From NCBI RefSeq assembly GCF_003387075.1, contig NZ_QUMQ01000001.1, positions 6,138,001 to 6,202,000 on the forward strand: 64,000 nucleotides of DNA. Direction: 5' to 3'. The notes beneath the pieces are model-generated. The model had not been told where the DNA came from, made no database searches, and saw nothing but the letters and a program-made list of their open reading frames with translations. Position numbers and translations under genes: made by a program. Origin of the DNA: Asanoa ferruginea (GTDB lineage Bacteria > Actinomycetota > Actinomycetes > Mycobacteriales > Micromonosporaceae). Below, piece after piece: positions 1 through 64,000 of this stretch (its first letter is position 1; every line of letters starts with the position of its first letter).

Positions 1-2724
1 GAGAACTACGGCGCCGGCGGCGCGCCCGGCGGGGCCAACATCCCGCTGACGGCGCCGGGTGGGGTGCTGACGTTCACCTACGACCACGAGACGCACCGGA
101 TCGTCGACGACGCACCCCGGGCGCTGGGCGCCGAGTCGACCGCGCACTGGGTGCGGCGGGGCCTGATCGCCTGGCAGCCGCCGGCGAGCGCGGTGCGCTT
201 CGCGCTCTACACCGCGCCGTCGGGCGGCATGACCGTGACCGACGGCGCGGTGGTCGGTGGTTCCGCTCATCCATTGGGGATACGCGCGGCCGGGTTGCCG
301 GCTGACGTCCGGCTGGACTTCCCCCACCTGGCGGGTTTCCGCGCCCTGACGGTCCCGTCGTCCGTGCCGGTCGGTTCCGTGCTGACCGGTCAGGTGGCGG
401 TCGCCGCGTTCGACGCGGGTGGCGCCCTGGTCGACGCGACCGGCGTGCAGATCCCAGGCGTGCTCGACGACGTCTATTCCGGGGCGGCGCGGCGCACCCT
501 GGGCGTGACCTGGTCGTCGCGGGGCGTGCCGTCGTTCGCGCTGTGGGCGCCGACTGCCCAGTCGGTGTCGCTGTCGGTCGACGGCGTCTCGGATCTGGTG
601 CCGATGCGGCGCGACGGTGACGGCGTCTGGACCGCGGTGGGTTCCCGGTCCTGGCGCGGCGCGTCCTATCTCTACTCGGTGCGGGTGTTCGCGCCGACTA
701 CCGGGCGGGTGGAGACCAATCTGGTCACCGATCCCTACTCGGTGGCGCTCACGGCCGACTCGACCCGGTCGGTGGTGGCATCGCTGTCGGATCCGGCGCT
801 CATCCCGGCTGGTTTCGCGCATTTGCGCAAGCCGGCGGCGGTGGCGTCCACCGCCGCCCAGGTCTATGAGCTGCAGGTGCGTGACTTCTCGATCGGTGAC
901 ACGTCGGTGCCCGCCGCGCATCGGGGGACCTACGCGGCGTTCACCGATCGCTCCAGCTTTGGGATGAAGCATTTGCGGTCGCTGGCCGCCGCCGGGGTGA
1001 GCCACCTGCATCTGCTGCCGGTATTCGACTTCGCGACGGTGCCCGAGCTGCGCGCAGACCAGGCCGTGCCGGGCTGTGACCTGCCGTCGTTGCCACCGGC
1101 GTCCCAGGAGCAGCAGGCGTGTGTGGAGCCGGTCCGGCCGACGGATGGCTTCAACTGGGGCTACGACCCGTGGCACTACACGACGCCGGAGGGCTCCTAC
1201 GCGGTCGACCCGTCCGGTGCGGCGCGTACCCGGGAGTTCCGCTCGATGGTGGCCGGCATCAACGGGGCGGGCCTGCGGGTCGTGATGGACGTGGTCTACA
1301 ACCACACGACCGCGTCGGGCCAGGCACCGAAGTCGGTGCTCGACCGGATCGTGCCCGGCTACTACCAGCGGCTCACCCTGACCGGCACGCAGGAGACCTC
1401 GACCTGCTGCGCCAACACGGCGACCGAGCACCGCATGATGGAAAAGCTGATGGTCGACTCGATCGTCACCTGGGCCCGCGACTACAAGGTCGACGGCTTC
1501 CGCTTCGACCTGATGGGCCACCACTCGAAGGCCAACATGCTGGCCGTGCGCCACGCGCTGGATCGTTTGACGCTGGCGCGCGACGGCGTGGACGGCCGCT
1601 CGATCCTGCTCTACGGCGAGGGCTGGAACTTCGGTGAGGTGGCCAACGACGCCCGCTTCGTGCAGGCGACCCAGGCCAACATGGCCGGCACCGGCATCGC
1701 GACGTTCTCCGACCGCCTGCGCGACGCGGTGCGCGGCGGCGGCCCGTTCGACGCCAACCCGCACCTCCAGGGCTTCGGATCGGGCCTGTTCACCGACCCC
1801 AACGGCGACCCGGTCAACGGCACGCCCTCGGAGCAGCTCGCCCGCCTCTTGCTGCAGCAGGACCAGATCAAGGTGGGTTTGGCCGGCAACCTCGCGTCCT
1901 ACCGCTTCGCGTCCCGCACCGGTGCCGTGGTGACTGGAGCTGAGGTCGACTACAACGGCTCACCCGCCGGCTATGCGGCGTCACCTGCCGACACGGTGAC
2001 CTATGTGGACGCACACGACAACGAGACGTTGTTCGACAACCTGCAATACAAGCTGCCACAGTCGCTGCCGATGCCCGACCGGGTCCGGATGAACACGCTG
2101 TCGTTGGCCACGACGACGTTCTCCCAGGGCGTCGGCTTCTGGCATGCCGGCACCGACCTGCTGCGCTCGAAGTCGTTGGACCGCAACTCGTTCGACTCGG
2201 GCGACTGGTTCAACCGGGTCGACTGGTCCGGCCAGTCGTCGACGTGGGGCTCGGGCCTGCCGCCGCGCGGTGACAACGAGGCGAAGTGGCCCTACATGGA
2301 GCCACTGCTCGCGGATCCTGCGTTGAAGCCCGGCCCGGCCGACATCGCGGCCGCGTCCTCCCGGTCGGCCGAGTTGCTGCGGATCGCGGGATCGTCGCCG
2401 CTGTTCGCGCTGCCGTCGGCGGCTGAGATCCAGCGCCGGGTGGCGTTCCCTCTCGGCGGGCCTGACCAGACGCCGGGCGTCATCGCGATGACCCTCGACG
2501 ACACGACCGGCAAGGACCTCGACCGGCGGTGGGAGCGCATCGTGGTGGTCTTCAACGCCAGCCCGGCCGCGACCACCCAGGTCATCCCCGGCACGGCCGG
2601 CCGTTCCTACGCCCTGCATCCGGCCCAGGCTTCTGGCGGCGACGCGGTGGTGAAGACCGCCCGCTACACCGGCGGCGGCAGCTTCACCGTGCCGGCTCGT
2701 ACCGTGGCGGTGTTCGTGTCCTAG
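1..2724 (+). CDS. pulA: Pullulanase-type alpha-1,6-glucosidase, 5' end outside window
   Basis: Debranching enzyme of the GH13 family that hydrolyses alpha-1,6 links in pullulan or branched glucans. The frame is open from base 1, and the first residues (AGGAPGGANIPLT) resemble the X25-type module that precedes such enzymes, so the start lies upstream and the GTG at 64 is only internal. GH13 landmarks are in order: NWGYDPWHY near 1155, VVMDVVYNHT near 1279, the nucleophile Asp at 1507 in DGFRFDLMG, the acid/base Glu near 1618 in LYGEGWNFGE, and the third Asp near 2010 in VDAHDNE. It is probably secreted, but the signal peptide cannot be seen. The stop overlaps the convergent next gene by 3 bases. 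Confidence 0.93.
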   Translation, partial: ENYGAGGAPGGANIPLTAPGGVLTFTYDHETHRIVDDAPRALGAESTAHWVRRGLIAWQPPASAVRFALYTAPSGGMTVTDGAVVGGSAHPLGIRAAGLPADVRLDFPHLAGFRALTVPSSVPVGSVLTGQVAVAAFDAGGALVDATGVQIPGVLDDVYSGAARRTLGVTWSSRGVPSFALWAPTAQSVSLSVDGVSDLVPMRRDGDGVWTAVGSRSWRGASYLYSVRVFAPTTGRVETNLVTDPYSVALTADSTRSVVASLSDPALIPAGFAHLRKPAAVASTAAQVYELQVRDFSIGDTSVPAAHRGTYAAFTDRSSFGMKHLRSLAAAGVSHLHLLPVFDFATVPELRADQAVPGCDLPSLPPASQEQQACVEPVRPTDGFNWGYDPWHYTTPEGSYAVDPSGAARTREFRSMVAGINGAGLRVVMDVVYNHTTASGQAPKSVLDRIVPGYYQRLTLTGTQETSTCCANTATEHRMMEKLMVDSIVTWARDYKVDGFRFDLMGHHSKANMLAVRHALDRLTLARDGVDGRSILLYGEGWNFGEVANDARFVQATQANMAGTGIATFSDRLRDAVRGGGPFDANPHLQGFGSGLFTDPNGDPVNGTPSEQLARLLLQQDQIKVGLAGNLASYRFASRTGAVVTGAEVDYNGSPAGYAASPADTVTYVDAHDNETLFDNLQYKLPQSLPMPDRVRMNTLSLATTTFSQGVGFWHAGTDLLRSKSLDRNSFDSGDWFNRVDWSGQSSTWGSGLPPRGDNEAKWPYMEPLLADPALKPGPADIAAASSRSAELLRIAGSSPLFALPSAAEIQRRVAFPLGGPDQTPGVIAMTLDDTTGKDLDRRWERIVVVFNASPAATTQVIPGTAGRSYALHPAQASGGDAVVKTARYTGGGSFTVPARTVAVFVS

Positions 2725-3209
2725 AACGTGACGCCGTGCCCGAGTGCCGGACTGCCAAGGTCTGCGCGCATCACATCGCGCAGTGTTCCTAGCGCTGCCT
2801 GGTAGCGGTCGAGGACCTGTTGATATTCCACGGACTGCAGGTCGCCACCCTCGGCAACCACGTCGCGCAACTCGCGCAGCGTGCGGAACGCTTCGTCGCC
2901 GGCCAGCACGGCGCGCTCCGGCGCCAGCAGCACGAGTTGCTCGCGGTGGATGTTGAGTTTCGCGGAGCGGAAGGCGGTGCGGGCCGCGGACTGCCTGGAG
3001 ACGTCGGCCGCGTGCTCACCGAGAGACACGGCACGGAGCTCTTCACTGGTCGTGTGCAAGGCCCCCAAGTAGGTGCCGTATGCGTTGCGCAGCGTCTCAT
3101 GCCGGCGCAGATTCTGGTCGCGCCGTGCGCGGACGCGATCGGCGAACAACGTGACCGAAGCGCCGACGACCGTCCCCAGCAGGGCCAGCAACGGGGCAGA
3201 CCAACTCAT
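2721..3209 (-). CDS. Small membrane-anchored protein of unknown function
   Basis: 162-residue protein that I do not recognise. One hydrophobic segment lies at residues 4-22 (APLLALLGTVVGASVTLFA), followed by a basic stretch (DRVRARRDQNLRRHE) and a long helical, charged remainder that is probably cytoplasmic and coiled-coil-like. The arrangement fits an N-terminally anchored helical protein found widely in actinomycetes, but nothing points to a function. It starts with ATG and converges on the pullulanase gene. The downstream MFS gene is on the same strand but about 100 bases away, so an operon is uncertain. Confidence 0.65.
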   Translation of the reverse strand: MSWSAPLLALLGTVVGASVTLFADRVRARRDQNLRRHETLRNAYGTYLGALHTTSEELRAVSLGEHAADVSRQSAARTAFRSAKLNIHREQLVLLAPERAVLAGDEAFRTLRELRDVVAEGGDLQSVEYQQVLDRYQAALGTLRDVMRADLGSPALGHGVTF

Positions 3210-3313
3210 CCGGCGAGTCTATAGATGACGACGCATCCGTCGCCTGGCCCCGCGACGCCGTTGCGTGAGCGTGCCGCCGTCTTGGCGGGCTTGCCCCTCC
3301 TCGGAGTCGTCGT

Positions 3314-4597
3314 CTACGTCGGGGTGGTTTGCTGCTCGGCTCTGGACTGCCCGTCAGCTGGGTCCGGCGTCCGATGTATCTCGATCCGCCGCAGGGATGG
3401 GACCAAGGACGCGAGGAGCATCGCTGCCGCGGCGGTCCCGCCACCCGCGACAGCGACCGCTGTCGTCCCGAACGCGGCCGCGAGGGGAGGAGCGGACAGC
3501 TGACCGATGGGTAACGACGCCGACGACCAGAACTCGTCGTGGGCACCGACGCGCGAGAGCAGCCGCTCGGGGATGTGGGTGTAGTTGACGGTCTCCCAGA
3601 CGACCGTGAAGAACTCGGCGACCACGCCGCCGAGCAGCGACGCCGCGGCCAGCCAGAACGTGTTCGCGCCGGTGCCGAGCAGGATGAGCGGGGCAGTGGC
3701 CAGCGCCATCGCCGACAGGGCCGGCACCATCGGGCGCCGCATCAGCGCCACCTTCACCAGCACCACGCTGGCCAGCAGCGCCCCGACTCCGCGGGCGCTC
3801 AGCACCAGGCCCCAGCCCGCGGCCCCGATCGTGTCGTTCGCGATCGTCGGGCCGAGGATCTGCCAGAAGCCCATGTTGGTGGCGTTGAAGACGGCGAAGG
3901 CGAGCGTCACCGTCCAGATCCACGTCTGCGACCGGAAGTAGGCCCAGCCCTCCCGCATCTCGGTGCGCATCGTGGGCGCACCGACGGCGCGCGGCGGTAG
4001 GTCAGGCAGTGAGATCCGGGCGAACATGGCCGCGGCCAGCAGGAAGGAGGCGGCGTCCGCGGCGATCGCCCAGCCGCCGCCGACCGAGGCGGTCAGCAGG
4101 CCGGCGGTGGTCGGCCCGACGATGCGGGCGGTGTTTCCGGCGGAGGCCAGTAGGGAGCTGGCCTGCTGGAGACCGCGTCCGACGGCCAGGTTCGAGACGA
4201 TGCCGCGCAAAGCCGGGGTGGTGAGTCCCTGAAGGACGCCGTTGACCGCTGCGAACGGCAGCAGCAGCGCCGGGTGCTGGTGGGTGAGCAGGAGGACCGC
4301 GACGCAGGCCTGGGTGAGGCCGGCACCGAGGCTGGTCAGCCGGAGCACGGTGTCCCGGCGGTAGCGGTCGGCGATGCCGCCGCCGAGGAGCATCGTCGCG
4401 ACCATCGGCACGAACGAGGCACTGATGACCGCGGACAACCAGCTCGCGTTGTCGGTCAGTTCGAGGACCCCGAAGGCCAGGGCGACGGGCGACATGAAGC
4501 TGCCGGCCATGGAGATCGAGCGGCCGGCGAAATACCACCGGAAGGCGGGTGACCGCAGCGGCCGTTCGCGATCCTCAGATGCTTCGACCTCGGGCAC
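3314..4597 (-). CDS. MFS transporter (EntS/multidrug exporter-like)
   Basis: 427-residue major facilitator protein with about 12 hydrophobic segments. It opens with the typical exporter N-terminus (SPAFRWYFAGRSISMAGSFM), and the loop 2-3 signature appears as GGGIADRYRRDTVL. The substrate cannot be told from sequence; relatives export siderophores or drugs. The start is GTG at 4597 with no obvious ribosome binding site, and the first in-frame ATG would remove the beginning of helix 1. It diverges from a second MFS gene 110 bases away, so the two may share a control region. Confidence 0.85.
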   Translation of the reverse strand: MPEVEASEDRERPLRSPAFRWYFAGRSISMAGSFMSPVALAFGVLELTDNASWLSAVISASFVPMVATMLLGGGIADRYRRDTVLRLTSLGAGLTQACVAVLLLTHQHPALLLPFAAVNGVLQGLTTPALRGIVSNLAVGRGLQQASSLLASAGNTARIVGPTTAGLLTASVGGGWAIAADAASFLLAAAMFARISLPDLPPRAVGAPTMRTEMREGWAYFRSQTWIWTVTLAFAVFNATNMGFWQILGPTIANDTIGAAGWGLVLSARGVGALLASVVLVKVALMRRPMVPALSAMALATAPLILLGTGANTFWLAAASLLGGVVAEFFTVVWETVNYTHIPERLLSRVGAHDEFWSSASLPIGQLSAPPLAAAFGTTAVAVAGGGTAAAAMLLASLVPSLRRIEIHRTPDPADGQSRAEQQTTPT

Positions 4598-4709
4598 GGG
4601 GAGCCAGGCTGCCAGCGGGCGCGGGCTGGATCAAACGGTTTCCCGCCGAGCCTCGGCCGGGCCGATAACTCGTTCGCGAAGTGTCGTACCCCCTCGCCAA
4701 GATGAACCC

Positions 4710-6083
4710 ATGCTGCGCGACGTCCTGCCCCACCGACCCGAGGCCCGCCGGCTGCTGGCCGCGACCTTCTTCTCGGCCACCGGCCGGGGCCTGACGCTGC
4801 CGTTCATGTTCATCTACCTGACCAAGGTCAGAGACATCCCGTCCGGCACCGCGGGCCTGATCATCGCCTGGCTGGCCGTGTGCGCCCTGACCATCGGCCC
4901 GATCGGCGGCTGGGCCGTCGACCGCTACGGCGCGCGCCGGGTCCTGCTGCCGTTGCTCCTGGTCGAGGCCGCCGGGGTGGGCAGCGTCGGCTTCGCGGAC
5001 ACGGCCTGGCACGCCCTCCTCTCGGTGACACTGATCGGCGCCGGCACCGGCGTGGTCTGGGCGGCCAACAACACGATCCTGTCCTCGGTCACCGACGGCC
5101 TCGAGCGCCAGAAGACGTTCGGCCTGAGCTTCGCCCTGCTCAACCTCGGCATCGGCACCGGCACGGTCATCGCCGGCGCGATCGTCGACCTCGACCGCCC
5201 CGGCACCTTCCAACTCATCTACCTGATCGACGCGGTGCTCTACCTGGTGCCCTTCATCAACCTGCTGACCATGCGCGGCGTCGGCCGCCGCATCGTGTCT
5301 GCCGACCCCACGCCGACCCAGCAACGCCAACCGGGCTACCGCGAGGTCTTCGCCCACCGCGGCTTCCGCCGCCTGCTGGCGTTCAGCATCGTGCTGACGA
5401 TCAGCGGCTACGCCCAGATCGAGGTGGGTTTCACCGCTTTCTCGATCGACGTGGCCCACGTGGGCCCGCAGACGGTGGCCTACGCCTTCACCGCCAACAC
5501 GTTGGTCATCGTGCTGGCCCAGTTGTTCGTCGTGCGCCTGATCCAGGGCCGCAGCCGCACCCGCCTGCTCTCGTTGGTCGGCGTCATCATGGCCGCATCC
5601 TGGCTGGTCCTCGGCGTGGCCGGGGCGGTCGACGGCCGCAACCTGGCGATCTCGGCGGTGGCGGTCATCGCCTGCGCGGCCGTGTTCGCCTTCGGCGAGA
5701 CCCTGTTGTCGCCGATCAGCCCAACCCTGCTCAACGCCCTGGCCACCGACGAACTCCGCGGCCGCTTCAACGCCCTGGGCTCCATGGTCTGGGGCATCAG
5801 CGGCATCGTCGGCCCGATCACCGCGGCCCCCCTCATCGGCGGCGGCCACAGCACGATCTGGCTCGGTCTCACGGTGGCCGGCTGCCTAACGGCCGCGCTG
5901 CTGTCGGCATCGTTGCGCAAGGTAATCACCGCCGACCAGGACGGCCGCGGCGGCCCCGCCGCGACCGACGACACCACTACGCTCGCGCCGACGGCTCTCG
6001 AAGCAAACGTCGCGCCGCCGCCTCCTACCGACGGCCGCGACCTGCCAGCCACCTCCCGCCGCGCGGTCCCCGATCGTTCGTGA
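4710..6083 (+). CDS. MFS transporter
   Basis: 457-residue major facilitator protein. I place the start at ATG 4710 because MLRDVLPHRPEARRLLAATF is a normal MFS N-terminus; the open frame further upstream covers the divergent neighbour. It has about 12 hydrophobic segments with the loop 2-3 motif GGWAVDRYGARRVL. A C-terminal hydrophilic tail rich in Ala, Pro and Thr follows the last helix. Substrate unknown. A bidirectional hairpin terminator follows at 6119-6145. Confidence 0.86.
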   Translation: MLRDVLPHRPEARRLLAATFFSATGRGLTLPFMFIYLTKVRDIPSGTAGLIIAWLAVCALTIGPIGGWAVDRYGARRVLLPLLLVEAAGVGSVGFADTAWHALLSVTLIGAGTGVVWAANNTILSSVTDGLERQKTFGLSFALLNLGIGTGTVIAGAIVDLDRPGTFQLIYLIDAVLYLVPFINLLTMRGVGRRIVSADPTPTQQRQPGYREVFAHRGFRRLLAFSIVLTISGYAQIEVGFTAFSIDVAHVGPQTVAYAFTANTLVIVLAQLFVVRLIQGRSRTRLLSLVGVIMAASWLVLGVAGAVDGRNLAISAVAVIACAAVFAFGETLLSPISPTLLNALATDELRGRFNALGSMVWGISGIVGPITAAPLIGGGHSTIWLGLTVAGCLTAALLSASLRKVITADQDGRGGPAATDDTTTLAPTALEANVAPPPPTDGRDLPATSRRAVPDRS

Positions 6084-6118
6084 GCGCTGCGCCGACGTCT
6101 CGCTGCACCACGTGACGG

Positions 6119-6145
6119 AGGCCCCGACCACCGGGGTCGGGGCCT
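6119..6145. terminator. Bidirectional hairpin terminator
   Basis: Perfect 11-bp inverted repeat AGGCCCCGACC / GGTCGGGGCCT with a 5-base loop, lying between the convergent MFS gene (+) and beta-helix gene (-). There is no long T-run, as is usual in high-GC actinomycetes. Confidence 0.75.
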
Positions 6146-6158
6146 GCGTCGCTGATGA

Positions 6159-7208
6159 TTACCAGGGGCGGCTGGTCACGTAGACGTTGCTGCCGCCGAA
6201 GACGATCGGGTCGCTCGGGCAGCCGTAGAGGTTGGCGTTGGTCGCGGTGTCATGGCCCCACAGGCGCACACGGACCGGGTTGATGCTCCCCTGCGCGTCC
6301 TCGTTCCACCTGTCGTTGTTGAACGTCGTGTTACCTACCTGATTGCGATCGAACAGCCCGTCGGTGCTGCACCCCTCACTGTTGAAGCGCCAGTCGCTGA
6401 ACACGGCGTACGCGCCGACCTTCCAGAACTTGTTGAGGTCGACGATCGTGTTGTCGCCACGGTTGCGCGTACGCACCGCGTCGCCGGAGATCTGCTCGAA
6501 CCGGTTGTTGTAGATCGTCGTGTTGTAGGTGTAGTTGGCCAGGTAGACACCGTGCATCGACGCGGGGCTCTCGGAGTTGCGCAGGTTGGAGAACAGGTTG
6601 TTCTCGATCCAGATGTAGTCGGCGTAGGTCGCGTGGATGCCGCCATAGCCGTTGCCAGGGCCGCCCTGCCAGTAGCCACCCAGCCGCTGGAACGTGCTGT
6701 TCTCGACGATCAGGCCCGAGATCCGGTTACCCGACGTGCCCATGGCCCGGATGCCGCCGTTGCGACAGTTCTGGAAGACATAGTTGTTGATGGTCACGTT
6801 GTCCGCGGTCAGCACCATGCCGTACTCGAGGGCAGGGTTGAGGTCGTCGAAGGTGTTGCAGTCGGTTGTCGCCGCCAGGACACCAACGGTGCCGAGCGTG
6901 AGCCGCCCGCCCGGCGGAGACCAGGTCACCTGGACAGGAGCCGAGGGGCGAAAGGTAGCGCCGTCCACCAGGATCGTCGCGTTCACGGCCTTCTTGGCGC
7001 GCAGTACCTCCTGCGCCTGCTCCACGGTGGCGACAGCGGTGTCGCGGCGCAGGCCGTCACGGGCACCCGATGGGGCGGCTCCGGCCGCGCTTCCCACATA
7101 TACGGTGATCGACTCGACTGGCGCCGAAGCCGCGGCTGGTGCCGACGGCAGGGCTCCGATCAGCGCGACTCCCGCCGCGCTGAGGATGGCCAGGACTGTC
7201 CTGTGCAT
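6159..7208 (-). CDS. Secreted right-handed parallel beta-helix protein
   Basis: 349-residue exported protein. The ATG at 7208 is chosen because it begins a clear signal peptide (MHRTVLAILSAAGVALIGAL, then PSAPAAASA) and is preceded by GGAGGG seven bases upstream. The body carries short repeats of the NNYVF / ENNLF / NNRFEQ kind with regularly spaced Asn, typical of pectate-lyase-like right-handed beta-helix proteins that bind or cleave polysaccharides. Catalytic residues could not be assigned. It converges with the MFS gene and diverges from the phospholipase C gene. Confidence 0.8.
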   Translation of the reverse strand: MHRTVLAILSAAGVALIGALPSAPAAASAPVESITVYVGSAAGAAPSGARDGLRRDTAVATVEQAQEVLRAKKAVNATILVDGATFRPSAPVQVTWSPPGGRLTLGTVGVLAATTDCNTFDDLNPALEYGMVLTADNVTINNYVFQNCRNGGIRAMGTSGNRISGLIVENSTFQRLGGYWQGGPGNGYGGIHATYADYIWIENNLFSNLRNSESPASMHGVYLANYTYNTTIYNNRFEQISGDAVRTRNRGDNTIVDLNKFWKVGAYAVFSDWRFNSEGCSTDGLFDRNQVGNTTFNNDRWNEDAQGSINPVRVRLWGHDTATNANLYGCPSDPIVFGGSNVYVTSRPW

Positions 7209-7583
7209 ATTCGCCCTCCAAGAGGTCGGATCGTCGGTCGAAGGCGCCGACGCATCCACCGTGACGAATCGGTAGTGCCGGACGGAAGGATCTCGAACAG
7301 GCTCGAACAGACCCGAACGCCACCGATCAGACCGGCGCCAGGCGTGGGTGGACCCGGCCGTCGAGCCAGTGACGACCCCTCGTCCTGGCTTCCAATGTGG
7401 ACTCAGCGCGTCACTGCGGTCTCACGACAGCCCAAGCTATGTGACCCTGGGGACTACTGGGCCGCAACGTCCAACAGTTCGCCGTCTTTCTGGGCCGGTA
7501 GGCGCTGGTTAGGGTCTCGTTCACGTTCCTCCGAGATGATCAAGGAGCCCGCAGCCAGGCCAGAGAGCAGAGGACTCCACCCA
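7209..7583. other. Intergenic region between divergent secreted-protein genes
   Basis: About 375 bases without a convincing gene. It must hold the promoters of the beta-helix protein (-) and phospholipase C (+). A small direct repeat of the form CTCGAACAG / CTCGAACAG occurs near 7292-7312. I see no clear palindrome and could not assign -35 and -10 boxes with confidence. Confidence 0.5.
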
Positions 7584-9071
7584 ATGCCAGAGGACAACCA
7601 GGGCCAATCCCCATTCACCCGTCGACGACTTCTCGGGACCGGGGCTGCCGCCGCCCTCGGTGCCGCTTCGTTGGCGCTACCGCCGAACGTGCAGAAGGCG
7701 CTTGCCTCGCCGCCTAAGACCTCCGGTCGTCTCCGCGACATCAAGCACGTCGTGATGTTGATGCAGGAGAACCGCAGCTTCGACCACTACTTCGGCACGA
7801 TGTCGGGCGTCGACGGCTTCGACGACCCGAAGGCGCTGATCCTGAGGAACGGCCGTTCCGTCTTCCACCAGCCCTGGGACGGTCACCCGGACGGTTACGT
7901 GCTGCCGTTCCACCTCGACACCAAGAAGCTTGCCGGCCACGCGCTGCCCTCCACCGACCACGGCTGGGTGGGCCAGCACGAGGCGTGGAACGGCGGCAAG
8001 ATGGACAACTGGATCCCGGCGCACATTCCGAGCGACGGCGAGAACGCTCCGTTCACCATGGGCTACCTGACCCGTGAGGACATCCCGTTCCACTACGCAC
8101 TGGCTGAGTCCTTCACCGTCCTGGACCACTACCACTGCTCGGTGATCGGCCCGACGGGCCCGAACCGGCACATGTGGATGTCGGGCACGATCGATGTCGA
8201 CGGTCTGGCCGGCGGCCCCTCGCTGACCACCAGCGGTCCGGCCAACCAGTTCTCCTGGAAGACCTACCCGAAGCGACTCAGCGAAGCCGGCGTGAGCTGG
8301 AAGGTCTACCGCCAGCCCGGCGCCCTCACCGGAGCAGCCGCGATCACCAAGTTCACCGACTTCGCCCAGGCCCAGCCCGGCGACGGCTTCTACGAGAACG
8401 GCGTGGCGACCCAGCCCCTGGGTCAGTTCGAGTACGACTGCCTGAACGACTCGCTGCCGACAGTCAGCTGGATCCTGCCGCCGGCCGGTTACGACGAGCA
8501 CCCGTCCACCCCGGGCTCGGCCGCGGCCGGCGCGCAGTTCATCGCGGGCAAGATCGACGCCATCGCGTCGAACCCCGAGGTGTGGGCCAAGACCGTCTTC
8601 ATCCTGTCCTACGACGAGAACGACGGCCTCTTCGACCACGTCGTGCCGCCGACCCCGCCGGCCGGCACGCCGGACGAGTTCGTCTTCAAGACCTCCAACG
8701 TCGGTGAGCAGGGTCGGGGATGGCCCAACGGTCTCGGCTACCGCGTGCCGTGCGTCATCGTGTCGCCGTGGACCGCGGGCGGTTACGTCTGCTCCGAGGT
8801 CTCCGACCACACCTCGCAGTTGCGGTTCCTGGAGCACATCACCGGGGTCAAGGAAACCAACATCAGCGCGTGGCGCCGGAAAACCTGTGGTGACCTGACC
8901 GCGGCATTCCGGTTCGACAAGAGGCGGGCCGAGGCCCCGACGATGCCGGACACCGTGGCCGACTACAACTTCACCCAGTACGCGATCAACAACCTGCCGA
9001 AGGTGGAAGGGCCACCGGCGAAGCAGCACATGCCCAGGCAGGAGAAGGGCCACCGGCCGCACGTCGGCTGA
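7584..9071 (+). CDS. Tat-exported phospholipase C / phosphoesterase family protein
   Basis: 495-residue enzyme of the bacterial phosphatidylcholine phospholipase C / acid phosphatase family, which cleaves phosphodiester or phosphomonoester bonds outside the cell. ATG 7584 gives a twin-arginine signal (TRRRLLGTG at about residues 12-20, hydrophobic run, then ALA-SP). Family motifs include the metal-binding VVMLMQENRSFDHYFG near residues 51-66, IGPTGPNRHMWMSG, and SYDENDGLFDHVVPP. The length matches the short mycobacterial-type enzymes, without the extra C-terminal domains of Pseudomonas PlcH. A very strong terminator follows. Confidence 0.88.
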   Translation: MPEDNQGQSPFTRRRLLGTGAAAALGAASLALPPNVQKALASPPKTSGRLRDIKHVVMLMQENRSFDHYFGTMSGVDGFDDPKALILRNGRSVFHQPWDGHPDGYVLPFHLDTKKLAGHALPSTDHGWVGQHEAWNGGKMDNWIPAHIPSDGENAPFTMGYLTREDIPFHYALAESFTVLDHYHCSVIGPTGPNRHMWMSGTIDVDGLAGGPSLTTSGPANQFSWKTYPKRLSEAGVSWKVYRQPGALTGAAAITKFTDFAQAQPGDGFYENGVATQPLGQFEYDCLNDSLPTVSWILPPAGYDEHPSTPGSAAAGAQFIAGKIDAIASNPEVWAKTVFILSYDENDGLFDHVVPPTPPAGTPDEFVFKTSNVGEQGRGWPNGLGYRVPCVIVSPWTAGGYVCSEVSDHTSQLRFLEHITGVKETNISAWRRKTCGDLTAAFRFDKRRAEAPTMPDTVADYNFTQYAINNLPKVEGPPAKQHMPRQEKGHRPHVG

Positions 9072-9089
9072 CACCTACCGAGGGTCTTC

Positions 9090-9126
9090 GAAGGCCCGGC
9101 CGGGAAGCATTCCCGGCCGGGCCTTC
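9090..9126. terminator. Strong hairpin terminator after phospholipase C
   Basis: Perfect 17-bp inverted repeat (left arm GAAGGCCCGGCCGGGAA) with a 3-base GCA loop. It insulates the left flank from the catabolic island that begins just downstream. Confidence 0.88.
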
Positions 9127-9239
9127 CGCGCACGAACTGACCGCCAATGTGATCGACGCGCAAGGCCGGCTAGCCGGCAGGCCGGGGGAGGAGGCCACTG
9201 CCGCGTGAGTCGGCTTGCTGTAAACCGACTTCGGAATTA

Positions 9240-9250
9240 TGGTCATACCA
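9240..9250. promoter_or_regulatory. Predicted GntR/FadR-type operator upstream of ferredoxin
   Basis: TGGTCATACCA, a perfect TGGT-N3-ACCA palindrome of the class bound by FadR/PdhR-type GntR regulators. It lies over or beside a possible promoter (TTGCTG at 9215, TATGGT at 9238, 17-base spacing). It is the best-formed copy of a sequence that recurs across the island. Confidence 0.7.
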
Positions 9251-9273
9251 ATAGCCAACCTGCGGAGGCGTCG

Positions 9274-9336
9274 ATGGGTAAGAGCGAGCGCGTGTTCGTT
9301 CGGGGCATGCCGTCGCCGACGGTCGCCGCGGGCTGA
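9274..9336 (+). pseudogene. Remnant of a bicupin gene 5' end (20 codons)
   Basis: A 20-residue reading frame with a good ribosome binding site (GCGGAGGCG). Its product, MGKSERVFVRGMPSP..., matches the start of the bicupin at 36785 (MEKAERTFVRGMYSE...) at about ten of the first thirteen positions, then ends at TGA. This looks like the surviving 5' end of a fourth cupin gene, with promoter and operator retained and the ferredoxin gene now placed downstream. It could also act as a translated leader peptide for the ferredoxin; the sequence alone cannot separate the two. Confidence 0.55.
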
Positions 9337-9351
9337 AACCGGAGATCAATC

Positions 9352-9678
9352 GTGCCTAAGGTCGTGTACGTCGATCACACAGGTGTGGAGCGCGTCGTCG
9401 AGGCCGCCGTGGGGGAGAGCGCGATGTCCGCCGCGGTGCGGAACGGCGTCCCGGGCATCATCGGCGAGTGCGGTGGCAACGTCTCATGTGGAACGTGTCA
9501 CGTCTGGGTTCGCGACGAGTTCCTCGCGGACGTTGGCGGGCCCGGCGACATGGAGGACGACCTGCTCGACCTCGCGGTCGGTGACAGGCGGGCCGGCAGC
9601 CGGCTCTCCTGTCAGATACCGCTGACCGCGCAGCTCGACGGGATCGTTCTCGACGTTCCGCCGGAGCAGGTCGTCTGA
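9352..9678 (+). CDS. 2Fe-2S ferredoxin, putidaredoxin/adrenodoxin type
   Basis: 108-residue electron carrier. The cluster ligands are visible as C-X5-C-X2-C (ECGGNVSCGTC, residues 40-49) and a distal Cys in RLSCQIP, the pattern of vertebrate-type ferredoxins that feed P450s and Rieske oxygenases. GTG start at 9352 with GGAGA six bases upstream. Its likely reductase is at 47016-48266 (rhodocoxin/putidaredoxin-reductase type), and its likely terminal oxygenase is the Rieske protein at 42567-43847; no P450 is present in the window. Confidence 0.93.
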   Translation: MPKVVYVDHTGVERVVEAAVGESAMSAAVRNGVPGIIGECGGNVSCGTCHVWVRDEFLADVGGPGDMEDDLLDLAVGDRRAGSRLSCQIPLTAQLDGIVLDVPPEQVV

Positions 9679-9691
9679 ACCCTCCCGCCGG

Positions 9692-10630
9692 TCAGCCGAC
9701 GAGGTCCACCGTAGACGGTGCGAAGAGCGAATCGACGTCGACCGGCTCGCGCAGGATGTGCTGAGAGACAGCCTGAGCGGTCAAGAGCTCGAGGACCTTG
9801 CGGTTCGGTTCGATCCCGTACGGCAGCGGGTCGGCGCCGGTCTCGGCCATGACCCGGGCGTACATCCGGTCGGTCGAGTCGTTGACCGCTCCGAGCCGCA
9901 AACCTGCGACGTAGCGGCGCTTGGACTCGGCGAAGGCCTCGAAGACCGCCGGGGCGATGGTCGGGTCGGCCGCCAGCACGTCGTCACGGACGACCACGAG
10001 GTGGTTGATCGGGTAGAGGCCGTAGCCGCGCAGGGCGGCGAGCGCCGCCTCCTCCGGTGCGGGGATCAGCGGTGTGACGTCGGGGCCGTCGATCGGTGCG
10101 CCGATCACCGCGTCCACCTCGCCGTCGCGCAGCATCTGGTCGAGCTTCTTGCCCGGTCCCGCGGGGACGGCGTTGGCCGGCGGCCGGTAGGCCTGGACGT
10201 GTTCGTCGCCGGACAGCACCCAGGTCACCGAGTCGAGGTCGAGTCCGTGTTCGAGGGCGAGGATGGCGCGCGCCCACACGCCGGTGGTGACGGTGTAGCC
10301 GCGGTTGACGCCGACCCGGCGGCCCTCGAGCTGGCTCGGCTTGGTGATCTCGCCATCGCGGCGGACGACAATGGCGCCGTGGTGGAAGCCGCGGACCAGG
10401 AAGATGGGCAGCGCGGTGAAGGCGACGCCGTGTTCGCGCGCGCACAGGTAGGTGGTCAGCGCCATCTCGCTGATGTCGTAGGCCAGCTCGCGGACCATCC
10501 GCCGGAACCCGTCGACCAGCACCGGCACCTCGTTGAAGGTCAGCGGGTGGCGGGCGGGCGAGACCGTGCCCGCCTTCAAGGCCCGGTTGTTGCCCTGGGT
10601 CCGCGTGACGGTCACCAACAGCTGCGCCAT
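9692..10630 (-). CDS. 4,5-dihydroxyphthalate decarboxylase-like / NMT1-type binding-fold protein
   Basis: 312-residue protein of the type 2 periplasmic-binding fold with no signal peptide: from ATG 10630 it runs directly into beta strand 1 (MAQLLVTVTRTQGNNRALKAG). Similar proteins are 4,5-dihydroxyphthalate decarboxylases (Pht5 family) or are annotated as ABC substrate-binding proteins. Matches to the paralogue at 46019 include the pattern EMALTTYLCARE versus EMSLSTYAASLG, the PSQLEGRRVGV block and the YGIEPNRKVLE / YGLDANRRVLD tail. A cytoplasmic enzyme is more likely than a transport component because no partner permease is nearby. It diverges from the alcohol dehydrogenase over a shared operator. 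Confidence 0.72.
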   Translation of the reverse strand: MAQLLVTVTRTQGNNRALKAGTVSPARHPLTFNEVPVLVDGFRRMVRELAYDISEMALTTYLCAREHGVAFTALPIFLVRGFHHGAIVVRRDGEITKPSQLEGRRVGVNRGYTVTTGVWARAILALEHGLDLDSVTWVLSGDEHVQAYRPPANAVPAGPGKKLDQMLRDGEVDAVIGAPIDGPDVTPLIPAPEEAALAALRGYGLYPINHLVVVRDDVLAADPTIAPAVFEAFAESKRRYVAGLRLGAVNDSTDRMYARVMAETGADPLPYGIEPNRKVLELLTAQAVSQHILREPVDVDSLFAPSTVDLVG

Positions 10631-10687
10631 CGTCTCACTGCCCTTCCGATCGGGTCGTAGATGTCGACGTCCGGCTCTACGGTATAT

Positions 10688-10698
10688 TGGGCTGACCA
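10688..10698. promoter_or_regulatory. Predicted GntR operator between divergent genes
   Basis: TGGGCTGACCA, one mismatch from TGGT-N3-ACCA, in the 93-base gap between the decarboxylase-like gene (-) and the alcohol dehydrogenase gene (+). It could control both. Confidence 0.5.
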
Positions 10699-10723
10699 TT
10701 TCGCTCAATGAGGGGTTGCGGTC

Positions 10724-11866
10724 ATGCCCGAATTGGTACGTGCGGCGGTGCGGGTCTCGGCGGGTAGGACCGAACTGCAAGAGCTTCCGATGCCGGAGAT
10801 CGACGACGACTCGGCCCTGCTGCGGGTCGAGGTCGCCGGCATCTGCGGCACCGACGTGAAGATCTACGCGAACCCGCCGAGCATGATCCACGGTCCGGTG
10901 ATCATGGGTCATGAGAATGTCGGCGTCATCGCGCGCGCGGGTCGCAACTTCCAGCGCCGCCACGGCCTGGGTGAGGGTGACCGCGTCTTCGTCGAGCACT
11001 ACGTCGGCTGCTACACCTGCGAATGGTGCCGGATCGGCGAATACCGGCACTGCGAGGCGACCGACTGGCGCACCAACCCCGATGCCCGCCGCTACGGCTA
11101 CACCTCGGCCGCGAACCCGGGCACGCTGTGGGGCGGCTTCGCCGACTTCATGTACCTGCCCTGGAACGCCGTGCTGCACAAGGTGCCCGACACCGTCACC
11201 CCGGAGCTCGCCGGCCTGGTGACACCGCTGTCCAACGGCATCGAGTGGGCGTTGCTCGCCGCCGGCGTCGGCTACAGCAGCACCGTGCTCATCCAGGGGC
11301 CGGGGCAGCAGGGGCTGTCCCAGGTGGTCGCCGCGAAGCAGGCCGGGGCCGCGCAGATCATCGTCACCGGCACGACCCGCGACAAGGCCCGGCTCGACCT
11401 GGCCCAGGAACTCGGTGCCGACCACGTCATCGACATCCGCCAGGAGGATCCGCTGGAGCGGGTCAGGGAGCTCACCGGCGGACGCGGCGTCGACTTCGTC
11501 CTCGACTGCACCTCCCGGGCGGGCGTCGCGCCCGTGCTCCTCGGCATCGAGGCGCTCAAGCGGCGGGAGGGTGTCCTGCTCATCCAGGGCGAACTCGCGG
11601 CGTTCCCGGATTTCCCGGTCAAGCAGCTCACGGAGAAGGCGATCACCATCAAGAGTGCGCGCGGCCACTCCTACCGGGCGTGTGAGCTCGCCTTGGCGCA
11701 GCTCGCGTCCCACCGCTTCCCGCTGGAGAAGCTCGCCACCCATCGGTTCGCGCTGGAGCAGGTCGACCACGCGATCCGGGTGCTGGCCGGCGAGACCGAC
11801 GACGACGCCATCCACATCTCGCTGATGCCTGACCTGGCGACCTCGGCCCGGCGCCAAGAGGCCTGA
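10724..11866 (+). CDS. Zinc-dependent alcohol dehydrogenase (MDR superfamily)
   Basis: 380-residue NAD(P)-dependent medium-chain dehydrogenase. Catalytic zinc ligands sit in VAGICGTDVK (about residue 40) and GHENVG (about 65). The four structural-zinc cysteines are in CYTCEWCRIGEYRHC (about 93-107). The nucleotide-binding turn is GPGQQG (near 190). It probably oxidises an alcohol or hydroxy-acid intermediate of the island's pathway. It is followed at short distance by the GntR gene, but that gene has its own operator, so it is probably a separate unit. Confidence 0.9.
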   Translation: MPELVRAAVRVSAGRTELQELPMPEIDDDSALLRVEVAGICGTDVKIYANPPSMIHGPVIMGHENVGVIARAGRNFQRRHGLGEGDRVFVEHYVGCYTCEWCRIGEYRHCEATDWRTNPDARRYGYTSAANPGTLWGGFADFMYLPWNAVLHKVPDTVTPELAGLVTPLSNGIEWALLAAGVGYSSTVLIQGPGQQGLSQVVAAKQAGAAQIIVTGTTRDKARLDLAQELGADHVIDIRQEDPLERVRELTGGRGVDFVLDCTSRAGVAPVLLGIEALKRREGVLLIQGELAAFPDFPVKQLTEKAITIKSARGHSYRACELALAQLASHRFPLEKLATHRFALEQVDHAIRVLAGETDDDAIHISLMPDLATSARRQEA

Positions 11867-11885
11867 AGCGCTGGCATTGGTAGAG

Positions 11886-11896
11886 TGGTATGACAT
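11886..11896. promoter_or_regulatory. Predicted autoregulatory operator of first GntR gene
   Basis: TGGTATGACAT, within a stretch (about 11879-11910) that is nearly the same as the one in front of the second copy of this regulator at 50991-51022. An additional TGGT half-site (TTGGTAGAG) lies 8 bases upstream in both copies. Confidence 0.6.
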
Positions 11897-11937
11897 CATT
11901 TCTGTAGTCCCCGCCCGTCCATTCTGAGGAAGAGCCG

Positions 11938-12687
11938 ATGGCTACCGCCAAAACTCCGCCCGCCGCCTGGGCCGGCGACGACGCCGACATGTTCAAGGCG
12001 GTGTCGCTCAATCGGGTGTCGCAGGTGATCGTCGACCAGATCAAGCTGTTGCTGCGGCAGGGCCGGCTCAAGCCCGGCGACCGGCTGCCCAGCGAGCGTG
12101 ACCTGTGTGAGCGGTTCGGCGTGAGTCGGGTGACGGTGCGTGAGGCGTTGCGGGTGTTGGAGGCCAACGGTCTGGTCGACATCCGGGTGGGCGCTCGTGG
12201 TGGCGCGTTTGTCACTTCGCCGACGTCGCAGCAGATCGGGGAGGGGCTGGCGGATCTGCTCAACCTGTCGCCGTTGACCGCCGCCGACGTGACCGAGGCC
12301 CGTCAGGTGTTCGAGTTGGGCATCATTCCGCTGCTGGTGGAGCGGGCGACCGATGAGGACATCGCCGCCCTCCGTGAGATGGTCGCGGTTCACAAGGCGG
12401 CGCTCGACCGCGGCGAATACGACATGTCGATGTCGGCCGACTTCCACGTCCGTGTGGCTGCGTGCACCCACAACCCGGCCATCGAGATGCTCGTCCAGTC
12501 GTTCCACGGGCCGCTGCTGATGTCGTTGGTCGAGGCGAAGGTGACGGCGCCGCTGATGGGCCACAAGGGCACCCAGGAGCACGCCGAGTTCATCCGCGCG
12601 ATCGCCGCCCGCGACGCCGACCGGGCCATCGCGATCATGACCAAACACCTGAAGCGCACGGCCGATCGCGTACGCCGCTCGTCCTAG
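11938..12687 (+). CDS. FadR-type GntR transcriptional regulator, copy 1
   Basis: 249-residue regulator. The N-terminal winged helix (residues about 20-90) carries the GntR signature LPSERDLCERFGVSRVTVREA, and the C-terminal all-helical FCD domain (about 100-240) has metal/ligand-site residues in DFHVRVAACTHN. FCD regulators bind small carboxylates and bind TGGT-N3-ACCA-like operators. By my count only about 15 of 249 residues differ from the copy at 51048, and the upstream region is conserved too, so the pair is a recent duplication. It is likely the regulator of the island, together with its twin and the more distant relative at 48328. Confidence 0.92.
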   Translation: MATAKTPPAAWAGDDADMFKAVSLNRVSQVIVDQIKLLLRQGRLKPGDRLPSERDLCERFGVSRVTVREALRVLEANGLVDIRVGARGGAFVTSPTSQQIGEGLADLLNLSPLTAADVTEARQVFELGIIPLLVERATDEDIAALREMVAVHKAALDRGEYDMSMSADFHVRVAACTHNPAIEMLVQSFHGPLLMSLVEAKVTAPLMGHKGTQEHAEFIRAIAARDADRAIAIMTKHLKRTADRVRRSS

Positions 12688-12710
12688 CTTGCCGCTTGTT
12701 AATGGTTGTA

Positions 12711-12721
12711 TGGTTAGGCCA
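12711..12721. promoter_or_regulatory. Predicted GntR operator abutting the MoxR start codon
   Basis: TGGTTAGGCCA ending on the A of the ATG at 12721; an extra ATGGTT half-site lies 9 bases upstream. No ribosome binding site fits between it and the start, so the MoxR mRNA may be leaderless or nearly so, with the operator over the transcription start. The same 11-mer occurs at 42484. Confidence 0.62.
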
Positions 12722-13548
12722 TGACGAGTACGCGGCTGAGCCATGCTGTCGAACCGTTCTACCTTCCGGTGCGCGACGAGGTGGAACTCTTCTCCGCGGC
12801 CTACGAGCAGCGAATCCCGGTGCTGCTCAAGGGTCCGACCGGTAGCGGCAAGACCCGGTTCGTCGAACACATGGCGTGGCGCCTGTTCGGAGACCGGCCC
12901 GATGCCCCGGCCGAGCCGCTCGTCACGGTCAGCTGCCACGACGACCTGACGTCGGCCGATCTGGTGGGCCGCTATCTGCTCTCGGGCGAGGGAACCACCT
13001 GGCTCGACGGCCCGCTCACCAAGGCGGTGCGCAGCGGTGCGCTGTGCTACCTCGACGAGGTGGTCGAGGCCCGCAAGGATACGACCGTCATCCTGCACGC
13101 CCTCACGGACCACCGCCGGATGCTGCCCATCGAACGGCTGGGCACCACCATCCAGGCGCATGACGATTTCCTGCTCGTCATCTCTTACAACCCCGGCTAT
13201 CAGGTGGCGACCAAGGATCTCAAGCCGAGCACGCGGCAACGGTTCATGGCCATCGAGTTCGACTACCCGGCGAGCGACCTCGAGACGCAGATCATCGCGC
13301 ACGAGGCCGACCTCGACGAGACGCGGGCGGGGCAACTGGCGTTCCTCGGTGAGCAGTTGCGCCGCCTCGGCGAGGCCGGTGTCATCGACGGCCCCGGCAC
13401 CCGGCTGCTGGTGCATGTCGGTGAGCTCATGGTCAAGGGCATCGCACCGAGGCGCGCCTGTGAGGTGGGCCTGGTGCAGGCACTCAGCGACGATTCCGAC
13501 GTGCAGCGCGCGATCGTCGACGTGGTCAGCGCGATCTTCCCCGAGTGA
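12721..13548 (+). CDS. MoxR-family AAA+ ATPase (CbbQ/NorQ-like)
   Basis: 275-residue AAA+ protein. Walker A is GPTGSGKT (about residues 38-45) and Walker B is CYLDEV (about 109-114), followed by a sensor region in VISYNPGYQ. The sequence SCHDDLTSADLVGRYLL is typical of the CbbQ/NirQ/NorQ branch. These ATPases form hexamers and, with a von Willebrand A partner, insert metal into or reactivate a target enzyme (NO reductase, Rubisco). The partner gene follows after 7 bases. No NorB or Rubisco is present, so the target is probably a metalloenzyme of the island. Confidence 0.9.
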   Translation: MTSTRLSHAVEPFYLPVRDEVELFSAAYEQRIPVLLKGPTGSGKTRFVEHMAWRLFGDRPDAPAEPLVTVSCHDDLTSADLVGRYLLSGEGTTWLDGPLTKAVRSGALCYLDEVVEARKDTTVILHALTDHRRMLPIERLGTTIQAHDDFLLVISYNPGYQVATKDLKPSTRQRFMAIEFDYPASDLETQIIAHEADLDETRAGQLAFLGEQLRRLGEAGVIDGPGTRLLVHVGELMVKGIAPRRACEVGLVQALSDDSDVQRAIVDVVSAIFPE

Positions 13549-13555
13549 GGCGACG

Positions 13556-15775
13556 TTGACCGTCACGCAGGTGCAGACTCCCGCCCGCCACCGGGTGTTG
13601 GTCCGGGAGCGCGGTGTGCTCGACGCGCTCGAGCAGGCCGCCGCGGAGGACCGCGCGCGGCACCACCTGGCGCTTTACTACCGGGCGCTCACGGGCAAGG
13701 TCTGTTCGCTCATTCCCTACGACGGCGGGGCCAACCCATGGGAGCGCGCCGACACCGAGGCCGAGGTCTGGCTGCCGGCGCAGGCGCCGCTCGACGAGCA
13801 TTTCGCGTTCACCTCGGGCCAGTTCTTCCAGGTGGCGATGACCCATCGGGCCATGCACGAACGGTTCGGGTCGTTCCGCCTCGAGCTCGAGCGCGACGAA
13901 TTGCTCTTCCGGCGCCTCCGTCCGGCCGACATCGGCGACCCGGGCGTTCCGGCGCTGGAGCGACTGGCGGGCCTCTTCGGCCATTCCGCGCTCGGCGTGC
14001 ACATGTTTGCCACCTGTGAGGACATCCGCATCGACGCGGCGACCGCGCGGCTCTTTCCGGGCGTGGCCGGTCCGTTGCGGGCTGTTCAACACGGTGCCCT
14101 CCACGACCGGCCCGAGACCTCCGTGCTGTCACCGCGCGCGGCGGCGATCGAGGCGCTGATCCGCTTCAGCCTCGGCGGTTCCAAGGTTCTGGCGCCCAAT
14201 CAGTTGGCGCCGACCATTGAGCAGATCGTGGCGATCGCCCGGCTCCTGCGTGATCCCGCGTCCACCGTGGAGTCCAGCGTCGAGGCGGCGTTGCGCATCT
14301 GCCACCTGCTCATCGAGCAGCCCGACGTGGGCATGCACCGGACCGTGCGCGAGTTGCGGTTCGCCGACCTGGACGGCGACGCCGAAGCGATGAGTCCGCT
14401 GGACCTGGCCACCCTCCCGGCCCGGATGGCCGGCGCCGAGGGTCTTGGCCCCTGGTACCACCACGTCCGCTACCGCGACTGGCCCGGGCCGCGCTACGTC
14501 GGCGTCGGCGAAGGCGATCTGTCGCTCGCCGACGTCCTCGACCTCGCCGCGCGGCGGGCCGAGGGTCAGGGTGAGGTCGCGCCCGGTCCGGACGCCGGCG
14601 ACGACGATCTCCTCGACATCGAAGGGGAGGAGCGCCCCCCGGCCGAGGAGAAGCCGCAGGAGGGGTCTCGCCCGGACGAGCGACCCGCCGACAGCGGCAT
14701 GACACTTCCGCCGCCGACCAGCGACGCACCCGACCTCGTGTGGGAACCGGCGTTGCACGCCAAGGGCAGGCGGGAGTTCACCTATCCCGAATGGGATCGG
14801 TTCGCCGGGCGGGTCCGCCCCGATCACACCCTCGTGCGACTGCTCACGGCGCCCGCCAACAGCTCGGAGCACGACCACTTCGAAGTGCTTGCCCGCTACG
14901 GTCACATCGTTTCCCGCCTGGTGCGTGCCATCGAGCGCATCAGCCCGCAGTCGACCGCGGCGACCCGGCGCACCAGCACGGGCGACGACCTCGATCTCGA
15001 CGCGACGATCGACGCGATGATCGACCTGAGGCTGAAGACCGAGCCGAGCGACCACCTCTACACCGACCTTCGCCGGCCGCGGCGGGAGGTGGCCGTCGCC
15101 TTCGCGATCGACCTGTCCGGCTCGACCGCCCTGTGGCTTCCGCCGGACGCGGCGAACCCCGGCGTGCCCATCCAGCGGATCCTGGACCTCCAGCGCGATG
15201 CCGTCAGCCTCGTCGCCGAGGCGCTCAATCGGGTGGGCGATTCCTTCGGCATCTACGGCTTCAGCGGGACGGGTCGCGAGGATGTCCGCCTCTCTGTCGT
15301 CAAGGACATCGAGGAGCGGCTCACCCCGGTCGTGTGGCGCCGGCTCGGAAGCATGGTCCCGGACGACACCACGCGGATCGGCGCGGTCATCCGGCATTTG
15401 ACTCACCGGCTTCAGCAGGTCGACGCGGCGACGAAGATCCTCGTTGTCGTCACCGATGGGCGGCCGTTCGACGTCGACTACGGCCAGAAATACCAGAAGG
15501 AATACGGCCGCGAAGCGGAGTTCGACTATGCCGTCGCCGACACCGCGCACGCCCTGGCCGAGTCCCGGTCCCGTGCGGTCAACCCGCTGCTCATCACCGT
15601 CGACCCGTATGGGGAGAACTACCTGGCCCCGGTGTGCGATCCCCACGAATACCACGTCATCGGAGACCCGAAGGATCTGCCCGAGGCGCTGGCCGATATC
15701 TACCTCGCGGTCCGCCGGGCGACCATGGGCAGGCCGACGGCCGCGGCCGCGATGCCTCCGGTGAGAAGGGCGTAG
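13556..15775 (+). CDS. VWA-domain protein, NorD/CbbO-like partner of the MoxR ATPase
   Basis: 739-residue protein. The middle contains an acidic, Pro-rich linker (about 340-390) followed by a NorD-like block (RREFTYPEWDRFAGRVRPD). The C-terminal von Willebrand A domain has an intact MIDAS motif DLSGS (about residue 522) and the second strand VVVTDGRPFDVDYG. I favour TTG 13556 as start: it lies 7 bases after the ATPase stop with GTGAGG upstream; an in-frame GTG at 13571 is the alternative. NorD/CbbO proteins link the MoxR hexamer to its substrate enzyme. Its 3' end overlaps the convergent MFS gene by 76 bases. Confidence 0.85.
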   Translation: MTVTQVQTPARHRVLVRERGVLDALEQAAAEDRARHHLALYYRALTGKVCSLIPYDGGANPWERADTEAEVWLPAQAPLDEHFAFTSGQFFQVAMTHRAMHERFGSFRLELERDELLFRRLRPADIGDPGVPALERLAGLFGHSALGVHMFATCEDIRIDAATARLFPGVAGPLRAVQHGALHDRPETSVLSPRAAAIEALIRFSLGGSKVLAPNQLAPTIEQIVAIARLLRDPASTVESSVEAALRICHLLIEQPDVGMHRTVRELRFADLDGDAEAMSPLDLATLPARMAGAEGLGPWYHHVRYRDWPGPRYVGVGEGDLSLADVLDLAARRAEGQGEVAPGPDAGDDDLLDIEGEERPPAEEKPQEGSRPDERPADSGMTLPPPTSDAPDLVWEPALHAKGRREFTYPEWDRFAGRVRPDHTLVRLLTAPANSSEHDHFEVLARYGHIVSRLVRAIERISPQSTAATRRTSTGDDLDLDATIDAMIDLRLKTEPSDHLYTDLRRPRREVAVAFAIDLSGSTALWLPPDAANPGVPIQRILDLQRDAVSLVAEALNRVGDSFGIYGFSGTGREDVRLSVVKDIEERLTPVVWRRLGSMVPDDTTRIGAVIRHLTHRLQQVDAATKILVVVTDGRPFDVDYGQKYQKEYGREAEFDYAVADTAHALAESRSRAVNPLLITVDPYGENYLAPVCDPHEYHVIGDPKDLPEALADIYLAVRRATMGRPTAAAAMPPVRRA

Positions 15776-16914
15776 CGCGGCCCGGCTGTCGAGCCGATCC
15801 ATCCGACGACGGGCCCGCCGATGACGGCGCTGCCCTGCCAGGCGATCTGCCACAGGCCCATGACGCGGCCCCGGAACTCCGGCGCGCTGGCCAGTTGCAT
15901 GACCGTCTTGGCCGCGGAGTTGAAACTCGTCACGCTGGCCCCGACGAACATGAGCGCGACGTGCGTCAGGGTCAGGCTCGGCGCGAGCCCCGCGGCGCTG
16001 ATCGTGAGGCCGCAGAGCATGGACGAATAGGCGAGCGATCGCACGCTGATGTGGTGACGGCGGGCCGCCACCAATCCGCCGCCGAGCGCGCCGGCGGCCA
16101 GGAAGGCCATCGCGGTGCCGTACCCGCTGGCCGCCTGGTGGAAGGTCGTGGTCGTGAGCAGCGGCAGCGTGACCGGGAACTCCCACGCCAGGGTGCCGAT
16201 GACGGTCACCATGATCATGGGCAGTGCGAGCGCCGGCGTACGGCGGATGTAGGAAATCCCGGCCCTGATCTGCCCCTTGCCGCTCACCTGACGTTTGGCC
16301 GGGATGATCTCCGAGCTGCGCAGCAGGAGCAGGCTCGCGATGACCGGTCCGAACGAGAGTGCGTTGATGACGAAACAGGGCGTGAGCCCGAGATGTGCGA
16401 TGAGCACGCCACCGATCGCCGGACCGACGATCCGGGCGAGGTTGAGGGTGATCGAATTGAGGGCGATCGCATTGCCGACGAGTTCGCGTTGCACGAGTTG
16501 GGGGATAAGGCTCTGCCGCGAGGGACCGTCGAGCACATTGACCAGGCCGATGGTGAATACCACGATCACCAGGAGCGGCACGGTTGCGGCACCGGCCCAG
16601 ACCAGCGCGGCCAACACCGCCGTCAGCACGGCTTGGGCAACCTGCGTCCACAGGAGAAGTTTCCGGTTGTCCACCCGGTCGGCGACGAGCCCACCCCACG
16701 GCCCGAGCACGACCAGGGGAACGAATTTCGCCGCCGTGACGAAGCCCAGGATCGTGCCGCTGCCGGTGAGCTCGAGCACCAGCCAGCCGACGGCGATGTT
16801 CTGCATCCAGCTGCCCGCCACCGAAATGGTCTGCCCGCTGAAGTAGAGCCGGTAATTGCGGATTCCCAGCGAGGCGAACATTGAAGGTCGGCGCCCGGAC
16901 ACCTGCGGCGTCAA
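15700..16914 (-). CDS. MFS transporter
   Basis: 404-residue major facilitator protein of the same broad exporter group as EntS. N-terminal helix in RNYRLYFSGQTISVAGSWMQ, loop motif GGLVADRVDNRKLLLW. The longest frame begins with TTG at 16914; an in-frame ATG at 16881 (MFASLGIRN) is equally plausible because neither has a convincing ribosome binding site. It diverges from the first TAXI gene, with a predicted operator in between, so its expression may follow the island's regulators. Confidence 0.85.
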   Translation of the reverse strand: MTPQVSGRRPSMFASLGIRNYRLYFSGQTISVAGSWMQNIAVGWLVLELTGSGTILGFVTAAKFVPLVVLGPWGGLVADRVDNRKLLLWTQVAQAVLTAVLAALVWAGAATVPLLVIVVFTIGLVNVLDGPSRQSLIPQLVQRELVGNAIALNSITLNLARIVGPAIGGVLIAHLGLTPCFVINALSFGPVIASLLLLRSSEIIPAKRQVSGKGQIRAGISYIRRTPALALPMIMVTVIGTLAWEFPVTLPLLTTTTFHQAASGYGTAMAFLAAGALGGGLVAARRHHISVRSLAYSSMLCGLTISAAGLAPSLTLTHVALMFVGASVTSFNSAAKTVMQLASAPEFRGRVMGLWQIAWQGSAVIGGPVVGWIGSTAGPRYALLTGGIAAAAVGLPMVARRTAR

Positions 16915-16935
16915 GCGACATCACCATCCGATCCG

Positions 16936-16964
16936 TTGACACGGCACGAAGCGGTTCGTAGCCT
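16936..16964 (+). promoter_or_regulatory. Possible sigma-70-type promoter for the first TAXI gene
   Basis: TTGACA at 16936-16941 and TAGCCT at 16959-16964 with 17-base spacing. The predicted GntR operator lies immediately downstream, a position that would let it block transcription. Confidence 0.45.
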
Positions 16965-16969
16965 AACAT

Positions 16970-16980
16970 AGGTATGACCA
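16970..16980. promoter_or_regulatory. Predicted GntR operator upstream of TAXI gene 1
   Basis: AGGTATGACCA, one base from a perfect TGGT-N3-ACCA palindrome, directly after the candidate promoter and 34 bases before the start codon. Confidence 0.65.
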
Positions 16981-17014
16981 ATATACCGATTGCCCAATGT
17001 GGGGGAGAATGCCC

Positions 17015-17920
17015 GTGAAGAAGAGCCTGAAGTTTGCCGGCAGTTCCGTGGGTGAACCGTGGTGGGTGCTCGGCGATGTGACGCGGAAGCTGCTCGAGCC
17101 GCTCGGTTACGAGGTCGAGGTGCTGACCGCCTCCGGGTCGACGAACAACCCACGCTTTGTCGGCGGCGGCAAGGCCGATTTCGGTGCCACCGTCCCGGAG
17201 ACGCTCGGTTGGGCCATCCGCGGTGAGGAGAACTTCAAGGGCGAGACGTTCGTCCCCGTGCGGGCGATCGGCCGAGTCCGGCGGCCTTCGTGGCTCACGG
17301 CGGCGGTGCGCTACGAAACGGGCTTCACGAGCCTCGAGCAGATCGCCGCTTCCGGACGACCGATCCGGCTGGCGACCAACGACCTGGACTCTATCGCGTC
17401 GGTCGTCCCCAAGAAGGTGCTGGCCTACTACCACCTGACCAAGGACGAGATCGTGGCCAACGGTGGCGAGGTGCGCAAGATGCGCGACGTCGACTGGCGC
17501 GGGGGTGACATCGACGTCATCATCACCAACCTTTACATGGGGCGTACGGCGGTGACGAAGCACTGGATGACGGCCTCGGAACACATGAACCTGCGGTTCC
17601 TCGACCTCGCCGACGACCTCATCGCCCAGTTGGGGGCAGACGGGCATGGCAAGCCGGGCCATGTTCCGTTCCACTTCCTGCGCGGCATCGACCGCCCGAT
17701 CAAGGCGCTCGACCGGGTCGACGGGATCCTCATCTACTGCCCGGCGGACACCGACGAGGATTTCGTCTACACCCTGACGAAGCTCTACGACTCCAACCGG
17801 GATCAGTTTTTCAACCAGGCCGTCCACATGGCGTGGGACCCGGCGGCGGTCACCAACACCGAGGGGGTCGAACTGCACCCGGGTGCCGTTCGCTACTACC
17901 GCGAGGCCGGCCTGCTGTAA
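17015..17920 (+). CDS. TAXI-type solute-binding-fold protein without signal peptide, paralogue 1
   Basis: 301-residue member of the TAXI branch of TRAP-type binding proteins. GTG 17015 is favoured because GGGGGAG lies 7 bases upstream; the ATG at 17009 is too close to it. The chain starts MKKSLKFAGSS and enters GEPWW at residues 13-17 with no hydrophobic leader, so it should remain in the cytoplasm. Blocks shared by all five paralogues are GSTxNPRxVGGGKA, YYHLTKDEI, NLYMGRTAVTKHW, PFHFLRGIDRP and the TAXI tail LHPGAxRYYREAG. No TRAP membrane subunit is present. Function unknown: intracellular ligand carrier, sensor or enzyme. It ends at a bidirectional terminator facing the cupin gene. Confidence 0.82.
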   Translation: MKKSLKFAGSSVGEPWWVLGDVTRKLLEPLGYEVEVLTASGSTNNPRFVGGGKADFGATVPETLGWAIRGEENFKGETFVPVRAIGRVRRPSWLTAAVRYETGFTSLEQIAASGRPIRLATNDLDSIASVVPKKVLAYYHLTKDEIVANGGEVRKMRDVDWRGGDIDVIITNLYMGRTAVTKHWMTASEHMNLRFLDLADDLIAQLGADGHGKPGHVPFHFLRGIDRPIKALDRVDGILIYCPADTDEDFVYTLTKLYDSNRDQFFNQAVHMAWDPAAVTNTEGVELHPGAVRYYREAGLL

Positions 17921-17929
17921 CCGGCCGAG

Positions 17930-17965
17930 GCGGCGGTCCTACCGGAAGCCCGGTAGGACCGCCGC
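17930..17965. terminator. Bidirectional hairpin terminator
   Basis: Perfect 16-bp inverted repeat (left arm GCGGCGGTCCTACCGG) with AAGC loop, between the convergent TAXI gene 1 and bicupin A genes. Confidence 0.88.
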
Positions 17966-17975
17966 TCGTGACGGC

Positions 17976-19031
17976 TCAGCGAGCATGCGCCGCCGCGGCG
18001 TCGTACTCGGGAGCGTTCTCGAAATGGACGATCCGTGCGTACCCGAGGTTCTTGAAAAGCCGGTTCGAACCGGAGATGAGCGTCGCCGGTGACGTGCCGG
18101 TGGCGAATCGCTGGACCACGGTGTTCTGGGGCGTCCAGATGACGTCACCCTTCTTCCACTCCCACCGGGTCGGCTCCTTCGCGATCCGGGCGTAGTACTG
18201 GTCGGTGATCTCGGCCTCCACGTCCCAGTGCAGGTCGTAGCCCTCGCCGTCGATGACGTAGGAAACCTCGTCAGCCATCTGCCAGCGCCGCCCCGACCGG
18301 CTACCCGCCGGGATCTCGTGCAGGTAGACGTCGGTCGCCTTGATCCGCAGCGGGACACCCTCACCCGCCAACTGGCGGACATGCCCGAACGGGGTCCACT
18401 CCCAGGGCGTGTCCTTGGGAGTGAGCACCTTCGGAACGAGTTCGTCGCCCTCGGGGCGCCCGGTGAGCCACTCGCTGCGCGGCTCCCAGAGCTCGTCGTT
18501 CGCCGGGACCGTCCCGATCTTGCCCTGGTAGGTCAGGCCGAGGAAGAGCGCCAGCGGCTTCGGCTTGAAGATGATGCAGGTGGCTTTTTTCTCGGGGTCC
18601 GGATTGTTGTGCCAGTGGACGCTGTCGTTGTGCACCGCGATGGCGTCGCCGGCGTTCCAGTCGTAGCGCTTGCCGTCGTGCAGCTCGTAGCCGTAACCGT
18701 CGAGCGCATAGAAGAAGGCCTCGTTCTGGTGGCCGTGACCGTCGTTGCGGCCGTTCGGCGGGACGACGACGAAATGCACGTGCAGGGACTGGGTACGGAA
18801 GATGTCGTCGCCCGGGGCGACGATGTTCGCGGCTCCCCAGCCCTCCACCCCAGAGGCAGTGAAGACCCGCGGAATGTTGGCCAGCCGGTCCTGGCGTTCC
18901 TTGGCGATCGAATACCGGGAACTGCTCACCTGGCGCACGTAAATGCGCTCCTTGGCGTAGTCCTCGGCATGAACGTGGACGTTCTGCGCCACCTGTTCGC
19001 GCTCGCGGGTCCTGGACCGTTCAGTCTCCAC
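17976..19031 (-). CDS. Bicupin A (gentisate-dioxygenase-like fold)
   Basis: 351-residue protein with two cupin barrels. GTG 19031 is chosen because AAGGAG sits 6 bases upstream, and it overlaps the stop of the AAA+ gene by 11 bases (translational coupling). The first barrel has a complete metal site: HGHQNEAFF (two His and Glu) and a later His in VHWHNN. The second barrel (GRRWQMADEVSYVIDGEG) has lost the histidines. It is closely similar to bicupin B at 36785. The fold includes ring-cleaving dioxygenases, but activity is not established here. Confidence 0.82.
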   Translation of the reverse strand: METERSRTREREQVAQNVHVHAEDYAKERIYVRQVSSSRYSIAKERQDRLANIPRVFTASGVEGWGAANIVAPGDDIFRTQSLHVHFVVVPPNGRNDGHGHQNEAFFYALDGYGYELHDGKRYDWNAGDAIAVHNDSVHWHNNPDPEKKATCIIFKPKPLALFLGLTYQGKIGTVPANDELWEPRSEWLTGRPEGDELVPKVLTPKDTPWEWTPFGHVRQLAGEGVPLRIKATDVYLHEIPAGSRSGRRWQMADEVSYVIDGEGYDLHWDVEAEITDQYYARIAKEPTRWEWKKGDVIWTPQNTVVQRFATGTSPATLISGSNRLFKNLGYARIVHFENAPEYDAAAAHAR

Positions 19032-21222
19032 TTGAGTCTCCTTCGGTTGGATTGGCGCGCGCGTTCTCGACGGCGGCCAGCAGATCGGCACGTGAGAGGG
19101 GTCGTTCCTCGGCCGACGCCGCCTGGGCGGCGGATTGGCAGATGAACTCGAGGTCGCCGCCGACGAGCCCGGCGGTCAACGGCACGAGGGCCGCGACGAG
19201 TGCCTCAGCCGGTTCGGCGAGATTGGCGGGGCGCAGTTGCCGATGCAGGATCCCGGCGCGATCGTCGTCGCTCGGAGCCCGGACGTGGATGTGCACGCCG
19301 AGTCGTCCGTGCCGCAGGATCGCCGGCTCGACCTCGGCCAGGCGGTTGGACGCGGCGACGACGAGGACCCGCGAGGCCGGATCGAGCGCATCCAGCTCGG
19401 CGGTGAGCTGGCTGATGACCCGGCGCTGGGCCCGTGCCCCGTCATCGCTCCGCCCGCCCGGTCGCGGCGCGATGGCATCGAGCTGGTCGAAGAAGAGGAT
19501 CGACGGCGCCACGTTGCGGGCCCGGTCGAACACGGCCCGCAGGGTCTCCTCCGTCTCGCCCAACCACTGCGAGAACAGCTCCGGCCCGTGCACCGTCACG
19601 AGGTTGACGCCGGATTCGCCCGCCATGGCCCGCACCAGCGCCGTCTTGCCGGTTCCGGGCGCGCCGGCGAGCACGATGCCCGCATCGGTGGCCAGCCCGG
19701 TGCCCGCCGATCGGCCGCTGCCGACGGAAACGAACGCCTCGACGATCGACCGGAGCCGCTTCTTCACGTCGTCGTAACCGCCGATGTCGCCCCACCTCGT
19801 CGGTGGATGCTCGCTGGCCGCTTGGCGGAGCGCCGCCGGACGCACGGTGCGCAGCGCGGCGCGGAAGTCGTCCGCCCGCACGATGAGATCGGCGGGATCG
19901 GGGCTGTTTGCCAGCGACGGGGCCGCCACGAAGCGGGCCGCTGCCCGGCGCAACGCGTGGAGCCCGGCCTCCCGGGCGAGTTCCATGAGATCGGCGCCGA
20001 CAAATCCGTGCGCCTGGGACGAGATTTCGCCGAGGGTGTCGAGGGCGCTCTCGTCGAGCGGCATCTCGCGGCAGTGGACCCGCAGAATCTGTTCGCGTTC
20101 GCCGGGGGTGGGTGTGGGGAAGAAGATCTCGCGGTCGAACCGGCCGGCCCGGCGCAGGGCCGGGTCGATGGCGTGCAGCCGGTTGGTGGTGCCGATGACG
20201 AGCAGCCCTTCGGCGCGCCCGAGCCCGTCCATGAGGGCGAGCAGCTGGGCCACTGCGCGCGATTCGGAGCTGCTGGACGCCGTTCGGCGTACGGTCGCGA
20301 TCGCGTCGATTTCGTCGATGAGGATGATCGCGGGCGCCGACGCGCTCGCGTCCGCGAACACCTTGCGCAGGTTGGCCTCGGTCTCGCCGCTGTAGGTGCC
20401 GACGATCTCGGGGCCGTCGACGTGCCAGTAGTTGGCGTTGACCTCGTTGGCGACGCTACGGGCCAGGAGGGTCTTTCCTGTTCCGGGAGCGCCGTGGAGG
20501 ATCACCCCGCGGGGCGCGTCGATGCCGAGCTGGCGGTAGACGTGGGGGAACAACAACGGAAGTTCGACGTATTCGCGCACCTCGCGCAGCTGGGTCGTCA
20601 GCCCGCCGACGTCCTCGAAGGTGGTGTCGAGCACCGTGCTCGGCCGGTCGTGGTGGTCATGACCCTCGCCGGGGCCGTGCTCGTGGTCGGCGGAGATGAG
20701 CCAGACGTCGGTGTCCGCGGTGACGAGGCCCTCCCGGCCCGCCACGGCATGAACCTCGAAGGTGAGCCCGACCAGCCGATCCGACGGCGTGAAATAGATG
20801 AGCATGCCCTCGCGCAGCGCCACCCGGTGTGTCACGAGCATCGACTTCAGCGCGGGAACGAGGTTGGCCTGGTGTGCGCCCAGCGCAACGCTCGGCACGA
20901 GGCTGACCTCGGACGCCGGAGGCAGCTCGACGACCTCGACGGTGACGGGCTCGTTGGGGTAGGCCTTGATCGCCTGACGCGTCAGCCGGTCGATCCGGAG
21001 AGCGCCGTTGTCCACCGCCGCTTCGGGAGACGGGTCGGTGGGCGCCACCGTGACAAGGCCGACGCGACCGCGGACGGTCGTCAGCCGCAGGACGGCACCA
21101 TCGGCGATCCCCGAGGCACGCAGATCCGGCGCCACGAGTACGGCGCCTGGCACGGCCGCGCGGTAATCCGTCGGGCGAGCATCAACGATGGCCCGGAACT
21201 GCGTGCCGACGCGCGCTGACAT
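19021..21222 (-). CDS. Cdc48/VAT-type AAA+ ATPase with altered D2 Walker B
   Basis: 733-residue protein: an N domain (about 1-190) with a His/Asp/Glu-rich patch (DHEHGPGEGHDHHD), then two AAA+ modules. D1 has Walker A GAPGTGKT, Walker B IILIDEID and the arginine-finger region RRAGRFDRE. D2 has Walker A GAPGTGKT, but Walker B reads ILFFDQLD, with Gln in place of the catalytic Glu, and the finger region reads RHGRLGVHI. D2 therefore probably binds but does not hydrolyse ATP. ATG 21222 is preceded by GAGGAGGTAG. Such ATPases unfold or disassemble protein complexes. It is coupled to bicupin A, which may be its client or partner. Confidence 0.9.
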   Translation of the reverse strand: MSARVGTQFRAIVDARPTDYRAAVPGAVLVAPDLRASGIADGAVLRLTTVRGRVGLVTVAPTDPSPEAAVDNGALRIDRLTRQAIKAYPNEPVTVEVVELPPASEVSLVPSVALGAHQANLVPALKSMLVTHRVALREGMLIYFTPSDRLVGLTFEVHAVAGREGLVTADTDVWLISADHEHGPGEGHDHHDRPSTVLDTTFEDVGGLTTQLREVREYVELPLLFPHVYRQLGIDAPRGVILHGAPGTGKTLLARSVANEVNANYWHVDGPEIVGTYSGETEANLRKVFADASASAPAIILIDEIDAIATVRRTASSSSESRAVAQLLALMDGLGRAEGLLVIGTTNRLHAIDPALRRAGRFDREIFFPTPTPGEREQILRVHCREMPLDESALDTLGEISSQAHGFVGADLMELAREAGLHALRRAAARFVAAPSLANSPDPADLIVRADDFRAALRTVRPAALRQAASEHPPTRWGDIGGYDDVKKRLRSIVEAFVSVGSGRSAGTGLATDAGIVLAGAPGTGKTALVRAMAGESGVNLVTVHGPELFSQWLGETEETLRAVFDRARNVAPSILFFDQLDAIAPRPGGRSDDGARAQRRVISQLTAELDALDPASRVLVVAASNRLAEVEPAILRHGRLGVHIHVRAPSDDDRAGILHRQLRPANLAEPAEALVAALVPLTAGLVGGDLEFICQSAAQAASAEERPLSRADLLAAVENARANPTEGDSSGD

Positions 21223-21342
21223 CCCAGCTACCTCCTCGTAGGACCCCGGTCGTGGTCTGGGGCGGGCCGGACGTTGCGATCGAGTCACGGCTCCCCAATT
21301 CATCCGGGAGACCATCTTGACCCGCGGCGAATAGTGATGCAA

Positions 21343-21353
21343 TGGTTAGTCCA
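21343..21353. promoter_or_regulatory. Predicted GntR operator of the long ABC-transporter operon
   Basis: TGGTTAGTCCA within AATGGTTAGTCCAAT, between the divergent AAA+ gene (-) and the ABC permease (+). It is the only such site before the 13-kb unit that ends at 34512. Confidence 0.62.
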
Positions 21354-21450
21354 ATGCAACGCGTCGACCACTCGCGTTCCACCCGGACGCTCTACCGCCG
21401 TATCGAGGCCGAGTTCCCGCGATGAGGGAGAGACAGGGGATGACAGGCAG

Positions 21451-22452
21451 TTGACCAGCTACGTCGTGCGGCGCGTGCTCGGAGCGATCCCCCTGCTTCT
21501 CGCCATCGTCGTGATCATCTTCTTCATCACCCGGCTCGTCCCGGGCGACCCGGTTTCGGCGATGCTGCCCGAGAATGCCACCGAGCTCGACCGGCAGCGG
21601 ATGACCGAGCTGTACGGGCTGAACGATCCGGTGCTCGTCCAGTTCTGGAAGTACCTGGTCCAACTGCTGCACGGAAACCTGGGCACGTCGTTCCAGTACC
21701 ACAGCTCGGTCAGCGAGCTCCTGTGGCGGCGCCTGCCCGCCACGCTCGATCTGGCGATCGCCGCACTGCTCTTCGGGTGGATCATCGGCATCGCCCTGGG
21801 TGCCATCGCGTCGACCAAGCACAACAAGTGGCAGGACCGCACGGCGAGCATTGTCGGTCTCATCGGAATCTCGGCGCCGACGTTCTGGATCGGGTTGCTG
21901 CTCATCATCTACGTAGCCGTGCCGACGGGGTGGTTCCCCACCGGCGGCCGGCTGCCCGCGGACGTCGTGCCTCCCGGTCCAACCGGGGTGAACTTCATCG
22001 ACGCCATCATCCACCTCGACCCTGGCCTGTTCTTCACCTCGCTGCGGTATGTCGCGCTGCCAGCCATCACGCTCGGTGCGGCCATGACCGGTCTGCTCGT
22101 GCGGATGACGCGCTCGAGCATGCTCGAGGTGCTTGGCGACGACTACATCCGCACCGCCCGGGCCAAGGGTGCCCGGGAGAGCACGGTCAACTTCCGCCAC
22201 GCCCTACGCAACGCCGGTCGCCCCGTCGCCACCGTCATGGGCCTGGAGGCGGCGTCACTGCTCAGCGGGTCGATCGTCGTGGAGACCATCTTCTCGTGGC
22301 CCGGGTTGGGGCAGACGCTCGTCAACTCCGTGGATTTCCGCGACTATCCGGTCATTCAGGCCACGGTGCTGATGTTCGCCGTCGTCTTCGTGCTGACGAA
22401 CCTGGCCGTTGACATCGCTTACTGCTTCATCGACCCGAGGATCAAGTACTGA
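21451..22452 (+). CDS. Oligopeptide/dipeptide ABC transporter permease 1 (DppB-like)
   Basis: 333-residue inner-membrane permease. TTG 21451 gives the standard DppB N-terminus (TSYVVRRVLGAIPLLLAIVV), with six hydrophobic segments and the GDPVSAML loop. The cytoplasmic coupling loop near residue 230 reads DDYIRTARAKGA, the EAA-type contact for the ATPases. A tiny frame ATG ACA GGC AGT TGA overlaps the start. It is first in the importer operon (permeases, lipoprotein, peptidase, two ATPases). Confidence 0.92.
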   Translation: MTSYVVRRVLGAIPLLLAIVVIIFFITRLVPGDPVSAMLPENATELDRQRMTELYGLNDPVLVQFWKYLVQLLHGNLGTSFQYHSSVSELLWRRLPATLDLAIAALLFGWIIGIALGAIASTKHNKWQDRTASIVGLIGISAPTFWIGLLLIIYVAVPTGWFPTGGRLPADVVPPGPTGVNFIDAIIHLDPGLFFTSLRYVALPAITLGAAMTGLLVRMTRSSMLEVLGDDYIRTARAKGARESTVNFRHALRNAGRPVATVMGLEAASLLSGSIVVETIFSWPGLGQTLVNSVDFRDYPVIQATVLMFAVVFVLTNLAVDIAYCFIDPRIKY

Positions 22453-22453
22453 C

Positions 22454-23353
22454 ATGGCCATGTTGAAGGGTTCTTCGAGCCTGTCGTTCTGGGCACGGGC
22501 GCGCCGGCTGTTGCGTCGTCCGGGTGGGTGGAACGTCGTGGTGGGCGGCGGCATCCTGTTGGGCTTCGTCATCGTCGCCGTGTTCGCCGGACTGCTGTCG
22601 CCACATGACCCCTACGCCCAGGATCTGGTGAACAAGCTCAAGCCGCCGGCGTGGTCCGGTGGTGGCAGCATGTCCCATCTCCTCGGCACGGACTATCTGG
22701 GCCGTGACATCCTCAGCCGCCTCATCTACGGTGCCCGGATCTCCCTGCTGGTCGGCGTCGCCACGGCCGTCGGGGCCGCCTTCATCGGTGTGACGACCGG
22801 TGTCATCGGCGGATATCTGGGCGGCTGGGTGGACGCCGCCATCCAGCGGGTCGTCGTGCTCTTCCAGGCGTTCCCGTTCATCCTGCTCGCGATCCTGCTG
22901 GTTGCCATCACGGGCGCCGGCACCTGGAAAGTTGTGGTCATCCTGGTGCTGTCGCGCTGGCCCGCGTTCAACCGGGTCGCGCGATCCGAGGCACTCAGTC
23001 AACGAACGCGCGAATACGTCCTGGCCGCCGAAGCCATGGGCTCACACTGGTTCCGGCTCATGAACAGGCACGTCCTGCCCGCCGTGGTCGCGCCCTCCAT
23101 CGTCGTGGCGACGTTCTCCATCTCGGGAGCGATCCTCGGCGAGGCGGGTCTGAGCTTCCTCGGTCTCGGCGTGCCGATCGCCACCCCCACGTGGGGCAAC
23201 ATGCTCGCCGATGGCCGGAACTTCATGTATGCCGACCCCTGGCTGACGATCCCGCCCGGTGTCGCGCTGTTTCTCATCGTCATCGCCGCCAACGTCATGG
23301 GCGATGGCATTCGCGATCTCACCGACCCCCGGTTGAGGAATCGCGCTCGATAG
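22454..23353 (+). CDS. Oligopeptide/dipeptide ABC transporter permease 2 (DppC-like)
   Basis: 299-residue permease starting one base after the stop of permease 1. The N-terminal helix follows a short cytoplasmic region. Family blocks are HLLGTDYLGRDILSRLIYGARISL and the coupling loop TREYVLAAEAMG. It pairs with permease 1 to form the transmembrane channel. Confidence 0.92.
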   Translation: MAMLKGSSSLSFWARARRLLRRPGGWNVVVGGGILLGFVIVAVFAGLLSPHDPYAQDLVNKLKPPAWSGGGSMSHLLGTDYLGRDILSRLIYGARISLLVGVATAVGAAFIGVTTGVIGGYLGGWVDAAIQRVVVLFQAFPFILLAILLVAITGAGTWKVVVILVLSRWPAFNRVARSEALSQRTREYVLAAEAMGSHWFRLMNRHVLPAVVAPSIVVATFSISGAILGEAGLSFLGLGVPIATPTWGNMLADGRNFMYADPWLTIPPGVALFLIVIAANVMGDGIRDLTDPRLRNRAR

Positions 23354-23409
23354 AGCGTTGCACATCAGTTCGCCGTTGCAGATCTCGGTCAACCAGAAAG
23401 AGGTGAAAG

Positions 23410-24981
23410 ATGACTCTCGGAAGCAGAAAGAGACGCCGCACAGTGCTCATCGCGCTGGCGACGGCCGGCGTCTTCGCTTTGACGGCTTGTAACGGCGGTA
23501 GCGGTTCGGGAGGTGCCGGCGCGACGTCTTCGGGCGTCATCGTCCAGGACTCCACGGTGACCGTGGGCGAGCAGGACGAGCCGCCGTCGTGGAACATCTA
23601 CGCGCAAAGCGGCACGGGCAGCGGCAACTCGCAGTGGGGCAACATCTTCGACGCGCTGCTCGACTGGAACTACGACAAGAAAGAGTATGACCCCTACCTG
23701 GCCACGAGCTGGGAGAGCAGCGCCGACCTGAAGACCTGGACGTTCCACCTGCGTCAGGGCGTGAAGTTCTCCGACGGGACGCCGTTCACCGTCGACGATG
23801 TGTTGTTCAGCTTCGACCGCATGAAGAACCACCCCGACTCGCTCATGGCGAGCCACTTCGCCCACGTGACGAAGATGGAAGCGCCGGACCAGTCCACAGT
23901 GGTGCTCCACCTCGACACCCCCATCGCCTCGTTCCTCTCGGACATCGAGGGCCGGATGATCGTGTCGAAGCACGCCTACGACACGATGGGCGAGGACAAA
24001 GCCAACCACGCGATGATCGGCACCGGCCCCTTCAAGCTGGAGAGCTGGGTCGAGGGTCAGCAGATGACGCTGGTTCGCAACGACAACTTCTGGGGCGACA
24101 AGCCGAGCGTCCAGAAGCTCGTGCTCAAGGTCATCCCGGACGACGCGGCACGGCTCGCGGCGCTCAAGTCCGGTGAGGTCCAGATCATTCGTGAACTGCC
24201 CTCGCAGGACATCCCGACGGTGAAGAACACCCCGGGGGTCAAGGTCGTCACCAACCCCGGTGTGCGCATCCTGTTCATGCCGTTCAACCCGACCATCAAG
24301 CCGTACGACGACCCCCGCGTGCGCGAGGCCATCAGCAAGGCGATCGACGTGCACACCATCGTCGACGGCGTGTTCGACGGCACGGTGACGGAGATGAAGG
24401 GCCCGATGCCGGACTTCATCCCCGGTGCGGACCCGAGCTGGAAGGGCCACGTCTACGACCCGGAGGCGGCCAAGGCGCTCGTGCAGGAGATCGGCGGTGG
24501 TCAGCCGGTCAAGATCACGTTCACCTCGGCGACGGGGAACTACCCGGGTGACACCCAGGTCAACCAGGTGGTCGTGGAGCAACTCAAGGCAGTCGGCTTC
24601 GACGTCCAGTTCGACTCACCTGACTTCGCGGTCCTGTCCGCGAACCAGAGCAAGGGCAAGGTCGGGTTCTACCTGATCACCAAGGGTGGTTACCAGGACG
24701 CCGGTGCCGTCTACACGCAGTACTGGCTCGCCGGGCAGTCGAAGCGAACCATGTGGGACGACCCGGCGCTCAACGATGTCCTCACCAAGCAGGCCGCCGA
24801 ACCTGACACCACCAAGCGCGAAGCGCTGCTCAAGGACGCCGGCAACATGCTCGTGGACCAGGACGCCGCCATTTGGTTCGGCACCTACGAAAACCTGTGG
24901 GCGACCGCCGACAACATCAAGTGGCAACCGAACGCCGGTGAGTGGATCAACGGCACTGACATCGACGTCCTTCAGAAGTAG
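23410..24981 (+). CDS. Oligopeptide ABC transporter substrate-binding lipoprotein (DppA/OppA family)
   Basis: 523-residue SBP_bac_5 family protein. The N-terminus has a basic stretch (GSRKRRR), a hydrophobic run and the lipobox LTAC near residue 28, followed by a Gly/Ser linker, so it is a membrane-tethered receptor. Typical blocks are WTFHLRQGVKFSDGTPFTVDDV and the start of lobe 2 (YDDPRVREAISKAID). Members bind peptides but also opines, glycosides and other conjugates, so a peptide is not certain. A long hairpin follows its stop codon. Confidence 0.93.
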   Translation: MTLGSRKRRRTVLIALATAGVFALTACNGGSGSGGAGATSSGVIVQDSTVTVGEQDEPPSWNIYAQSGTGSGNSQWGNIFDALLDWNYDKKEYDPYLATSWESSADLKTWTFHLRQGVKFSDGTPFTVDDVLFSFDRMKNHPDSLMASHFAHVTKMEAPDQSTVVLHLDTPIASFLSDIEGRMIVSKHAYDTMGEDKANHAMIGTGPFKLESWVEGQQMTLVRNDNFWGDKPSVQKLVLKVIPDDAARLAALKSGEVQIIRELPSQDIPTVKNTPGVKVVTNPGVRILFMPFNPTIKPYDDPRVREAISKAIDVHTIVDGVFDGTVTEMKGPMPDFIPGADPSWKGHVYDPEAAKALVQEIGGGQPVKITFTSATGNYPGDTQVNQVVVEQLKAVGFDVQFDSPDFAVLSANQSKGKVGFYLITKGGYQDAGAVYTQYWLAGQSKRTMWDDPALNDVLTKQAAEPDTTKREALLKDAGNMLVDQDAAIWFGTYENLWATADNIKWQPNAGEWINGTDIDVLQK

Positions 24982-24989
24982 TTGTTGGA

Positions 24990-25043
24990 CCCCCGCGGGG
25001 CTGGTCCGCATGCCGAAAGTGCCGGCGGACCACCCCGTGGGGG
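24990..25043 (+). terminator. Intercistronic hairpin after the binding-protein gene
   Basis: Arms of about 19-20 bases (24990-25009 and 25025-25043; inner part TGGTCCGC / GCGGACCA) with one mismatch, one bulged base and a 15-base loop. Placed between the receptor and peptidase genes, it probably acts as a partial terminator or 3' mRNA stabiliser, so the receptor is made in excess of the downstream proteins. Confidence 0.7.
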
Positions 25044-25071
25044 CCGTGAGACCCCATGAGAGGGCGCCTGG

Positions 25072-26964
25072 ATGACCACCGAACCGTCGTACTCGCTGAG
25101 TGATTTTCTTTCCGCGGCCCACGTCAAGGAGTTCGCGCCGCTTTCCGATGGGTCGGGGCTCGTGTTCGTCCGTGACTCGCTCGAGACCGGCACGGCGGAG
25201 ATCTTCCGGGCGGATGCCAGCGGTGGCGAGCCGGTGCGGCTCACGGGCGTCTTTCACCCTGAACTTCAGACCTCGCCATTGGCGCAGCATCGCGCCGAAC
25301 CCAAGGCGCAGCTCGCCGTGACCGCCGAGCGGGTCTTCTTCACCAGCTCGCGCTACTACCAGGCGATCGACAACATCTTCTCGGTCTCGCTCGACGGCAG
25401 CGACCTGCGTCAGCACACGTTCCACGACGCGATGATCGAGACGAGTCCCGCACCGTCGCCGGATGGCTCGACGCTTGCCTACTTCACGCGCACGGGCCGG
25501 GGAACGAAGGTGTTCCTGCTGGACGTACGTACACCCGCGGCTTGGCCTCGGCTCCTGTCACCGGGAAGCGACAACGAGCGGTTTCCGGTCTGGTCGCCCG
25601 ACGGTCGGTGGATCGCGTTCGAGCGCGGCGGAGACACCTGGCTGCACGAGGTCGCGACCGGCAACGAGCGCCGACTCGCCGCGGACGCCTGGAGCAAGGT
25701 GACCGGCCCCGTCTTCGCGCCGGATTCGGGGCGCGTCCTCGTCTCGGCCAGTGACAGCGGATTCAGTCAGCTCGCCGTCGTCGACGTCGCCACCGGCGAG
25801 GTGACCGGCCTGACGCGGCTCCCGCGCCAGCATTCGGCGGGCTCCTGGGCGCCCGACGGGCAGTCGATCACGCTGACGTTCGCCGACGGCGTAGGCCTGA
25901 GCAACCAGGTCGGGGTGCTGCGCGCCGATGGCGCCGGCGAGCTCGTGACGTTGACGGGCGGCACCGCGATGCGCGGCAGCCCACAGTTCTCGCCCGACGG
26001 CGCCTCGGTCTACTACCTGGAGGGTGCCTCCAACCGGGTGCATGACATCTGGGCGGTTTCGCCGAACGGCGGGGAGCCACGCCAGATCACCTTCTCCATG
26101 GGCAGCCTCGACGCCGCCCGCCTGTCCGTCGCCGAGGAGGCCTGGTATCCGGCGGAGGACAGCCTGCCGATCCGGACGCTCGTCTTCAAGCCGGCGAACT
26201 TCGACCCGGCGAAGAAGTATCCGGTCGTCGTCGCCCTCCACGGCCACCCCGGCTGCTGGACGCACACGATGAACGCCCTGTGGCAGTGGGTCATCAGCCG
26301 TGGCGTCGTCCTCGTCGCGCCCAACCCGCGCGGCACCAAGGGGCTCGGCGCGGCCTTCCACGATCTCCACGACGGTGATTGGGGCGGGGTCGAGTTCTCC
26401 GACGTCATGGGCGTGCTCGACCTCATCGCCGAGTTGCCCTACGTCGACGTCCACCGGAAGGCGACGTGGGGCGGCAGCGGTGGTGGCTACATGAGCTTCC
26501 TGATCGCCACGCGCGCCCCGCAGGTGTTCGACGCACAGGTGATCCGGGCGCCTGTCTCGGCGTGGAAGTGGATCGCGATGGATCGGTTCACCGGCCAGGC
26601 GCGATACGCGACCGCGACGCGCGACCCGCAGCGGGCCCGGGAAGAGATGGGCGGCTCGTACACCGAGATTCCCGACCGTTACGAGGAGCGCTCGCCGCTG
26701 AATTTCGTCGAGCACGTCACCGTTCCGCAGTTGCTGCTGAGCGCCCGCCGGGATGGGTCGGTGCCGCTCAACGAGTCGCGGCGCTGGGTCGCTCGGATGA
26801 AGGAGCTCGGAAAGGGCGACCTGGTCGACTACGTCGAGTACCCCGACGACGATCACTCGCTGCTGCGGTATCGCGAGACCATGCGCGATCAGGGCGAACG
26901 GATCGTCAAGTTCCTGGCGGAGCATCTGGATGCTCCACAGATCGCTGAGGAAAAGGTGTCATGA
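25072..26964 (+). CDS. S9 family serine peptidase (acylaminoacyl/dipeptidyl peptidase-like)
   Basis: 630-residue cytoplasmic peptidase with no signal peptide. The N-terminal part (about 1-360) is a WD/PD40 beta-propeller with repeats such as SPDGSTLAYFTR and SPDGRWIAFE. The C-terminal alpha/beta hydrolase carries the nucleophile in GGSGGGYMSF (about residue 470), the Asp in SARRDGSVPL and the His in DDDHSLL. It sits inside the importer operon, overlapping the next ATPase gene by 4 bases (ATGA). This implies that imported substrates contain a peptide or amide bond that it cleaves. Confidence 0.92.
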   Translation: MTTEPSYSLSDFLSAAHVKEFAPLSDGSGLVFVRDSLETGTAEIFRADASGGEPVRLTGVFHPELQTSPLAQHRAEPKAQLAVTAERVFFTSSRYYQAIDNIFSVSLDGSDLRQHTFHDAMIETSPAPSPDGSTLAYFTRTGRGTKVFLLDVRTPAAWPRLLSPGSDNERFPVWSPDGRWIAFERGGDTWLHEVATGNERRLAADAWSKVTGPVFAPDSGRVLVSASDSGFSQLAVVDVATGEVTGLTRLPRQHSAGSWAPDGQSITLTFADGVGLSNQVGVLRADGAGELVTLTGGTAMRGSPQFSPDGASVYYLEGASNRVHDIWAVSPNGGEPRQITFSMGSLDAARLSVAEEAWYPAEDSLPIRTLVFKPANFDPAKKYPVVVALHGHPGCWTHTMNALWQWVISRGVVLVAPNPRGTKGLGAAFHDLHDGDWGGVEFSDVMGVLDLIAELPYVDVHRKATWGGSGGGYMSFLIATRAPQVFDAQVIRAPVSAWKWIAMDRFTGQARYATATRDPQRAREEMGGSYTEIPDRYEERSPLNFVEHVTVPQLLLSARRDGSVPLNESRRWVARMKELGKGDLVDYVEYPDDDHSLLRYRETMRDQGERIVKFLAEHLDAPQIAEEKVS

Positions 26965-27989
26965 CTATTGCCGCGAATAGCCTGACCAGGGTTCCCGGGC
27001 GATCCGACGACCCGCTGCTCGAGGTCGAGAAGCTCTCCGTCGTCTTCGTCGGGCTCGATGCCACGCTGCCGGCCGTCACCGATGTGGCCTTCGGGCTCTA
27101 CCCGGGCGAGACGCTCGGTGTGGTCGGCGAGTCCGGCTCCGGGAAGTCGGTCTCCATGATGTCGATGCTCGGGTTGACCCCCGGCCGCGTGACGTCGGGG
27201 CAGGTCCGGTTCGACGGCAAAGACCTACTGAAGATGTCCGCCGAGGAACGCCGCAAGATCCGCGGTGGCCCGATCGCGATGGTCTTCCAGGACCCTATGT
27301 CCTCGCTCAACCCGGTGCAGCGCATCGGGCATCAGCTCGAGGAGACCCTCAAGCTCCACAGCCCGGAGCTCAACAAAGCGGCGCGCAAGGAGCGCGTCGT
27401 CGAGTTGCTGCGGATCGTCGGTGTCGCCGACCCGGAGCAGCGGGTCAAGCAGTATCCGCATCAGTTCTCGGGTGGTATGCGCCAGCGCGTGATGATCGCG
27501 ATGGCGATCGCGAACTCGCCCCGGGTGCTGATCGCCGACGAGCCGACGACGGCGCTCGACGTGACGATTCAGGCCCAGGTCCTCGACGTGCTGCGCAAGG
27601 CGAAGGACGAGACGGACGCCGCGGTCATCCTCATCACGCACGACCTCGGCGTCATCGCGGAGATGGCCGACCGGGTCATGGTCATGTACGCCGGTCGCGT
27701 CGTCGAGGCGGGCACGGTGACCGAGCTGTTCGACGATCCCCGCCACCCCTACACCAAGGGTCTGCTGGGCAGCGCGCTGCGGGTCAGCGAGCGGGTCGAG
27801 CGACTCAACTCGATTCCCGGCAATCCGCCGAACATCACCCACCTGCCCACCGGCTGTTCCTTCCATCCCCGGTGCTCCATCGCCAACGGGCGGGAGCGGT
27901 GCAGCACGGAGACTCCAGAGCTCATCGACGTCGGCGGCCGCTGGACCGCCTGTCATTTCAGCGACGAATTGCGGGGAGCGCAGTCATGA
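26961..27989 (+). CDS. Oligopeptide ABC transporter ATP-binding protein 1 (DppD-like)
   Basis: 342-residue ATPase. Walker A is GESGSGKS (about residues 55-62), the signature is FSGGMRQR, Walker B is VLIADEP, and the switch His is in LITHDLG. The C-terminal oligopeptide extension has the cysteines of [17 protein letters not shown], which form the 4Fe-4S/metal site of this subfamily. It overlaps both neighbours. Confidence 0.94.
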
Positions 27990-28999
27990 GTGCGGTAGAG
28001 ACGCAGCCGCTGCTGAAGACGGAGGGCCTGGAGGTCCATTTCCCGGTTCGTGCGGGCTTCTTCGGGCAGCGCCGCTCCACCATCAAGGCGGTGGACGGTG
28101 TCGACCTCACGCTGGCGCTGGGCGAGACCCTGGGGCTCGTCGGAGAATCCGGTTCCGGCAAGACGACGACCGGACGAGCGATCATGCGGCTCGAGCGCCC
28201 CACGGGCGGTCGCGTCGTTTTCGACGGCCGGCCGGTGCAGGACGTCTCCGAACGCGAGTTCCGCAAGTTCCGGCGCCAGTTCCAGATCGTCTTCCAGGAC
28301 CCGTACTCGTCCCTCGACCCTCGAATGACGGTGCGTTCCATCATCGCGGAGCCGATGGTTGTCGCCGGCGTCGGGGATCGCGCCTCCAGGGTCGCGCGAG
28401 TGAACGAGTTGCTCAGCCTTGTCGGGCTCGAGACCAGTCATGGCGATCGCTACCCGCACGCGCTGTCCGGCGGGCAGCGCCAGCGGGTCGGCATCGCACG
28501 GGCCCTGGCGCTCAACCCTCAGTTGCTCATTCTCGATGAGCCGGTCTCCGCGCTCGACGTCTCGTTACAGGCCCAGATCGTCAACCTGCTCAAGGACATC
28601 CAGCAGGAGCTGGGGCTCGCCTACCTCTTCATCTCCCACGACCTGTCGGTCGTGCGGCAGATGTGCGACCGGGTGGCCATCATCTACCTGGGCCGGATCG
28701 TCGAGACCGGGCCGTTGGCAGAGATCTTCGACAACCCGTCCCACCCCTACACGCAGGCGCTCCTGTCGGCCGTGCCGATCGAGAACCCGAAACAGCGCGG
28801 GATGTCGAACCGCATCGTGCTGCGCGGCGACGCCGCGAGCCCGAGCAATCCACCGTCGGGATGTCATTTCCATCCCCGCTGTTTCCGGGCCGAGGAGATC
28901 TGTTCGAAGGAGTCTCCCGCGCTGCGCGACCTCGACGGCACCGACCATTCCGCGGCCTGCCACTTCGCCGGCCCGAAGACCGTGCTCCCGCAAGCATGA
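27986..28999 (+). CDS. Oligopeptide ABC transporter ATP-binding protein 2 (DppF-like)
   Basis: 337-residue ATPase starting at ATG 27986 inside the previous stop (ATGA overlap), with GGGGAGCG upstream. Walker A GESGSGKT, signature LSGGQRQR, Walker B LLILDEP, switch His in FISHDLS, C-terminal Cys block CHFHPRCFRAEEIC. Together with ATP-binding protein 1 it completes the importer. Confidence 0.94.
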   Translation: MSAVETQPLLKTEGLEVHFPVRAGFFGQRRSTIKAVDGVDLTLALGETLGLVGESGSGKTTTGRAIMRLERPTGGRVVFDGRPVQDVSEREFRKFRRQFQIVFQDPYSSLDPRMTVRSIIAEPMVVAGVGDRASRVARVNELLSLVGLETSHGDRYPHALSGGQRQRVGIARALALNPQLLILDEPVSALDVSLQAQIVNLLKDIQQELGLAYLFISHDLSVVRQMCDRVAIIYLGRIVETGPLAEIFDNPSHPYTQALLSAVPIENPKQRGMSNRIVLRGDAASPSNPPSGCHFHPRCFRAEEICSKESPALRDLDGTDHSAACHFAGPKTVLPQA

Positions 29000-30369
29000 C
29001 CGGTCGTTGGGAGCCCGCGCGGGTGGTGAGCGTCGAGGAGTGTGTGCGGGCGTCCGCGGATGTCGCGGCACTGCCGACGCGTGACATCACGGACACGGAG
29101 GACGTGTTCCGCATCGATGAGGCCGGGATGCGATGGGACATCGGCGTCCATGTGCACGAGCCGGTGGGTGGCTCGACGGCGGTGGGCGCGGACGGCAGGA
29201 AGATCGGCGTGTTCCTGCTGCACGGCGGCCAGGACGACTGGCGCCAGATGCTTCCGTTCGCGACGATGCTCGCCGCGAAGTTCGGCTACAAGGTGGTGAC
29301 CGGCACCTTCCCGGGCCGCTTGTATCTGCAGGATCCGAGCCGCGACTGGCCGGGCGACACCATCAACCCCGACGGCACGGTCCGCACGCCGATCTGGTTG
29401 ACCGACGAGCTGATCACCCCGGACCAGTACGACGTGGTCAAGGACACCCGGCTCAAGGCCCGGTACGGGACGCGAACGGTGGTCCACGCCAAGCCTGGGA
29501 CCAATTTCTGGTTCCGGATGGCGGCGTCGCCGCTGGCCATGGAAGCGGGCATGGTCGAGGCGATGCGCCGGCATTTCCCCGTCGACGAGTTCTCCGTGTA
29601 TATGCAGGGACACTCGACCGGCGGCGCGATGACCATGATGCTCGCCCAGCGGGTGCCGAACTGTGCGGGTCTGCTCGCCGCCGAGAACTCGATGTTCGGG
29701 GTCATCACCGAGCGGATGCAGATGTGGAGCGGGTCGCTCGGCAAGGTCGAGGGCTACGACCTCTTCACCGAGACCGCCAGCTATGAGGGGCGCGTCGACC
29801 CGTTCTACGAGGTGTATCTGCGCTCCTGGCGCGACATCGCCCGCTACTACGGTCCCGAGGCCCTGGGCAAGGAAGGTCCGGCGGCCCTGATGCGCCTGCC
29901 CTCCCTCATGGAGGAAGTGCTCGACGGCTGGGACAGGCAACTGGTGCGGCCACTTTTCAAGTGTGAATACCCGGTGACGCACAACATCGTGGCGTCGCTG
30001 ACGCAGGGCGCGCAGGTGACCGCGGAGCGGTTGGGCCTCTCCCATGCCGAGACCCAGCACCTGGTCGAGCACTACCTCGGCTTCACGCGGGAGTTATCCG
30101 GCACCGGGGTCAAGCCGATGCCGCACACGCTGTTCGGGATCGCGCGGCACAGCCGGGACGCGAGCCCCGAGGCGTTCGAGCAGATCACCCTGCCGCACTT
30201 CGCCGCGATGAATCCGGCGCCCCGGGTCGGACTGCAGCACTTCCAGGCCGGAACCCACATGTTGTGGCGGTCCGAGCCCAACCTTCCGCAGGGAATATTG
30301 CCCGCCGTGGTCCAACAGTGGGATCAGGCCATCACCCAAGGATTCTTCGTCCGGGAAGGGCGCCGATGA
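28996..30369 (+). CDS. Alpha/beta-hydrolase-like protein, tandem copy 1
   Basis: 457-residue protein of no family I can name. An alpha/beta hydrolase core is suggested by the oxyanion-type FLLHGGQDDWRQM (about residue 72) and the nucleophile elbow QGHSTGGAM (Ser near 203). The acid and His could not be assigned. There is no signal peptide. Start ATG 28996 overlaps the stop of ATPase 2 (ATGA). It has the same number of codons as the next gene, and most residues are identical in the two, so they arose by tandem duplication. A likely role is hydrolysis of an imported ester or amide. Confidence 0.72.
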   Translation: MTGRWEPARVVSVEECVRASADVAALPTRDITDTEDVFRIDEAGMRWDIGVHVHEPVGGSTAVGADGRKIGVFLLHGGQDDWRQMLPFATMLAAKFGYKVVTGTFPGRLYLQDPSRDWPGDTINPDGTVRTPIWLTDELITPDQYDVVKDTRLKARYGTRTVVHAKPGTNFWFRMAASPLAMEAGMVEAMRRHFPVDEFSVYMQGHSTGGAMTMMLAQRVPNCAGLLAAENSMFGVITERMQMWSGSLGKVEGYDLFTETASYEGRVDPFYEVYLRSWRDIARYYGPEALGKEGPAALMRLPSLMEEVLDGWDRQLVRPLFKCEYPVTHNIVASLTQGAQVTAERLGLSHAETQHLVEHYLGFTRELSGTGVKPMPHTLFGIARHSRDASPEAFEQITLPHFAAMNPAPRVGLQHFQAGTHMLWRSEPNLPQGILPAVVQQWDQAITQGFFVREGRR

Positions 30370-31739
30370 CCGGCCACTGGGAGCCCGCACGGGTGATGAG
30401 CACGGACGAATGCGTGCAGGCGACCGCGGAGGTCGCCGCGCTTCCGACGATCGAGATCACGGACACGGAGGACGTGTTCCGCATCGAGGTCGCGGGCCTG
30501 CAATGGGATATCGGCGTCCGGGTCTACGAACCCGCTGACCCGGCCGCGATCGCGGTGGGCGCGGACGGAAAGAAGATCGGCGCGTTCCTCCTGCACGGCG
30601 GTCAGGACGACTGGCGGCAGATGATCCCGTTCGCGACGATGCTCTCCTCGAAGTTCGGCTGGCGGGTGGTGTGCGGGACGTTCCCGGGCCGGCTCTACCT
30701 CCAGGATCCGAGCCGCAACTGGCCCGGGGACACGATGAACCCGGACGGCACGGTCCGCACCCCGATCTGGCTCAAGGACGAGTTCATCACCCCGGACCAG
30801 TACGAGGTTGTCCAGGACACGTCGAAGGCAGCCCGGTACGGGACGCGCACCCTCGTCCACGCCAAGCCGGGCACCACGTTCTGGTACCGGATGGCGGCGT
30901 GGCCACTCGTCATGGAGGCGGGTTTCGTCGAGGCGATGCGCCGGCACTTCCCGGTGGACGAATACTCGATCTACGTGCAGGGCCACTCGACGGGTGGCCC
31001 GCAGGTGTGCATGTTGTCCCAGCGGGTGCCCAACATCGAGGGAATCCTCGCCACGGAGAACTCTCCCTTCGGCTACATCGCCGAGCGCCTACAGGCGTGG
31101 GGCGGCGCGCTGGGCAAGGTCGAGGGCTACGAGCGAGTCAAGACCGCGGCGAACCACACGAAGCGCGCCGACCCGTTCTACGAGGTCAACATCCGCTCGT
31201 GGCGCGACCTGGCCAGGTATGCGGGCCCAGAGGCACTGGGCAAGGAAGGGCCCGCGGCGCTCATGCGGCTGCCCTCCCTCATGGAGGAGATCTTCGAGAA
31301 GTGGGACAAGCTGCTGGCGCGGCCGCTCTTCAAATGCGAGTACGTCATCACCGAAGACATCCAGCCGGCGCTAACCCAGGCGGCGCAGGTGACGGCGGAG
31401 CGGCTGGGCTTGTCGGAGACCGAGACGGACGACCTGGTCCAGCACTACCTGGGCCTCGCGCGTGAGCTGACGGGTCCCGGGGTCAAGCGGGTGCCGAACA
31501 CGTTGTTCGGCATCTCCAAGAACAGCCGGGACCACAGCAAGGAGGTGTACGAGGAGGTCGTCCTGCCGGCGTTCGCGGCGATGAACCCGGCCCCTCGCAC
31601 CGCCCTCACACACTTCCAGGCCGGCGTACACCAGCTCTGGGGTGCCGAGCCGAACCTGCCGCAAGGCATTCTGCCCGCCGTCTGTCGACAGTGGAACCAG
31701 GCCGTCCAGGAGGGATTCTTCCTCAATGCCAAGGATTAG
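30366..31739 (+). CDS. Alpha/beta-hydrolase-like protein, tandem copy 2
   Basis: 457 residues, exactly the length of its neighbour, starting with MTGHWEPARVMS against MTGRWEPARVVS. The nucleophile elbow is QGHSTGGPQ and the FLLHGGQDDWRQM block is unchanged. It differs in the substrate-side region, for example CMLSQRVPNIEGILATENSP instead of MMLAQRVPNCAGLLAAENSM. This suggests divergent specificity or a heteromer. The start overlaps copy 1 by 4 bases, and the 3' end overlaps the following TAXI gene by 14 bases. Confidence 0.72.
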   Translation: MTGHWEPARVMSTDECVQATAEVAALPTIEITDTEDVFRIEVAGLQWDIGVRVYEPADPAAIAVGADGKKIGAFLLHGGQDDWRQMIPFATMLSSKFGWRVVCGTFPGRLYLQDPSRNWPGDTMNPDGTVRTPIWLKDEFITPDQYEVVQDTSKAARYGTRTLVHAKPGTTFWYRMAAWPLVMEAGFVEAMRRHFPVDEYSIYVQGHSTGGPQVCMLSQRVPNIEGILATENSPFGYIAERLQAWGGALGKVEGYERVKTAANHTKRADPFYEVNIRSWRDLARYAGPEALGKEGPAALMRLPSLMEEIFEKWDKLLARPLFKCEYVITEDIQPALTQAAQVTAERLGLSETETDDLVQHYLGLARELTGPGVKRVPNTLFGISKNSRDHSKEVYEEVVLPAFAAMNPAPRTALTHFQAGVHQLWGAEPNLPQGILPAVCRQWNQAVQEGFFLNAKD

Positions 31740-32679
31740 ATTCGCGGGCAGTTCGGTCGGCGAACCCTGGTGGGTCGTCGGTGACGTCACCCGGCAACTG
31801 CTGGAACCGCTCGGCTACCAGGTCGAGGTGCTCTCCGAGTCCGGCTCGACGAAGAACCCGCGCTACGTCGGCGGCGGCAAGGCCGAGCTCGGCGCGTCGG
31901 TCATTCCGACGATCCGCTGGGCCGTCAACGGTGAGCATCTCTACCAGGGCGAGACCTTCGCGCCGATGCGCGCCATCGGGCGGCTGGTTCGCCCCGCCTG
32001 GCTGGGCATCGCGGTGCGCGCCGAACTGGGTTTCACGACCATCGAAGAGGTCGCCGCCTCCGGCTATCCGTTGCGCCTGGAGACGCACGCACTGGACACG
32101 ATCGCCGCCGTCCTCCCGATGGAGGTGCTCACCCACTACCACCTCACGCCCGACGAGATCGCGGCGAAGGGCGGCACCACCCGGGTCATCGGCAGGGGCG
32201 ACTACCGGGCGGGCGACGCCGACTTCATCATCGGCAACCTCTACCTGGGTCGCACCGCGGTGACCCAGAGCTGGTTCACCGCGACCGAGCACCAGAACAT
32301 GCGGTTCCTGGAGTTGGGCGACGACATCCTCGCCCAGTTGACGGCGAACGGACATGGCCAGCCCGGGGAGATCCCCTTCCACCTCCTGCGCGGGGTGGAT
32401 CGCCCGATCAAGGCCCTCCAGCAGGCCATCGACCTGCTCATCTACTGCCCGGCCGACGCCGACGAGGACTTCGTGCACACCTTGACGAGGCTCTACGACA
32501 CCAACCGGGGCATCTTCTTCAACCAGTCCTTCCACATGGCCTGGGACCCGGCACGAGCCGTGCACACCGGCCCGCTCCAACTGCACCCGGGCGCCGAGCG
32601 CTACTACCGGGAGGCCGGCCTGCTCCAGGCCCCGGAGGCGTCGAACTCGCAGTCAGCACCGTCAGAAGGAGAGTTGTGA
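31726..32679 (+). CDS. TAXI-type binding-fold protein without signal peptide, paralogue 2
   Basis: 317-residue paralogue. ATG 31726 lies within the end of the hydrolase gene, with AGGAGGG about 11 bases upstream; the chain begins MPRIRFAGSSVGEPWW with no leader. It departs from the other copies in several conserved blocks: STKNPRYVGGGKAELGASV, TAVTQSWFTATEH (Gln-Ser for Lys-His) and IPFHLLRGVDRP. It also has a C-terminal extension (APEASNSQSAPSEGEL). These differences make it the most divergent copy, perhaps with a different ligand. Confidence 0.8.
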   Translation: MPRIRFAGSSVGEPWWVVGDVTRQLLEPLGYQVEVLSESGSTKNPRYVGGGKAELGASVIPTIRWAVNGEHLYQGETFAPMRAIGRLVRPAWLGIAVRAELGFTTIEEVAASGYPLRLETHALDTIAAVLPMEVLTHYHLTPDEIAAKGGTTRVIGRGDYRAGDADFIIGNLYLGRTAVTQSWFTATEHQNMRFLELGDDILAQLTANGHGQPGEIPFHLLRGVDRPIKALQQAIDLLIYCPADADEDFVHTLTRLYDTNRGIFFNQSFHMAWDPARAVHTGPLQLHPGAERYYREAGLLQAPEASNSQSAPSEGEL

Positions 32680-33587
32680 AAAGGGACCTGAAATGGGCAG
32701 GCAGCACCGTTGGTGAGCCCTGGTGGATCATCGGCGACATCACGAGGCGCCTGCTCGAGCCGGAGGGTTACTCGGTCGAGGTGCTGACGCAGTCGGCGGC
32801 CGACGAGAACCCACGGTTCGTCGGGCGCGGCAAGGCCGACTTCGGTGTCGTCGTGGAACAGATCGTCGGCTGGGCGGTCAAGGGTGAGCACAACTTCACG
32901 GGTGAGGAGTTCGTGCCGCTGCGGGCCATCGCGCGGCTGTCCCGGCCCGCGTGGCTCGGTGTGGCCGCGCGCCACGAGCTCGGCTTCACCAGCATGGCCG
33001 AACTCGCCGCATCCGATTACCCGGTGCGGGTCGAGACGCACGCCTGGGACTCCATCGGCAGCCTGCTGCACCGCGAGTACCTCGCCTACCACGGCCTGAC
33101 GAAGGAAGCGATCGAGGCGCGGGGTGGCACGGTCCGCAACTTCGGCAAGGGCGGCGACCTGCGCGCCGGCGACGTCGACCTGATCGTCGCCAACCTCTAC
33201 CTGGGCCGCACCGCCGTGACGAAGCACTGGATGACCGCTTCCGAGCACCTGAACCTGCGCTTCTTCGACATCGACGACGGACTGCTCGCGCAATACGTCG
33301 CCGAGGGCAACGGCAAACCGGGTGAGATTCCGTTCCACTTCCTGCGCGGCATCGACCGCCCGGTCAAGGCGCTGGAGCGGGAGTTCGGGCTCATCATCTA
33401 CTGCCCGGCGGACCTCGACGAGGACTTCGTCCACGACCTCACGAAGCTCTACGACACCAACCGCGGAATGTTCTTCAACCAATCCCTCCACATGGCATGG
33501 GACCCGGGTCGGGTCGCCAGGACGAACCCGCCGCTGGACCTGCATCCCGGTGCGGAGCGCTACTACCGCGAAGTCGGAATCCTCTAA
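32676..33587 (+). CDS. TAXI-type binding-fold protein without signal peptide, paralogue 3
   Basis: 303 residues. GTG 32676 overlaps the previous stop (GTGA) with AGAAGGAGA upstream. It begins MKRDLKWAGSTVGEPWW. It replaces the GSTxNPR block with SAADENPRFVGRGKAD and the YYHLTKDE block with YHGLTKEAI, but keeps NLYLGRTAVTKHW and PFHFLRGIDRP. It is cytoplasmic by prediction and translationally coupled in the row of TAXI genes. Confidence 0.8.
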   Translation: MKRDLKWAGSTVGEPWWIIGDITRRLLEPEGYSVEVLTQSAADENPRFVGRGKADFGVVVEQIVGWAVKGEHNFTGEEFVPLRAIARLSRPAWLGVAARHELGFTSMAELAASDYPVRVETHAWDSIGSLLHREYLAYHGLTKEAIEARGGTVRNFGKGGDLRAGDVDLIVANLYLGRTAVTKHWMTASEHLNLRFFDIDDGLLAQYVAEGNGKPGEIPFHFLRGIDRPVKALEREFGLIIYCPADLDEDFVHDLTKLYDTNRGMFFNQSLHMAWDPGRVARTNPPLDLHPGAERYYREVGIL

Positions 33588-33606
33588 CCGAATCGAAGGG
33601 ACACTG

Positions 33607-34512
33607 ATGTCTAAGAGTCTGATATTTGCCGGTAGCGGCGTCGGCGAGCCGTGGTGGGTGGTCGGCGACGTCACCCGGCGCCTGCTCGAGCCGCTCGGCT
33701 ACGAGGTCGAGGTGCTCAGCAAGTCCGGGTCCACCAACAACCCCCGGTATGTCGGCGGTGGCAAGGCCGATGTCGGTGCGTGTGTCGTCCAGACGTTGGG
33801 CTGGGCGACCCGCCGGGAGCACCTTTTCAAGGACGACGACATCGCGCCGCTGCGCGCGGTCGGCCGCCTGGTGCGTCCGGCCTGGCTTGCCGCCGCGGCA
33901 CGCTGGGAGCTGGGCTTCACGAGCCTGAAGGAGATCGGGGAGTCGAACTATCCGGTGCGGGTCCAGACCCACGACCTGTCGTCGATCGCCGGGGTTGTTC
34001 CCAACGAGCTGCTGAAGTACTACCACCTGACCAAGGACGAGGTGGAGGCGCGCGGCGGCACCGTCAAGGAGATCGGCAAGGGTGACTTCCGGGCCGGCGA
34101 CGCGGACGTCATCATCGCGAACCTCTACATGGGACGCACGGCGGTCACGAAGCACTGGTACACCGCGTCGGAGCACGAGAACCTGCGCTTCTTCGATTTC
34201 GACGACGAGTTGCTCGACCAGTTCGAGGCACGCGGCGAGGGCACCCGCGGTGAGATCCCGTTCCATTTCCTGCGCGGGGTCGACCGACGCGTCAAGGTGT
34301 TGCAGCGCAATCTCGACATCATCATCTACCTGCCGGAGTCGGCGGACGAGCAGTTCGTCTACGACCTCACGAAGCTCTACGACACCAACCGCGAGGTGTT
34401 CTTCAACCAGGCGGTTCACATGGTGTGGGACCCGGCGGCCGTGACGTCGACCGCTCCGCTGGAACTGCACGCGGGTGCCCGGCGCTACTACGAAGAGGCC
34501 GGGCGTCTGTAG
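33607..34512 (+). CDS. TAXI-type binding-fold protein without signal peptide, paralogue 4
   Basis: 301 residues starting at ATG 33607 (MSKSLIFAGSGVGEPWW), with GAAGGGA upstream. It carries all the consensus blocks, including SGSTNNPRYVGGGKAD, YYHLTKDEV, NLYMGRTAVTKHW and PFHFLRGVDR. The lower-lobe segment IIIYLPESADEQFVYDLTK is shared with paralogue 5, while paralogues 1-3 read IYCPAD...EDFV. The two C-terminal types may mark two functional subgroups. It appears to be the last gene of the long operon. Confidence 0.81.
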   Translation: MSKSLIFAGSGVGEPWWVVGDVTRRLLEPLGYEVEVLSKSGSTNNPRYVGGGKADVGACVVQTLGWATRREHLFKDDDIAPLRAVGRLVRPAWLAAAARWELGFTSLKEIGESNYPVRVQTHDLSSIAGVVPNELLKYYHLTKDEVEARGGTVKEIGKGDFRAGDADVIIANLYMGRTAVTKHWYTASEHENLRFFDFDDELLDQFEARGEGTRGEIPFHFLRGVDRRVKVLQRNLDIIIYLPESADEQFVYDLTKLYDTNREVFFNQAVHMVWDPAAVTSTAPLELHAGARRYYEEAGRL

Positions 34513-34604
34513 ACCGAGGGCAAAAGGATAGACCAACAAACCATTGCGCGTGTACGTTGTTCGAGGCTCAGGAACACCGGCGGACAGATGGGTAGGGGCA
34601 GGTC
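34513..34604 (+). promoter_or_regulatory. Probable promoter region of the second TAXI/cupin operon
   Basis: 92-base gap before TAXI paralogue 5. It contains GACCAACAAACCATT (34531-34545); on the other strand this reads as two directly repeated TGGT half-sites, weaker than the other island operators. I see no clear -35 or -10. Confidence 0.35.
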
Positions 34605-35516
34605 ATGGCGATGGCGAAAGAGTTGAAGTTTGCCGGCAGTGGCGTCGGCGAGCCGTGGTGGATCATCGGCCACATCACCCGTCGCCTGCTGGAGCCGCTG
34701 GGCTACCAGGTCGAGGTGCTCAGCGAGTCCGGATCGACGAACAACCCCCGGTATGTCGGCGGCGGCAAGGCGGATTTCGGCGCCACCGTCCCGCAGACCC
34801 TCGGCTGGGCCGTTCGTGGCGAGCACCTCTTCCAGGGTGAGACGTTCGTCCCGCTGCGCTCCGTCGGTCGGGTGCGCCGCCCGTCCTGGCTGACCGCGGC
34901 GGCTCGCTGGGAGCTCGGGTTCACCAGCCTCAAGGAGATCGGGGAGTCCGACTACCCGATCCGGCTCGTCACCCACAACCTCAGATCCATCGCCTCCGTC
35001 GTGCCCAACGAGGTGCTGAAGTACTACCACCTCACGAAGGAAGAGATCGAGGCGAAGGGCGGCACGGTTCGCGAGATCGGTGGCAACGACTACCGCTCCA
35101 CCGACTTCGACGTCATCATCGGCAACCTCTACATGGGACGCAGCATGGTGACCCGGCACTGGTCGGCCGCGACGGAGCTGATGAACCTGAGGTTCCTCGA
35201 CCTCGACGACGAGTTGCTCGCGAAGCTGACCGCCGACGGTCACGGCACGCCGGGCGAGGTTCCGTTCCACTTCCTGCGCGGCGTGGACCGTTGGGTCAAG
35301 GCCCTCGACCGGATCAGCGACCTGCTCATCTACCTGCCCGAGTCGACCGACGAGCAGTTCGTCTACGACCTCACGAAGCTCTACGACACCAACCGTGGCA
35401 CGTTCTTCGGCCAGGCCGTCCAGATGGCCTGGGAGCCTTCCAGCGTGACGATGGGCGACCCACTCCCGCTGCACGCCGGCGCCGAGCGCTACTACCGGGA
35501 AGTGGGGCTGCTCTGA
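34605..35516 (+). CDS. TAXI-type binding-fold protein without signal peptide, paralogue 5
   Basis: 303 residues from ATG 34605 (MAMAKELKFAGSGVGEPWW; ATG 34611 is an alternative). It has the LPEST-type lower lobe like paralogue 4. It differs in the NLYMGRSMVTRHW block, where the TAVTK of the others becomes SMVTR. No signal peptide. It is first in an operon with an MFS carrier, two bicupins, an EutA-like protein, another MFS carrier and a cysteine hydrolase. Confidence 0.81.
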   Translation: MAMAKELKFAGSGVGEPWWIIGHITRRLLEPLGYQVEVLSESGSTNNPRYVGGGKADFGATVPQTLGWAVRGEHLFQGETFVPLRSVGRVRRPSWLTAAARWELGFTSLKEIGESDYPIRLVTHNLRSIASVVPNEVLKYYHLTKEEIEAKGGTVREIGGNDYRSTDFDVIIGNLYMGRSMVTRHWSAATELMNLRFLDLDDELLAKLTADGHGTPGEVPFHFLRGVDRWVKALDRISDLLIYLPESTDEQFVYDLTKLYDTNRGTFFGQAVQMAWEPSSVTMGDPLPLHAGAERYYREVGLL

Positions 35517-35530
35517 GCGCGCTGGGCCAG

Positions 35531-36751
35531 TTGCTGCGCAACCGGGATTTCTCGTTTTTCTGGATAGGCACGGTGGTGTCGAACCTGGGCACCCGTGCCA
35601 CCCAGGCCGCGGTGCTCTACCAGGTCTACCAGATCAGCGGTTCGATCTCGGTTACCGGGCTCGTCGGCGTGGCCCAGGGTATCGGCACCGTGGTCCTCAA
35701 CCCCATCGGTGGCGTGCTTGCGGACCGCATCGACCGGCGTCGACTCTTGCAGGCCAGCCAGTCGGTATCGCTGCTGGGCGCGCTGTTCCTCGCGGTGTTC
35801 ACCTTCCTCGGGAACATCCAGGTATGGCAGATCCTCGTCGCGGTCCTGTTCGTCACGGCGTCATCGTCGTTCGACCGGCCGGCGCGTACGGCGCTCATCC
35901 CGGCCCTGGTGCGGCCCGAGCAACTGCCCGAGGCGATCGCCATCGTCAACCCGTCACGCGAGCTGGCGATCCTCGTCGGCCCGGCGTTCGGCGGTCTCAT
36001 CATGTCGGTGGCCGGTGTCGGCTGGGTCTACGTCTTCGACACGTTGTCCTATGCGGTGCTCGTCGTGCTCGTGGGCTTCATCCGCGTCAAGCCGCTGCCG
36101 GGAGGCAAGAAGGCGGCAACATTCGCCGCCGATCTCGTCGAGGGCGCCAAGTATGTAGCCAAGCGTCCACTCATCCTCCAGTTCATCGCGCTGGACCTGT
36201 CCGCCCAGCTCTTCGGTGCCTACCGGGTGGTCCTGCCCGCCCTCGCGACGACCGTTCTCCATGTCGGTGAGTTCGGCTACGGCATCCTCTCGTCCCTGCC
36301 GAGTGCCGGTGCGTTGTTGGCGACCTGGACCGTGTTCCGGGTGGTGCGCAGCGGGGGCCGGCAAGGCCTCATCGTCCTGTACTCGACGATGGCGTACGGC
36401 GTGGCGTGCATCGGCCTCGGGTTGTCGTCGATCCTCGTGTTCACGGTCGTGGCGGCCCTGGCGGTTGGCTGGACGGACGCGCTCGCGACGGTGATCCGGC
36501 AGTCGGCGGTGCAACTCGATACCCCGGACGAACTACGCGGCCGGGTGACCTCGCTCTACCAGGTCGCCTCCGGTGGTGGCCCGTCGTTCGGGCAGATCGT
36601 CGTCGGGACGCTCGCGTCCGCCTTCGGGCCCGCCGGCGGCATGGCGGTCGGTGGTCTCGTCACGCTCGTCTTCTCGGGATCGTTCCTCCTGCACCGCAAC
36701 GCCGTCCGGGTGTACGACGGCCCGCAGAGGGTGCAGCCGGTACCCGTCTAG
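35531..36751 (+). CDS. MFS transporter
   Basis: 406-residue major facilitator protein (LRNRDFSFFWIGTVVSNLGT at the N-terminus, loop motif GGVLADRIDRRRLL). The start is uncertain: TTG 35531 gives a normal N-terminus, while CTG 35513 would overlap the previous stop as CTGA and sits after GGAAGTGGGG. About 12 hydrophobic segments. Its place inside a catabolic operon suggests uptake or efflux of a pathway compound. Confidence 0.84.
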   Translation: MLRNRDFSFFWIGTVVSNLGTRATQAAVLYQVYQISGSISVTGLVGVAQGIGTVVLNPIGGVLADRIDRRRLLQASQSVSLLGALFLAVFTFLGNIQVWQILVAVLFVTASSSFDRPARTALIPALVRPEQLPEAIAIVNPSRELAILVGPAFGGLIMSVAGVGWVYVFDTLSYAVLVVLVGFIRVKPLPGGKKAATFAADLVEGAKYVAKRPLILQFIALDLSAQLFGAYRVVLPALATTVLHVGEFGYGILSSLPSAGALLATWTVFRVVRSGGRQGLIVLYSTMAYGVACIGLGLSSILVFTVVAALAVGWTDALATVIRQSAVQLDTPDELRGRVTSLYQVASGGGPSFGQIVVGTLASAFGPAGGMAVGGLVTLVFSGSFLLHRNAVRVYDGPQRVQPVPV

Positions 36752-36784
36752 ACACGACCCACCTATCAATGAAGGAGATCGCAT

Positions 36785-37789
36785 ATGGAGAAGGCAGAAC
36801 GCACCTTCGTTCGTGGCATGTACTCGGAGTCCTACGGCCTCGACCACATCCGGCAGGCGCAGCTCGCGGCGCCCCGGGTGCGCGACGAGTCGGTCGTCGT
36901 CGACGACGGCTCGGTCGGGCACTCGGGCACGGCCGAGGAGCGGGCATCCTCGAAGGGGCGCGGTTGGTGGCGCATCGGGCCTGGCGATGACCAGTTCCTC
37001 ACCCAGACGCTCCAGATCCACTTCGTCGAGCTCGCCCCGCGGAGCCGCGCGAACGGTCACGGGCACCAGAACGAGGCGTGCTTCTACATTCTCGACGGCC
37101 GCGGCTTCGAGATGCACGACGGCATCCGTTACGACTGGAAGACCGACGACCTCGTCTTCGTCCACCCCGATTCGTTCCACCAGCACAACAACCCCTATGA
37201 CGAGAAGGCCCTCTGTCTCGTCATGAAGGCGAAGTCCACGTGGATGTTCATGGGCCTGATCCAGCAGGGCCGCCCGGGTCCGATCGATCGGCCCGACGAG
37301 TTCGGCGAGCGCGAGGAGTGGGGCCGGATCTGGACGCCGGGCTCGGTCGATCGCAAGAAGGTCGTCAGCGTCGAGGACACCACCTGGGAGAACACCCCGC
37401 TCGGCCGGGTGCGCACCATCAACTCCATCGCACAGAACAACCACCGGCAGTGGAGCGTCGACGTCTACGAGCTCGACATTCCCGCCGGCGGCCGGTCGGG
37501 CAAATACTGGAAGATGGCCGACGAGGTCATGTATATCAAGTCCGGCAGCGGCTATTCGCTGCACTGGGAAGTGCAGGCCGAGATCGCGGAGAAGTATTAC
37601 GCCCGCATCGCCCTCGAGCCCAAGCGCTACGACTTCAACAAGGGTGACACGCTTTACATCCCCCAGAACACCATCGCACAGCATTTCGCGGCCGACGGCA
37701 CGCCGCTTCGCATGATCTCGTCGCAGAATCGCCTGTTCAAGCACCTCGGTTACGACGCCGTGCACTACTTCGAACCGGCATCGGCGTAG
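36785..37789 (+). CDS. Bicupin B
   Basis: 334 residues with a perfect AAGGAG ribosome binding site. Barrel 1 carries a full metal site, GHGHQNEACF (about residues 89-98) and FHQHNN (about 130). Barrel 2 (GKYWKMADEVMYIKSGSG) has Lys and Tyr where the His pair should be, so it is probably structural. It is highly similar to bicupin A, and its first residues match the remnant at 9274. It may be an oxygenase, isomerase or binding protein. The following gene encodes a bicupin with the opposite metal pattern. Confidence 0.82.
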   Translation: MEKAERTFVRGMYSESYGLDHIRQAQLAAPRVRDESVVVDDGSVGHSGTAEERASSKGRGWWRIGPGDDQFLTQTLQIHFVELAPRSRANGHGHQNEACFYILDGRGFEMHDGIRYDWKTDDLVFVHPDSFHQHNNPYDEKALCLVMKAKSTWMFMGLIQQGRPGPIDRPDEFGEREEWGRIWTPGSVDRKKVVSVEDTTWENTPLGRVRTINSIAQNNHRQWSVDVYELDIPAGGRSGKYWKMADEVMYIKSGSGYSLHWEVQAEIAEKYYARIALEPKRYDFNKGDTLYIPQNTIAQHFAADGTPLRMISSQNRLFKHLGYDAVHYFEPASA

Positions 37790-37823
37790 CGACCCAATAC
37801 TGCGACAACCAAGGAGGTCCACT

Positions 37824-38942
37824 GTGGCCGAAAAAGATGCCACCGTCTCCGACGAACTGGCAAGCAAGTTCAAGACCGAGAAGTCCTCGCCTTACGTACG
37901 CTGGGTCGCGGCAGAAGGGCTCGACATCATCGGCGCCCACTGGGTTCCCGACCTCAACGAGGTGGAGCTCAAGCCGTGGGCCCGCCGCGGCGGGCGCGGG
38001 GTCTACATCAACCACGAGGCGTCGCGCACCTCCAACGACTGCTACGTCTGCGAGATCCCGACCGGCGGCGAGCTCAACCCGCAGCGCCAGCTCTTCGAGG
38101 AGATGATCCTCATCCTCTCGGGCAACGGTTCCACCTCGGTGTGGAACGACGCGGGACAGAAGGTCACCTTCGAGTGGGGCCCGGGGTCGATGTTCGCGAT
38201 CCCGCTCAACACGTGGCACCAGCACTTCAACGGCTCGGGCAGCGCGGTGGCCCGCTTCGTCTCATCGACGAACGCGCCGCCCATCGTCAACCTCTACGAC
38301 GACGCGGAGTTCGTTTTCAACACCCCTTATGACTTCACGGCGAAGTTCGCCGGCGAGCCGGACTATTTCGCCGACAAGGACGAGGTCGACGGCCTTCTGC
38401 TCAAGACCAACTTCGTCGCCGACGCTGTCAACCTCCAGTTGATCTCGGCCAAGGAGCGCGGCGCGGGTGGCGGGCACATCCGTTTCTCGATGGCCCGCGG
38501 GTCGATGAACAGCCACATCTCGCAGTTCCCGACCGCGACCTACAAGAAGGGTCACCGGCACGGCCCGGGCGCGCACGTCATCATCCTGTCGGGTGAGGGC
38601 TTCAGCCTCATGTGGCCCGAGGGCGAGGAACCGCACCGCTACGACTGGCAGCCCGGCAGCCTGATCGTTCCGCCGAACATGTGGTACCACCAGCACTTCA
38701 ACACCGGGACGGAGCCCGCTCGCTACCTCGCGTTCAAGCACGAGGGTGTCTCGATCCGCAACGCGCAGGGTGTGCCGAAGGCCTGGATCAGCCAGCGCAT
38801 CGGCGGCGACCAGATCGACTACGTCGACGAGGCGCCCGTGGTCCGCGATACCTTCGCCGCCGCGCTCGCCAAGAACGGCCTGGTGCCACAGATGGACTCC
38901 GCCTACGAGGCCGAGCTGCCCGACCTCCCGCCCAAGTCGTGA
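37824..38942 (+). CDS. Bicupin C, metal site in second barrel
   Basis: 372 residues, GTG 37824 after AAGGAGG. Barrel 1 (NPQRQLFEEMILILSGNG, later TWHQHFN) lacks the first His pair. Barrel 2 has HRHGPGAHVIILSGEG (about residues 244-259) and WYHQHFN (about 286-292) and so looks metal-binding. This is the mirror image of bicupin B. Bicupins B and C are adjacent and probably made together, so they may form a two-subunit enzyme. I found no feature that fixes the reaction. Confidence 0.8.
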   Translation: MAEKDATVSDELASKFKTEKSSPYVRWVAAEGLDIIGAHWVPDLNEVELKPWARRGGRGVYINHEASRTSNDCYVCEIPTGGELNPQRQLFEEMILILSGNGSTSVWNDAGQKVTFEWGPGSMFAIPLNTWHQHFNGSGSAVARFVSSTNAPPIVNLYDDAEFVFNTPYDFTAKFAGEPDYFADKDEVDGLLLKTNFVADAVNLQLISAKERGAGGGHIRFSMARGSMNSHISQFPTATYKKGHRHGPGAHVIILSGEGFSLMWPEGEEPHRYDWQPGSLIVPPNMWYHQHFNTGTEPARYLAFKHEGVSIRNAQGVPKAWISQRIGGDQIDYVDEAPVVRDTFAAALAKNGLVPQMDSAYEAELPDLPPKS

Positions 38943-40420
38943 CGGGCGTGGTGGACGACGAGCACTTCGACGGGGAGCCCGACGACTACGCGATGTGGGC
39001 GGTCGACAACGTCATCCTGAACAGCGTCGGCGTCGACGTCGGTTCGGCGACGACGCAGATCGCCTTCTCGCGGCTCCACCTCAAACGGCACTCGGCCGAC
39101 CTCACGAGCAGGTACGTCGTGGTCAGCCGCGAGCTCGTGTTCGACGGCGGCGTTCGCCTGACGCCGTACGTGGATGGCGATCTGATCGATGCCCTTGCTC
39201 TCGGCGAGATGCTGGACGCCGCCTATGCCGGTTCGGGCTGGACGGCCGACGACATCGACACGGGCGCCGTCATCCTCACCGGTGAGGCGTTGCGGCGGGC
39301 GAACTCCGAGGCGATCGCCCAGGTGGTCGCGCGGCGGGCCGGCCAACTGGTCTGCGCCACCGCCGGCCATCACATGGAGGCCCTGCTCGCGGCCTACGGC
39401 TCGGGAGCGGTGCGCCAGTCACATGACGAGGGCAGCGTCATCCTCAACATCGACATCGGCGGCGGCACGACGAAGCTGACGCTCGTCGACGCCGGCCGGG
39501 TCGTCGGCACCGCGGCCTTCCTCGTCGGTGGGCGGCTCGTCGCCGTCGATGGTGACGGGCGGCTCATCCGGCTCGAGCCGGGTGGCGTGCGCCATGCCGC
39601 CGCGGCGGGCTTCGACTGGGCGCTCGGTGCCGCGGTGGCGCCGGCTGATCTCGCCGCGGTCGGCGAGCACCTGGCGCAGGAGCTGGCGGACGCCGTCGGG
39701 GGACGGCCGGACCTGTTCCTCACCCCACCGCTCGCCGTCCCGGCGCGTGTCGACGGGGTCGTCGTCTCGGGTGGTGTCTCGGCCTATCTGCACGGCCGCG
39801 AGACGCGCGAGTTCGGCGACCTCGGCCCCTCGTTGGCCGCGGGGTTGAAGCGGCGCTTCGACGAGGGAGTGTTCCCGGGGCCGTTGCGCGTCGGGGAGGA
39901 GGCGATCCGGGCGACCGTCGTGGGCGCGTCGGAACACACCGTGCAGCTCTCCGGCCTCACCGGGTATGTCAGCGATCCGGACGCCAGCCTGCCCAGGCGG
40001 AATCTGCCGGTCGCACACGTGCCCGCCGCCGAGCTCGACGAGGCGGCCCTCGCCGCGAGCATCCGGTGCGCATTCGAGACCCGCGACCTGGCCGACCCCG
40101 ACCGCGAGGCCGTCCTCGCGTTCACGTGGCGCGGGGAACCACGCTACCGCCGCATCGCGGCGCTGGCCCGCGCCGTGGTCGTCGGGCTGGGAGACCGTGC
40201 CGTCGCCGGCCGCACCGTCTACCTGCTGGTGGATGGCGACATCGCGATGACCGTGGGCCGGATCCTCGTCGACGAGCTGGGCGTCGGTGCCTCGCTCGTG
40301 GTGCTCGACGGGATCCAGTTGCGCGCCTTCGACCACGTGGATCTCGGTCGCCCCCGGCCGATCTCGGGCAACGTCCCGATCACGATCAAGTCCCTCGCGT
40401 TTGGACACGGCCATGTCTGA
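38939..40420 (+). CDS. EutA-like reactivating-factor family protein
   Basis: 493 residues resembling EutA, the ATP-dependent factor that reactivates adenosylcobalamin-dependent ethanolamine ammonia-lyase. Actin-like ATPase motifs are visible: phosphate 1 in GVDVGSATTQIAFSRL (about residues 32-47) and phosphate 2 in NIDIGGGTTKLTLVDAG (about 170-186). The EutA-typical DIDTGAVILTGEALRRAN and ATAGHHMEALLAAYGSGA are also present. GTG 38939 overlaps the cupin stop (GTGA). No EutB/EutC or other B12 enzyme is in the window, so its client here is unknown. Confidence 0.82.
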   Translation: MTGVVDDEHFDGEPDDYAMWAVDNVILNSVGVDVGSATTQIAFSRLHLKRHSADLTSRYVVVSRELVFDGGVRLTPYVDGDLIDALALGEMLDAAYAGSGWTADDIDTGAVILTGEALRRANSEAIAQVVARRAGQLVCATAGHHMEALLAAYGSGAVRQSHDEGSVILNIDIGGGTTKLTLVDAGRVVGTAAFLVGGRLVAVDGDGRLIRLEPGGVRHAAAAGFDWALGAAVAPADLAAVGEHLAQELADAVGGRPDLFLTPPLAVPARVDGVVVSGGVSAYLHGRETREFGDLGPSLAAGLKRRFDEGVFPGPLRVGEEAIRATVVGASEHTVQLSGLTGYVSDPDASLPRRNLPVAHVPAAELDEAALAASIRCAFETRDLADPDREAVLAFTWRGEPRYRRIAALARAVVVGLGDRAVAGRTVYLLVDGDIAMTVGRILVDELGVGASLVVLDGIQLRAFDHVDLGRPRPISGNVPITIKSLAFGHGHV

Positions 40421-41708
40421 TCCCTCGACGGTGGCCACGCCCGTCACGCTCCGTTCGCTCATCCCGACGGCCTTCCTGCCGTCGGTGACCTTCGGGCTCT
40501 CCGGCGGGGCGATCGCGCCGGTGCTCGTTCTCACGGCCATCAACCTTGGTGCGAGTCCCGGCCGCGCGGCGTTCACGGTGTCGCTGCTCGGCATCGGGCT
40601 GCTCGTCGGCGAACTGCCTTCGGGATGGTTCGCCCAGCAGGTCGGCGAGCGGCGCGCGATGCTCTACAGCTCCACCGTGGCACTCGCCGCCCTCATCGCC
40701 GCCCCGCTCGTGCGGTCCGTCATCCTCCTCGAAGTCGCCATCTTCGTCGTCGGAATGACCAACGCGACCTTCGCACTGGCCCGGCAGGCATACATCGCCC
40801 AGAACGTGCCGCCGTTGCTGCGAGCCCGGGCCATGTCAAGCCTCGGTGGTTCCAACCGGATCGGCAGCTTCGCCGGCCCGTTCGCCGGTGCGGCGGCCAT
40901 CGCCCTCTTCGATCTGCGCGCGGCGTACTGGGTCGCTGTCGCCGCGACCGTCATCACCATGGTCGTCCTGTTGGTGGTGCCCGATCTGCCGGGTGCCGAT
41001 TCGGGTGCTCGGCGGGCGAAGGCACAGGGCGTCGCGGTCGTGACGGTCGGCCTGCGCGACATCTTCCGCAGCCACTGGCGGGTCGTGGCGACGTTGGGCT
41101 GGGGAATCTTCTTCATGACGGCGGTGCGGGCCTCACGCCAGATCGTGCTTCCGCTGTGGGCCAACCATCTCGGGCTGAACGCGGCCCAGACGAGCCTCAT
41201 CTTCGGCATCGCGAGTGCCGTCGACATGTCCCTGTTCTATCCAGCGGGCAAGATCATGGACAGGTTCGGGCGGCTCGCCATCGCGGTTCCCGGGAACGCG
41301 CTCAACGGCATCGGCGTCATGTTGCTGCCCCTCACGCAGAACACGCTGTGGTTCGTCGTCGTCGCGATGGTGCTCAGTGCCGGCAACGGGCTCACGGCGG
41401 GCATCGGCATGACGCTGGGTGCCGACGTCGCTCCGGCGGAGGGCAAGGTGCGGTTCCTGTCCGTGTGGCGACTCATGGCCGACGCGGGCAATGCCTTCGG
41501 TCCCGTCGCCGTGTCCGCCGTGACCGCGGCCGCGGCCCTGAGTCTGGGCATCGTCTCGGTCGGCTCGTTCGGCGTCCTGGCCGCCCTCGCATTCGCCTAC
41601 TGGGCGCCGAAGTACTCGCCCCTTGCCACGCTGGCTGGCGTTCGCCGCCACCGGGAGGAGGCGGCGGTGGAGGCGGAGGCGCAGAAGCAACTGTCCGGGA
41701 AGCCGTGA
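40413..41708 (+). CDS. MFS transporter
   Basis: 431 residues from ATG 40413, which overlaps the EutA-like stop by 8 bases. It has about 12 hydrophobic segments and the loop motif SGWFAQQVGERRAMLY. The second half contains YPAGKIMDRFGRLAIAVPG, the repeat of the same motif. Its C-terminal tail is Glu/Ala-rich. It is the second carrier in this operon and could import the aromatic substrate or export an intermediate. Confidence 0.85.
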   Translation: MSDPSTVATPVTLRSLIPTAFLPSVTFGLSGGAIAPVLVLTAINLGASPGRAAFTVSLLGIGLLVGELPSGWFAQQVGERRAMLYSSTVALAALIAAPLVRSVILLEVAIFVVGMTNATFALARQAYIAQNVPPLLRARAMSSLGGSNRIGSFAGPFAGAAAIALFDLRAAYWVAVAATVITMVVLLVVPDLPGADSGARRAKAQGVAVVTVGLRDIFRSHWRVVATLGWGIFFMTAVRASRQIVLPLWANHLGLNAAQTSLIFGIASAVDMSLFYPAGKIMDRFGRLAIAVPGNALNGIGVMLLPLTQNTLWFVVVAMVLSAGNGLTAGIGMTLGADVAPAEGKVRFLSVWRLMADAGNAFGPVAVSAVTAAAALSLGIVSVGSFGVLAALAFAYWAPKYSPLATLAGVRRHREEAAVEAEAQKQLSGKP

Positions 41709-41725
41709 GCTCGAGAGGAACGATC

Positions 41726-42490
41726 ATGGCGCGGGTGTGGGACCAGTTCTTGTCGGAGCAGGACAGAGCGCATATTGCGGCGAGCAAGCCGAAGCGCCGC
41801 TACGGCTACGGGAATCGCGCCGCCGTCATCTCGATCGACAACTACCGCGGTGTCGTCGGCGACGAGCGGCTCCCGCTCATGGAGGCCGTCAAGAAGTGGC
41901 CGGGCGCGACCGGACTGGCCGGCTGGGCGGCGCTGGACAACATCAAGGTGCTCTTCGCCGGCGCCCGCGCTGCCGGGGTGCCGATCATCCACATCACCGG
42001 GCTTCGCGAGGAAGACTCCGGCGTCCCGGGATGGTCGTCACGACGCGGCAAGCGCGGCACGACGCTCGGCGAGGGCGACCCGGTGGCGGCGGCGGAACGC
42101 TACAGCCGCCGCTACGACATCGTCGACGAGGCCGCCCCGCTGCCCGGCGAGGTGGTGCTCCGCAAGACGACCCCGAGCGCCTTCCTCGGGACGCCCCTGC
42201 TCATGCAGCTCAACAACCTGGGCATCGACACCCTCATCGTCGCGGGCGAGTCGGTGAGCGGCTGCGTCCGTGCGACCGTCGTCGACGGGTGCTCCTACCG
42301 GCTCAACATGATCGTCGTCGAGGAGTGCGTCTACGACCGGCACGAGGCGCCGCGGGCCATCAACCTCTTCGACATGGATCAGAAGTACGCGGATGTCGTA
42401 CCCCTGGCCGAGGTCCTCGACTATCTGGCCGCTGTCAAGGTCACGCCGGCGGCGGTTGACGAACCAAATGGGCGAGGGCATGATGGTTAG
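41726..42490 (+). CDS. Isochorismatase-family cysteine hydrolase (N-carbamoylsarcosine amidase-like)
   Basis: 254 residues. The triad of this amidase family is visible: Asp in VISIDNYRG (about residue 38), Lys in VLRKTTPSAF (about 149) and the nucleophile Cys in SVSGCVRATVVDG (about 181). Relatives hydrolyse N-carbamoyl compounds, maleamate or nicotinamide, that is, C-N bonds next to a carbonyl. ATG 41726 has GAGAGGAA upstream. It ends the operon; its stop codon lies inside the next predicted operator. Confidence 0.88.
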   Translation: MARVWDQFLSEQDRAHIAASKPKRRYGYGNRAAVISIDNYRGVVGDERLPLMEAVKKWPGATGLAGWAALDNIKVLFAGARAAGVPIIHITGLREEDSGVPGWSSRRGKRGTTLGEGDPVAAAERYSRRYDIVDEAAPLPGEVVLRKTTPSAFLGTPLLMQLNNLGIDTLIVAGESVSGCVRATVVDGCSYRLNMIVVEECVYDRHEAPRAINLFDMDQKYADVVPLAEVLDYLAAVKVTPAAVDEPNGRGHDG

Positions 42491-42494
42491 GCCA
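42484..42494. promoter_or_regulatory. Predicted GntR operator upstream of the Rieske operon
   Basis: TGGTTAGGCCA, identical to the site at 12711, followed by a TTAGTCC half-like element. It overlaps the stop codon of the hydrolase and lies 73 bases before the oxygenase start. Confidence 0.65.
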
Positions 42495-42566
42495 TTAGTC
42501 CGCAAATGCCATCCATGCGATGGCCGGGTGTTGATGGCTTCGAGACGGGTCCTTGGAAGGAAATAG

Positions 42567-43847
42567 ATGCTGCGCACCGAGATCAATGAACTGCTGACGC
42601 AGACAGGCCCCGGCACTCCCATGGGAGAGTTGTTCCGCCGCTACTGGCAGCCGGTGCTGCTGGCCGAAGAACTCCCCGAGAACGACTGCCCGCCGGTCCG
42701 GGCGAAGATCCTCTCCGAGCGGCTCATCGCGTTCCGTGACTCCGAGGGTCGCTACGGGCTCATGGACGAGTTCTGCGCGCACCGTGGCGTCTCACTCTGG
42801 TTCGCCCGCAACGAGCAGGGTGGCCTGCGCTGCCCCTACCACGGCTGGAAATACGACGTCACCGGCCAGGCCATCGAGGTTCCGAGCGAGCCCGAGACCA
42901 GCAACTTCTGTGCCAACGTGAAACTGAAGTCCTACCCGATGGTCAAGCTCGGCGACGTGCTCTGGGCCTACCTCGGCGACCCCGAGAAGCAACCGCCGCT
43001 ACCCGAGTGGGAGTTCGTCACCGTTCCCGAGGGCCACGCGTTCACCTCCAAGCGCCTCCAGGAATGCAACTGGCTACAGGCGCTCGAGGGCGGCATCGAC
43101 TCCAGCCACGTGAGTTTCCTGCACTCCGGCAACCTCGACAGCGACCCGCTGTTCAAGGGCTCGAAGGGCAATCAATACAACAAGGGCGACCTCAAGCCCT
43201 TCTTCGAGGTCGTCGACTACGAGGGCGGACTGCTCATCGGTGCGCGCCGCAACGCTGAGGAGAACCACTACTACTGGCGGGTCACGCCGTGGGTTCTCCC
43301 GAACTTCACGATGGTGCCCCCGCGCGGCGACCACCCCGTGCACGGCCACTTCTGGGTGCCGATCGACGACGAGCACTGCTGGGCCTACAGCTTCGACTAC
43401 CACCCGACCCGCCACCTCACCGACGTCGAGGTCGCGGCCATGCGGGCCGGCATGGGGGTGCACAGCGAGAACGACGCCGCCTACCGGCCGGTTGCCAACA
43501 AGGACAACGACTACCTGATGGACCGCGAGGCCCAGCGCCGCGGCGAGACCTTCTCCGGCATCAGGGGCATCGCGCTTCAGGACTCCTCGATCCAGGAGTC
43601 GATGGGTCCGATCGTCGACCGCACCAAGGAGCGCCTGGTCGCCACCGACGCCGGCATCATCAAAGCGCGCCAGAAGCTGCGCAAGTCGGCGTTGGCGCTC
43701 CAGGAGGGTGTCGAGCCGGTCGGCAACCGCCCCCAGGACCAGAAGGTCCGCTCGGTCGCCATCGTGCTGCCGGCCGACCAGGCATTCGTCGAGGGCATCG
43801 GTGAGGCGATGATCGCCAAGCCGGGTGTCCCGCAGACCACGGTTTGA
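42567..43847 (+). CDS. Rieske non-haem iron oxygenase, phthalate 4,5-dioxygenase type
   Basis: 426-residue oxygenase subunit. The N-terminus ELLTQTGPGTPMGELFRRYW is characteristic of the phthalate/phenoxybenzoate dioxygenase group. The Rieske ligands are CAHRG (about residues 70-74) and CPYHGW (about 89-94). The mononuclear iron ligands fit GGIDSSHVSFLH (about 175-186). It should hydroxylate or O-demethylate an aromatic carboxylate using electrons from the ferredoxin at 9352 and the reductase at 47016, since no fused phthalate-type reductase is present. First gene of a five-gene operon. Confidence 0.92.
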   Translation: MLRTEINELLTQTGPGTPMGELFRRYWQPVLLAEELPENDCPPVRAKILSERLIAFRDSEGRYGLMDEFCAHRGVSLWFARNEQGGLRCPYHGWKYDVTGQAIEVPSEPETSNFCANVKLKSYPMVKLGDVLWAYLGDPEKQPPLPEWEFVTVPEGHAFTSKRLQECNWLQALEGGIDSSHVSFLHSGNLDSDPLFKGSKGNQYNKGDLKPFFEVVDYEGGLLIGARRNAEENHYYWRVTPWVLPNFTMVPPRGDHPVHGHFWVPIDDEHCWAYSFDYHPTRHLTDVEVAAMRAGMGVHSENDAAYRPVANKDNDYLMDREAQRRGETFSGIRGIALQDSSIQESMGPIVDRTKERLVATDAGIIKARQKLRKSALALQEGVEPVGNRPQDQKVRSVAIVLPADQAFVEGIGEAMIAKPGVPQTTV

Positions 43848-43858
43848 GGCGGCGGAAG

Positions 43859-44350
43859 ATGCCCAGACAGTTGTCGGTTCCCGCTGGCGTCAGCGCCTGC
43901 GCTGTCGCGACCACCGCGAAAGAGGCGGCGTTCCGCATCGACTATCCGCTCGCCGCGGCCCGAAACACGCGGGTCGTGGCGCTGGACGCCGATGCCGAGT
44001 CGATCGTGCGCGCGGCGGCGGCGGAGGAGTGGGGGCAGGCGCGGTTCTACTCGACCACCGACCCGGGCCACGAGCTGGTCACCATGGACGGCGACGCCGT
44101 CGATCTGGCTGGGGAGCTGGAGGACAGCAACACCGTCGTCATGGTTTCGACCAACGGTCAGAACGCCGAGGCCGCCGCCACCATCGGCGCCGCCTGCAAG
44201 GTCCGCGGCATCATGACGGCCGGCCTGGTCGTCACGCCCGGCCAGCTCACCAGCGAGGCGCTCGTCGCGTTGCGCCCGCACGCCCGGATCCTGCTGGTGC
44301 CCGCCGAGCCCGACGACCTCACCGAGCTGCTGAGGGCGACCCGGGCATGA
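43859..44350 (+). CDS. Small protein of unknown function, coupled to a PanB-like gene
   Basis: 163 residues from ATG 43859 (GGCGG upstream; TTG 43844 is possible). It has alternating hydrophobic strands and helices (VVALDADAES, NTVVMVSTNGQNAEAAATIGAAC, ARILLVPAEPDDL) suggestive of a small Rossmann-like domain. I do not recognise the family. It ends in an ATGA overlap with the PanB-like gene, so the two products probably work together, perhaps as subunits. Confidence 0.6.
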   Translation: MPRQLSVPAGVSACAVATTAKEAAFRIDYPLAAARNTRVVALDADAESIVRAAAAEEWGQARFYSTTDPGHELVTMDGDAVDLAGELEDSNTVVMVSTNGQNAEAAATIGAACKVRGIMTAGLVVTPGQLTSEALVALRPHARILLVPAEPDDLTELLRATRA

Positions 44351-45162
44351 GCACGATGACCGTCCCGAAGCTCCAGGCGATGAAGGCGTCCGGGGCGAAG
44401 AGCGTCTGCATCGTCGCGTGGGACTACCAAATGGCTCGGATCGCCGACCGGGCCGGCGCCGACATCGTGTCGGTCGGCGACACGGTCGGGGTCAACCTCT
44501 GGGGGCAGCGGAACCCGCTCGAGATCACCTTCGACGAGCTGCTCGTCGTCGCGAAGGCGGTGCGCCGCGGCGTCACGGACGCGTTGCTCAGCTGCGACTT
44601 CCCGTTCGGCCCGCTCCAAGCGGGCGAGGCCGTCCCGGCCGCGATCCGGCTCGTCAAGGAGGCCGGCGTCGACCTGGTGAAACTCGACGGCGCCGCCGAC
44701 TTCCCGGCGGCGGTCGAGGCCGTGACGCGGGCCGGGATCCCGGTGTTCGCGCAGTTCGGCATCACGCCACAGACGGCGCTCAAATACGGCGTGGAATACT
44801 CGGCCGCCCACACGGTCCAGGTCCCCGACGACATGCTGGGGGAGCTGGTTTCCGAGGCGAAGCGGCTCGAGTCCGCCGGCGCGGTGGCGCTCAACTTCAC
44901 CAACTCCGGGCCGGTGGTCGGGCCCGCCGTCGTGCGGGCGGTGTCGATCCCTGTGCTCGGCGGCTTTGGTGGCGGGCCCTGGCTGGACGGCCGGATCCGG
45001 ATGGCCACGGCCGCGATCGGCTATTCCGCCAAGTGGCTCGACGAGGAGCCCGACACCTACGCCAACGTGGCGCGGGTGGCCTACGACGCGCTGACCGCCT
45101 GCATCGACGACGTGCGCGCCGGCCGTCAGATCCGCGGCGGCATCCCGGTCGACAAGCAGTAG
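44347..45162 (+). CDS. PanB-like ketopantoate hydroxymethyltransferase homologue
   Basis: 271-residue TIM barrel of the PEP mutase/PanB superfamily with normal PanB length. The metal-binding Asp pair is visible in VSVGDTVG (about residue 44) and LSCDFPFG (about 82), and the Lys in VKLDGA (about 112). The PanB catalytic Glu, normally in an LEC-type strand, is replaced: the equivalent strand reads AVALNFTNSG. Ordinary ketopantoate synthesis is therefore unlikely, and no panC or panD lies nearby. A retro-aldol or hydroxymethyl-transfer step in the catabolic pathway is a reasonable guess. Confidence 0.8.
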   Translation: MSTMTVPKLQAMKASGAKSVCIVAWDYQMARIADRAGADIVSVGDTVGVNLWGQRNPLEITFDELLVVAKAVRRGVTDALLSCDFPFGPLQAGEAVPAAIRLVKEAGVDLVKLDGAADFPAAVEAVTRAGIPVFAQFGITPQTALKYGVEYSAAHTVQVPDDMLGELVSEAKRLESAGAVALNFTNSGPVVGPAVVRAVSIPVLGGFGGGPWLDGRIRMATAAIGYSAKWLDEEPDTYANVARVAYDALTACIDDVRAGRQIRGGIPVDKQ

Positions 45163-45170
45163 GAGGCACC

Positions 45171-46022
45171 ATGCCGACCGTCGAGCTCGACGGCATTCAC
45201 ACCCGCTACGAGGCGGTCGGTCAGGGGCCGGCGTTGCTGATGTTGAGCCCCGGCGGCTTCGACGCCAGCCTCGAGAACTGGACGTCGTTCGGCCGTTACC
45301 GGCAGGTCGGCTTCGTCGACGCCCTGTCGCCGCACTACACCTGCATCGTCTTCGACCGGCGCGAGTCCGGCCAGTCCGGCGGTCGCCTCGAGCGACTCTC
45401 GTGGCAAAAGTATGTCGACCAGGCGATCGCCCTGCTCGACCACCTCGGCGTCGAGCAGACCCACACGATGGGCGGCTGCGTCGGCTGCTCGACCGCCGCC
45501 GCGCTCGCGGTCGCGCACCCTGGACGGGTGTGGTCGATGGTGCTCTTCTCCCCGGCGGGGGGCGTCACCTACCGCGCCAAGCAGCACGAGCGGTTCACCC
45601 AGCACCTCGGTTTCGTCCTCACCCACGGCCTGACCGCCGTCGTCGACCTCGCCCGGGAGACCGGCGCCGGCTTCAGCAAAGACCCGCGGGTCGGCCCGTG
45701 GGCGGCGGTGCTGCGGAGCGATGACGCGTTCGCGGCGGCGTACGCCGCCGCCGATCCCGCGCGCTACGCCACGATCGTCAGCGGCAGCTCGCGCCTGCTG
45801 TTCGACCGCGACACCGTGCCGGGCGTGGAGCCGGAGGACCTACAGCTGCTCGACATACCGGCCCTCATCGTGCCCGGCGAGGACGCCTCCCACACCCGCT
45901 CGGCGGCGCGCTACCTCCAGGAGTGCCTGCCACACAACGAATACTGGGACGTTCCCGTCGCCGAGCAGACGCCGGAGGCGTCCACGGCGCGGGTGCTCGA
46001 CTTCCTGAGGAAGACCGCATGA
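45171..46022 (+). CDS. Alpha/beta hydrolase with probable Cys nucleophile
   Basis: 283 residues, ATG 45171 after AGGAGG. It is a typical alpha/beta hydrolase (LMLSPGGFDASLENW, VFDRRESGQSGG), but the nucleophile elbow reads MGGCVGCSTA where most relatives have G-x-S-x-G, so Cys near residue 104 would be the nucleophile, as in dienelactone hydrolase. Acid and His candidates are in PGEDASHTRS. It may hydrolyse a lactone or C-C/ester bond of a ring-fission product. It overlaps the next gene by 4 bases. Confidence 0.83.
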   Translation: MPTVELDGIHTRYEAVGQGPALLMLSPGGFDASLENWTSFGRYRQVGFVDALSPHYTCIVFDRRESGQSGGRLERLSWQKYVDQAIALLDHLGVEQTHTMGGCVGCSTAAALAVAHPGRVWSMVLFSPAGGVTYRAKQHERFTQHLGFVLTHGLTAVVDLARETGAGFSKDPRVGPWAAVLRSDDAFAAAYAAADPARYATIVSGSSRLLFDRDTVPGVEPEDLQLLDIPALIVPGEDASHTRSAARYLQECLPHNEYWDVPVAEQTPEASTARVLDFLRKTA

Positions 46023-47008
46023 CGCGGCGGCTTCCCCTCACGCTCGCGTGCGGCGACTACGACCGCACCCGAGCCCTGCTCGAAGGCGAGGTCCGCCCGG
46101 ACGGGATCGACCTCACCTACCTGAGGCTGCCGGTCGAGGAGACGTTCTTCCGGATGCTGCGGCATCGCGAGTTCGACGTCGCGGAGATGTCGCTGTCGAC
46201 GTACGCCGCCTCACTCGGCCGCGAGGAGCGACCGTTCGTGGCGCTGCCGGTCTTCACGTCGCGGATGTTCAGGCATGGTGGCATCTTCGTGAACGACTCC
46301 TCGGGCATCCAGCAGCCGTCGGATCTGCGCGGCAAGCGGGTGGGCAACGCCGAGTTCCAGCTCACGGCCAACGTGTGGATCCGCGGCATTCTCGCCGACG
46401 AGTACGAGGTGCCGGTGGACTCGGTGACCTACCTGACGGGCGGGCAGGAGACCCCGGGGCGGATCGAGAAGGGCGCGATCAACACCGCCTTCGACATCAC
46501 CGCCATCCCGCCGGACCGCACGCTCGCGGACATGCTCCACACCGGCGAGATCGACGCGTTCTACGGCCCGCGGATCCCGACCTCGTTCTACCGCGGCGAT
46601 GGCCGGGTGCGGCGCCTGTTCACGGATCCGATGGCCGCGGAGAAGGAGTACTTCGCCCGGACGCGGATCTTCCCGATCATGCACGTGGTCGCGCTGCGCC
46701 GGGACGTTTACGAGGCCCACCGCTGGATCGCGCAGTCGCTGACGAAGGCGTTCACGCGGGCCAGGAACCTGGCCAACGAGGCCTTCCTCGACGCTTCCGC
46801 GCTGCGTTTCATGTCGCCGTGGCTGATCCAGCACGCCGAGGCCGACCGGGCGCTGCTCGGTGACGACTTCTGGTCCTACGGCCTCGATGCCAACCGACGC
46901 GTGCTCGACACCTTCCTCGGCTATCACCACGCCCAGGGCCTGTCCCCGCGGCGGCTGAGCCCGGAGGAACTGTTCGCACCGGAGACCCTCGAGAGCTTCG
47001 TCATCTGA
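46019..47008 (+). CDS. 4,5-dihydroxyphthalate decarboxylase-like protein
   Basis: 329 residues, the length expected for Pht5-type 4,5-dihydroxyphthalate decarboxylase, which yields protocatechuate. ATG 46019 overlaps the previous stop (ATGA). The chain begins LPLTLACGDYDRTRALLEG, with no signal peptide. Family-like blocks are FFRMLRHREFDVAEMSLSTY, LRGKRVGNAEFQLTANVWIRG and YGLDANRRVLDTFL. The position behind a phthalate-dioxygenase-type Rieske gene supports this assignment, although a cis-diol dehydrogenase is missing between the two steps. Last gene of the operon. Confidence 0.82.
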   Translation: MTRRLPLTLACGDYDRTRALLEGEVRPDGIDLTYLRLPVEETFFRMLRHREFDVAEMSLSTYAASLGREERPFVALPVFTSRMFRHGGIFVNDSSGIQQPSDLRGKRVGNAEFQLTANVWIRGILADEYEVPVDSVTYLTGGQETPGRIEKGAINTAFDITAIPPDRTLADMLHTGEIDAFYGPRIPTSFYRGDGRVRRLFTDPMAAEKEYFARTRIFPIMHVVALRRDVYEAHRWIAQSLTKAFTRARNLANEAFLDASALRFMSPWLIQHAEADRALLGDDFWSYGLDANRRVLDTFLGYHHAQGLSPRRLSPEELFAPETLESFVI

Positions 47009-47015
47009 CGGCCGC

Positions 47016-48266
47016 TTAGGCCGTTGCGCGGAGGAATTCCTTGAGCGCCACCGCGGTGTCCGCGGCTGCCTCGGCCGGAATGCTGCGGCCGCCGTCGAGG
47101 AGCCTGCGGACAGCCATGTAGTCGCGCGGGGCGTTGACGGCGTCGATGGAGAGAAGGCGGCCGGCGCGGTAGTAGAGGGCGGAGAACTGCTCGCTCGCCG
47201 GGTCCCCGCGCAGGACGACCTCGTCGTAGCCGGTGTTGATGCCGGCCATCTGAAGCTTGAGATCGGCCTGGTCGGACCAGAACCACGGCGTGCCGGTGTC
47301 GGGAGCCTCCCTGCCGAGCAGCGTGGCGGCGGCCGTCTTCGCCTGCGCGATCGCGTTCTGGACCGACTCCAGCCGCAACGAGCCGTGGTCGGGGTGCGCG
47401 ATGACGGTGCAGTCCCCGGCCGCTACGACGGTGGGGTTGCTGGACCTGGCGGACTCGTCGACGACGATCCCGCCCGCACAGGTGAGGCCCAGCTGCTCGG
47501 CGAGCGCGGTGTGGGGGAGGAGGCCGATGCCGACGACGACGGCGTCCGCGGGGAGCACCCGACCGTCGCTCAACTCGACCGCGTCGACGCGTCCCGTCCC
47601 GGCAAAGCCGCTGACGGTGGAGTTGAGCAGGATCGTGGTGCCACGACGACGGTGGGCCGCGGCGACGAAGTCGGACATGACGGGGGCGACCGCGCGCTCC
47701 AGCAGGCGGGGCGCGGTCTCGACGACGGTGACGTCCTTGCCGGCCGCCGTGGCCGCCGCGGCGGCCTCGAGGCCGACGAAGCCGCCGCCCACGACGACGA
47801 ACCGGTCGGCCGCGTCCAGGTCGGCGCGCAGGCTGGCGGCGTCGTCGACGTCGCGCAGGTAGTGGATCCCCGCGAGCTCGTGGCCCGGCAGGTTGAGCCG
47901 ACGCGGGGCGCCGCCGACGGTGAGCGCGAGGCGATCGAAGCGCAGGGTGCGTCCACTGCGGGTGGTGGCCTCGCCGGCGCCCCGGCCCGGATCGGTGAGG
48001 TGGATGCCCTCGACCCATTCACCACTGATCAGGTCGATGCCGTTGGTCCGGTAGAACTCCGGCGTGCGCAGCGCGAGGCGGTCCTCGGGGAGCGTGCCCC
48101 GCAGGTAGCCCTTCGAGAGCGGCGGGCGCTGGTATGGGGCCCGCGACTCACCACCGAGCAGGGTCACGGTGCCCGTCGCGCCGAGGTCTCGCAGGGTGGT
48201 CGCGAGCTGGAGGCCGGCCTGGCTGGCTCCGATGATGAGCGTGCCGACGTCTTCGCCCCGCGCCAT
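47016..48266 (-). CDS. FAD-dependent NAD(P)H:ferredoxin reductase (rhodocoxin reductase type)
   Basis: 416 residues. FAD-binding motif GASQAGLQLATTL at the N-terminus (about 14-26), NAD-binding motif VVVGGGFVGLEAAA (about 155-168), second FAD motif VVAAGDC (near 288), and the C-terminal domain of putidaredoxin/rhodocoxin reductases. It should deliver electrons from NAD(P)H to the ferredoxin at 9352, about 38 kb away. It converges on the Rieske operon and has a palindrome-containing promoter region of its own. Confidence 0.93.
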   Translation of the reverse strand: MARGEDVGTLIIGASQAGLQLATTLRDLGATGTVTLLGGESRAPYQRPPLSKGYLRGTLPEDRLALRTPEFYRTNGIDLISGEWVEGIHLTDPGRGAGEATTRSGRTLRFDRLALTVGGAPRRLNLPGHELAGIHYLRDVDDAASLRADLDAADRFVVVGGGFVGLEAAAAATAAGKDVTVVETAPRLLERAVAPVMSDFVAAAHRRRGTTILLNSTVSGFAGTGRVDAVELSDGRVLPADAVVVGIGLLPHTALAEQLGLTCAGGIVVDESARSSNPTVVAAGDCTVIAHPDHGSLRLESVQNAIAQAKTAAATLLGREAPDTGTPWFWSDQADLKLQMAGINTGYDEVVLRGDPASEQFSALYYRAGRLLSIDAVNAPRDYMAVRRLLDGGRSIPAEAAADTAVALKEFLRATA

Positions 48267-48274
48267 CGTACCCC

Positions 48275-48299
48275 CTAAGGTCTATTGGTAGGACCTTAG
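48275..48299. promoter_or_regulatory. Palindromic operator of the ferredoxin reductase gene
   Basis: Perfect 8-bp arms CTAAGGTC / GACCTTAG around a 9-base centre. TGGTAGGACCT at 48286-48296 within it matches the island operator. It starts 9 bases upstream of the reductase start codon. Confidence 0.68.
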
Positions 48300-48327
48300 C
48301 TGGGTTTGGGCCGTCAGGGCAAGGTCG

Positions 48328-49071
48328 CTAGCCCAATGGGGCGCGCTTCACCCGGCGCGCGGTCCGGTTGAGGTGCGTGCGCATGATCGACTGCATGGTC
48401 GTCAGGTCGCGGCGCCCGATGGCCGCGACCAACCGCCGGTGCTCGTCGACGCCGACCCGACCCATCACCGGGGCCGCGACCTTGGCCTCCTTCAACGACA
48501 TCAGCATCGGGCCGTGGAAGCTGCGCACGAGCATGCTGATCGCGGCGTTGTGGGTGCACTCCGCGACCCTGATGTGGAACTCCGCCGAGTGCTCCATCGT
48601 GTAGGCGTCGGACCGCATCGCGTTGCGGCCGGCTTCGACAAGGGCGACCAGGTCCGCGATGTCGGTGTCGGTCGCGCGCTCGACCACCAAGGGCAGGATG
48701 CCGAGTTCGACGACCATCCGGCCCTCGGTCACGTCCGCCGCGGTGGCCGGTGGCAAGCTCAGCAGATCGGCGAGACCCTCGCTCAGTCGCTCCGGCGTCG
48801 GCGAGGTCACGTAGACGCCGCCGCGGGAGCCGACGCGCACCGTGGCCAGCCCGCTCGCCTCCAGCACCCGCACCGCCTGGCGCACGGGCACCCGGCTCAC
48901 GCCGAAGCGCTGGCACAGTTCGCGCTCGCTCGGCAGGCGGTCGCCCGGGCGGAGCTTGCCTTCGCGGATCAGTGACCTGATCTGGTCGACGATCACGCGC
49001 GACACCCGGTCGACGTTGACGCGGCTGAACATGTCGCCAGGGCCGGCGCCGAGTTCCGTCGTTGCCGCCAT
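48328..49071 (-). CDS. FadR-type GntR regulator, third member
   Basis: 247 residues. ATG 49071 is chosen because GAGGAGAGTGGAGC precedes it and the upstream frame is not protein-like. The winged helix contains LPSERELCQRFGVSRVPVRQA; the FCD domain has EFHIRVAECTHNAAI and RSFHGPMLMSLKEAKVAAPVMG, clearly related to, but diverged from, the twin regulators at 11938 and 51048. It may respond to a different pathway acid while sharing the operators. Confidence 0.9.
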   Translation of the reverse strand: MAATTELGAGPGDMFSRVNVDRVSRVIVDQIRSLIREGKLRPGDRLPSERELCQRFGVSRVPVRQAVRVLEASGLATVRVGSRGGVYVTSPTPERLSEGLADLLSLPPATAADVTEGRMVVELGILPLVVERATDTDIADLVALVEAGRNAMRSDAYTMEHSAEFHIRVAECTHNAAISMLVRSFHGPMLMSLKEAKVAAPVMGRVGVDEHRRLVAAIGRRDLTTMQSIMRTHLNRTARRVKRAPLG

Positions 49072-49221
49072 GCTCCACTCTCCTCGGCGAGTGAACAATC
49101 GCGATCGATGGTATGTGACCGGCCGGCCCGGCGCGCCCCGGCCGAGCCGTCCGGGGACGCCCACGTGATCATTCCCGGCGGTCAGGAGCTCAGTCTCATG
49201 TGGCCGGGAGGAGCGAGTCCG

Positions 49222-50214
49222 CTAGCTCAGGCGGGCATCCAGCCGTGGGTAGACGCGGCGGGCGTTGCCTTCGAACGTGCGCGCGAGGTCCGCGGTGGAC
49301 AGACCGGCGTTGTCGACGTAGCGCTTGGTGTCGTCGAAGTAGTGGCCGGTCTCCGGGTCGACGCCACGGACCGCGCCGTGCAGCTCCGACGCGAACAGGA
49401 CGTTGTCAACGTCGATCACCCGGTAGAGCAGGTCGATGCCCGCCTGGTGGTAGACGCACGTGTCGAAGTAGACGTTGCGCATCACGTGCTCGGCGAGCGC
49501 CGGCCGGCCCAGCCGGTCGGCCAGACCGCGAAACCGTCCCCAGTGGTATGGCACGGCGCCGCCGCCATGCGGGATGACCAGGCGCAGGGTCGGGAAGTCG
49601 CGGAACAGGTCGCCCTGCACGAGTTGCATGAAGGCAGCGGTGTCGGCGTTGAGATAGTGGGCGCCGAGCGTGTGCGCGTTGGCGTTGCACGAGGCCGAGA
49701 CATGCACCATCGCCGGCACGTCGAGCTCGACCAGCGCCTCGTAGAGCGGGTACCAGAAGCGGTCGGTCAGCGGCTTGCCGGTCCAGTGCCCGCCGGACGG
49801 ATCGGGGTTGACGTTGCAGCCGACGAACCCCAGCTCCTCGACGCATCGGCGCAGTTCCCGGACCGCGTCGTCGAGTCCGCCGGCCGGTGTCTGCGGTAGC
49901 TGGCAGACGCCCGCGAAGTGGTCCGGGCGGAGCTCGACCACGCGGTGCAGCAGGTCGTTGCAGGCGTGGGCCCAAGCGGTGGCGACGGCCTGGTCGGTGA
50001 CGTCGTGGCCCATCGCGGAGGCCTGCGGCGAGAAGATCATCAGATCGGTGCCGCGTTCGCGTAGCAGTCGGAGCTGCGTACCCTCGATGCTCTCAATGAT
50101 CTCGTCATCGGCGATTCGCGCCGGGCTTGGGCGATCACCGCGGAACAGGGACTCCCGATATGCCTGATGGGCGGGGGGCGCGGTGGTGTAGTGCCCGTGA
50201 CAGTCGATGATCAT
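49222..50214 (-). CDS. ligJ: 4-oxalomesaconate hydratase-like amidohydrolase (LigJ family)
   Basis: 330 residues starting [13 protein letters not shown], the hallmark of LigJ-type amidohydrolase-fold hydratases of the protocatechuate 4,5-cleavage pathway. Metal ligands are the HxH of CHGH (residues 6 and 8) and later His residues in AMVHVSASC and [13 protein letters not shown] conserved acidic residue lies in [14 protein letters not shown]. The reaction would be hydration of 4-oxalomesaconate to 4-carboxy-4-hydroxy-2-oxoadipate, the substrate of the aldolase encoded just upstream (4-base overlap). Confidence 0.87.
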
Positions 50215-50903
50215 TCGGCGTTTGGCTCCTCGTCGACGTACCGCAGGCCCTTGCGGGCCAACCGTTCCCGCATGGTGTTGACGTCGAGGCTGAGCTCACC
50301 GGCCTGATAGCGGGCGCGGGCCGTGGCTTCCTTCTTCTCGCGCGCCGCGGACGCGGCGGCCACTGCCTCGGCGGTGGCCCGTGGCACCACCACCACGCCG
50401 TCGTCGTCAGCGGCGACCACGTCGCCCGGCCGCACCAGTTGTCCCGCGCAGACGACGGGAACGTTGACGTCGCCCAGTGTCTCCTTCACCGTGCCGGTCG
50501 CGGAGACCCAGCGGGACCAGACGGGAAAGCCCATCGTGGTCAGGTCGGTGACGTCCCGGCAGCCGGCATCGATGACGAGCCCGCGCACGCCGCGTGCGGC
50601 CGCCGCGGTGGCGAGCAGCTCGCCGAAGTAGCCGGCGTCCGACGGCGACGTCGGTGCTACCACCAGAACGTCACCGTCGCGGCACTGCTCCATCGCGACA
50701 TGGATCATCCAGTTGTCGCCGGGCGGGACGCTCACCGTGACCGCCGTGCCACACAGCCGCGCGCCGGGGAAGATCGGGCGGAGCCGGACGTCGAGCAGGC
50801 CGGTGCGGCCCTGCGCCTCGTGGATCGTGGCCACGCCGAACCCGGCCAGCGCATCCACAGTAGATTGGGCGGCACGAAGGATGTTCCGGACAACGACCGC
50901 CAT
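50211..50903 (-). CDS. ligK: 4-carboxy-4-hydroxy-2-oxoadipate / HMG aldolase (LigK/ProA family)
   Basis: 230 residues. ATG 50903 is supported by GGAGGCGGAAG upstream. The RraA-like fold motifs of class II pyruvate aldolases are present: [12 protein letters not shown] at [15 protein letters not shown] and the catalytic Arg-Asp in VIDAGCRDV (about residues 118-126). It would split the LigJ product into pyruvate and oxaloacetate. It is co-transcribed with ligJ, and together they give the last two steps of protocatechuate or gallate meta-cleavage. Confidence 0.88.
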
Positions 50904-50937
50904 GTCTCTTCCGCCTCCCGCGCCGTTCCCGGTCTGA

Positions 50938-50948
50938 TGGACTAATCT
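50938..50948. promoter_or_regulatory. Possible GntR operator upstream of the aldolase-hydratase operon
   Basis: On the minus strand this reads AGATTAGTCCA, 9 of 11 identical to the site at 21343. It lies 35 bases upstream of the aldolase start. Confidence 0.42.
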
Positions 50949-50997
50949 TTGAGACGCGGTTCGCAACTATAACTCCGTCACTGAGCGTTTGGTAGAG

Positions 50998-51008
50998 TGG
51001 TATGACAT
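50998..51008. promoter_or_regulatory. Predicted autoregulatory operator of second twin GntR gene
   Basis: TGGTATGACAT in a leader nearly identical to that at 11879-11910, including the extra upstream TTGGTAGAG half-site. Confidence 0.6.
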
Positions 51009-51047
51009 CATTTGTTTAGTCCGATCCACGACCCGAGGGAAGAACTG

Positions 51048-51797
51048 ATGGCTGCCGCGAAGAGTCCGCCCGCCGTTTTGGCCGGCGACGACGCCGACAT
51101 GTTCAAGGCGGTGTCGCTCAATCGGGTGTCGCAGGTGATCGTCGACCAGATCAAGCTGCTGCTGCGGCAGGGTCGGCTCAAGCCCGGCGACCGGCTGCCC
51201 AGCGAGCGTGACCTGTGTGAGCGGTTCGGCGTGAGCCGTGTCACGGTGCGTGAGGCGTTGCGGGTGTTGGAGGCCAACGGTCTGGTCGACATCCGGGTTG
51301 GCGCGCGTGGTGGCGCGTTTGTCACTTCGCCGACGTCGCAGCAGATCGGGGAGGGGCTGGCGGATCTGCTCAACCTGTCGCCGTTGACCGCCGCCGACGT
51401 GACCGAGGCCCGTCAGGTCTTCGAGTTGGGCATTATTCCGCTGTTGGTGGAGCGGGCGACCGATGAGGACATCGCGGCGTTGCGGGAGATGGTCGGGGTG
51501 CACAAGGCGGCGCTCGACCGCGGCGAATACGACATGTCGATGTCGGCCGACTTCCATGCCCGCGTTGCTGCGTGCACCCACAACCCGGCCATCGAGATGC
51601 TGGTCCAGTCGTTCCATGGCCCGCTGCTGATGTCGTTGGCCGAGGCGAAGGTGACGGCGCCACTGATGGGCCAACGCGGTGTCCAGGAACACTCCGCCTT
51701 CATCGACGCGATCGCCGCCCGCGACGCCGACCGGGCCATCGCGATCATGACCAAACACCTGAAGCGCACGGCCGATCGGGTACGCCGCGCCGGATAG
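51048..51797 (+). CDS. FadR-type GntR transcriptional regulator, copy 2
   Basis: 249 residues from ATG 51048 (GAGGGAAGAA upstream). Winged helix LPSERDLCERFGVSRVTVREA and FCD domain as in copy 1 at 11938. Differences are concentrated at the extreme N-terminus, in a loop near residues 208-219 (QRGVQEHSAFIDA against HKGTQEHAEFIRA) and at the C-terminus; DNA-recognition residues are unchanged. The two copies probably bind the same sites. The gene is convergent with rpiB. Confidence 0.92.
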   Translation: MAAAKSPPAVLAGDDADMFKAVSLNRVSQVIVDQIKLLLRQGRLKPGDRLPSERDLCERFGVSRVTVREALRVLEANGLVDIRVGARGGAFVTSPTSQQIGEGLADLLNLSPLTAADVTEARQVFELGIIPLLVERATDEDIAALREMVGVHKAALDRGEYDMSMSADFHARVAACTHNPAIEMLVQSFHGPLLMSLAEAKVTAPLMGQRGVQEHSAFIDAIAARDADRAIAIMTKHLKRTADRVRRAG

Positions 51798-51802
51798 CCC
51801 CA

Positions 51803-52267
51803 TCAGTGGAGTGGCTCGCCTCGCTCGAGGGCGGCGATCTGGTCCAGCCGGCGCTGGTGCCGCTCGCCCTTGAACGGCGTGGAAAGCCAGGTGGAGGTTA
51901 TCGCCACGGCCTCCGCCGGCCCGATCACCTTGGCGCCGAGGACCAGCACGTTGGTGTTGTTGTGGGCACTGGAGATCTCGGCGAGGAACGTCGAGTGACA
52001 GAGGCCGGCGCGGATGCCGCGGATCTTGTTGCTGGCGATCGCCTCGCCGCCACCCGTGCCACCGATGACGATGCCCCGCTCGGCGTGCCCGCCGAGGACC
52101 TGCCGGGCGACGTCTGCACACAGCGGTGGGTAGTCGACGATCTCGGCGCCGTGCGTGCCGCGGTCGTCGACCTGATGTCCGTCGGCGGTCAGCCACTCGA
52201 CGAGCGTGGCCTTCATCAGGAGGCCGTTGTGATCGCCGGCGATCGCGATTCGCATGCGTGGCATCAT
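51803..52267 (-). CDS. rpiB: RpiB/LacA/LacB-family sugar-phosphate isomerase
   Basis: 154 residues. ATG 52267 (52264 and 52255 are alternatives). AGDHNGLLMK at the N-terminus and VIGGTGGGEAIASNK define RpiB. The E. coli catalytic Cys is absent, and a Glu (GGGE) is present instead, as in mycobacterial RpiB. It interconverts ribose- and ribulose-5-phosphate or a similar 5/6-carbon phosphate. It shares a divergent control region with the class II aldolase gene, so it may act on a pathway-specific keto/aldo compound rather than in the pentose phosphate pathway. Confidence 0.85.
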   Translation of the reverse strand: MMPRMRIAIAGDHNGLLMKATLVEWLTADGHQVDDRGTHGAEIVDYPPLCADVARQVLGGHAERGIVIGGTGGGEAIASNKIRGIRAGLCHSTFLAEISSAHNNTNVLVLGAKVIGPAEAVAITSTWLSTPFKGERHQRRLDQIAALERGEPLH

Positions 52268-52269
52268 AA

Positions 52270-52280
52270 TTGTTAGACCT
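52270..52280. promoter_or_regulatory. Possible GntR operator between rpiB and class II aldolase genes
   Basis: TTGTTAGACCT, 8 of 11 identical to TGGTTAGGCCA, followed by TAATACCAA. The minus strand contains AAGGTCTA, also found in the palindrome at 48275. Confidence 0.42.
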
Positions 52281-52300
52281 TAATACCAACAGGCCCTATC

Positions 52301-53059
52301 GTGGGTCGTGTGCCGGACCTGCCCTCGCCGCTCAGCGGCGCACGACGGACCATCGCGCTCGCCTGCCGCGTGCTCGCCGACGCCGGCCTCGCGGATGACA
52401 TCCTCGGCAACGTGAGCTTCCGGCTCGGACCCGACCGGATGCTCGTGCGATGCCGTGGCCCCGAGGAGGAGGGCCTGCTGTTCACGCGCCAGCGAGACGT
52501 GCACGCCGTCGACCTCGACGGCCGGGGCGATCTTCCGGCTGCCTGGACCGTGCCCAACGAACTGCCGATCCATGCAGAGCTGCTGCGGGCCCGTCCCGAC
52601 GTGGACGCCGTGGTGCACTGCCATCCGTCGGCGGTCCTCGTGGCCGGCGTCGAGGAGATCCCGCTGCGCCCGGTCTTCGGCGCCTACCACATCCCCGCGG
52701 CCCGGCTAGCCCTCGACGGCGTCCCGGTCTACCCGCGGGCCGTGCTGGTCCGCCGCCCGGAGCTCGGTCGCGAGCTGGTCGAGGCGATGGGTTCGTCGAC
52801 CGTGTGTCTCATGAAGGGCCACGGGATCGCCACCGTCGGGTCCGGCCCGCACGCGGTCGAGCAGGCGGTGGCGCGCGCGTTGACACTGGACGTGCTCGCG
52901 AGGGTCAGTGTCGAACGGGCCCGGCTCGGCGACCGCGCCCGTGACCTGCCGCCGGAAGACGTGGCCGAGCTGCCGGACCTGGGCTCATCGTTCAACGACC
53001 TGAACATCTGGCGGCACCACCTCGCGCGGCTGCGCCTGCGCGGGCTGGCGCTCGACTGA
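52301..53059 (+). CDS. Class II aldolase/adducin-family protein (possible dihydroxyphthalate decarboxylase)
   Basis: 252 residues, GTG 52301 (GTG 52310 possible). Zinc-binding and catalytic elements are Glu in PNELPIHAELL (about residue 90), VVHCHPSAV (about 105) and the distal His in MKGHGIA (about 170). The family includes sugar-phosphate aldolases and epimerases, and also the PhtC-type 3,4-dihydroxyphthalate decarboxylases of actinobacterial phthalate operons. The setting favours the latter or a related C-C lyase. It is the last gene that I assign to the island. Confidence 0.82.
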   Translation: MGRVPDLPSPLSGARRTIALACRVLADAGLADDILGNVSFRLGPDRMLVRCRGPEEEGLLFTRQRDVHAVDLDGRGDLPAAWTVPNELPIHAELLRARPDVDAVVHCHPSAVLVAGVEEIPLRPVFGAYHIPAARLALDGVPVYPRAVLVRRPELGRELVEAMGSSTVCLMKGHGIATVGSGPHAVEQAVARALTLDVLARVSVERARLGDRARDLPPEDVAELPDLGSSFNDLNIWRHHLARLRLRGLALD

Positions 53060-53066
53060 GCGGGAG

Positions 53067-53681
53067 CTACTTCCCTTCGGGGACCTGGCCCTTGACCTCG
53101 TCGTAGCTGACCTTGGCGGGCGACGCGGTCGGCGCGTAGATCACCCGGAGCACGCCCGTCGGGAACGCCTCCGTCGCGATCACCCGCAGGTGGTAGGGCG
53201 AGTCGCCGTCGTCGAAGAGCTTGCGACCCTTGCGCGCCGCCACCGGGTGCACGAGCAGGCGCAACTCGTCGACCAGCCCCGCGGCGAGCAGTTGCTGCAC
53301 CACCGAGATCGAACCGGGGATGAGGACGCCCCGCACTCCGGGATCGGCCTTGAGCGTGGTGACGGCGTCGATCAGATCGCCATCGAGCAGTTCGGAGTTG
53401 CGCCAGGTGAACTCCAGCGGCTGGCGCGACACGACCACCTTGCGCACGTCGCCGAGCTGCTTGGCCATCGGCGCGTCTTCGCCTCCGGCGGCCTCCCGGT
53501 CGGGCCAGGCGCCCGCGAAGCTGTCATAGGTTTCCCGGCCGATGAGCAGCACGTCAGAGGTGTCATAGTCGTCGCCGACCGCGCGGCCCATGTTTTCGTC
53601 GAAGTAGGGGAAGTGCCAGTCCGGGTCGATCTCCGCCACACCGTCGGCCGAGATGAACAGTGTCGAGATGACCTTTGCCAT
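53067..53681 (-). CDS. Dihydrofolate reductase-family (RibD C-terminal-like) protein
   Basis: 204 residues from ATG 53681 (AGGGGGC upstream). The N-terminus MAKVISTLFISADGV, the block VLLIGRETYDSFAGAWP, and GVLIPGSISVVQQLLAAGLVDEL mark the NADPH-binding YyaP/RibD-C group, whose members are stand-alone reductases of mostly unknown substrate. It converges with the class II aldolase gene. Confidence 0.87.
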   Translation of the reverse strand: MAKVISTLFISADGVAEIDPDWHFPYFDENMGRAVGDDYDTSDVLLIGRETYDSFAGAWPDREAAGGEDAPMAKQLGDVRKVVVSRQPLEFTWRNSELLDGDLIDAVTTLKADPGVRGVLIPGSISVVQQLLAAGLVDELRLLVHPVAARKGRKLFDDGDSPYHLRVIATEAFPTGVLRVIYAPTASPAKVSYDEVKGQVPEGK

Positions 53682-53846
53682 TGCGGTGCCCCCTGTGTCG
53701 GATGGTCGGTCGGACCCGGTGCAGTATGTCAAACCCGGGATGTTCCGGCATGGTTTGGCCGCCGTTGGGGTCGACGTCGGGAGCCCGTCGCTGCCACCGC
53801 GCAGCGTGGCGATCATGCGGGTCAGGCGTGTGGTGGCCGGGGCGCC

Positions 53847-55121
53847 GAGCCCGATGCCTGCACCGAGACCCTCACCCAGGTCAAGCGGGTCATCCAGAGC
53901 GCCGGCGCCGACATCGTCGGCATCCAGGAGCCCGAGCGGAACACCTCGCGGATCGCCGGCCTGCTCGGCTGGTATGCCAGCGACCGGGCGCACGTCATGT
54001 CCCGCTTCCCGATCATCGACCCGCCGAACAGCGACGGCCTTTACGTCTTCGTCGAGGTGGCGCCCGGCCGGGTGGTCGCGGTCGCCAACACGCACCTGCC
54101 GTCGGATCCCTACGGGCCTTATCTGGTACGCGACGGCGGCAGCCGCGCCGACGTGCTCAAGCTGGAGCGCGACACCCGGCTACAGGCCGCCAAGGACGCC
54201 GTCGAGCCCCTGCCGAACCTGGCCGAGCATGGCATCCCGGTGTTCCTCACCGGCGACTTCAACAGCCCGTCGCACCTGGACTGGACGCCCGCCGTGGCCA
54301 AGGCACGCGCCGACGTGCCGTTCAGCGTCGACTGGCCGGCCTCCCACGCCCTGGCCGACGCCGGCATGGTCGACACCTACCGCGAAGCGCACTCCGACCC
54401 GGTCAAGGACCCCGGCTTCACCTGGACGCCCGGCGGGCCAGAGGAAGACGCGCACGAGGTGTTCGACCGGATCGACTGGGTGCTGCGCGCCGGCCCGGGA
54501 CACACCGTCGCGAGCCGGGTGGTGGGGGAGGGCGACGTCAGCCCGTACCCGACCGATCATCGGGGTGTGGTTTCCACTGTGGACGTCAGGCCCGCCGTTC
54601 CGCCGACGATGGCCGCGCCGGCCCAGCGCAACGTCGACCTCGGCGACCCGATCGTCGTCACCTACCACGGCACCGACGCGGTGACCCTGCGCGACAGCAG
54701 CGGCCGGGTCGTGGCCAGACAACAAACCCCGCGCGGGAACGGCACGGTGCGGTTCGCGACAAAGGCGCTGAGCAAAGGCCGCTACGAGGTGAACGGCGCG
54801 CCGGTCTGGCTCTACCCGCGCGACGAGCCCGCACAGGTCCGCACGACCCGGAAGAGCTACCGCGCCGGACAACCGATCACCGTCGACTTCGCCAACGCGC
54901 CCGGCATGGGGCTCGACTGGATCTCGGTGTTCAAGCAGGGCGACGGGAACGACGCCTACCTCGTGTACGCCTACACGCACAGCGAGATCGAAGGCCGGCT
55001 GACGATCGGCGCGGACGGCATCGGTGACTGGCCGTTGCCGCCCGGCCGTTATGTGGTGCGGCTGCTGCCCGACGACGGGCTCCGCTCGGTCGCCGAGTCG
55101 AAGCCCTTCACCGTGAGCTAG
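53847..55121 (+). pseudogene. Endonuclease/exonuclease/phosphatase-family protein, 5'-truncated
   Basis: The frame encodes the family from its second structural element onward: GADIVGIQEPE (metal Glu), VANTHLPS, FLTGDFNSPSH and the catalytic YPTDHRGVV, followed by a beta-rich C-terminal domain that is well preserved to the stop. The expected signal peptide and first strand with its Asn (TFNIW-type) are missing. No start codon with a ribosome binding site fits: the preceding bases are the promoter side of the reductase gene. About 60 residues appear to have been lost, so I call it a gene fragment. Confidence 0.65.
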
Positions 55122-55124
55122 CGG

Positions 55125-55769
55125 TCAGGGAAGGTCGACCGGGCCGTAGCGGGTCTGGTCGGCCCGGGTCTGCAACGCCCAGTAGCGGTCGCCGTAGGAC
55201 CAGTGCCACCACTCCGTCGGGTAGTTCACGAAGCCGGCCGCCCGTAGCGCCACCCCGAGCACGTAGCGGTTGTGGCGCGCGGCCGGGGCGATGTGCGTCG
55301 CGGCGGTGAAGCAGGCGTTGCCGCTCGCCACCGGGCTGTCGTTGACCGCCGTGCCCATGTCGACCTCGAGCCCGGCAGCGTCGACCAACGTCAGATCGAC
55401 CGTCCCGCCGGTGCTGTGCGGCGCGACCGACGGCGGCGACACATACTTGCTCGCCTCGACGTGCAGCCGCGCCGAGTCCCACGCCGGGTAACGCGACCGC
55501 AGCTCGTCTTGATAGCCCGAGAAATACTCCTGCTGGAGCCGCAACGGCCGGTAGGCCTCGACGACCAGCAGTCGCAGCCCATCCGGCAGTGAACGCTGCG
55601 CAGCCAGCAGCCGGGCGACCGCACCCTCGCGCAGGTGCGCGTAGGCGCCGTCGGCGTCGGCCAGCCGGTCGTCGACCCGCAACGATGCGACCCCGCGCAG
55701 GTCGACCAGCGGCTCCCCGACGTCGCCGAGTGGTATCGCGGAGATGCGTGGGTCAGACAGCAGGATCAC
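55125..55769 (-). CDS. vanX: VanX-type D-alanyl-D-alanine dipeptidase
   Basis: 214 residues, GTG 55769. The M15D zinc site is visible: His and Asp in PHSTGGTVDLTL (about residues 118-129) and the Glu and His in EWWHWSYGD (about 183-191). It hydrolyses D-Ala-D-Ala. The overlap of its start with the upstream acyltransferase (17 bases) indicates co-transcription. No vanH or vanA is present, so a role in peptidoglycan dipeptide recycling is as likely as glycopeptide resistance. Confidence 0.88.
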   Translation of the reverse strand: MILLSDPRISAIPLGDVGEPLVDLRGVASLRVDDRLADADGAYAHLREGAVARLLAAQRSLPDGLRLLVVEAYRPLRLQQEYFSGYQDELRSRYPAWDSARLHVEASKYVSPPSVAPHSTGGTVDLTLVDAAGLEVDMGTAVNDSPVASGNACFTAATHIAPAARHNRYVLGVALRAAGFVNYPTEWWHWSYGDRYWALQTRADQTRYGPVDLP

Positions 55770-56871
55770 GGGATGACTCCAATCGTTTGTACGGAAGGTC
55801 GAACAGCCACCGCGCCCCGACCATCATCAGTCCACGATGGATTCCGAGGCACACGGTGATCACCAACGCGGTGACCACCACCGGGTAGCCGAGCGAGACG
55901 AACAGTTGGGCGCCGCCATCGAGCGACGACAGCGGCCTGACCAGCAACCGGTGCAGCAGCGCCAGCACCGGCATGTGGATCACGTAGATCGGCAGGGTGA
56001 TCCGGCCCAGCCGGACCAGCGGGCCGCTGAGCGCGGGTCGCCGCGCCACCCGGGCGGCGGCGGTGACCCCGAACACCACCGCCACCACCGACACCAGCGG
56101 CCACACGCCGAACCATTGCTGCGCCCCGGCGGCAGCCATCGCGGTCAGGCCGAGCACGTAGGCGAGCGACGTCAGCACCAACCGTCGCCGGGTCGCGGTC
56201 GCCGCCAAGCGCTCGATCCGCGGCCGCAGGTAGAGACCGGCGAGGAAGAACACCAGGTTCTGGTAGACACCACCGCGGTTGCCCGGCGTGGCGAGCAGTC
56301 CGGCCGCCGCCACCGCCGAGAGCACCGCCGCCGGCACGACGACCACCAGCGGCGGCAGCCGCCGAACGGCCTTGGCGATGAGGAGATAGAGCGCCAGGGC
56401 GTAGAGGTACCAGAGGTTCGACGGGGTGATGGTGAGTTGTTCCAGTAGTCCCAGGACCGAGGTCGCCCGGTCGGTCGGGAAGCCCGGCGCGGCCGCGAGC
56501 GCCGCGGTGTGGATCAGCAGCCAGAGCGTGTACAGGTAGAAGAATCTGGCGACCCGCCGCCAGGGCCGCCGCAGGGCGTTGGTCGCGAAGACGCCCGAGA
56601 TGGCGAAGAACAGCGGCATCCGCAGCGGCAGGAACTGCTCGCCGAGCGTGCCCCACAGGCCGGGCACCGGCAGCCCGATGTGCCAGTCGACCAGCAGGTA
56701 GTCCTTGACGATCACATGCCAGGAGACGACCAGGATGATGCAGACGCCCTTGGCGGCGTCGGCCCACTCGACCCGGGCGGCGGCCGGGCCGGCGACGGCG
56801 AAGGCCGAGCGCCAGAGGGCGCGGCCGCCGGTGCGGTCGACGAGCACCGGGGTCGGTGTGGAGAGGAGCAC
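55753..56871 (-). CDS. Acyltransferase 3 family membrane protein
   Basis: 372 residues, GTG 56871, with about ten hydrophobic segments. The N-terminal WADAAKGVCIILVVSWHV and the loop LPLRMPLFFAISGVF are typical of OafA/YrhL-like O-acyltransferases, which acylate cell-surface sugars, peptidoglycan or antibiotics. Acceptor unknown. It is transcribed with vanX. Confidence 0.88.
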   Translation of the reverse strand: MLLSTPTPVLVDRTGGRALWRSAFAVAGPAAARVEWADAAKGVCIILVVSWHVIVKDYLLVDWHIGLPVPGLWGTLGEQFLPLRMPLFFAISGVFATNALRRPWRRVARFFYLYTLWLLIHTAALAAAPGFPTDRATSVLGLLEQLTITPSNLWYLYALALYLLIAKAVRRLPPLVVVVPAAVLSAVAAAGLLATPGNRGGVYQNLVFFLAGLYLRPRIERLAATATRRRLVLTSLAYVLGLTAMAAAGAQQWFGVWPLVSVVAVVFGVTAAARVARRPALSGPLVRLGRITLPIYVIHMPVLALLHRLLVRPLSSLDGGAQLFVSLGYPVVVTALVITVCLGIHRGLMMVGARWLFDLPYKRLESSRDPAV

Positions 56872-56960
56872 CTCTAGAAGGTGACCGCCGCATGTCCGCG
56901 ACCGATCCGCGAATTGTCACGGCGCGGTAATAGCTCGCCTGTGGGAGGCTGATCACACTT

Positions 56961-58022
56961 ATGACTGAGCTTCCCAGCGACCGGCCGCGCGTCGTCCTGC
57001 GCGACGGCGGCCTCCGGCTCGTGCCCGATGAGGCGGCACGGCTCGGCGCGTCCCGGGTGCTGCTGATCGCCGGGGGCTCCGCCGCCGCACCCGGCGACAC
57101 CGTGGCCGGGCTCCTCGGCGACCGGCTCGCCGGGAGGGTGACCGAGATAGCCCAGCACGTGCCCGCCGACCTCGCCGAGCGGGCAGTGCGACGGGCCGTC
57201 GAGGTGGATGCCGATCTCATCGTCACGATCGGCGGCGGGTCGGCGACCGGGCTGGGCAAGGCCGTGGCCCGGAAGACCGGGCTGCGGATCCTGGCCGTGC
57301 CGACCACCTTCTCCGGCAGCGAGGCCACCCCGATCTGGGGCCTGACCGAGGGCGGACACAAGACCACCGGACGCGATCCCCGGGTACGCCCGGCCACCGT
57401 CATCTACGACCCCGAACTGTTCGCCACGCTCCCGGCCGATTTGGCCGTCACCTCGGCCCTGAACGCGTTCGCACACTGCGTCGAAGGCCTCTACGCGCCC
57501 GACGCGACGGGCGAAACGAACGACTGGGCCGCCACCGGCATCGACCTGCTGACCAAGGGGCTGACCACGATCGGCCAGCCCAACCGGCAGCACCTGCTGC
57601 GCGGCGGTTTCTACGCCGGGCTGGTGCTCGGCGCCACCACGATGGGCCTCCACCACAAGCTGGCCCACATCCTCGGCGGCACCTACCGACTCCCGCACGC
57701 CGCCACCCACGCGGTCCTGCTCCCGTATGTCACCGCCGCCAACGCGGCCGCAGCGCCGGAGGCGATGACCCGGGCGGCGACGGCGATGGGCCGGCGCAAG
57801 AGCGACGTGGCCGCCGGCATCTGGGAACTGGCCCGCGGCGCCGGCGCGCCGAGATCGCTCGCCGAGCTGGGCTGGCCGGCCGGCGCGGCCGACGAGGTGA
57901 TCGACGCGGTGCTGGCCGCGCCACCGGCCAACCCTCACCCGATCGGGCGTGACTGGCTCCGCCGCCTCCTGCTCGCCGCGCACCGGGGCGGGGCGCCCGG
58001 CGGGGAAGTGAGCCCGGCTTGA
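56961..58022 (+). CDS. Maleylacetate reductase (iron-containing alcohol dehydrogenase family)
   Basis: 353 residues. The NADH-binding region is DLIVTIGGGSATGLGKAVA (about 91-109), then PTTFSGSEATPIWG, and the metal-binding block HCVEGLYAP with later LHHKLAHILGG and LPHAATHAVLLP. The length and these motifs match MacA/ClcE enzymes that reduce maleylacetate to 3-oxoadipate in hydroquinone or chloroaromatic breakdown. It lies outside the island and has no island-type operator, so a link to that regulon is not shown. Confidence 0.88.
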   Translation: MTELPSDRPRVVLRDGGLRLVPDEAARLGASRVLLIAGGSAAAPGDTVAGLLGDRLAGRVTEIAQHVPADLAERAVRRAVEVDADLIVTIGGGSATGLGKAVARKTGLRILAVPTTFSGSEATPIWGLTEGGHKTTGRDPRVRPATVIYDPELFATLPADLAVTSALNAFAHCVEGLYAPDATGETNDWAATGIDLLTKGLTTIGQPNRQHLLRGGFYAGLVLGATTMGLHHKLAHILGGTYRLPHAATHAVLLPYVTAANAAAAPEAMTRAATAMGRRKSDVAAGIWELARGAGAPRSLAELGWPAGAADEVIDAVLAAPPANPHPIGRDWLRRLLLAAHRGGAPGGEVSPA

Positions 58023-58071
58023 CCGCCGGCGGGTGCCGCGTCGTGTCAGACCCGGCTCGTACGATGCCGGG

Positions 58072-58614
58072 GTGATTTCGCACGCGCACGTCGCCGGGGT
58101 GGTCGCGAGCTACCTGGCAGCCCATCCCGATGAGGCCGGCCGGCTGGCGCCGCTGTCGGCCGCCCTGGCCACCGAAGGCGACATCGTCTCGCGAAAGACC
58201 TTCGTTCCCGGCCACGTGACGGCCTCCGCGGTCGTGCTCGACCCGGCCGGCCGGATGCTGCACATCCGCCACAACGTCTTCAACAAGTGGCTCCAGCCGG
58301 GCGGCCACCTCGAGCCCACCGATATCAGCCTGCGCGCGGCCGCCCAGCGCGAGGTCGAAGAGGAGACCGGCATTCCGGCGGCCCTGCTCACCCTGGCCGA
58401 CGACCTGCCGTGCGACATCGGCGTGCATGCGATCGCCGCCAACCCGCGCCGCGCGGAAGACGCCCACCACCACTTCGACGTCCGCTACCGGTTCACCACG
58501 ATCGCTGACCCGCACACCCGGGTGCAGGCCGACGAGGTGCACGGCATCGCCTGGCTGCCGCCCGACGAGGTCGAGCTGGATTTCCGCGCCAAGGTGAGAG
58601 GCTGGGCCCGATGA
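58072..58614 (+). CDS. NUDIX hydrolase
   Basis: 180 residues from GTG 58072. The NUDIX box is complete: GGHLEPTDISLRAAAQREVE followed by EETGI (about residues 78-102). It hydrolyses a nucleoside diphosphate linked to another moiety; substrate unknown. A 4-base overlap with the DinB gene indicates co-transcription. Confidence 0.92.
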   Translation: MISHAHVAGVVASYLAAHPDEAGRLAPLSAALATEGDIVSRKTFVPGHVTASAVVLDPAGRMLHIRHNVFNKWLQPGGHLEPTDISLRAAAQREVEEETGIPAALLTLADDLPCDIGVHAIAANPRRAEDAHHHFDVRYRFTTIADPHTRVQADEVHGIAWLPPDEVELDFRAKVRGWAR

Positions 58615-59183
58615 CGGTCGACTGGGGACCGTTGATCATCGGCCAGCTCGAGTTCTACTGGGACACTCACTTCCGGCCGCGGCTCGACGGGCTCACCGAC
58701 GACGAATACCTGTGGGAGCCGGTCGCCGGCTGCTGGACCGTCCGGCGCGGTGACGACGGCCGCCACCGCGCCGACGGCCCCTGGCCGGAACCCGGTGCGC
58801 CGCCGCCGGTGACCACCATCGCGTGGCGGCTGGCGCACATCGCGGTCAACTTCCACACCCGGGTGAGCACGTTCTTCGAGGACAACGACGCCGGCATGTT
58901 CGACCCCCGGCACGTCCCGGCCGACCTGCCGGCGTCCGCCGCCGCCGCGCTGGCCTTCCTCGACGACGCCTACGGCCGCTGGCACACCGCGATCGCTGCC
59001 CTCGACGCCGACGGCCTGGCCCGCCCGCTCGGCGAGCGCGGCGAATACTTCGCCGCCGACCCGATGGCGGCCCTGATCGTGCACGTCAACCGGGAGACCA
59101 TGCACCACGGCGGCGAGATCGGCGTGCTCCGCGACCTCTACCGCGCCGGGCTGGCCGGGGTCGGCCGCAACACCGGGGGATAG
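58611..59183 (+). CDS. DinB-family (mycothiol-dependent enzyme-like) protein
   Basis: 190 residues with the DinB four-helix pattern: WEPVAGCWTVRR near residue 43, ITTIAWRLAHIAVNFHTR-like segment near 64-81 and the metal His near MHHGGEIGVLRDLYR (about 164-178). Actinobacterial members are often thiol-dependent transferases or detoxification enzymes. Its 3' end overlaps the convergent sigma gene by 46 bases. Confidence 0.85.
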   Translation: MTVDWGPLIIGQLEFYWDTHFRPRLDGLTDDEYLWEPVAGCWTVRRGDDGRHRADGPWPEPGAPPPVTTIAWRLAHIAVNFHTRVSTFFEDNDAGMFDPRHVPADLPASAAAALAFLDDAYGRWHTAIAALDADGLARPLGERGEYFAADPMAALIVHVNRETMHHGGEIGVLRDLYRAGLAGVGRNTGG

Positions 59184-60076
59184 CCGAAGCGGTCGACGTG
59201 GTCGGCGCCGATGAAGAGCACGATGCCGGCCAGCCCGGTCGGTGTCGGCGCCAGCAGCACCACGCCGAACGCCGCGCCGGCGCGGTAGACGACCACCGCC
59301 GGCTGGCCGTTGCCGCCGACCGGGAACATCGCCCACTCGCCCCGATAGCCGAGCACCGACGCCAGGTAGGGCACGCAGGTGGCCTTGCCGGCGAACCAGG
59401 TGCGCGACGGCACCACCTCGAGCGTGGCGTCCTTGCGCAGCGCCTCCTCCAGCGCGGTCAGGTCGCTGTTGACGAACGCCGACATGTAGGCGTCGAGCTG
59501 CGCCCGCGCCTGCGGCGAGTCCGGATCGGACAGTGGCTCGCCGCGCGCCGCGTCCAACGTCGCCCGGGCCCGTTGCAGGCTGCTTTTCACGGCCGGCACC
59601 GAGGTGTCCAACAAGGACGCTACCTCGGCGGCGGAGAACTCGAGCACCTCGCGCAGCAGCAGCACCGCCCGCTGCCGCGGCGGCAGCAGTTGCAGGCTGG
59701 CGACCAGCGCCAGCCGCAGGGTCTCCCGGCCAACCACCGTGTCGGCCGGATCGTCGGGCAGCGGCTGTAGCCAGGGCACCTCGGGGTCGAGCACGCTCGG
59801 CGTGTCGGCGTCGTCGGCCGGCGCGCCGAGGCCGGAGGGCAGCGGGCGGCGGGCCCGCTGCCCCAGCGCGGTGAGGCAGGCGTTGGTCGCGATCCGGTAG
59901 AGCCAGACCCGCACCGACGAGCGGCCCTCGAACCGGCCCCAGCCGCGCCACGCCCGCAGGTAGGTGTCCTGCACCACGTCTTGCGCCTCGTCGGCCGAAC
60001 CGAGCATCCGGTAGCAGTGCGCGGTCAACTCCCGCCGGAGCGGCTCGGCCACCGCCGCGAACTCGCCTGCCTCCAT
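59138..60076 (-). CDS. sigG: ECF sigma factor, SigG-like with SnoaL-type C-terminal domain
   Basis: 312 residues from ATG 60076, which follows the stop of the esterase gene and has CTGGAG upstream; ATG 60106 is possible. Region 2 contains AHCYRMLGSADEAQDVVQDTYLRAW, shown here only in part as ADEAQDVVQDTYLRAW, with WLYRIATNACLTAL. Region 4 has LPPRQRAVLLLREVLEFSAA. The C-terminal 110 residues form the SnoaL-like domain common in SigG/SigJ factors, which modulates activity without a classical anti-sigma factor. Confidence 0.9.
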   Translation of the reverse strand: MEAGEFAAVAEPLRRELTAHCYRMLGSADEAQDVVQDTYLRAWRGWGRFEGRSSVRVWLYRIATNACLTALGQRARRPLPSGLGAPADDADTPSVLDPEVPWLQPLPDDPADTVVGRETLRLALVASLQLLPPRQRAVLLLREVLEFSAAEVASLLDTSVPAVKSSLQRARATLDAARGEPLSDPDSPQARAQLDAYMSAFVNSDLTALEEALRKDATLEVVPSRTWFAGKATCVPYLASVLGYRGEWAMFPVGGNGQPAVVVYRAGAAFGVVLLAPTPTGLAGIVLFIGADHVDRFGYPPVLRPTPASPAR

Positions 60077-60078
60077 CG

Positions 60079-60963
60079 TCACAGCTCCAGTCTCGGGCGT
60101 ACCCATGATGCGAACCGGCTGATCGCGTCATCCGCCTCGGGCGCGCGCCCGGCGGCCATCTGGAAGGTGTGCTGCTGCTCCTCGAACACGTCGCGGCGCA
60201 CCTCCACACCGAACTCGCCGGCCCGCTTCTCCAGCATCCGGCTCTCGTCGAGCAGCGTCTCGTCGCCGCCCACCTGGATGAACATCGGCGGCAGGCCGGT
60301 CAGGTCGGCGTACAACGGATTGACCTCGGGGTCGCGCGGGTCGCGGCCGGCGATATACATCGCGGCCAGCCCCTGCACCACGTCACGGTAGAAGAACCCG
60401 TCCTTGGCCGCGTTGGTGTCGAAGCTGTCGCCGCTGACGGCCATGTCGACCCAGGGCGAGATCAGCAGCAGCGCGGTTGCCAGGGGCAGTCCGCGCGCCC
60501 GGCCGGCGAGCTGGCTGGTGATCGCCAGACCGCCACCGGCCGAGTCACCGGCGACCACGATCCGATCAAACCCGCGACCAACCAGCCAGGTGTACGCCTT
60601 GAGCGCGTCCTCCTGTTGCGCCGGGTACGGATGTTCCGGGGCATACCGCTGGTGCGCGATCAGCGCCGGCACCCCGATCGCCTTGGCCAGGTGCCCGTAC
60701 ATCTTCCGGTGGGTGAAGACGGAGCCACTGATGAACCCGCCCCCGTGCAGGCACAGCAGCGCCGCACCGTCCGCCGCCGAACCGCGCGGCACCAGCCACA
60801 GCCCGTCGTCGACCTCGATGTAGTCGACGCCGCGCGGCTCGGCGGTCAGGTCACCCCAGTGGTCGTCGGTCTCCCGGGGCTCCGGATCCGGCGGTGGATT
60901 CTTCCAGTTCTCCGTCCACGCCCGATACATGCGCTCCACGGCGCGGGACTGTGTGCTGGCCAT
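60079..60963 (-). CDS. Alpha/beta hydrolase, hormone-sensitive lipase family
   Basis: 294 residues from ATG 60963 with AAGGAG nine bases upstream. The oxyanion motif is LCLHGGGFISG (about 71-81) and the nucleophile elbow is VVAGDSAGGGL (about 141-151). The Asp lies in VGGDETLLDES and the His in EEQQHTFQ. Esterase or lipase of small acyl esters. It is encoded just upstream of sigG on the same strand and may be co-transcribed with it. Confidence 0.9.
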   Translation of the reverse strand: MASTQSRAVERMYRAWTENWKNPPPDPEPRETDDHWGDLTAEPRGVDYIEVDDGLWLVPRGSAADGAALLCLHGGGFISGSVFTHRKMYGHLAKAIGVPALIAHQRYAPEHPYPAQQEDALKAYTWLVGRGFDRIVVAGDSAGGGLAITSQLAGRARGLPLATALLLISPWVDMAVSGDSFDTNAAKDGFFYRDVVQGLAAMYIAGRDPRDPEVNPLYADLTGLPPMFIQVGGDETLLDESRMLEKRAGEFGVEVRRDVFEEQQHTFQMAAGRAPEADDAISRFASWVRPRLEL

Positions 60964-62191
60964 CAGCGTTCTCCTTCCCTCTACCGGTGTTGACCGCACC
61001 GGGGTCGAGAAGGAATCGGTGCGACGGCACCAGAAGCACGGTGGTGACCGTCGCCACACCGGCCAGCGCCACCGCCCAGCGCGGCGCGGTCACCGCCGCG
61101 ACCCCGCCGAACACCGCCGGCCCCACCCCTTGCAGCGTCATCAGCCCGGTCGAGAGCAGCCCGAACGCCTGACCACGGCCGCGCTCCGGCACCGCGTCGA
61201 CGAACGCCCGTTGCAGGCCCAGCGAGTAGGCGAACCCGGCTCCGCTGGCCACCATCAGCGCGACGCAGACCAGCAGCGGCGGGTTGAGCACGAAGAGCAC
61301 CGGCGGCAGCCCGAGCAGCAGGATCAGCGGCGCCACCAGCCGGGTCCGCGCGGCCGGCGGGACCAGCCGCCCGAACAGGAGCTGGCCGAGCAACATGCCC
61401 AGCGGCGAGCCGCCCATCAGCAGGCCCAGCGTGGCGGCCGGGAAACCGCGGCTGCCGGCGTAGGCCACCATGAGGGCCTCGGCGCCGACGACGAAGGCGC
61501 TCGGCAGCCACTGCACCAGCAGCAGCCGCCGCACCCAGGGGTCGCCGAGCAGCGCCGCGTTGGTCGACCAGCTCTGCTTGAGCGCGCCGCCGGTGGCCGG
61601 CACGGCCGGCAGGTCGGCCAGACCGAACCGCACGATCAGCGCGCCGAGCAGGTGGCAGGCGGCGGTGAGCAGCAGGGCCCGCTGCGCGCCGAGCGCACCG
61701 ACGGCCACGCCGCCCAGGGTGAGCCCGAGCAGTTGCGCGCCACCGGAGGCCATGCTGGTCAGCGAGCGGCCCAGCACGTACGCGTCGCCGGTCAACACGT
61801 CTGCCACCAGCCGGCTGGACGCGCCGTTGAAGATCGGTGCGCCGATCGCCACCACCCCGACCAGCGCGAGCCGCAGCCAGGTCGGCATCGGCAGCGTGGC
61901 CAGCGCCAGGGCGGCGAGGCACTCGGCGCCGTAGCCGGCCACGATCAGCGGCCGCGGCCGCAGCCGGTCGGACAGCGAACCGAACAGGGCGCCGCCGAGC
62001 ACCTGCGGCAGGAAGCCGATGCCGAAGGTGACCGCCGACAGCCAGGCCGAACCGGTCGCGGTGAACACGAGCACCGAGAGCGCGACGATGCGCAGCGCGT
62101 CGGCCGCGATCGCGATCGACCGGCTGACGAACAGGACCCGGAAGGCGGGCACCGCGAAGACCTCGCGGTAGGTGGCGGTCTGCGTTGTCAC
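60851..62191 (-). CDS. MFS transporter with 3' overlap into esterase gene
   Basis: 446 residues from GTG 62191. It has about 12 hydrophobic segments and the loop motif GALFGSLSDRLRPRPL. After the last helix the frame runs 113 bases into the esterase gene on the same strand, and the final 35 or so residues (GQHTVPRRGAHVSG...) look unlike a natural tail. Either the true protein ends earlier and a frameshift removed its stop, or the overlap is real. It diverges from a regulator gene across a palindromic operator, which suggests that the regulator controls it. Confidence 0.84.
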   Translation of the reverse strand: MTTQTATYREVFAVPAFRVLFVSRSIAIAADALRIVALSVLVFTATGSAWLSAVTFGIGFLPQVLGGALFGSLSDRLRPRPLIVAGYGAECLAALALATLPMPTWLRLALVGVVAIGAPIFNGASSRLVADVLTGDAYVLGRSLTSMASGGAQLLGLTLGGVAVGALGAQRALLLTAACHLLGALIVRFGLADLPAVPATGGALKQSWSTNAALLGDPWVRRLLLVQWLPSAFVVGAEALMVAYAGSRGFPAATLGLLMGGSPLGMLLGQLLFGRLVPPAARTRLVAPLILLLGLPPVLFVLNPPLLVCVALMVASGAGFAYSLGLQRAFVDAVPERGRGQAFGLLSTGLMTLQGVGPAVFGGVAAVTAPRWAVALAGVATVTTVLLVPSHRFLLDPGAVNTGRGKENADGQHTVPRRGAHVSGVDGELEESTAGSGAPGDRRPLG

Positions 62192-62227
62192 CCGCTCAGG
62201 CTGTGGTTCCGAGCGCTAAACTGGCCA

Positions 62228-62251
62228 ACGTTACGGCTCTGGCCGTAACGT
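62228..62251. promoter_or_regulatory. Perfect palindromic operator, ArsR-like regulator / MFS exporter
   Basis: ACGTTACGGC-TCTG-GCCGTAACGT: 10-bp arms with no mismatch, 7 bases before the regulator start and 36 bases upstream of the divergent MFS start. It is a strong candidate for the binding site of the adjacent HTH protein and for control of both genes. Confidence 0.78.
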
Positions 62252-62257
62252 CGAGGC

Positions 62258-63247
62258 GTGCTCCGCTACCTCGTCGACCAGGCCGACCTGCTGCACAGCC
62301 GGTTCGCGCTGTCGCCGAGCTTCGAGCTGGAGAACCTGCTCCGGGTGCTCGACCGCACCGAGGGGCACCCGCCGCGGCCGGACGGCCCGGTGGCGCGGCT
62401 GCGACCCGCGTTCGACCGGCTGCGCCGCACCGACCCGGCGATGCGCGCGCTGCTCGCCCTGCACTACCCGCACGGTGGCGCCGGCTTCGTCGCGCCGCCG
62501 CCGACCCGGGCCGCGTTGCAGACCATCGACGACGACCTGGCAGCGGTACGCGCGGTCCCGCTCGCGGTGGCCCGGGCCGAGATCGCCGTCAGCCTGGCCG
62601 CCCGCCCCGCCGAGGACCCGGACGCCCGCGAGATCCTGGCCTCGTCGGACGTCACCGACCTGCTCGCCGATGGTCTGCGCCGGGCCTGGGACGCCCTGCT
62701 GGCCGCCGACTGGCTGCAACTGCGGGCGATCTGCGAGCGCGACATCGTCTACCGCTCCGGCCAACTGGCAAGGCACGGCTGGGCGGCGGCCCTCGACGGC
62801 CTGCACTCCCGGGTCCGCTGGCGCGCCGGGGGCATCGAGGTGACCCGGATGGCCGACCGCGAGGTCACCGTTGGGGGTGGCGGCATGACGTTCATCCCGT
62901 CGGTGTTCATCTGGCCGGGGATCGCCGCGCACACCGACGACCCGTGGGACCGCTGCGTCATCTACCCGGCCCGCGGCATCGGCGACTGGTGGGGCGCACC
63001 CGCGGCGCCGCCGTCGACCGCGCTGGAGGAACTGATCGGCCGCACCCGGGCCCGCATCCTGGTCGCGCTGCGCGAACCGGCGAGCACCACCCAACTCGCC
63101 CGCGCGCTGGCCGTCCCGGTCGGCTCGGCCGGCGACCACCTGCGCGCGCTGCGCCGCGCCGGCCTGCTCGACGCGGCCCGGTCGGGTCGCTCGGTGCTCT
63201 ACCACCGCACGCCCCTGGGCGATCTTCTCGTCGGTGCCGGGGGATGA
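62258..63247 (+). CDS. ArsR-type winged-helix regulator with DUF5937-like N-terminus
   Basis: 329 residues from GTG 62258 (CGAGG upstream). The first 240 residues are an alpha-helical domain seen in actinobacterial ArsR-like regulators. The C-terminal winged helix (about 255-325) contains RARILVALREPASTTQLARA and VPVGSAGDHLRALRRAGLLD. It probably represses itself and the divergent MFS exporter through the palindrome at 62228-62251. Confidence 0.86.
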   Translation: MLRYLVDQADLLHSRFALSPSFELENLLRVLDRTEGHPPRPDGPVARLRPAFDRLRRTDPAMRALLALHYPHGGAGFVAPPPTRAALQTIDDDLAAVRAVPLAVARAEIAVSLAARPAEDPDAREILASSDVTDLLADGLRRAWDALLAADWLQLRAICERDIVYRSGQLARHGWAAALDGLHSRVRWRAGGIEVTRMADREVTVGGGGMTFIPSVFIWPGIAAHTDDPWDRCVIYPARGIGDWWGAPAAPPSTALEELIGRTRARILVALREPASTTQLARALAVPVGSAGDHLRALRRAGLLDAARSGRSVLYHRTPLGDLLVGAGG

Positions 63248-63254
63248 TGCCGGG

Positions 63255-63596
63255 ATGACCGCCTACGCAATCGCCCACCTGAAGAACACGGCCGCGAACG
63301 CCGACGTCGTCGACTACATCGCCCGCATCCAGGGCACGATGGACCCGTTCCAGGGACGCTTCCTCGCGCACGGCCCGAAGGTGGAGGTCATCGAGGGGGA
63401 GTGGCCGGGCACGGTGGTGCTGCTCGAGTTTCCGGACGCCGACGCGGCCCGCGCCTGGTATGCCTCGCCCGAATACCAGGAGATCCTGCCGTTGCGGCTG
63501 CGGCACATCGACGGCGACATCATCCTCTTCGACGGCGTGCCGCCGGGCTACGACGCGACGATCACGGCCGAGCGGATGCGCGCCAACCTAGGCTGA
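63255..63596 (+). CDS. DUF1330 family protein
   Basis: 113 residues from ATG 63255. It is a single ferredoxin-like alpha/beta barrel unit of the dimeric DUF1330 family: the core DFxGRFL-like block reads MDPFQGRFLAHGPKVEVIEG and is followed by VVLLEFPDADAARAWY and SPEYQEI. Function unknown. The stop overlaps the convergent kinase gene by 9 bases. Confidence 0.88.
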   Translation: MTAYAIAHLKNTAANADVVDYIARIQGTMDPFQGRFLAHGPKVEVIEGEWPGTVVLLEFPDADAARAWYASPEYQEILPLRLRHIDGDIILFDGVPPGYDATITAERMRANLG

Positions 63597-64000
63597 CGCC
63601 ACGAGTTCCCGGGCCCGCGCCCAGTCCGGCAGCCCTTCGGTGTCGCCCGGTGTCGCCACCACGCCCGCGGCGAACTGGCTGCCCAGCCACGCGGCGCCGC
63701 GGGTGTCGATGCCGGCCAGCCGGGCCGCCAGGTAGCCGCCCGCGAACGCGTCGCCCGCGCCGACCGGGTCGACCACCCGCACCGCGGCTGTGGGCAGGTG
63801 GGCCGGGCCGTCGCCGGTCGCGTAGTAGCAGCCGTCGGCGCCGGCCTTGAGCACCACTTCGCCGACGCCGGCCGCGTGGGCCCGGGCGAACACCTCGGCG
63901 GGCTCGTCGGTGCCGAACAGCGCCGGCGCCTCGTCTCGACCCAACACCAGATAGCCGGTGTACGGCAGCAGCGCGATCAGCGTCTCGCCGACCGGCCGCA
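63588..64000 (-). CDS. PfkB-family carbohydrate kinase, N-terminus outside window
   Basis: The C-terminal portion of a ribokinase/ketodeoxygluconate-kinase-type enzyme. The PfkB signature 2 with the catalytic Asp is in VDPVGAGDAFAGGYLA; upstream are the ATP-site segment VVLKAGADGCYY and LVLGRDEAPALFG. The frame stays open to the window edge, so the start lies beyond base 64000. Sugar specificity cannot be determined from this part. Confidence 0.88.
   Translation of the reverse strand, partial: RPVGETLIALLPYTGYLVLGRDEAPALFGTDEPAEVFARAHAAGVGEVVLKAGADGCYYATGDGPAHLPTAAVRVVDPVGAGDAFAGGYLAARLAGIDTRGAAWLGSQFAAGVVATPGDTEGLPDWARARELVASA

Follow-up and report, generated by a model that had tools for sequence, protein, structure and literature searches.

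In the available parts of the reports on TAXI proteins (PMC12344293, PMC11574862, PMC13040137, PMC6362003, PMC5812351, PMC2953401), these figure as extracytoplasmic receptors, and the available parts of the literature matches listed hold no report of a cytoplasmic one. What, then, do five TAXI-type proteins do in Asanoa ferruginea, where their genes lie without visible export signals among phthalate-type catabolic genes? The features discussed below, all within the 64,000-nucleotide stretch of DNA that was analyzed (the window), are collected in Table 1.

Table 1. Features of the TAXI locus and its surroundings, in window coordinates.
Feature	Position	Strand	Remarks
4,5-dihydroxyphthalate decarboxylase homologue, second	9692..10630	-	
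Zn-dependent dehydrogenase	10724..11866	+	conserved in module
MFS_3 permease	15700..16914	-	divergent from TAXI 1, 94 bp
TAXI paralogue 1	17009..17920 (ATG) or from 17015 (GTG)	+	divergent from MFS gene
Peptide-type ABC importer genes dppB, C, A, D, F	21274..28999	+	named from ORF reading; first two starts uncertain; begins 23-gene run
S9 peptidase	25072-26964	+	among importer genes
Two tandem 457-aa alpha/beta-hydrolase-like genes	28996..31739	+	71% identical, GHSTGG motif; weak family assignment, none above cut-off
TAXI paralogue 2	31726..32679	+	14-bp overlap with hydrolase-like gene upstream
TAXI paralogue 3	32676..33587	+	GTG start; 4-bp overlap with paralogue 2
TAXI paralogue 4	33607..34512	+	
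TAXI paralogue 5	34605..35516	+	modelled, pLDDT 82.4
MFS_3 permease	35513..36751	+	directly after TAXI 5; start uncertain
Two double-cupin genes	36785..38942	+	77% and 80% identity in congener
EutA-family gene	38993..40420	+	
Rieske oxygenase, LigXa_C type	42567..43847	+	
PanB-superfamily gene	44347..45162	+	
4,5-dihydroxyphthalate decarboxylase homologue	46019..47008	+	last gene of run; no signal seen
LigK/PcmE 4-carboxy-4-hydroxy-2-oxoadipate aldolase	50211..50966	-	above equivalog cut-off
PhtC 3,4-dihydroxyphthalate decarboxylase	52301..53059	+	above equivalog cut-off

An earlier note on this DNA had proposed five TAXI-family genes of 301-317 residues that start directly at the first beta strand, which ORFs and profiles confirmed. 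All five are intact ORFs of that length, and their products share 62.1-71.4% identity across the ten pairs. With dN/dS values of 0.31-0.46 the genes are therefore under selection, and these values together with the intact ORFs rule out an annotation or frame artefact. Pfam NMT1_3 (PF16868) is matched above its cut-off by all five (48.6-66.2 vs 27 bits) and NCBIfam TRAP_TAXI (TIGR02122) by all five below its stricter one (29.8-62.9 vs 84.35), while hhalign of the five against four signal-bearing TAXI proteins plus L053 gave 99% (E 3.9e-18), the TAXI fold extending across the full length. As judged from profile, fold and C-terminal motif, the five are members of the TAXI family.

Export signals were called by hydropathy, with a threshold that we set ourselves. 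No start codon in the 60 codons before the profile match opens onto a hydrophobic segment in any of the five, which rules out a missed start hiding a signal peptide; the best 12-residue hydropathy was 0.48-0.99, as against at least 2.04 in 32 out of 35 signal-bearing TAXI genes (29, including two of this genome, and six from a second search). Three genes that failed the threshold were judged by eye, i.e. L070, whose leader lies further upstream, L050, which has a lipobox, and L048, whose leader is in another frame with an apparent frameshift. By hydropathy, a signal peptide or lipobox was thus found in 35 of the 38 other TAXI genes examined and in none of the five, in a count leaving out seven low-scoring PF16868 matches (E 6e-6 to 9.5e-4) and 11 plasmid matches. 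The three exceptions belong to a congener (G466) and to genomes G248 and G515. Furthermore, the starts of the 31726 and 32676 genes overlap the stop codon of the preceding gene. By sequence, the five would be cytoplasmic, and the lack of a signal peptide claimed earlier holds for each of them over all candidate starts.

A search with PF06808 (DctM) found no TRAP permease within the window. The sole match in the 9.07 Mb genome (E <= 0.001), at C1:1568190, adjoins a signal-bearing TAXI gene; this permease and the two signal-bearing TAXI genes of the genome lie ~4.5 Mb from the five, so that the absence of a linked TRAP permease, likewise claimed before, is borne out. It is not diagnostic and was dismissed as proof, since 18 of the 35 signal-bearing TAXI genes also have no TRAP gene within ~1.5 kb, some of them being cut by contig ends. 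Nor is there an adjacent GltS-type permease, both adjacent permeases being MFS_3 according to Pfam.

Four of the five genes are situated inside a 23-gene same-strand run with no gap above 92 bp. The PBP-fold enzyme context suggested from the sequence is supported: the cluster holds two relatives of 4,5-dihydroxyphthalate decarboxylase (solved structure 9jp7), a phthalate-degrading enzyme with a PBP-like fold. Profile comparison of the five with this decarboxylase gave an hhalign probability of 0.1 (E 0.42) with small alignments, ruling out homology at that sensitivity, and the decarboxylase is therefore a precedent and not a homologue. Three GntR/FCD regulators were found in the cluster, the third (51012-51797) by 92.5% DNA identity. 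No ring-cleavage dioxygenase was identified there, and the aromatic pathway is incomplete on paper. The 4-bp overlap between TAXI 5 and the following MFS_3 gene holds only with a CTG start at 35513; a gene 66% identical to this permease is found near the TAXI gene of the congener, with one MFS gene between. The model of the 457-aa hydrolase had a pLDDT of 34.

Three sequence blocks shared by the five had been considered unusual for pure binders, a claim that alignment does not support in that form. In the HMMER alignment to 1us4, YYHLTKDE aligns to EAYGLTFDDL, TAVTKHW to SAIQQLA and PFHFLRGxDRP to IPGGTYKGVDV, all inside segments that ordinary TAXI proteins possess, and the blocks were dismissed as proof of catalysis. 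No catalytic residue set was identified in the five. The LRGxD variant occurs in none of 38 signal-bearing TAXI proteins (the above 35 plus L015, L016 and L017) vs seven of eight signal-less ones, and NLYxGR in none vs six.

The available part of PMC11574862 gives Y45, S75, Q93, E125, Y200 and M201 as the side-chain glutamate contacts of VcGluP. Via alignments at ~20% identity, these map to W18, S44 (A in paralogue 3), V62, R92/P93/94, small residue 173 and N174 in the numbering of the 34605 protein; at E125 three alignments are shifted against each other by a single residue, and for the M201/G203 segment MAFFT departs from the HMMER alignment, which was the one used. Most of the contact residues thus appear to be replaced, and at this low identity the five do not display the contact set of a glutamate-binding TAXI protein. 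Among the replacing residues P17, W18, W19, V62, N174 and Y176 are invariant in six proteins, as are E16 and R92 near the contacts. Eight of the 13 mapped contacts are invariant (seven under one alignment) vs 119 out of 299 positions elsewhere (P 0.09, or 0.22), while a looser 13-position set that includes E16 and R92 but omits two contacts gives nine (P 0.028). On these alignments, conservation at the mapped contacts does not significantly exceed that of the remainder; because the strict set gives P 0.09 or 0.22, one shared ligand is treated as a guess.

A search of other genomes, proposed in the earlier note, showed relatives of the five to be rare: the congener has one TAXI copy (72% identity) at a syntenic locus, without export signal, and G248, a genome without a DctM match, encodes a distant signal-less one. 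The profile match of the latter (E 1.7e-22) is the sole one outside this genome at E <= 1e-12 among 396 genomes. A pattern scan of genome contigs yielded only four distant TAXI loci, and a plasmid search 11 records, all below 25% identity. In a tree of 46 proteins, the five cluster with the G466 and G248 proteins at 100/99, with a program warning of long-branch attraction; without the five and G466, the G248 protein takes no firm position among the signal-bearing TAXI rows. Because its placement is unstable, the G248 link rests on the profile score together with the LRGxD motif. L053 (in G515), the remaining protein of the three without a signal, has a very long branch and lacks this motif.

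Module genes are also present without TAXI, namely in three rhizobial plasmids and in G451, G397 and G515, and TAXI is therefore not essential to the module. The plasmid loci compared were three of the 75 records with a Rieske match; four other genomes of the family carry the cupin, the fragmentary G399 being left out of the comparison. TPP-dependent decarboxylase-like genes were seen in four of six module loci without TAXI (L029, L031, L041 and L042; not L030 or L040) and in neither of two with TAXI, a weak pattern that carries no weight here, the loci being too few and the count confined to the stretches examined.

Compared with the TAXI-TRAP binding proteins (VcGluP 8s4j/9ibo, T. thermophilus 1us4/8u79, and 4ddd), the five differ in having neither signal peptide or lipobox nor a nearby TRAP partner, as well as in the replaced glutamate contacts and the LRGxD variant. 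Among the distant Foldseek matches of the modelled protein (the VIA-align rows cover Foldseek's matches only) is an enzyme, the presumably cytoplasmic Thi5/NMT1 HMP synthase (4h67, 4h6d), its fold similarity being distant only (TM ~0.4-0.5, rmsd ~9-12). Bordetella BP0403, by the available part of PMC12344293, is an exported TAXI lipoprotein coupled to the non-TRAP permease GltS; in both systems a TAXI gene adjoins a non-TRAP permease gene, whereas the five have no visible signal and MFS_3 neighbors. TAXI-TRAP systems are described for o-phthalate uptake (PMC13040137) and, as OpaL/OpaN, for o-phthalate (PMC6362003) in the parts of these sources at hand. There, as here, the TAXI protein is linked to phthalate-type catabolic genes, whereas those receptors come with a fused permease, in a comparison by description only.

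Our tentative reading, which we consider quite possible, is that the five are TAXI-fold proteins now confined to the cytoplasm and recruited to a phthalate-type aromatic-acid pathway as PBP-fold enzymes. The cleft would bind an anionic aromatic pathway intermediate, probably of the same class for all copies if that guess is right, and most likely the proteins would catalyze a step of the decarboxylase or lyase type, the copies being isoenzymes or subunits, in parallel to the separate origin of 4,5-dihydroxyphthalate decarboxylase. Export by a route invisible in the sequence, with the five serving as receptors for an importer, is improbable: an ABC importer does lie within the 23-gene run, and another adjoins the TAXI gene in G466, but no candidate start tested gives a hydrophobic leader, two copies start inside preceding genes, and by ORF reading both importers own a lipoprotein-like binding protein. 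Marginally harder still to credit are intracellular ligand sensors acting on regulators or enzymes. PBP folds are known as effector domains of regulators, and the cluster has its three GntR/FCD regulators; these carry their own FCD domain, however, Pfam finds no fused DNA-binding or signaling domain in the five, and five copies would be unusual.

Non-catalytic intracellular binders, which would sequester aromatic acid intermediates or pass them on and thereby buffer toxic compounds or present them to MFS permeases or pathway enzymes, are possible as well, if a little less readily believed. Binding is the known role of the TAXI family, and five maintained copies fit binders equally well, both of which count against the enzyme reading, as do the lack of an identified catalytic residue set, the module loci without TAXI and the gap in the pathway. 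The two MFS_3 genes flank TAXI 1 and TAXI 5, and in G466 two MFS genes lie beside the TAXI gene; yet MFS neighbors are commonplace in catabolic clusters, the coupling to TAXI 5 hinges on the CTG start, and five similar binders call for a reason. TAXI-GltS (PMC12344293) and TAXI-TRAP uptake of o-phthalate (PMC13040137), as far as the available parts of these sources go, lend binders some support, but the same limited texts of the literature matches listed hold no cytoplasmic TAXI carrier. Of the two, we lean slightly towards a TAXI-fold enzyme inside the cell rather than a ligand handler. Somewhat more doubtful is a new enzyme class, derived from a phthalate-binding TAXI protein whose export signal was lost, whose gene was amplified to give five intracellular copies, and which came to perform a cofactor-free step, e.g. 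decarboxylation, on an aromatic dicarboxylate.

If true, the route from binder to enzyme that has been put forward for 4,5-dihydroxyphthalate decarboxylase would have been taken a second time, independently. For the TAXI family, an intracellular and amplified clade with ties to a catabolic operon would mean a new role, and the locus would lend itself well to studying how a binding protein changes its job, with the signal-bearing TAXI proteins of the same genome as reference.

Export signals were surveyed in 43 TAXI-family genes, namely the five paralogues of Asanoa ferruginea (TAXI 1-5), the single copy of a congener (G466), one copy each from G248, a genome of a different family, and G515 (L053), and 35 others. 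For each gene, all start codons up to 60 codons upstream of the match were checked for a hydrophobic segment by a hydropathy criterion, not SignalP. From any candidate start the five reached at most 0.48-0.99, against at least 2.04 in 32 of the 35 others, which bears out the earlier note's claim that they lack a signal peptide; the remaining three have a leader visible by inspection, one of them in a different frame. The other signal-less copies scored at best 0.82 (congener), 1.32 (G248) and 0.35 (L053), and the start codons of paralogues 2 and 3 lie inside the end of the preceding gene. In a PF16868 census (matches in 22 of 188 genomes), all 27 matches outside the A. ferruginea genome were signal-bearing. 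By their sequences, the five are clearly predicted to be intracellular.

No TRAP permease occurs within the window, as had also been claimed. The genome's single DctM match is outside it, adjoining a TAXI gene at C1:1570409 whose product is lipoprotein-like; another TAXI gene with a signal lies at C1:287657. Taken alone, a missing nearby TRAP has little meaning: at a range of about 1.5 kb, 18 of the 35 TAXI genes that do carry a signal, some cut off by contig ends, have none either.

TAXI 2-5 belong to a run of 23 consecutive plus-strand genes whose largest gap is at most 92 bp, with TAXI 1 separate, about 3.5 kb upstream. The surroundings hold a second 4,5-dihydroxyphthalate decarboxylase homologue, a Zn dehydrogenase, a LigK/PcmE aldolase (336.5 bits, equivalog cut-off 304.5) and a PhtC 3,4-dihydroxyphthalate decarboxylase (309 bits, equivalog cut-off 200). 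A profile of the two 4,5-dihydroxyphthalate decarboxylase homologues in the window and five relatives matched 9jp7 at E 1.6e-91. The cluster genes, among which no ring-cleavage dioxygenase was identified, point to a phthalate-type aromatic dicarboxylate as substrate of a putative pathway. The two AAA loci are possible metalloenzyme activators.

Features of the cluster, its surroundings and L053 (window positions unless a contig is named)
Feature	Position	Strand	Remark
GntR/FCD regulator pair	11877-12678; 50989-51788		92.5% identical over 805 bp, direct orientation; ~39 kb apart, flanking cluster on both sides
CbbQ/NorQ-type AAA gene, then long ORF	12721-15775		ORF may hold a VWA partner
TAXI 1	17009 or 17015	+	
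Double-AAA CDC48-like ATPase	19021-21222		near TAXI 1
Gene run	~21.4-47.0 kb	+	
Run, start: ABC importer (ORF reading), S9 peptidase, two 457-aa hydrolase-like genes		+	
Tandem 457-aa hydrolase-like proteins	28996-31739	+	71% identical; no Pfam family above cut-off; second without plasmid match at E <= 1e-10
Run, middle: TAXI 2-5, MFS_3 gene, two double cupins, EutA-family gene		+	
TAXI 2, 3, 4, 5	31726; 32676; 33607; 34605	+	
EutA-family protein	38993-40420	+	adjoins double cupin; no ethanolamine ammonia-lyase among annotated genes alongside
Run, continued: MFS gene (ORF reading), isochorismatase-family gene, LigXa_C-type Rieske oxygenase		+	
Run, end: 168-aa protein, PanB-like gene, alpha/beta hydrolase, 4,5-dihydroxyphthalate decarboxylase homologue		+	
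Alpha/beta hydrolase	45171-46022	+	nucleophile may be cysteine, since its expected region is GGCVGCS; 56-57% homologues in three rhizobial plasmid loci
Third GntR/FCD copy	48328-49164		more diverged
L053	G515:C51:2217-3083		additional signal-less TAXI; no LRGxD motif, loop GDGWY; adjoins SHMT-like gene (ORF reading)

Close relatives were rare in the genome samples of phylum, order, family and genus. In the phylum, presumably Actinomycetota, paralogue 5 as query matched a single genome out of 396 (E <= 1e-30; A. ferruginea itself); it matched 2 of 300 of the family (E <= 1e-15) and 2 of 6 of the genus (E <= 1e-10). Profile A1 matched 1 of 397 in the order (E <= 1e-30), and profile A3 2 of 396 in the phylum (E <= 1e-12), the second being G248 (1.7e-22). 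The G248 protein carries LRGLDRP, its neighbours read as a P450, a flavin monooxygenase, an SDR and a dehydrogenase, and that genome has no DctM match.

The search of other genomes for the same array recovered a syntenic cluster in the congener (L026 to L028), but only one TAXI copy there (64-72% identity), flanked by an ABC importer on one side and two MFS genes on the other. Its other identities are 79% for the Rieske oxygenase, 89% for the Zn dehydrogenase, 87% for the decarboxylase homologue, 77% and 80% for the cupins, 66% for MFS and 75% for the PanB-like protein. The Rieske oxygenase had matches in 75 plasmid records. Three rhizobial loci among these share with the A. ferruginea cluster this oxygenase (69-71%), the dehydrogenase (63-65%), a hydrolase (56-57%) and the amidohydrolase (58-59%); none has a TAXI match. 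The cupin occurs in 6 of 300 family genomes, i.e. A. ferruginea, the congener and four others, and none of these four has a close TAXI (loci inspected in G451, G397 and G515). Since neither the plasmid loci nor these genomes have one, TAXI seems to have been added to the catabolic module in this genus. L029 and L030 each contain two cupin-EutA pairs; L030, from a Sinorhizobium plasmid, also encodes the decarboxylase-like protein in three homologous versions within 45 kb. In two module loci without TAXI (L041, L042), ORF reading gives a block in which two TPP-dependent enzymes are grouped with a cupin, an AAA protein and an aldehyde dehydrogenase.

Among the five, dS is 0.60-0.80 and dN/dS 0.31-0.46, while dS to the congener copy is 0.49-0.70; the age of the copies is therefore similar to that of the divergence from the congener, and they have been maintained. 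In the tree, the congener copy is nested within the paralogues with weak support (82/56).

In VcGluP, a glutamate-binding TAXI-TRAP receptor, the ligand contacts include Y45, Y46, S75, Q93, E125, M201 and G203, according to PMC11574862. The five differ from it: Y45, Y46, Q93, M201 and G203 align with W18, W19, V62, N174 and Y176 (paralogue 5 numbering), invariant in the five and the congener copy, the M201/G203 segment following one alignment and being positioned differently by another. S75 aligns with S44 (alanine in paralogue 3). E125 lands on R92, P93 or residue 94 in different alignments, and no acidic residue stands at any of these. Invariant positions make up 8 of 13 contacts (7 in the alternative) versus 119 of 299 overall (P 0.09 and 0.22, respectively), which means that the cleft is not clearly more conserved than the protein as a whole. 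We infer that the ligand is not glutamate; it is probably anionic and aromatic, and its class may be common to all copies.

The TAXI fold, the pathway linkage and the altered cleft are evident. In the proposed mechanism, the signal-less proteins would stay in the cytoplasm, linked to the phthalate-type pathway, and the changed cleft would hold an aromatic ligand. That they are predicted enzymes is slightly ahead of their being predicted non-catalytic intracellular binders, since cytoplasmic single-domain PBP-fold proteins with known function are often enzymes (e.g. DHP decarboxylase, Thi5 and MqnA/D), and two homologues of DHP decarboxylase stand in the same cluster. The margin of the enzyme reading is small, because the adjacent MFS genes and the number of copies both speak for a binder.

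TAXI proteins are described as extracytoplasmic in the accessible literature, and a 2018 review has TAXI-TRAP always found with fused DctQM (PMC5812351). A search covering little subscription content found no case of a cytoplasmic TAXI protein. Judged from sequence, the five are a new form of TAXI.
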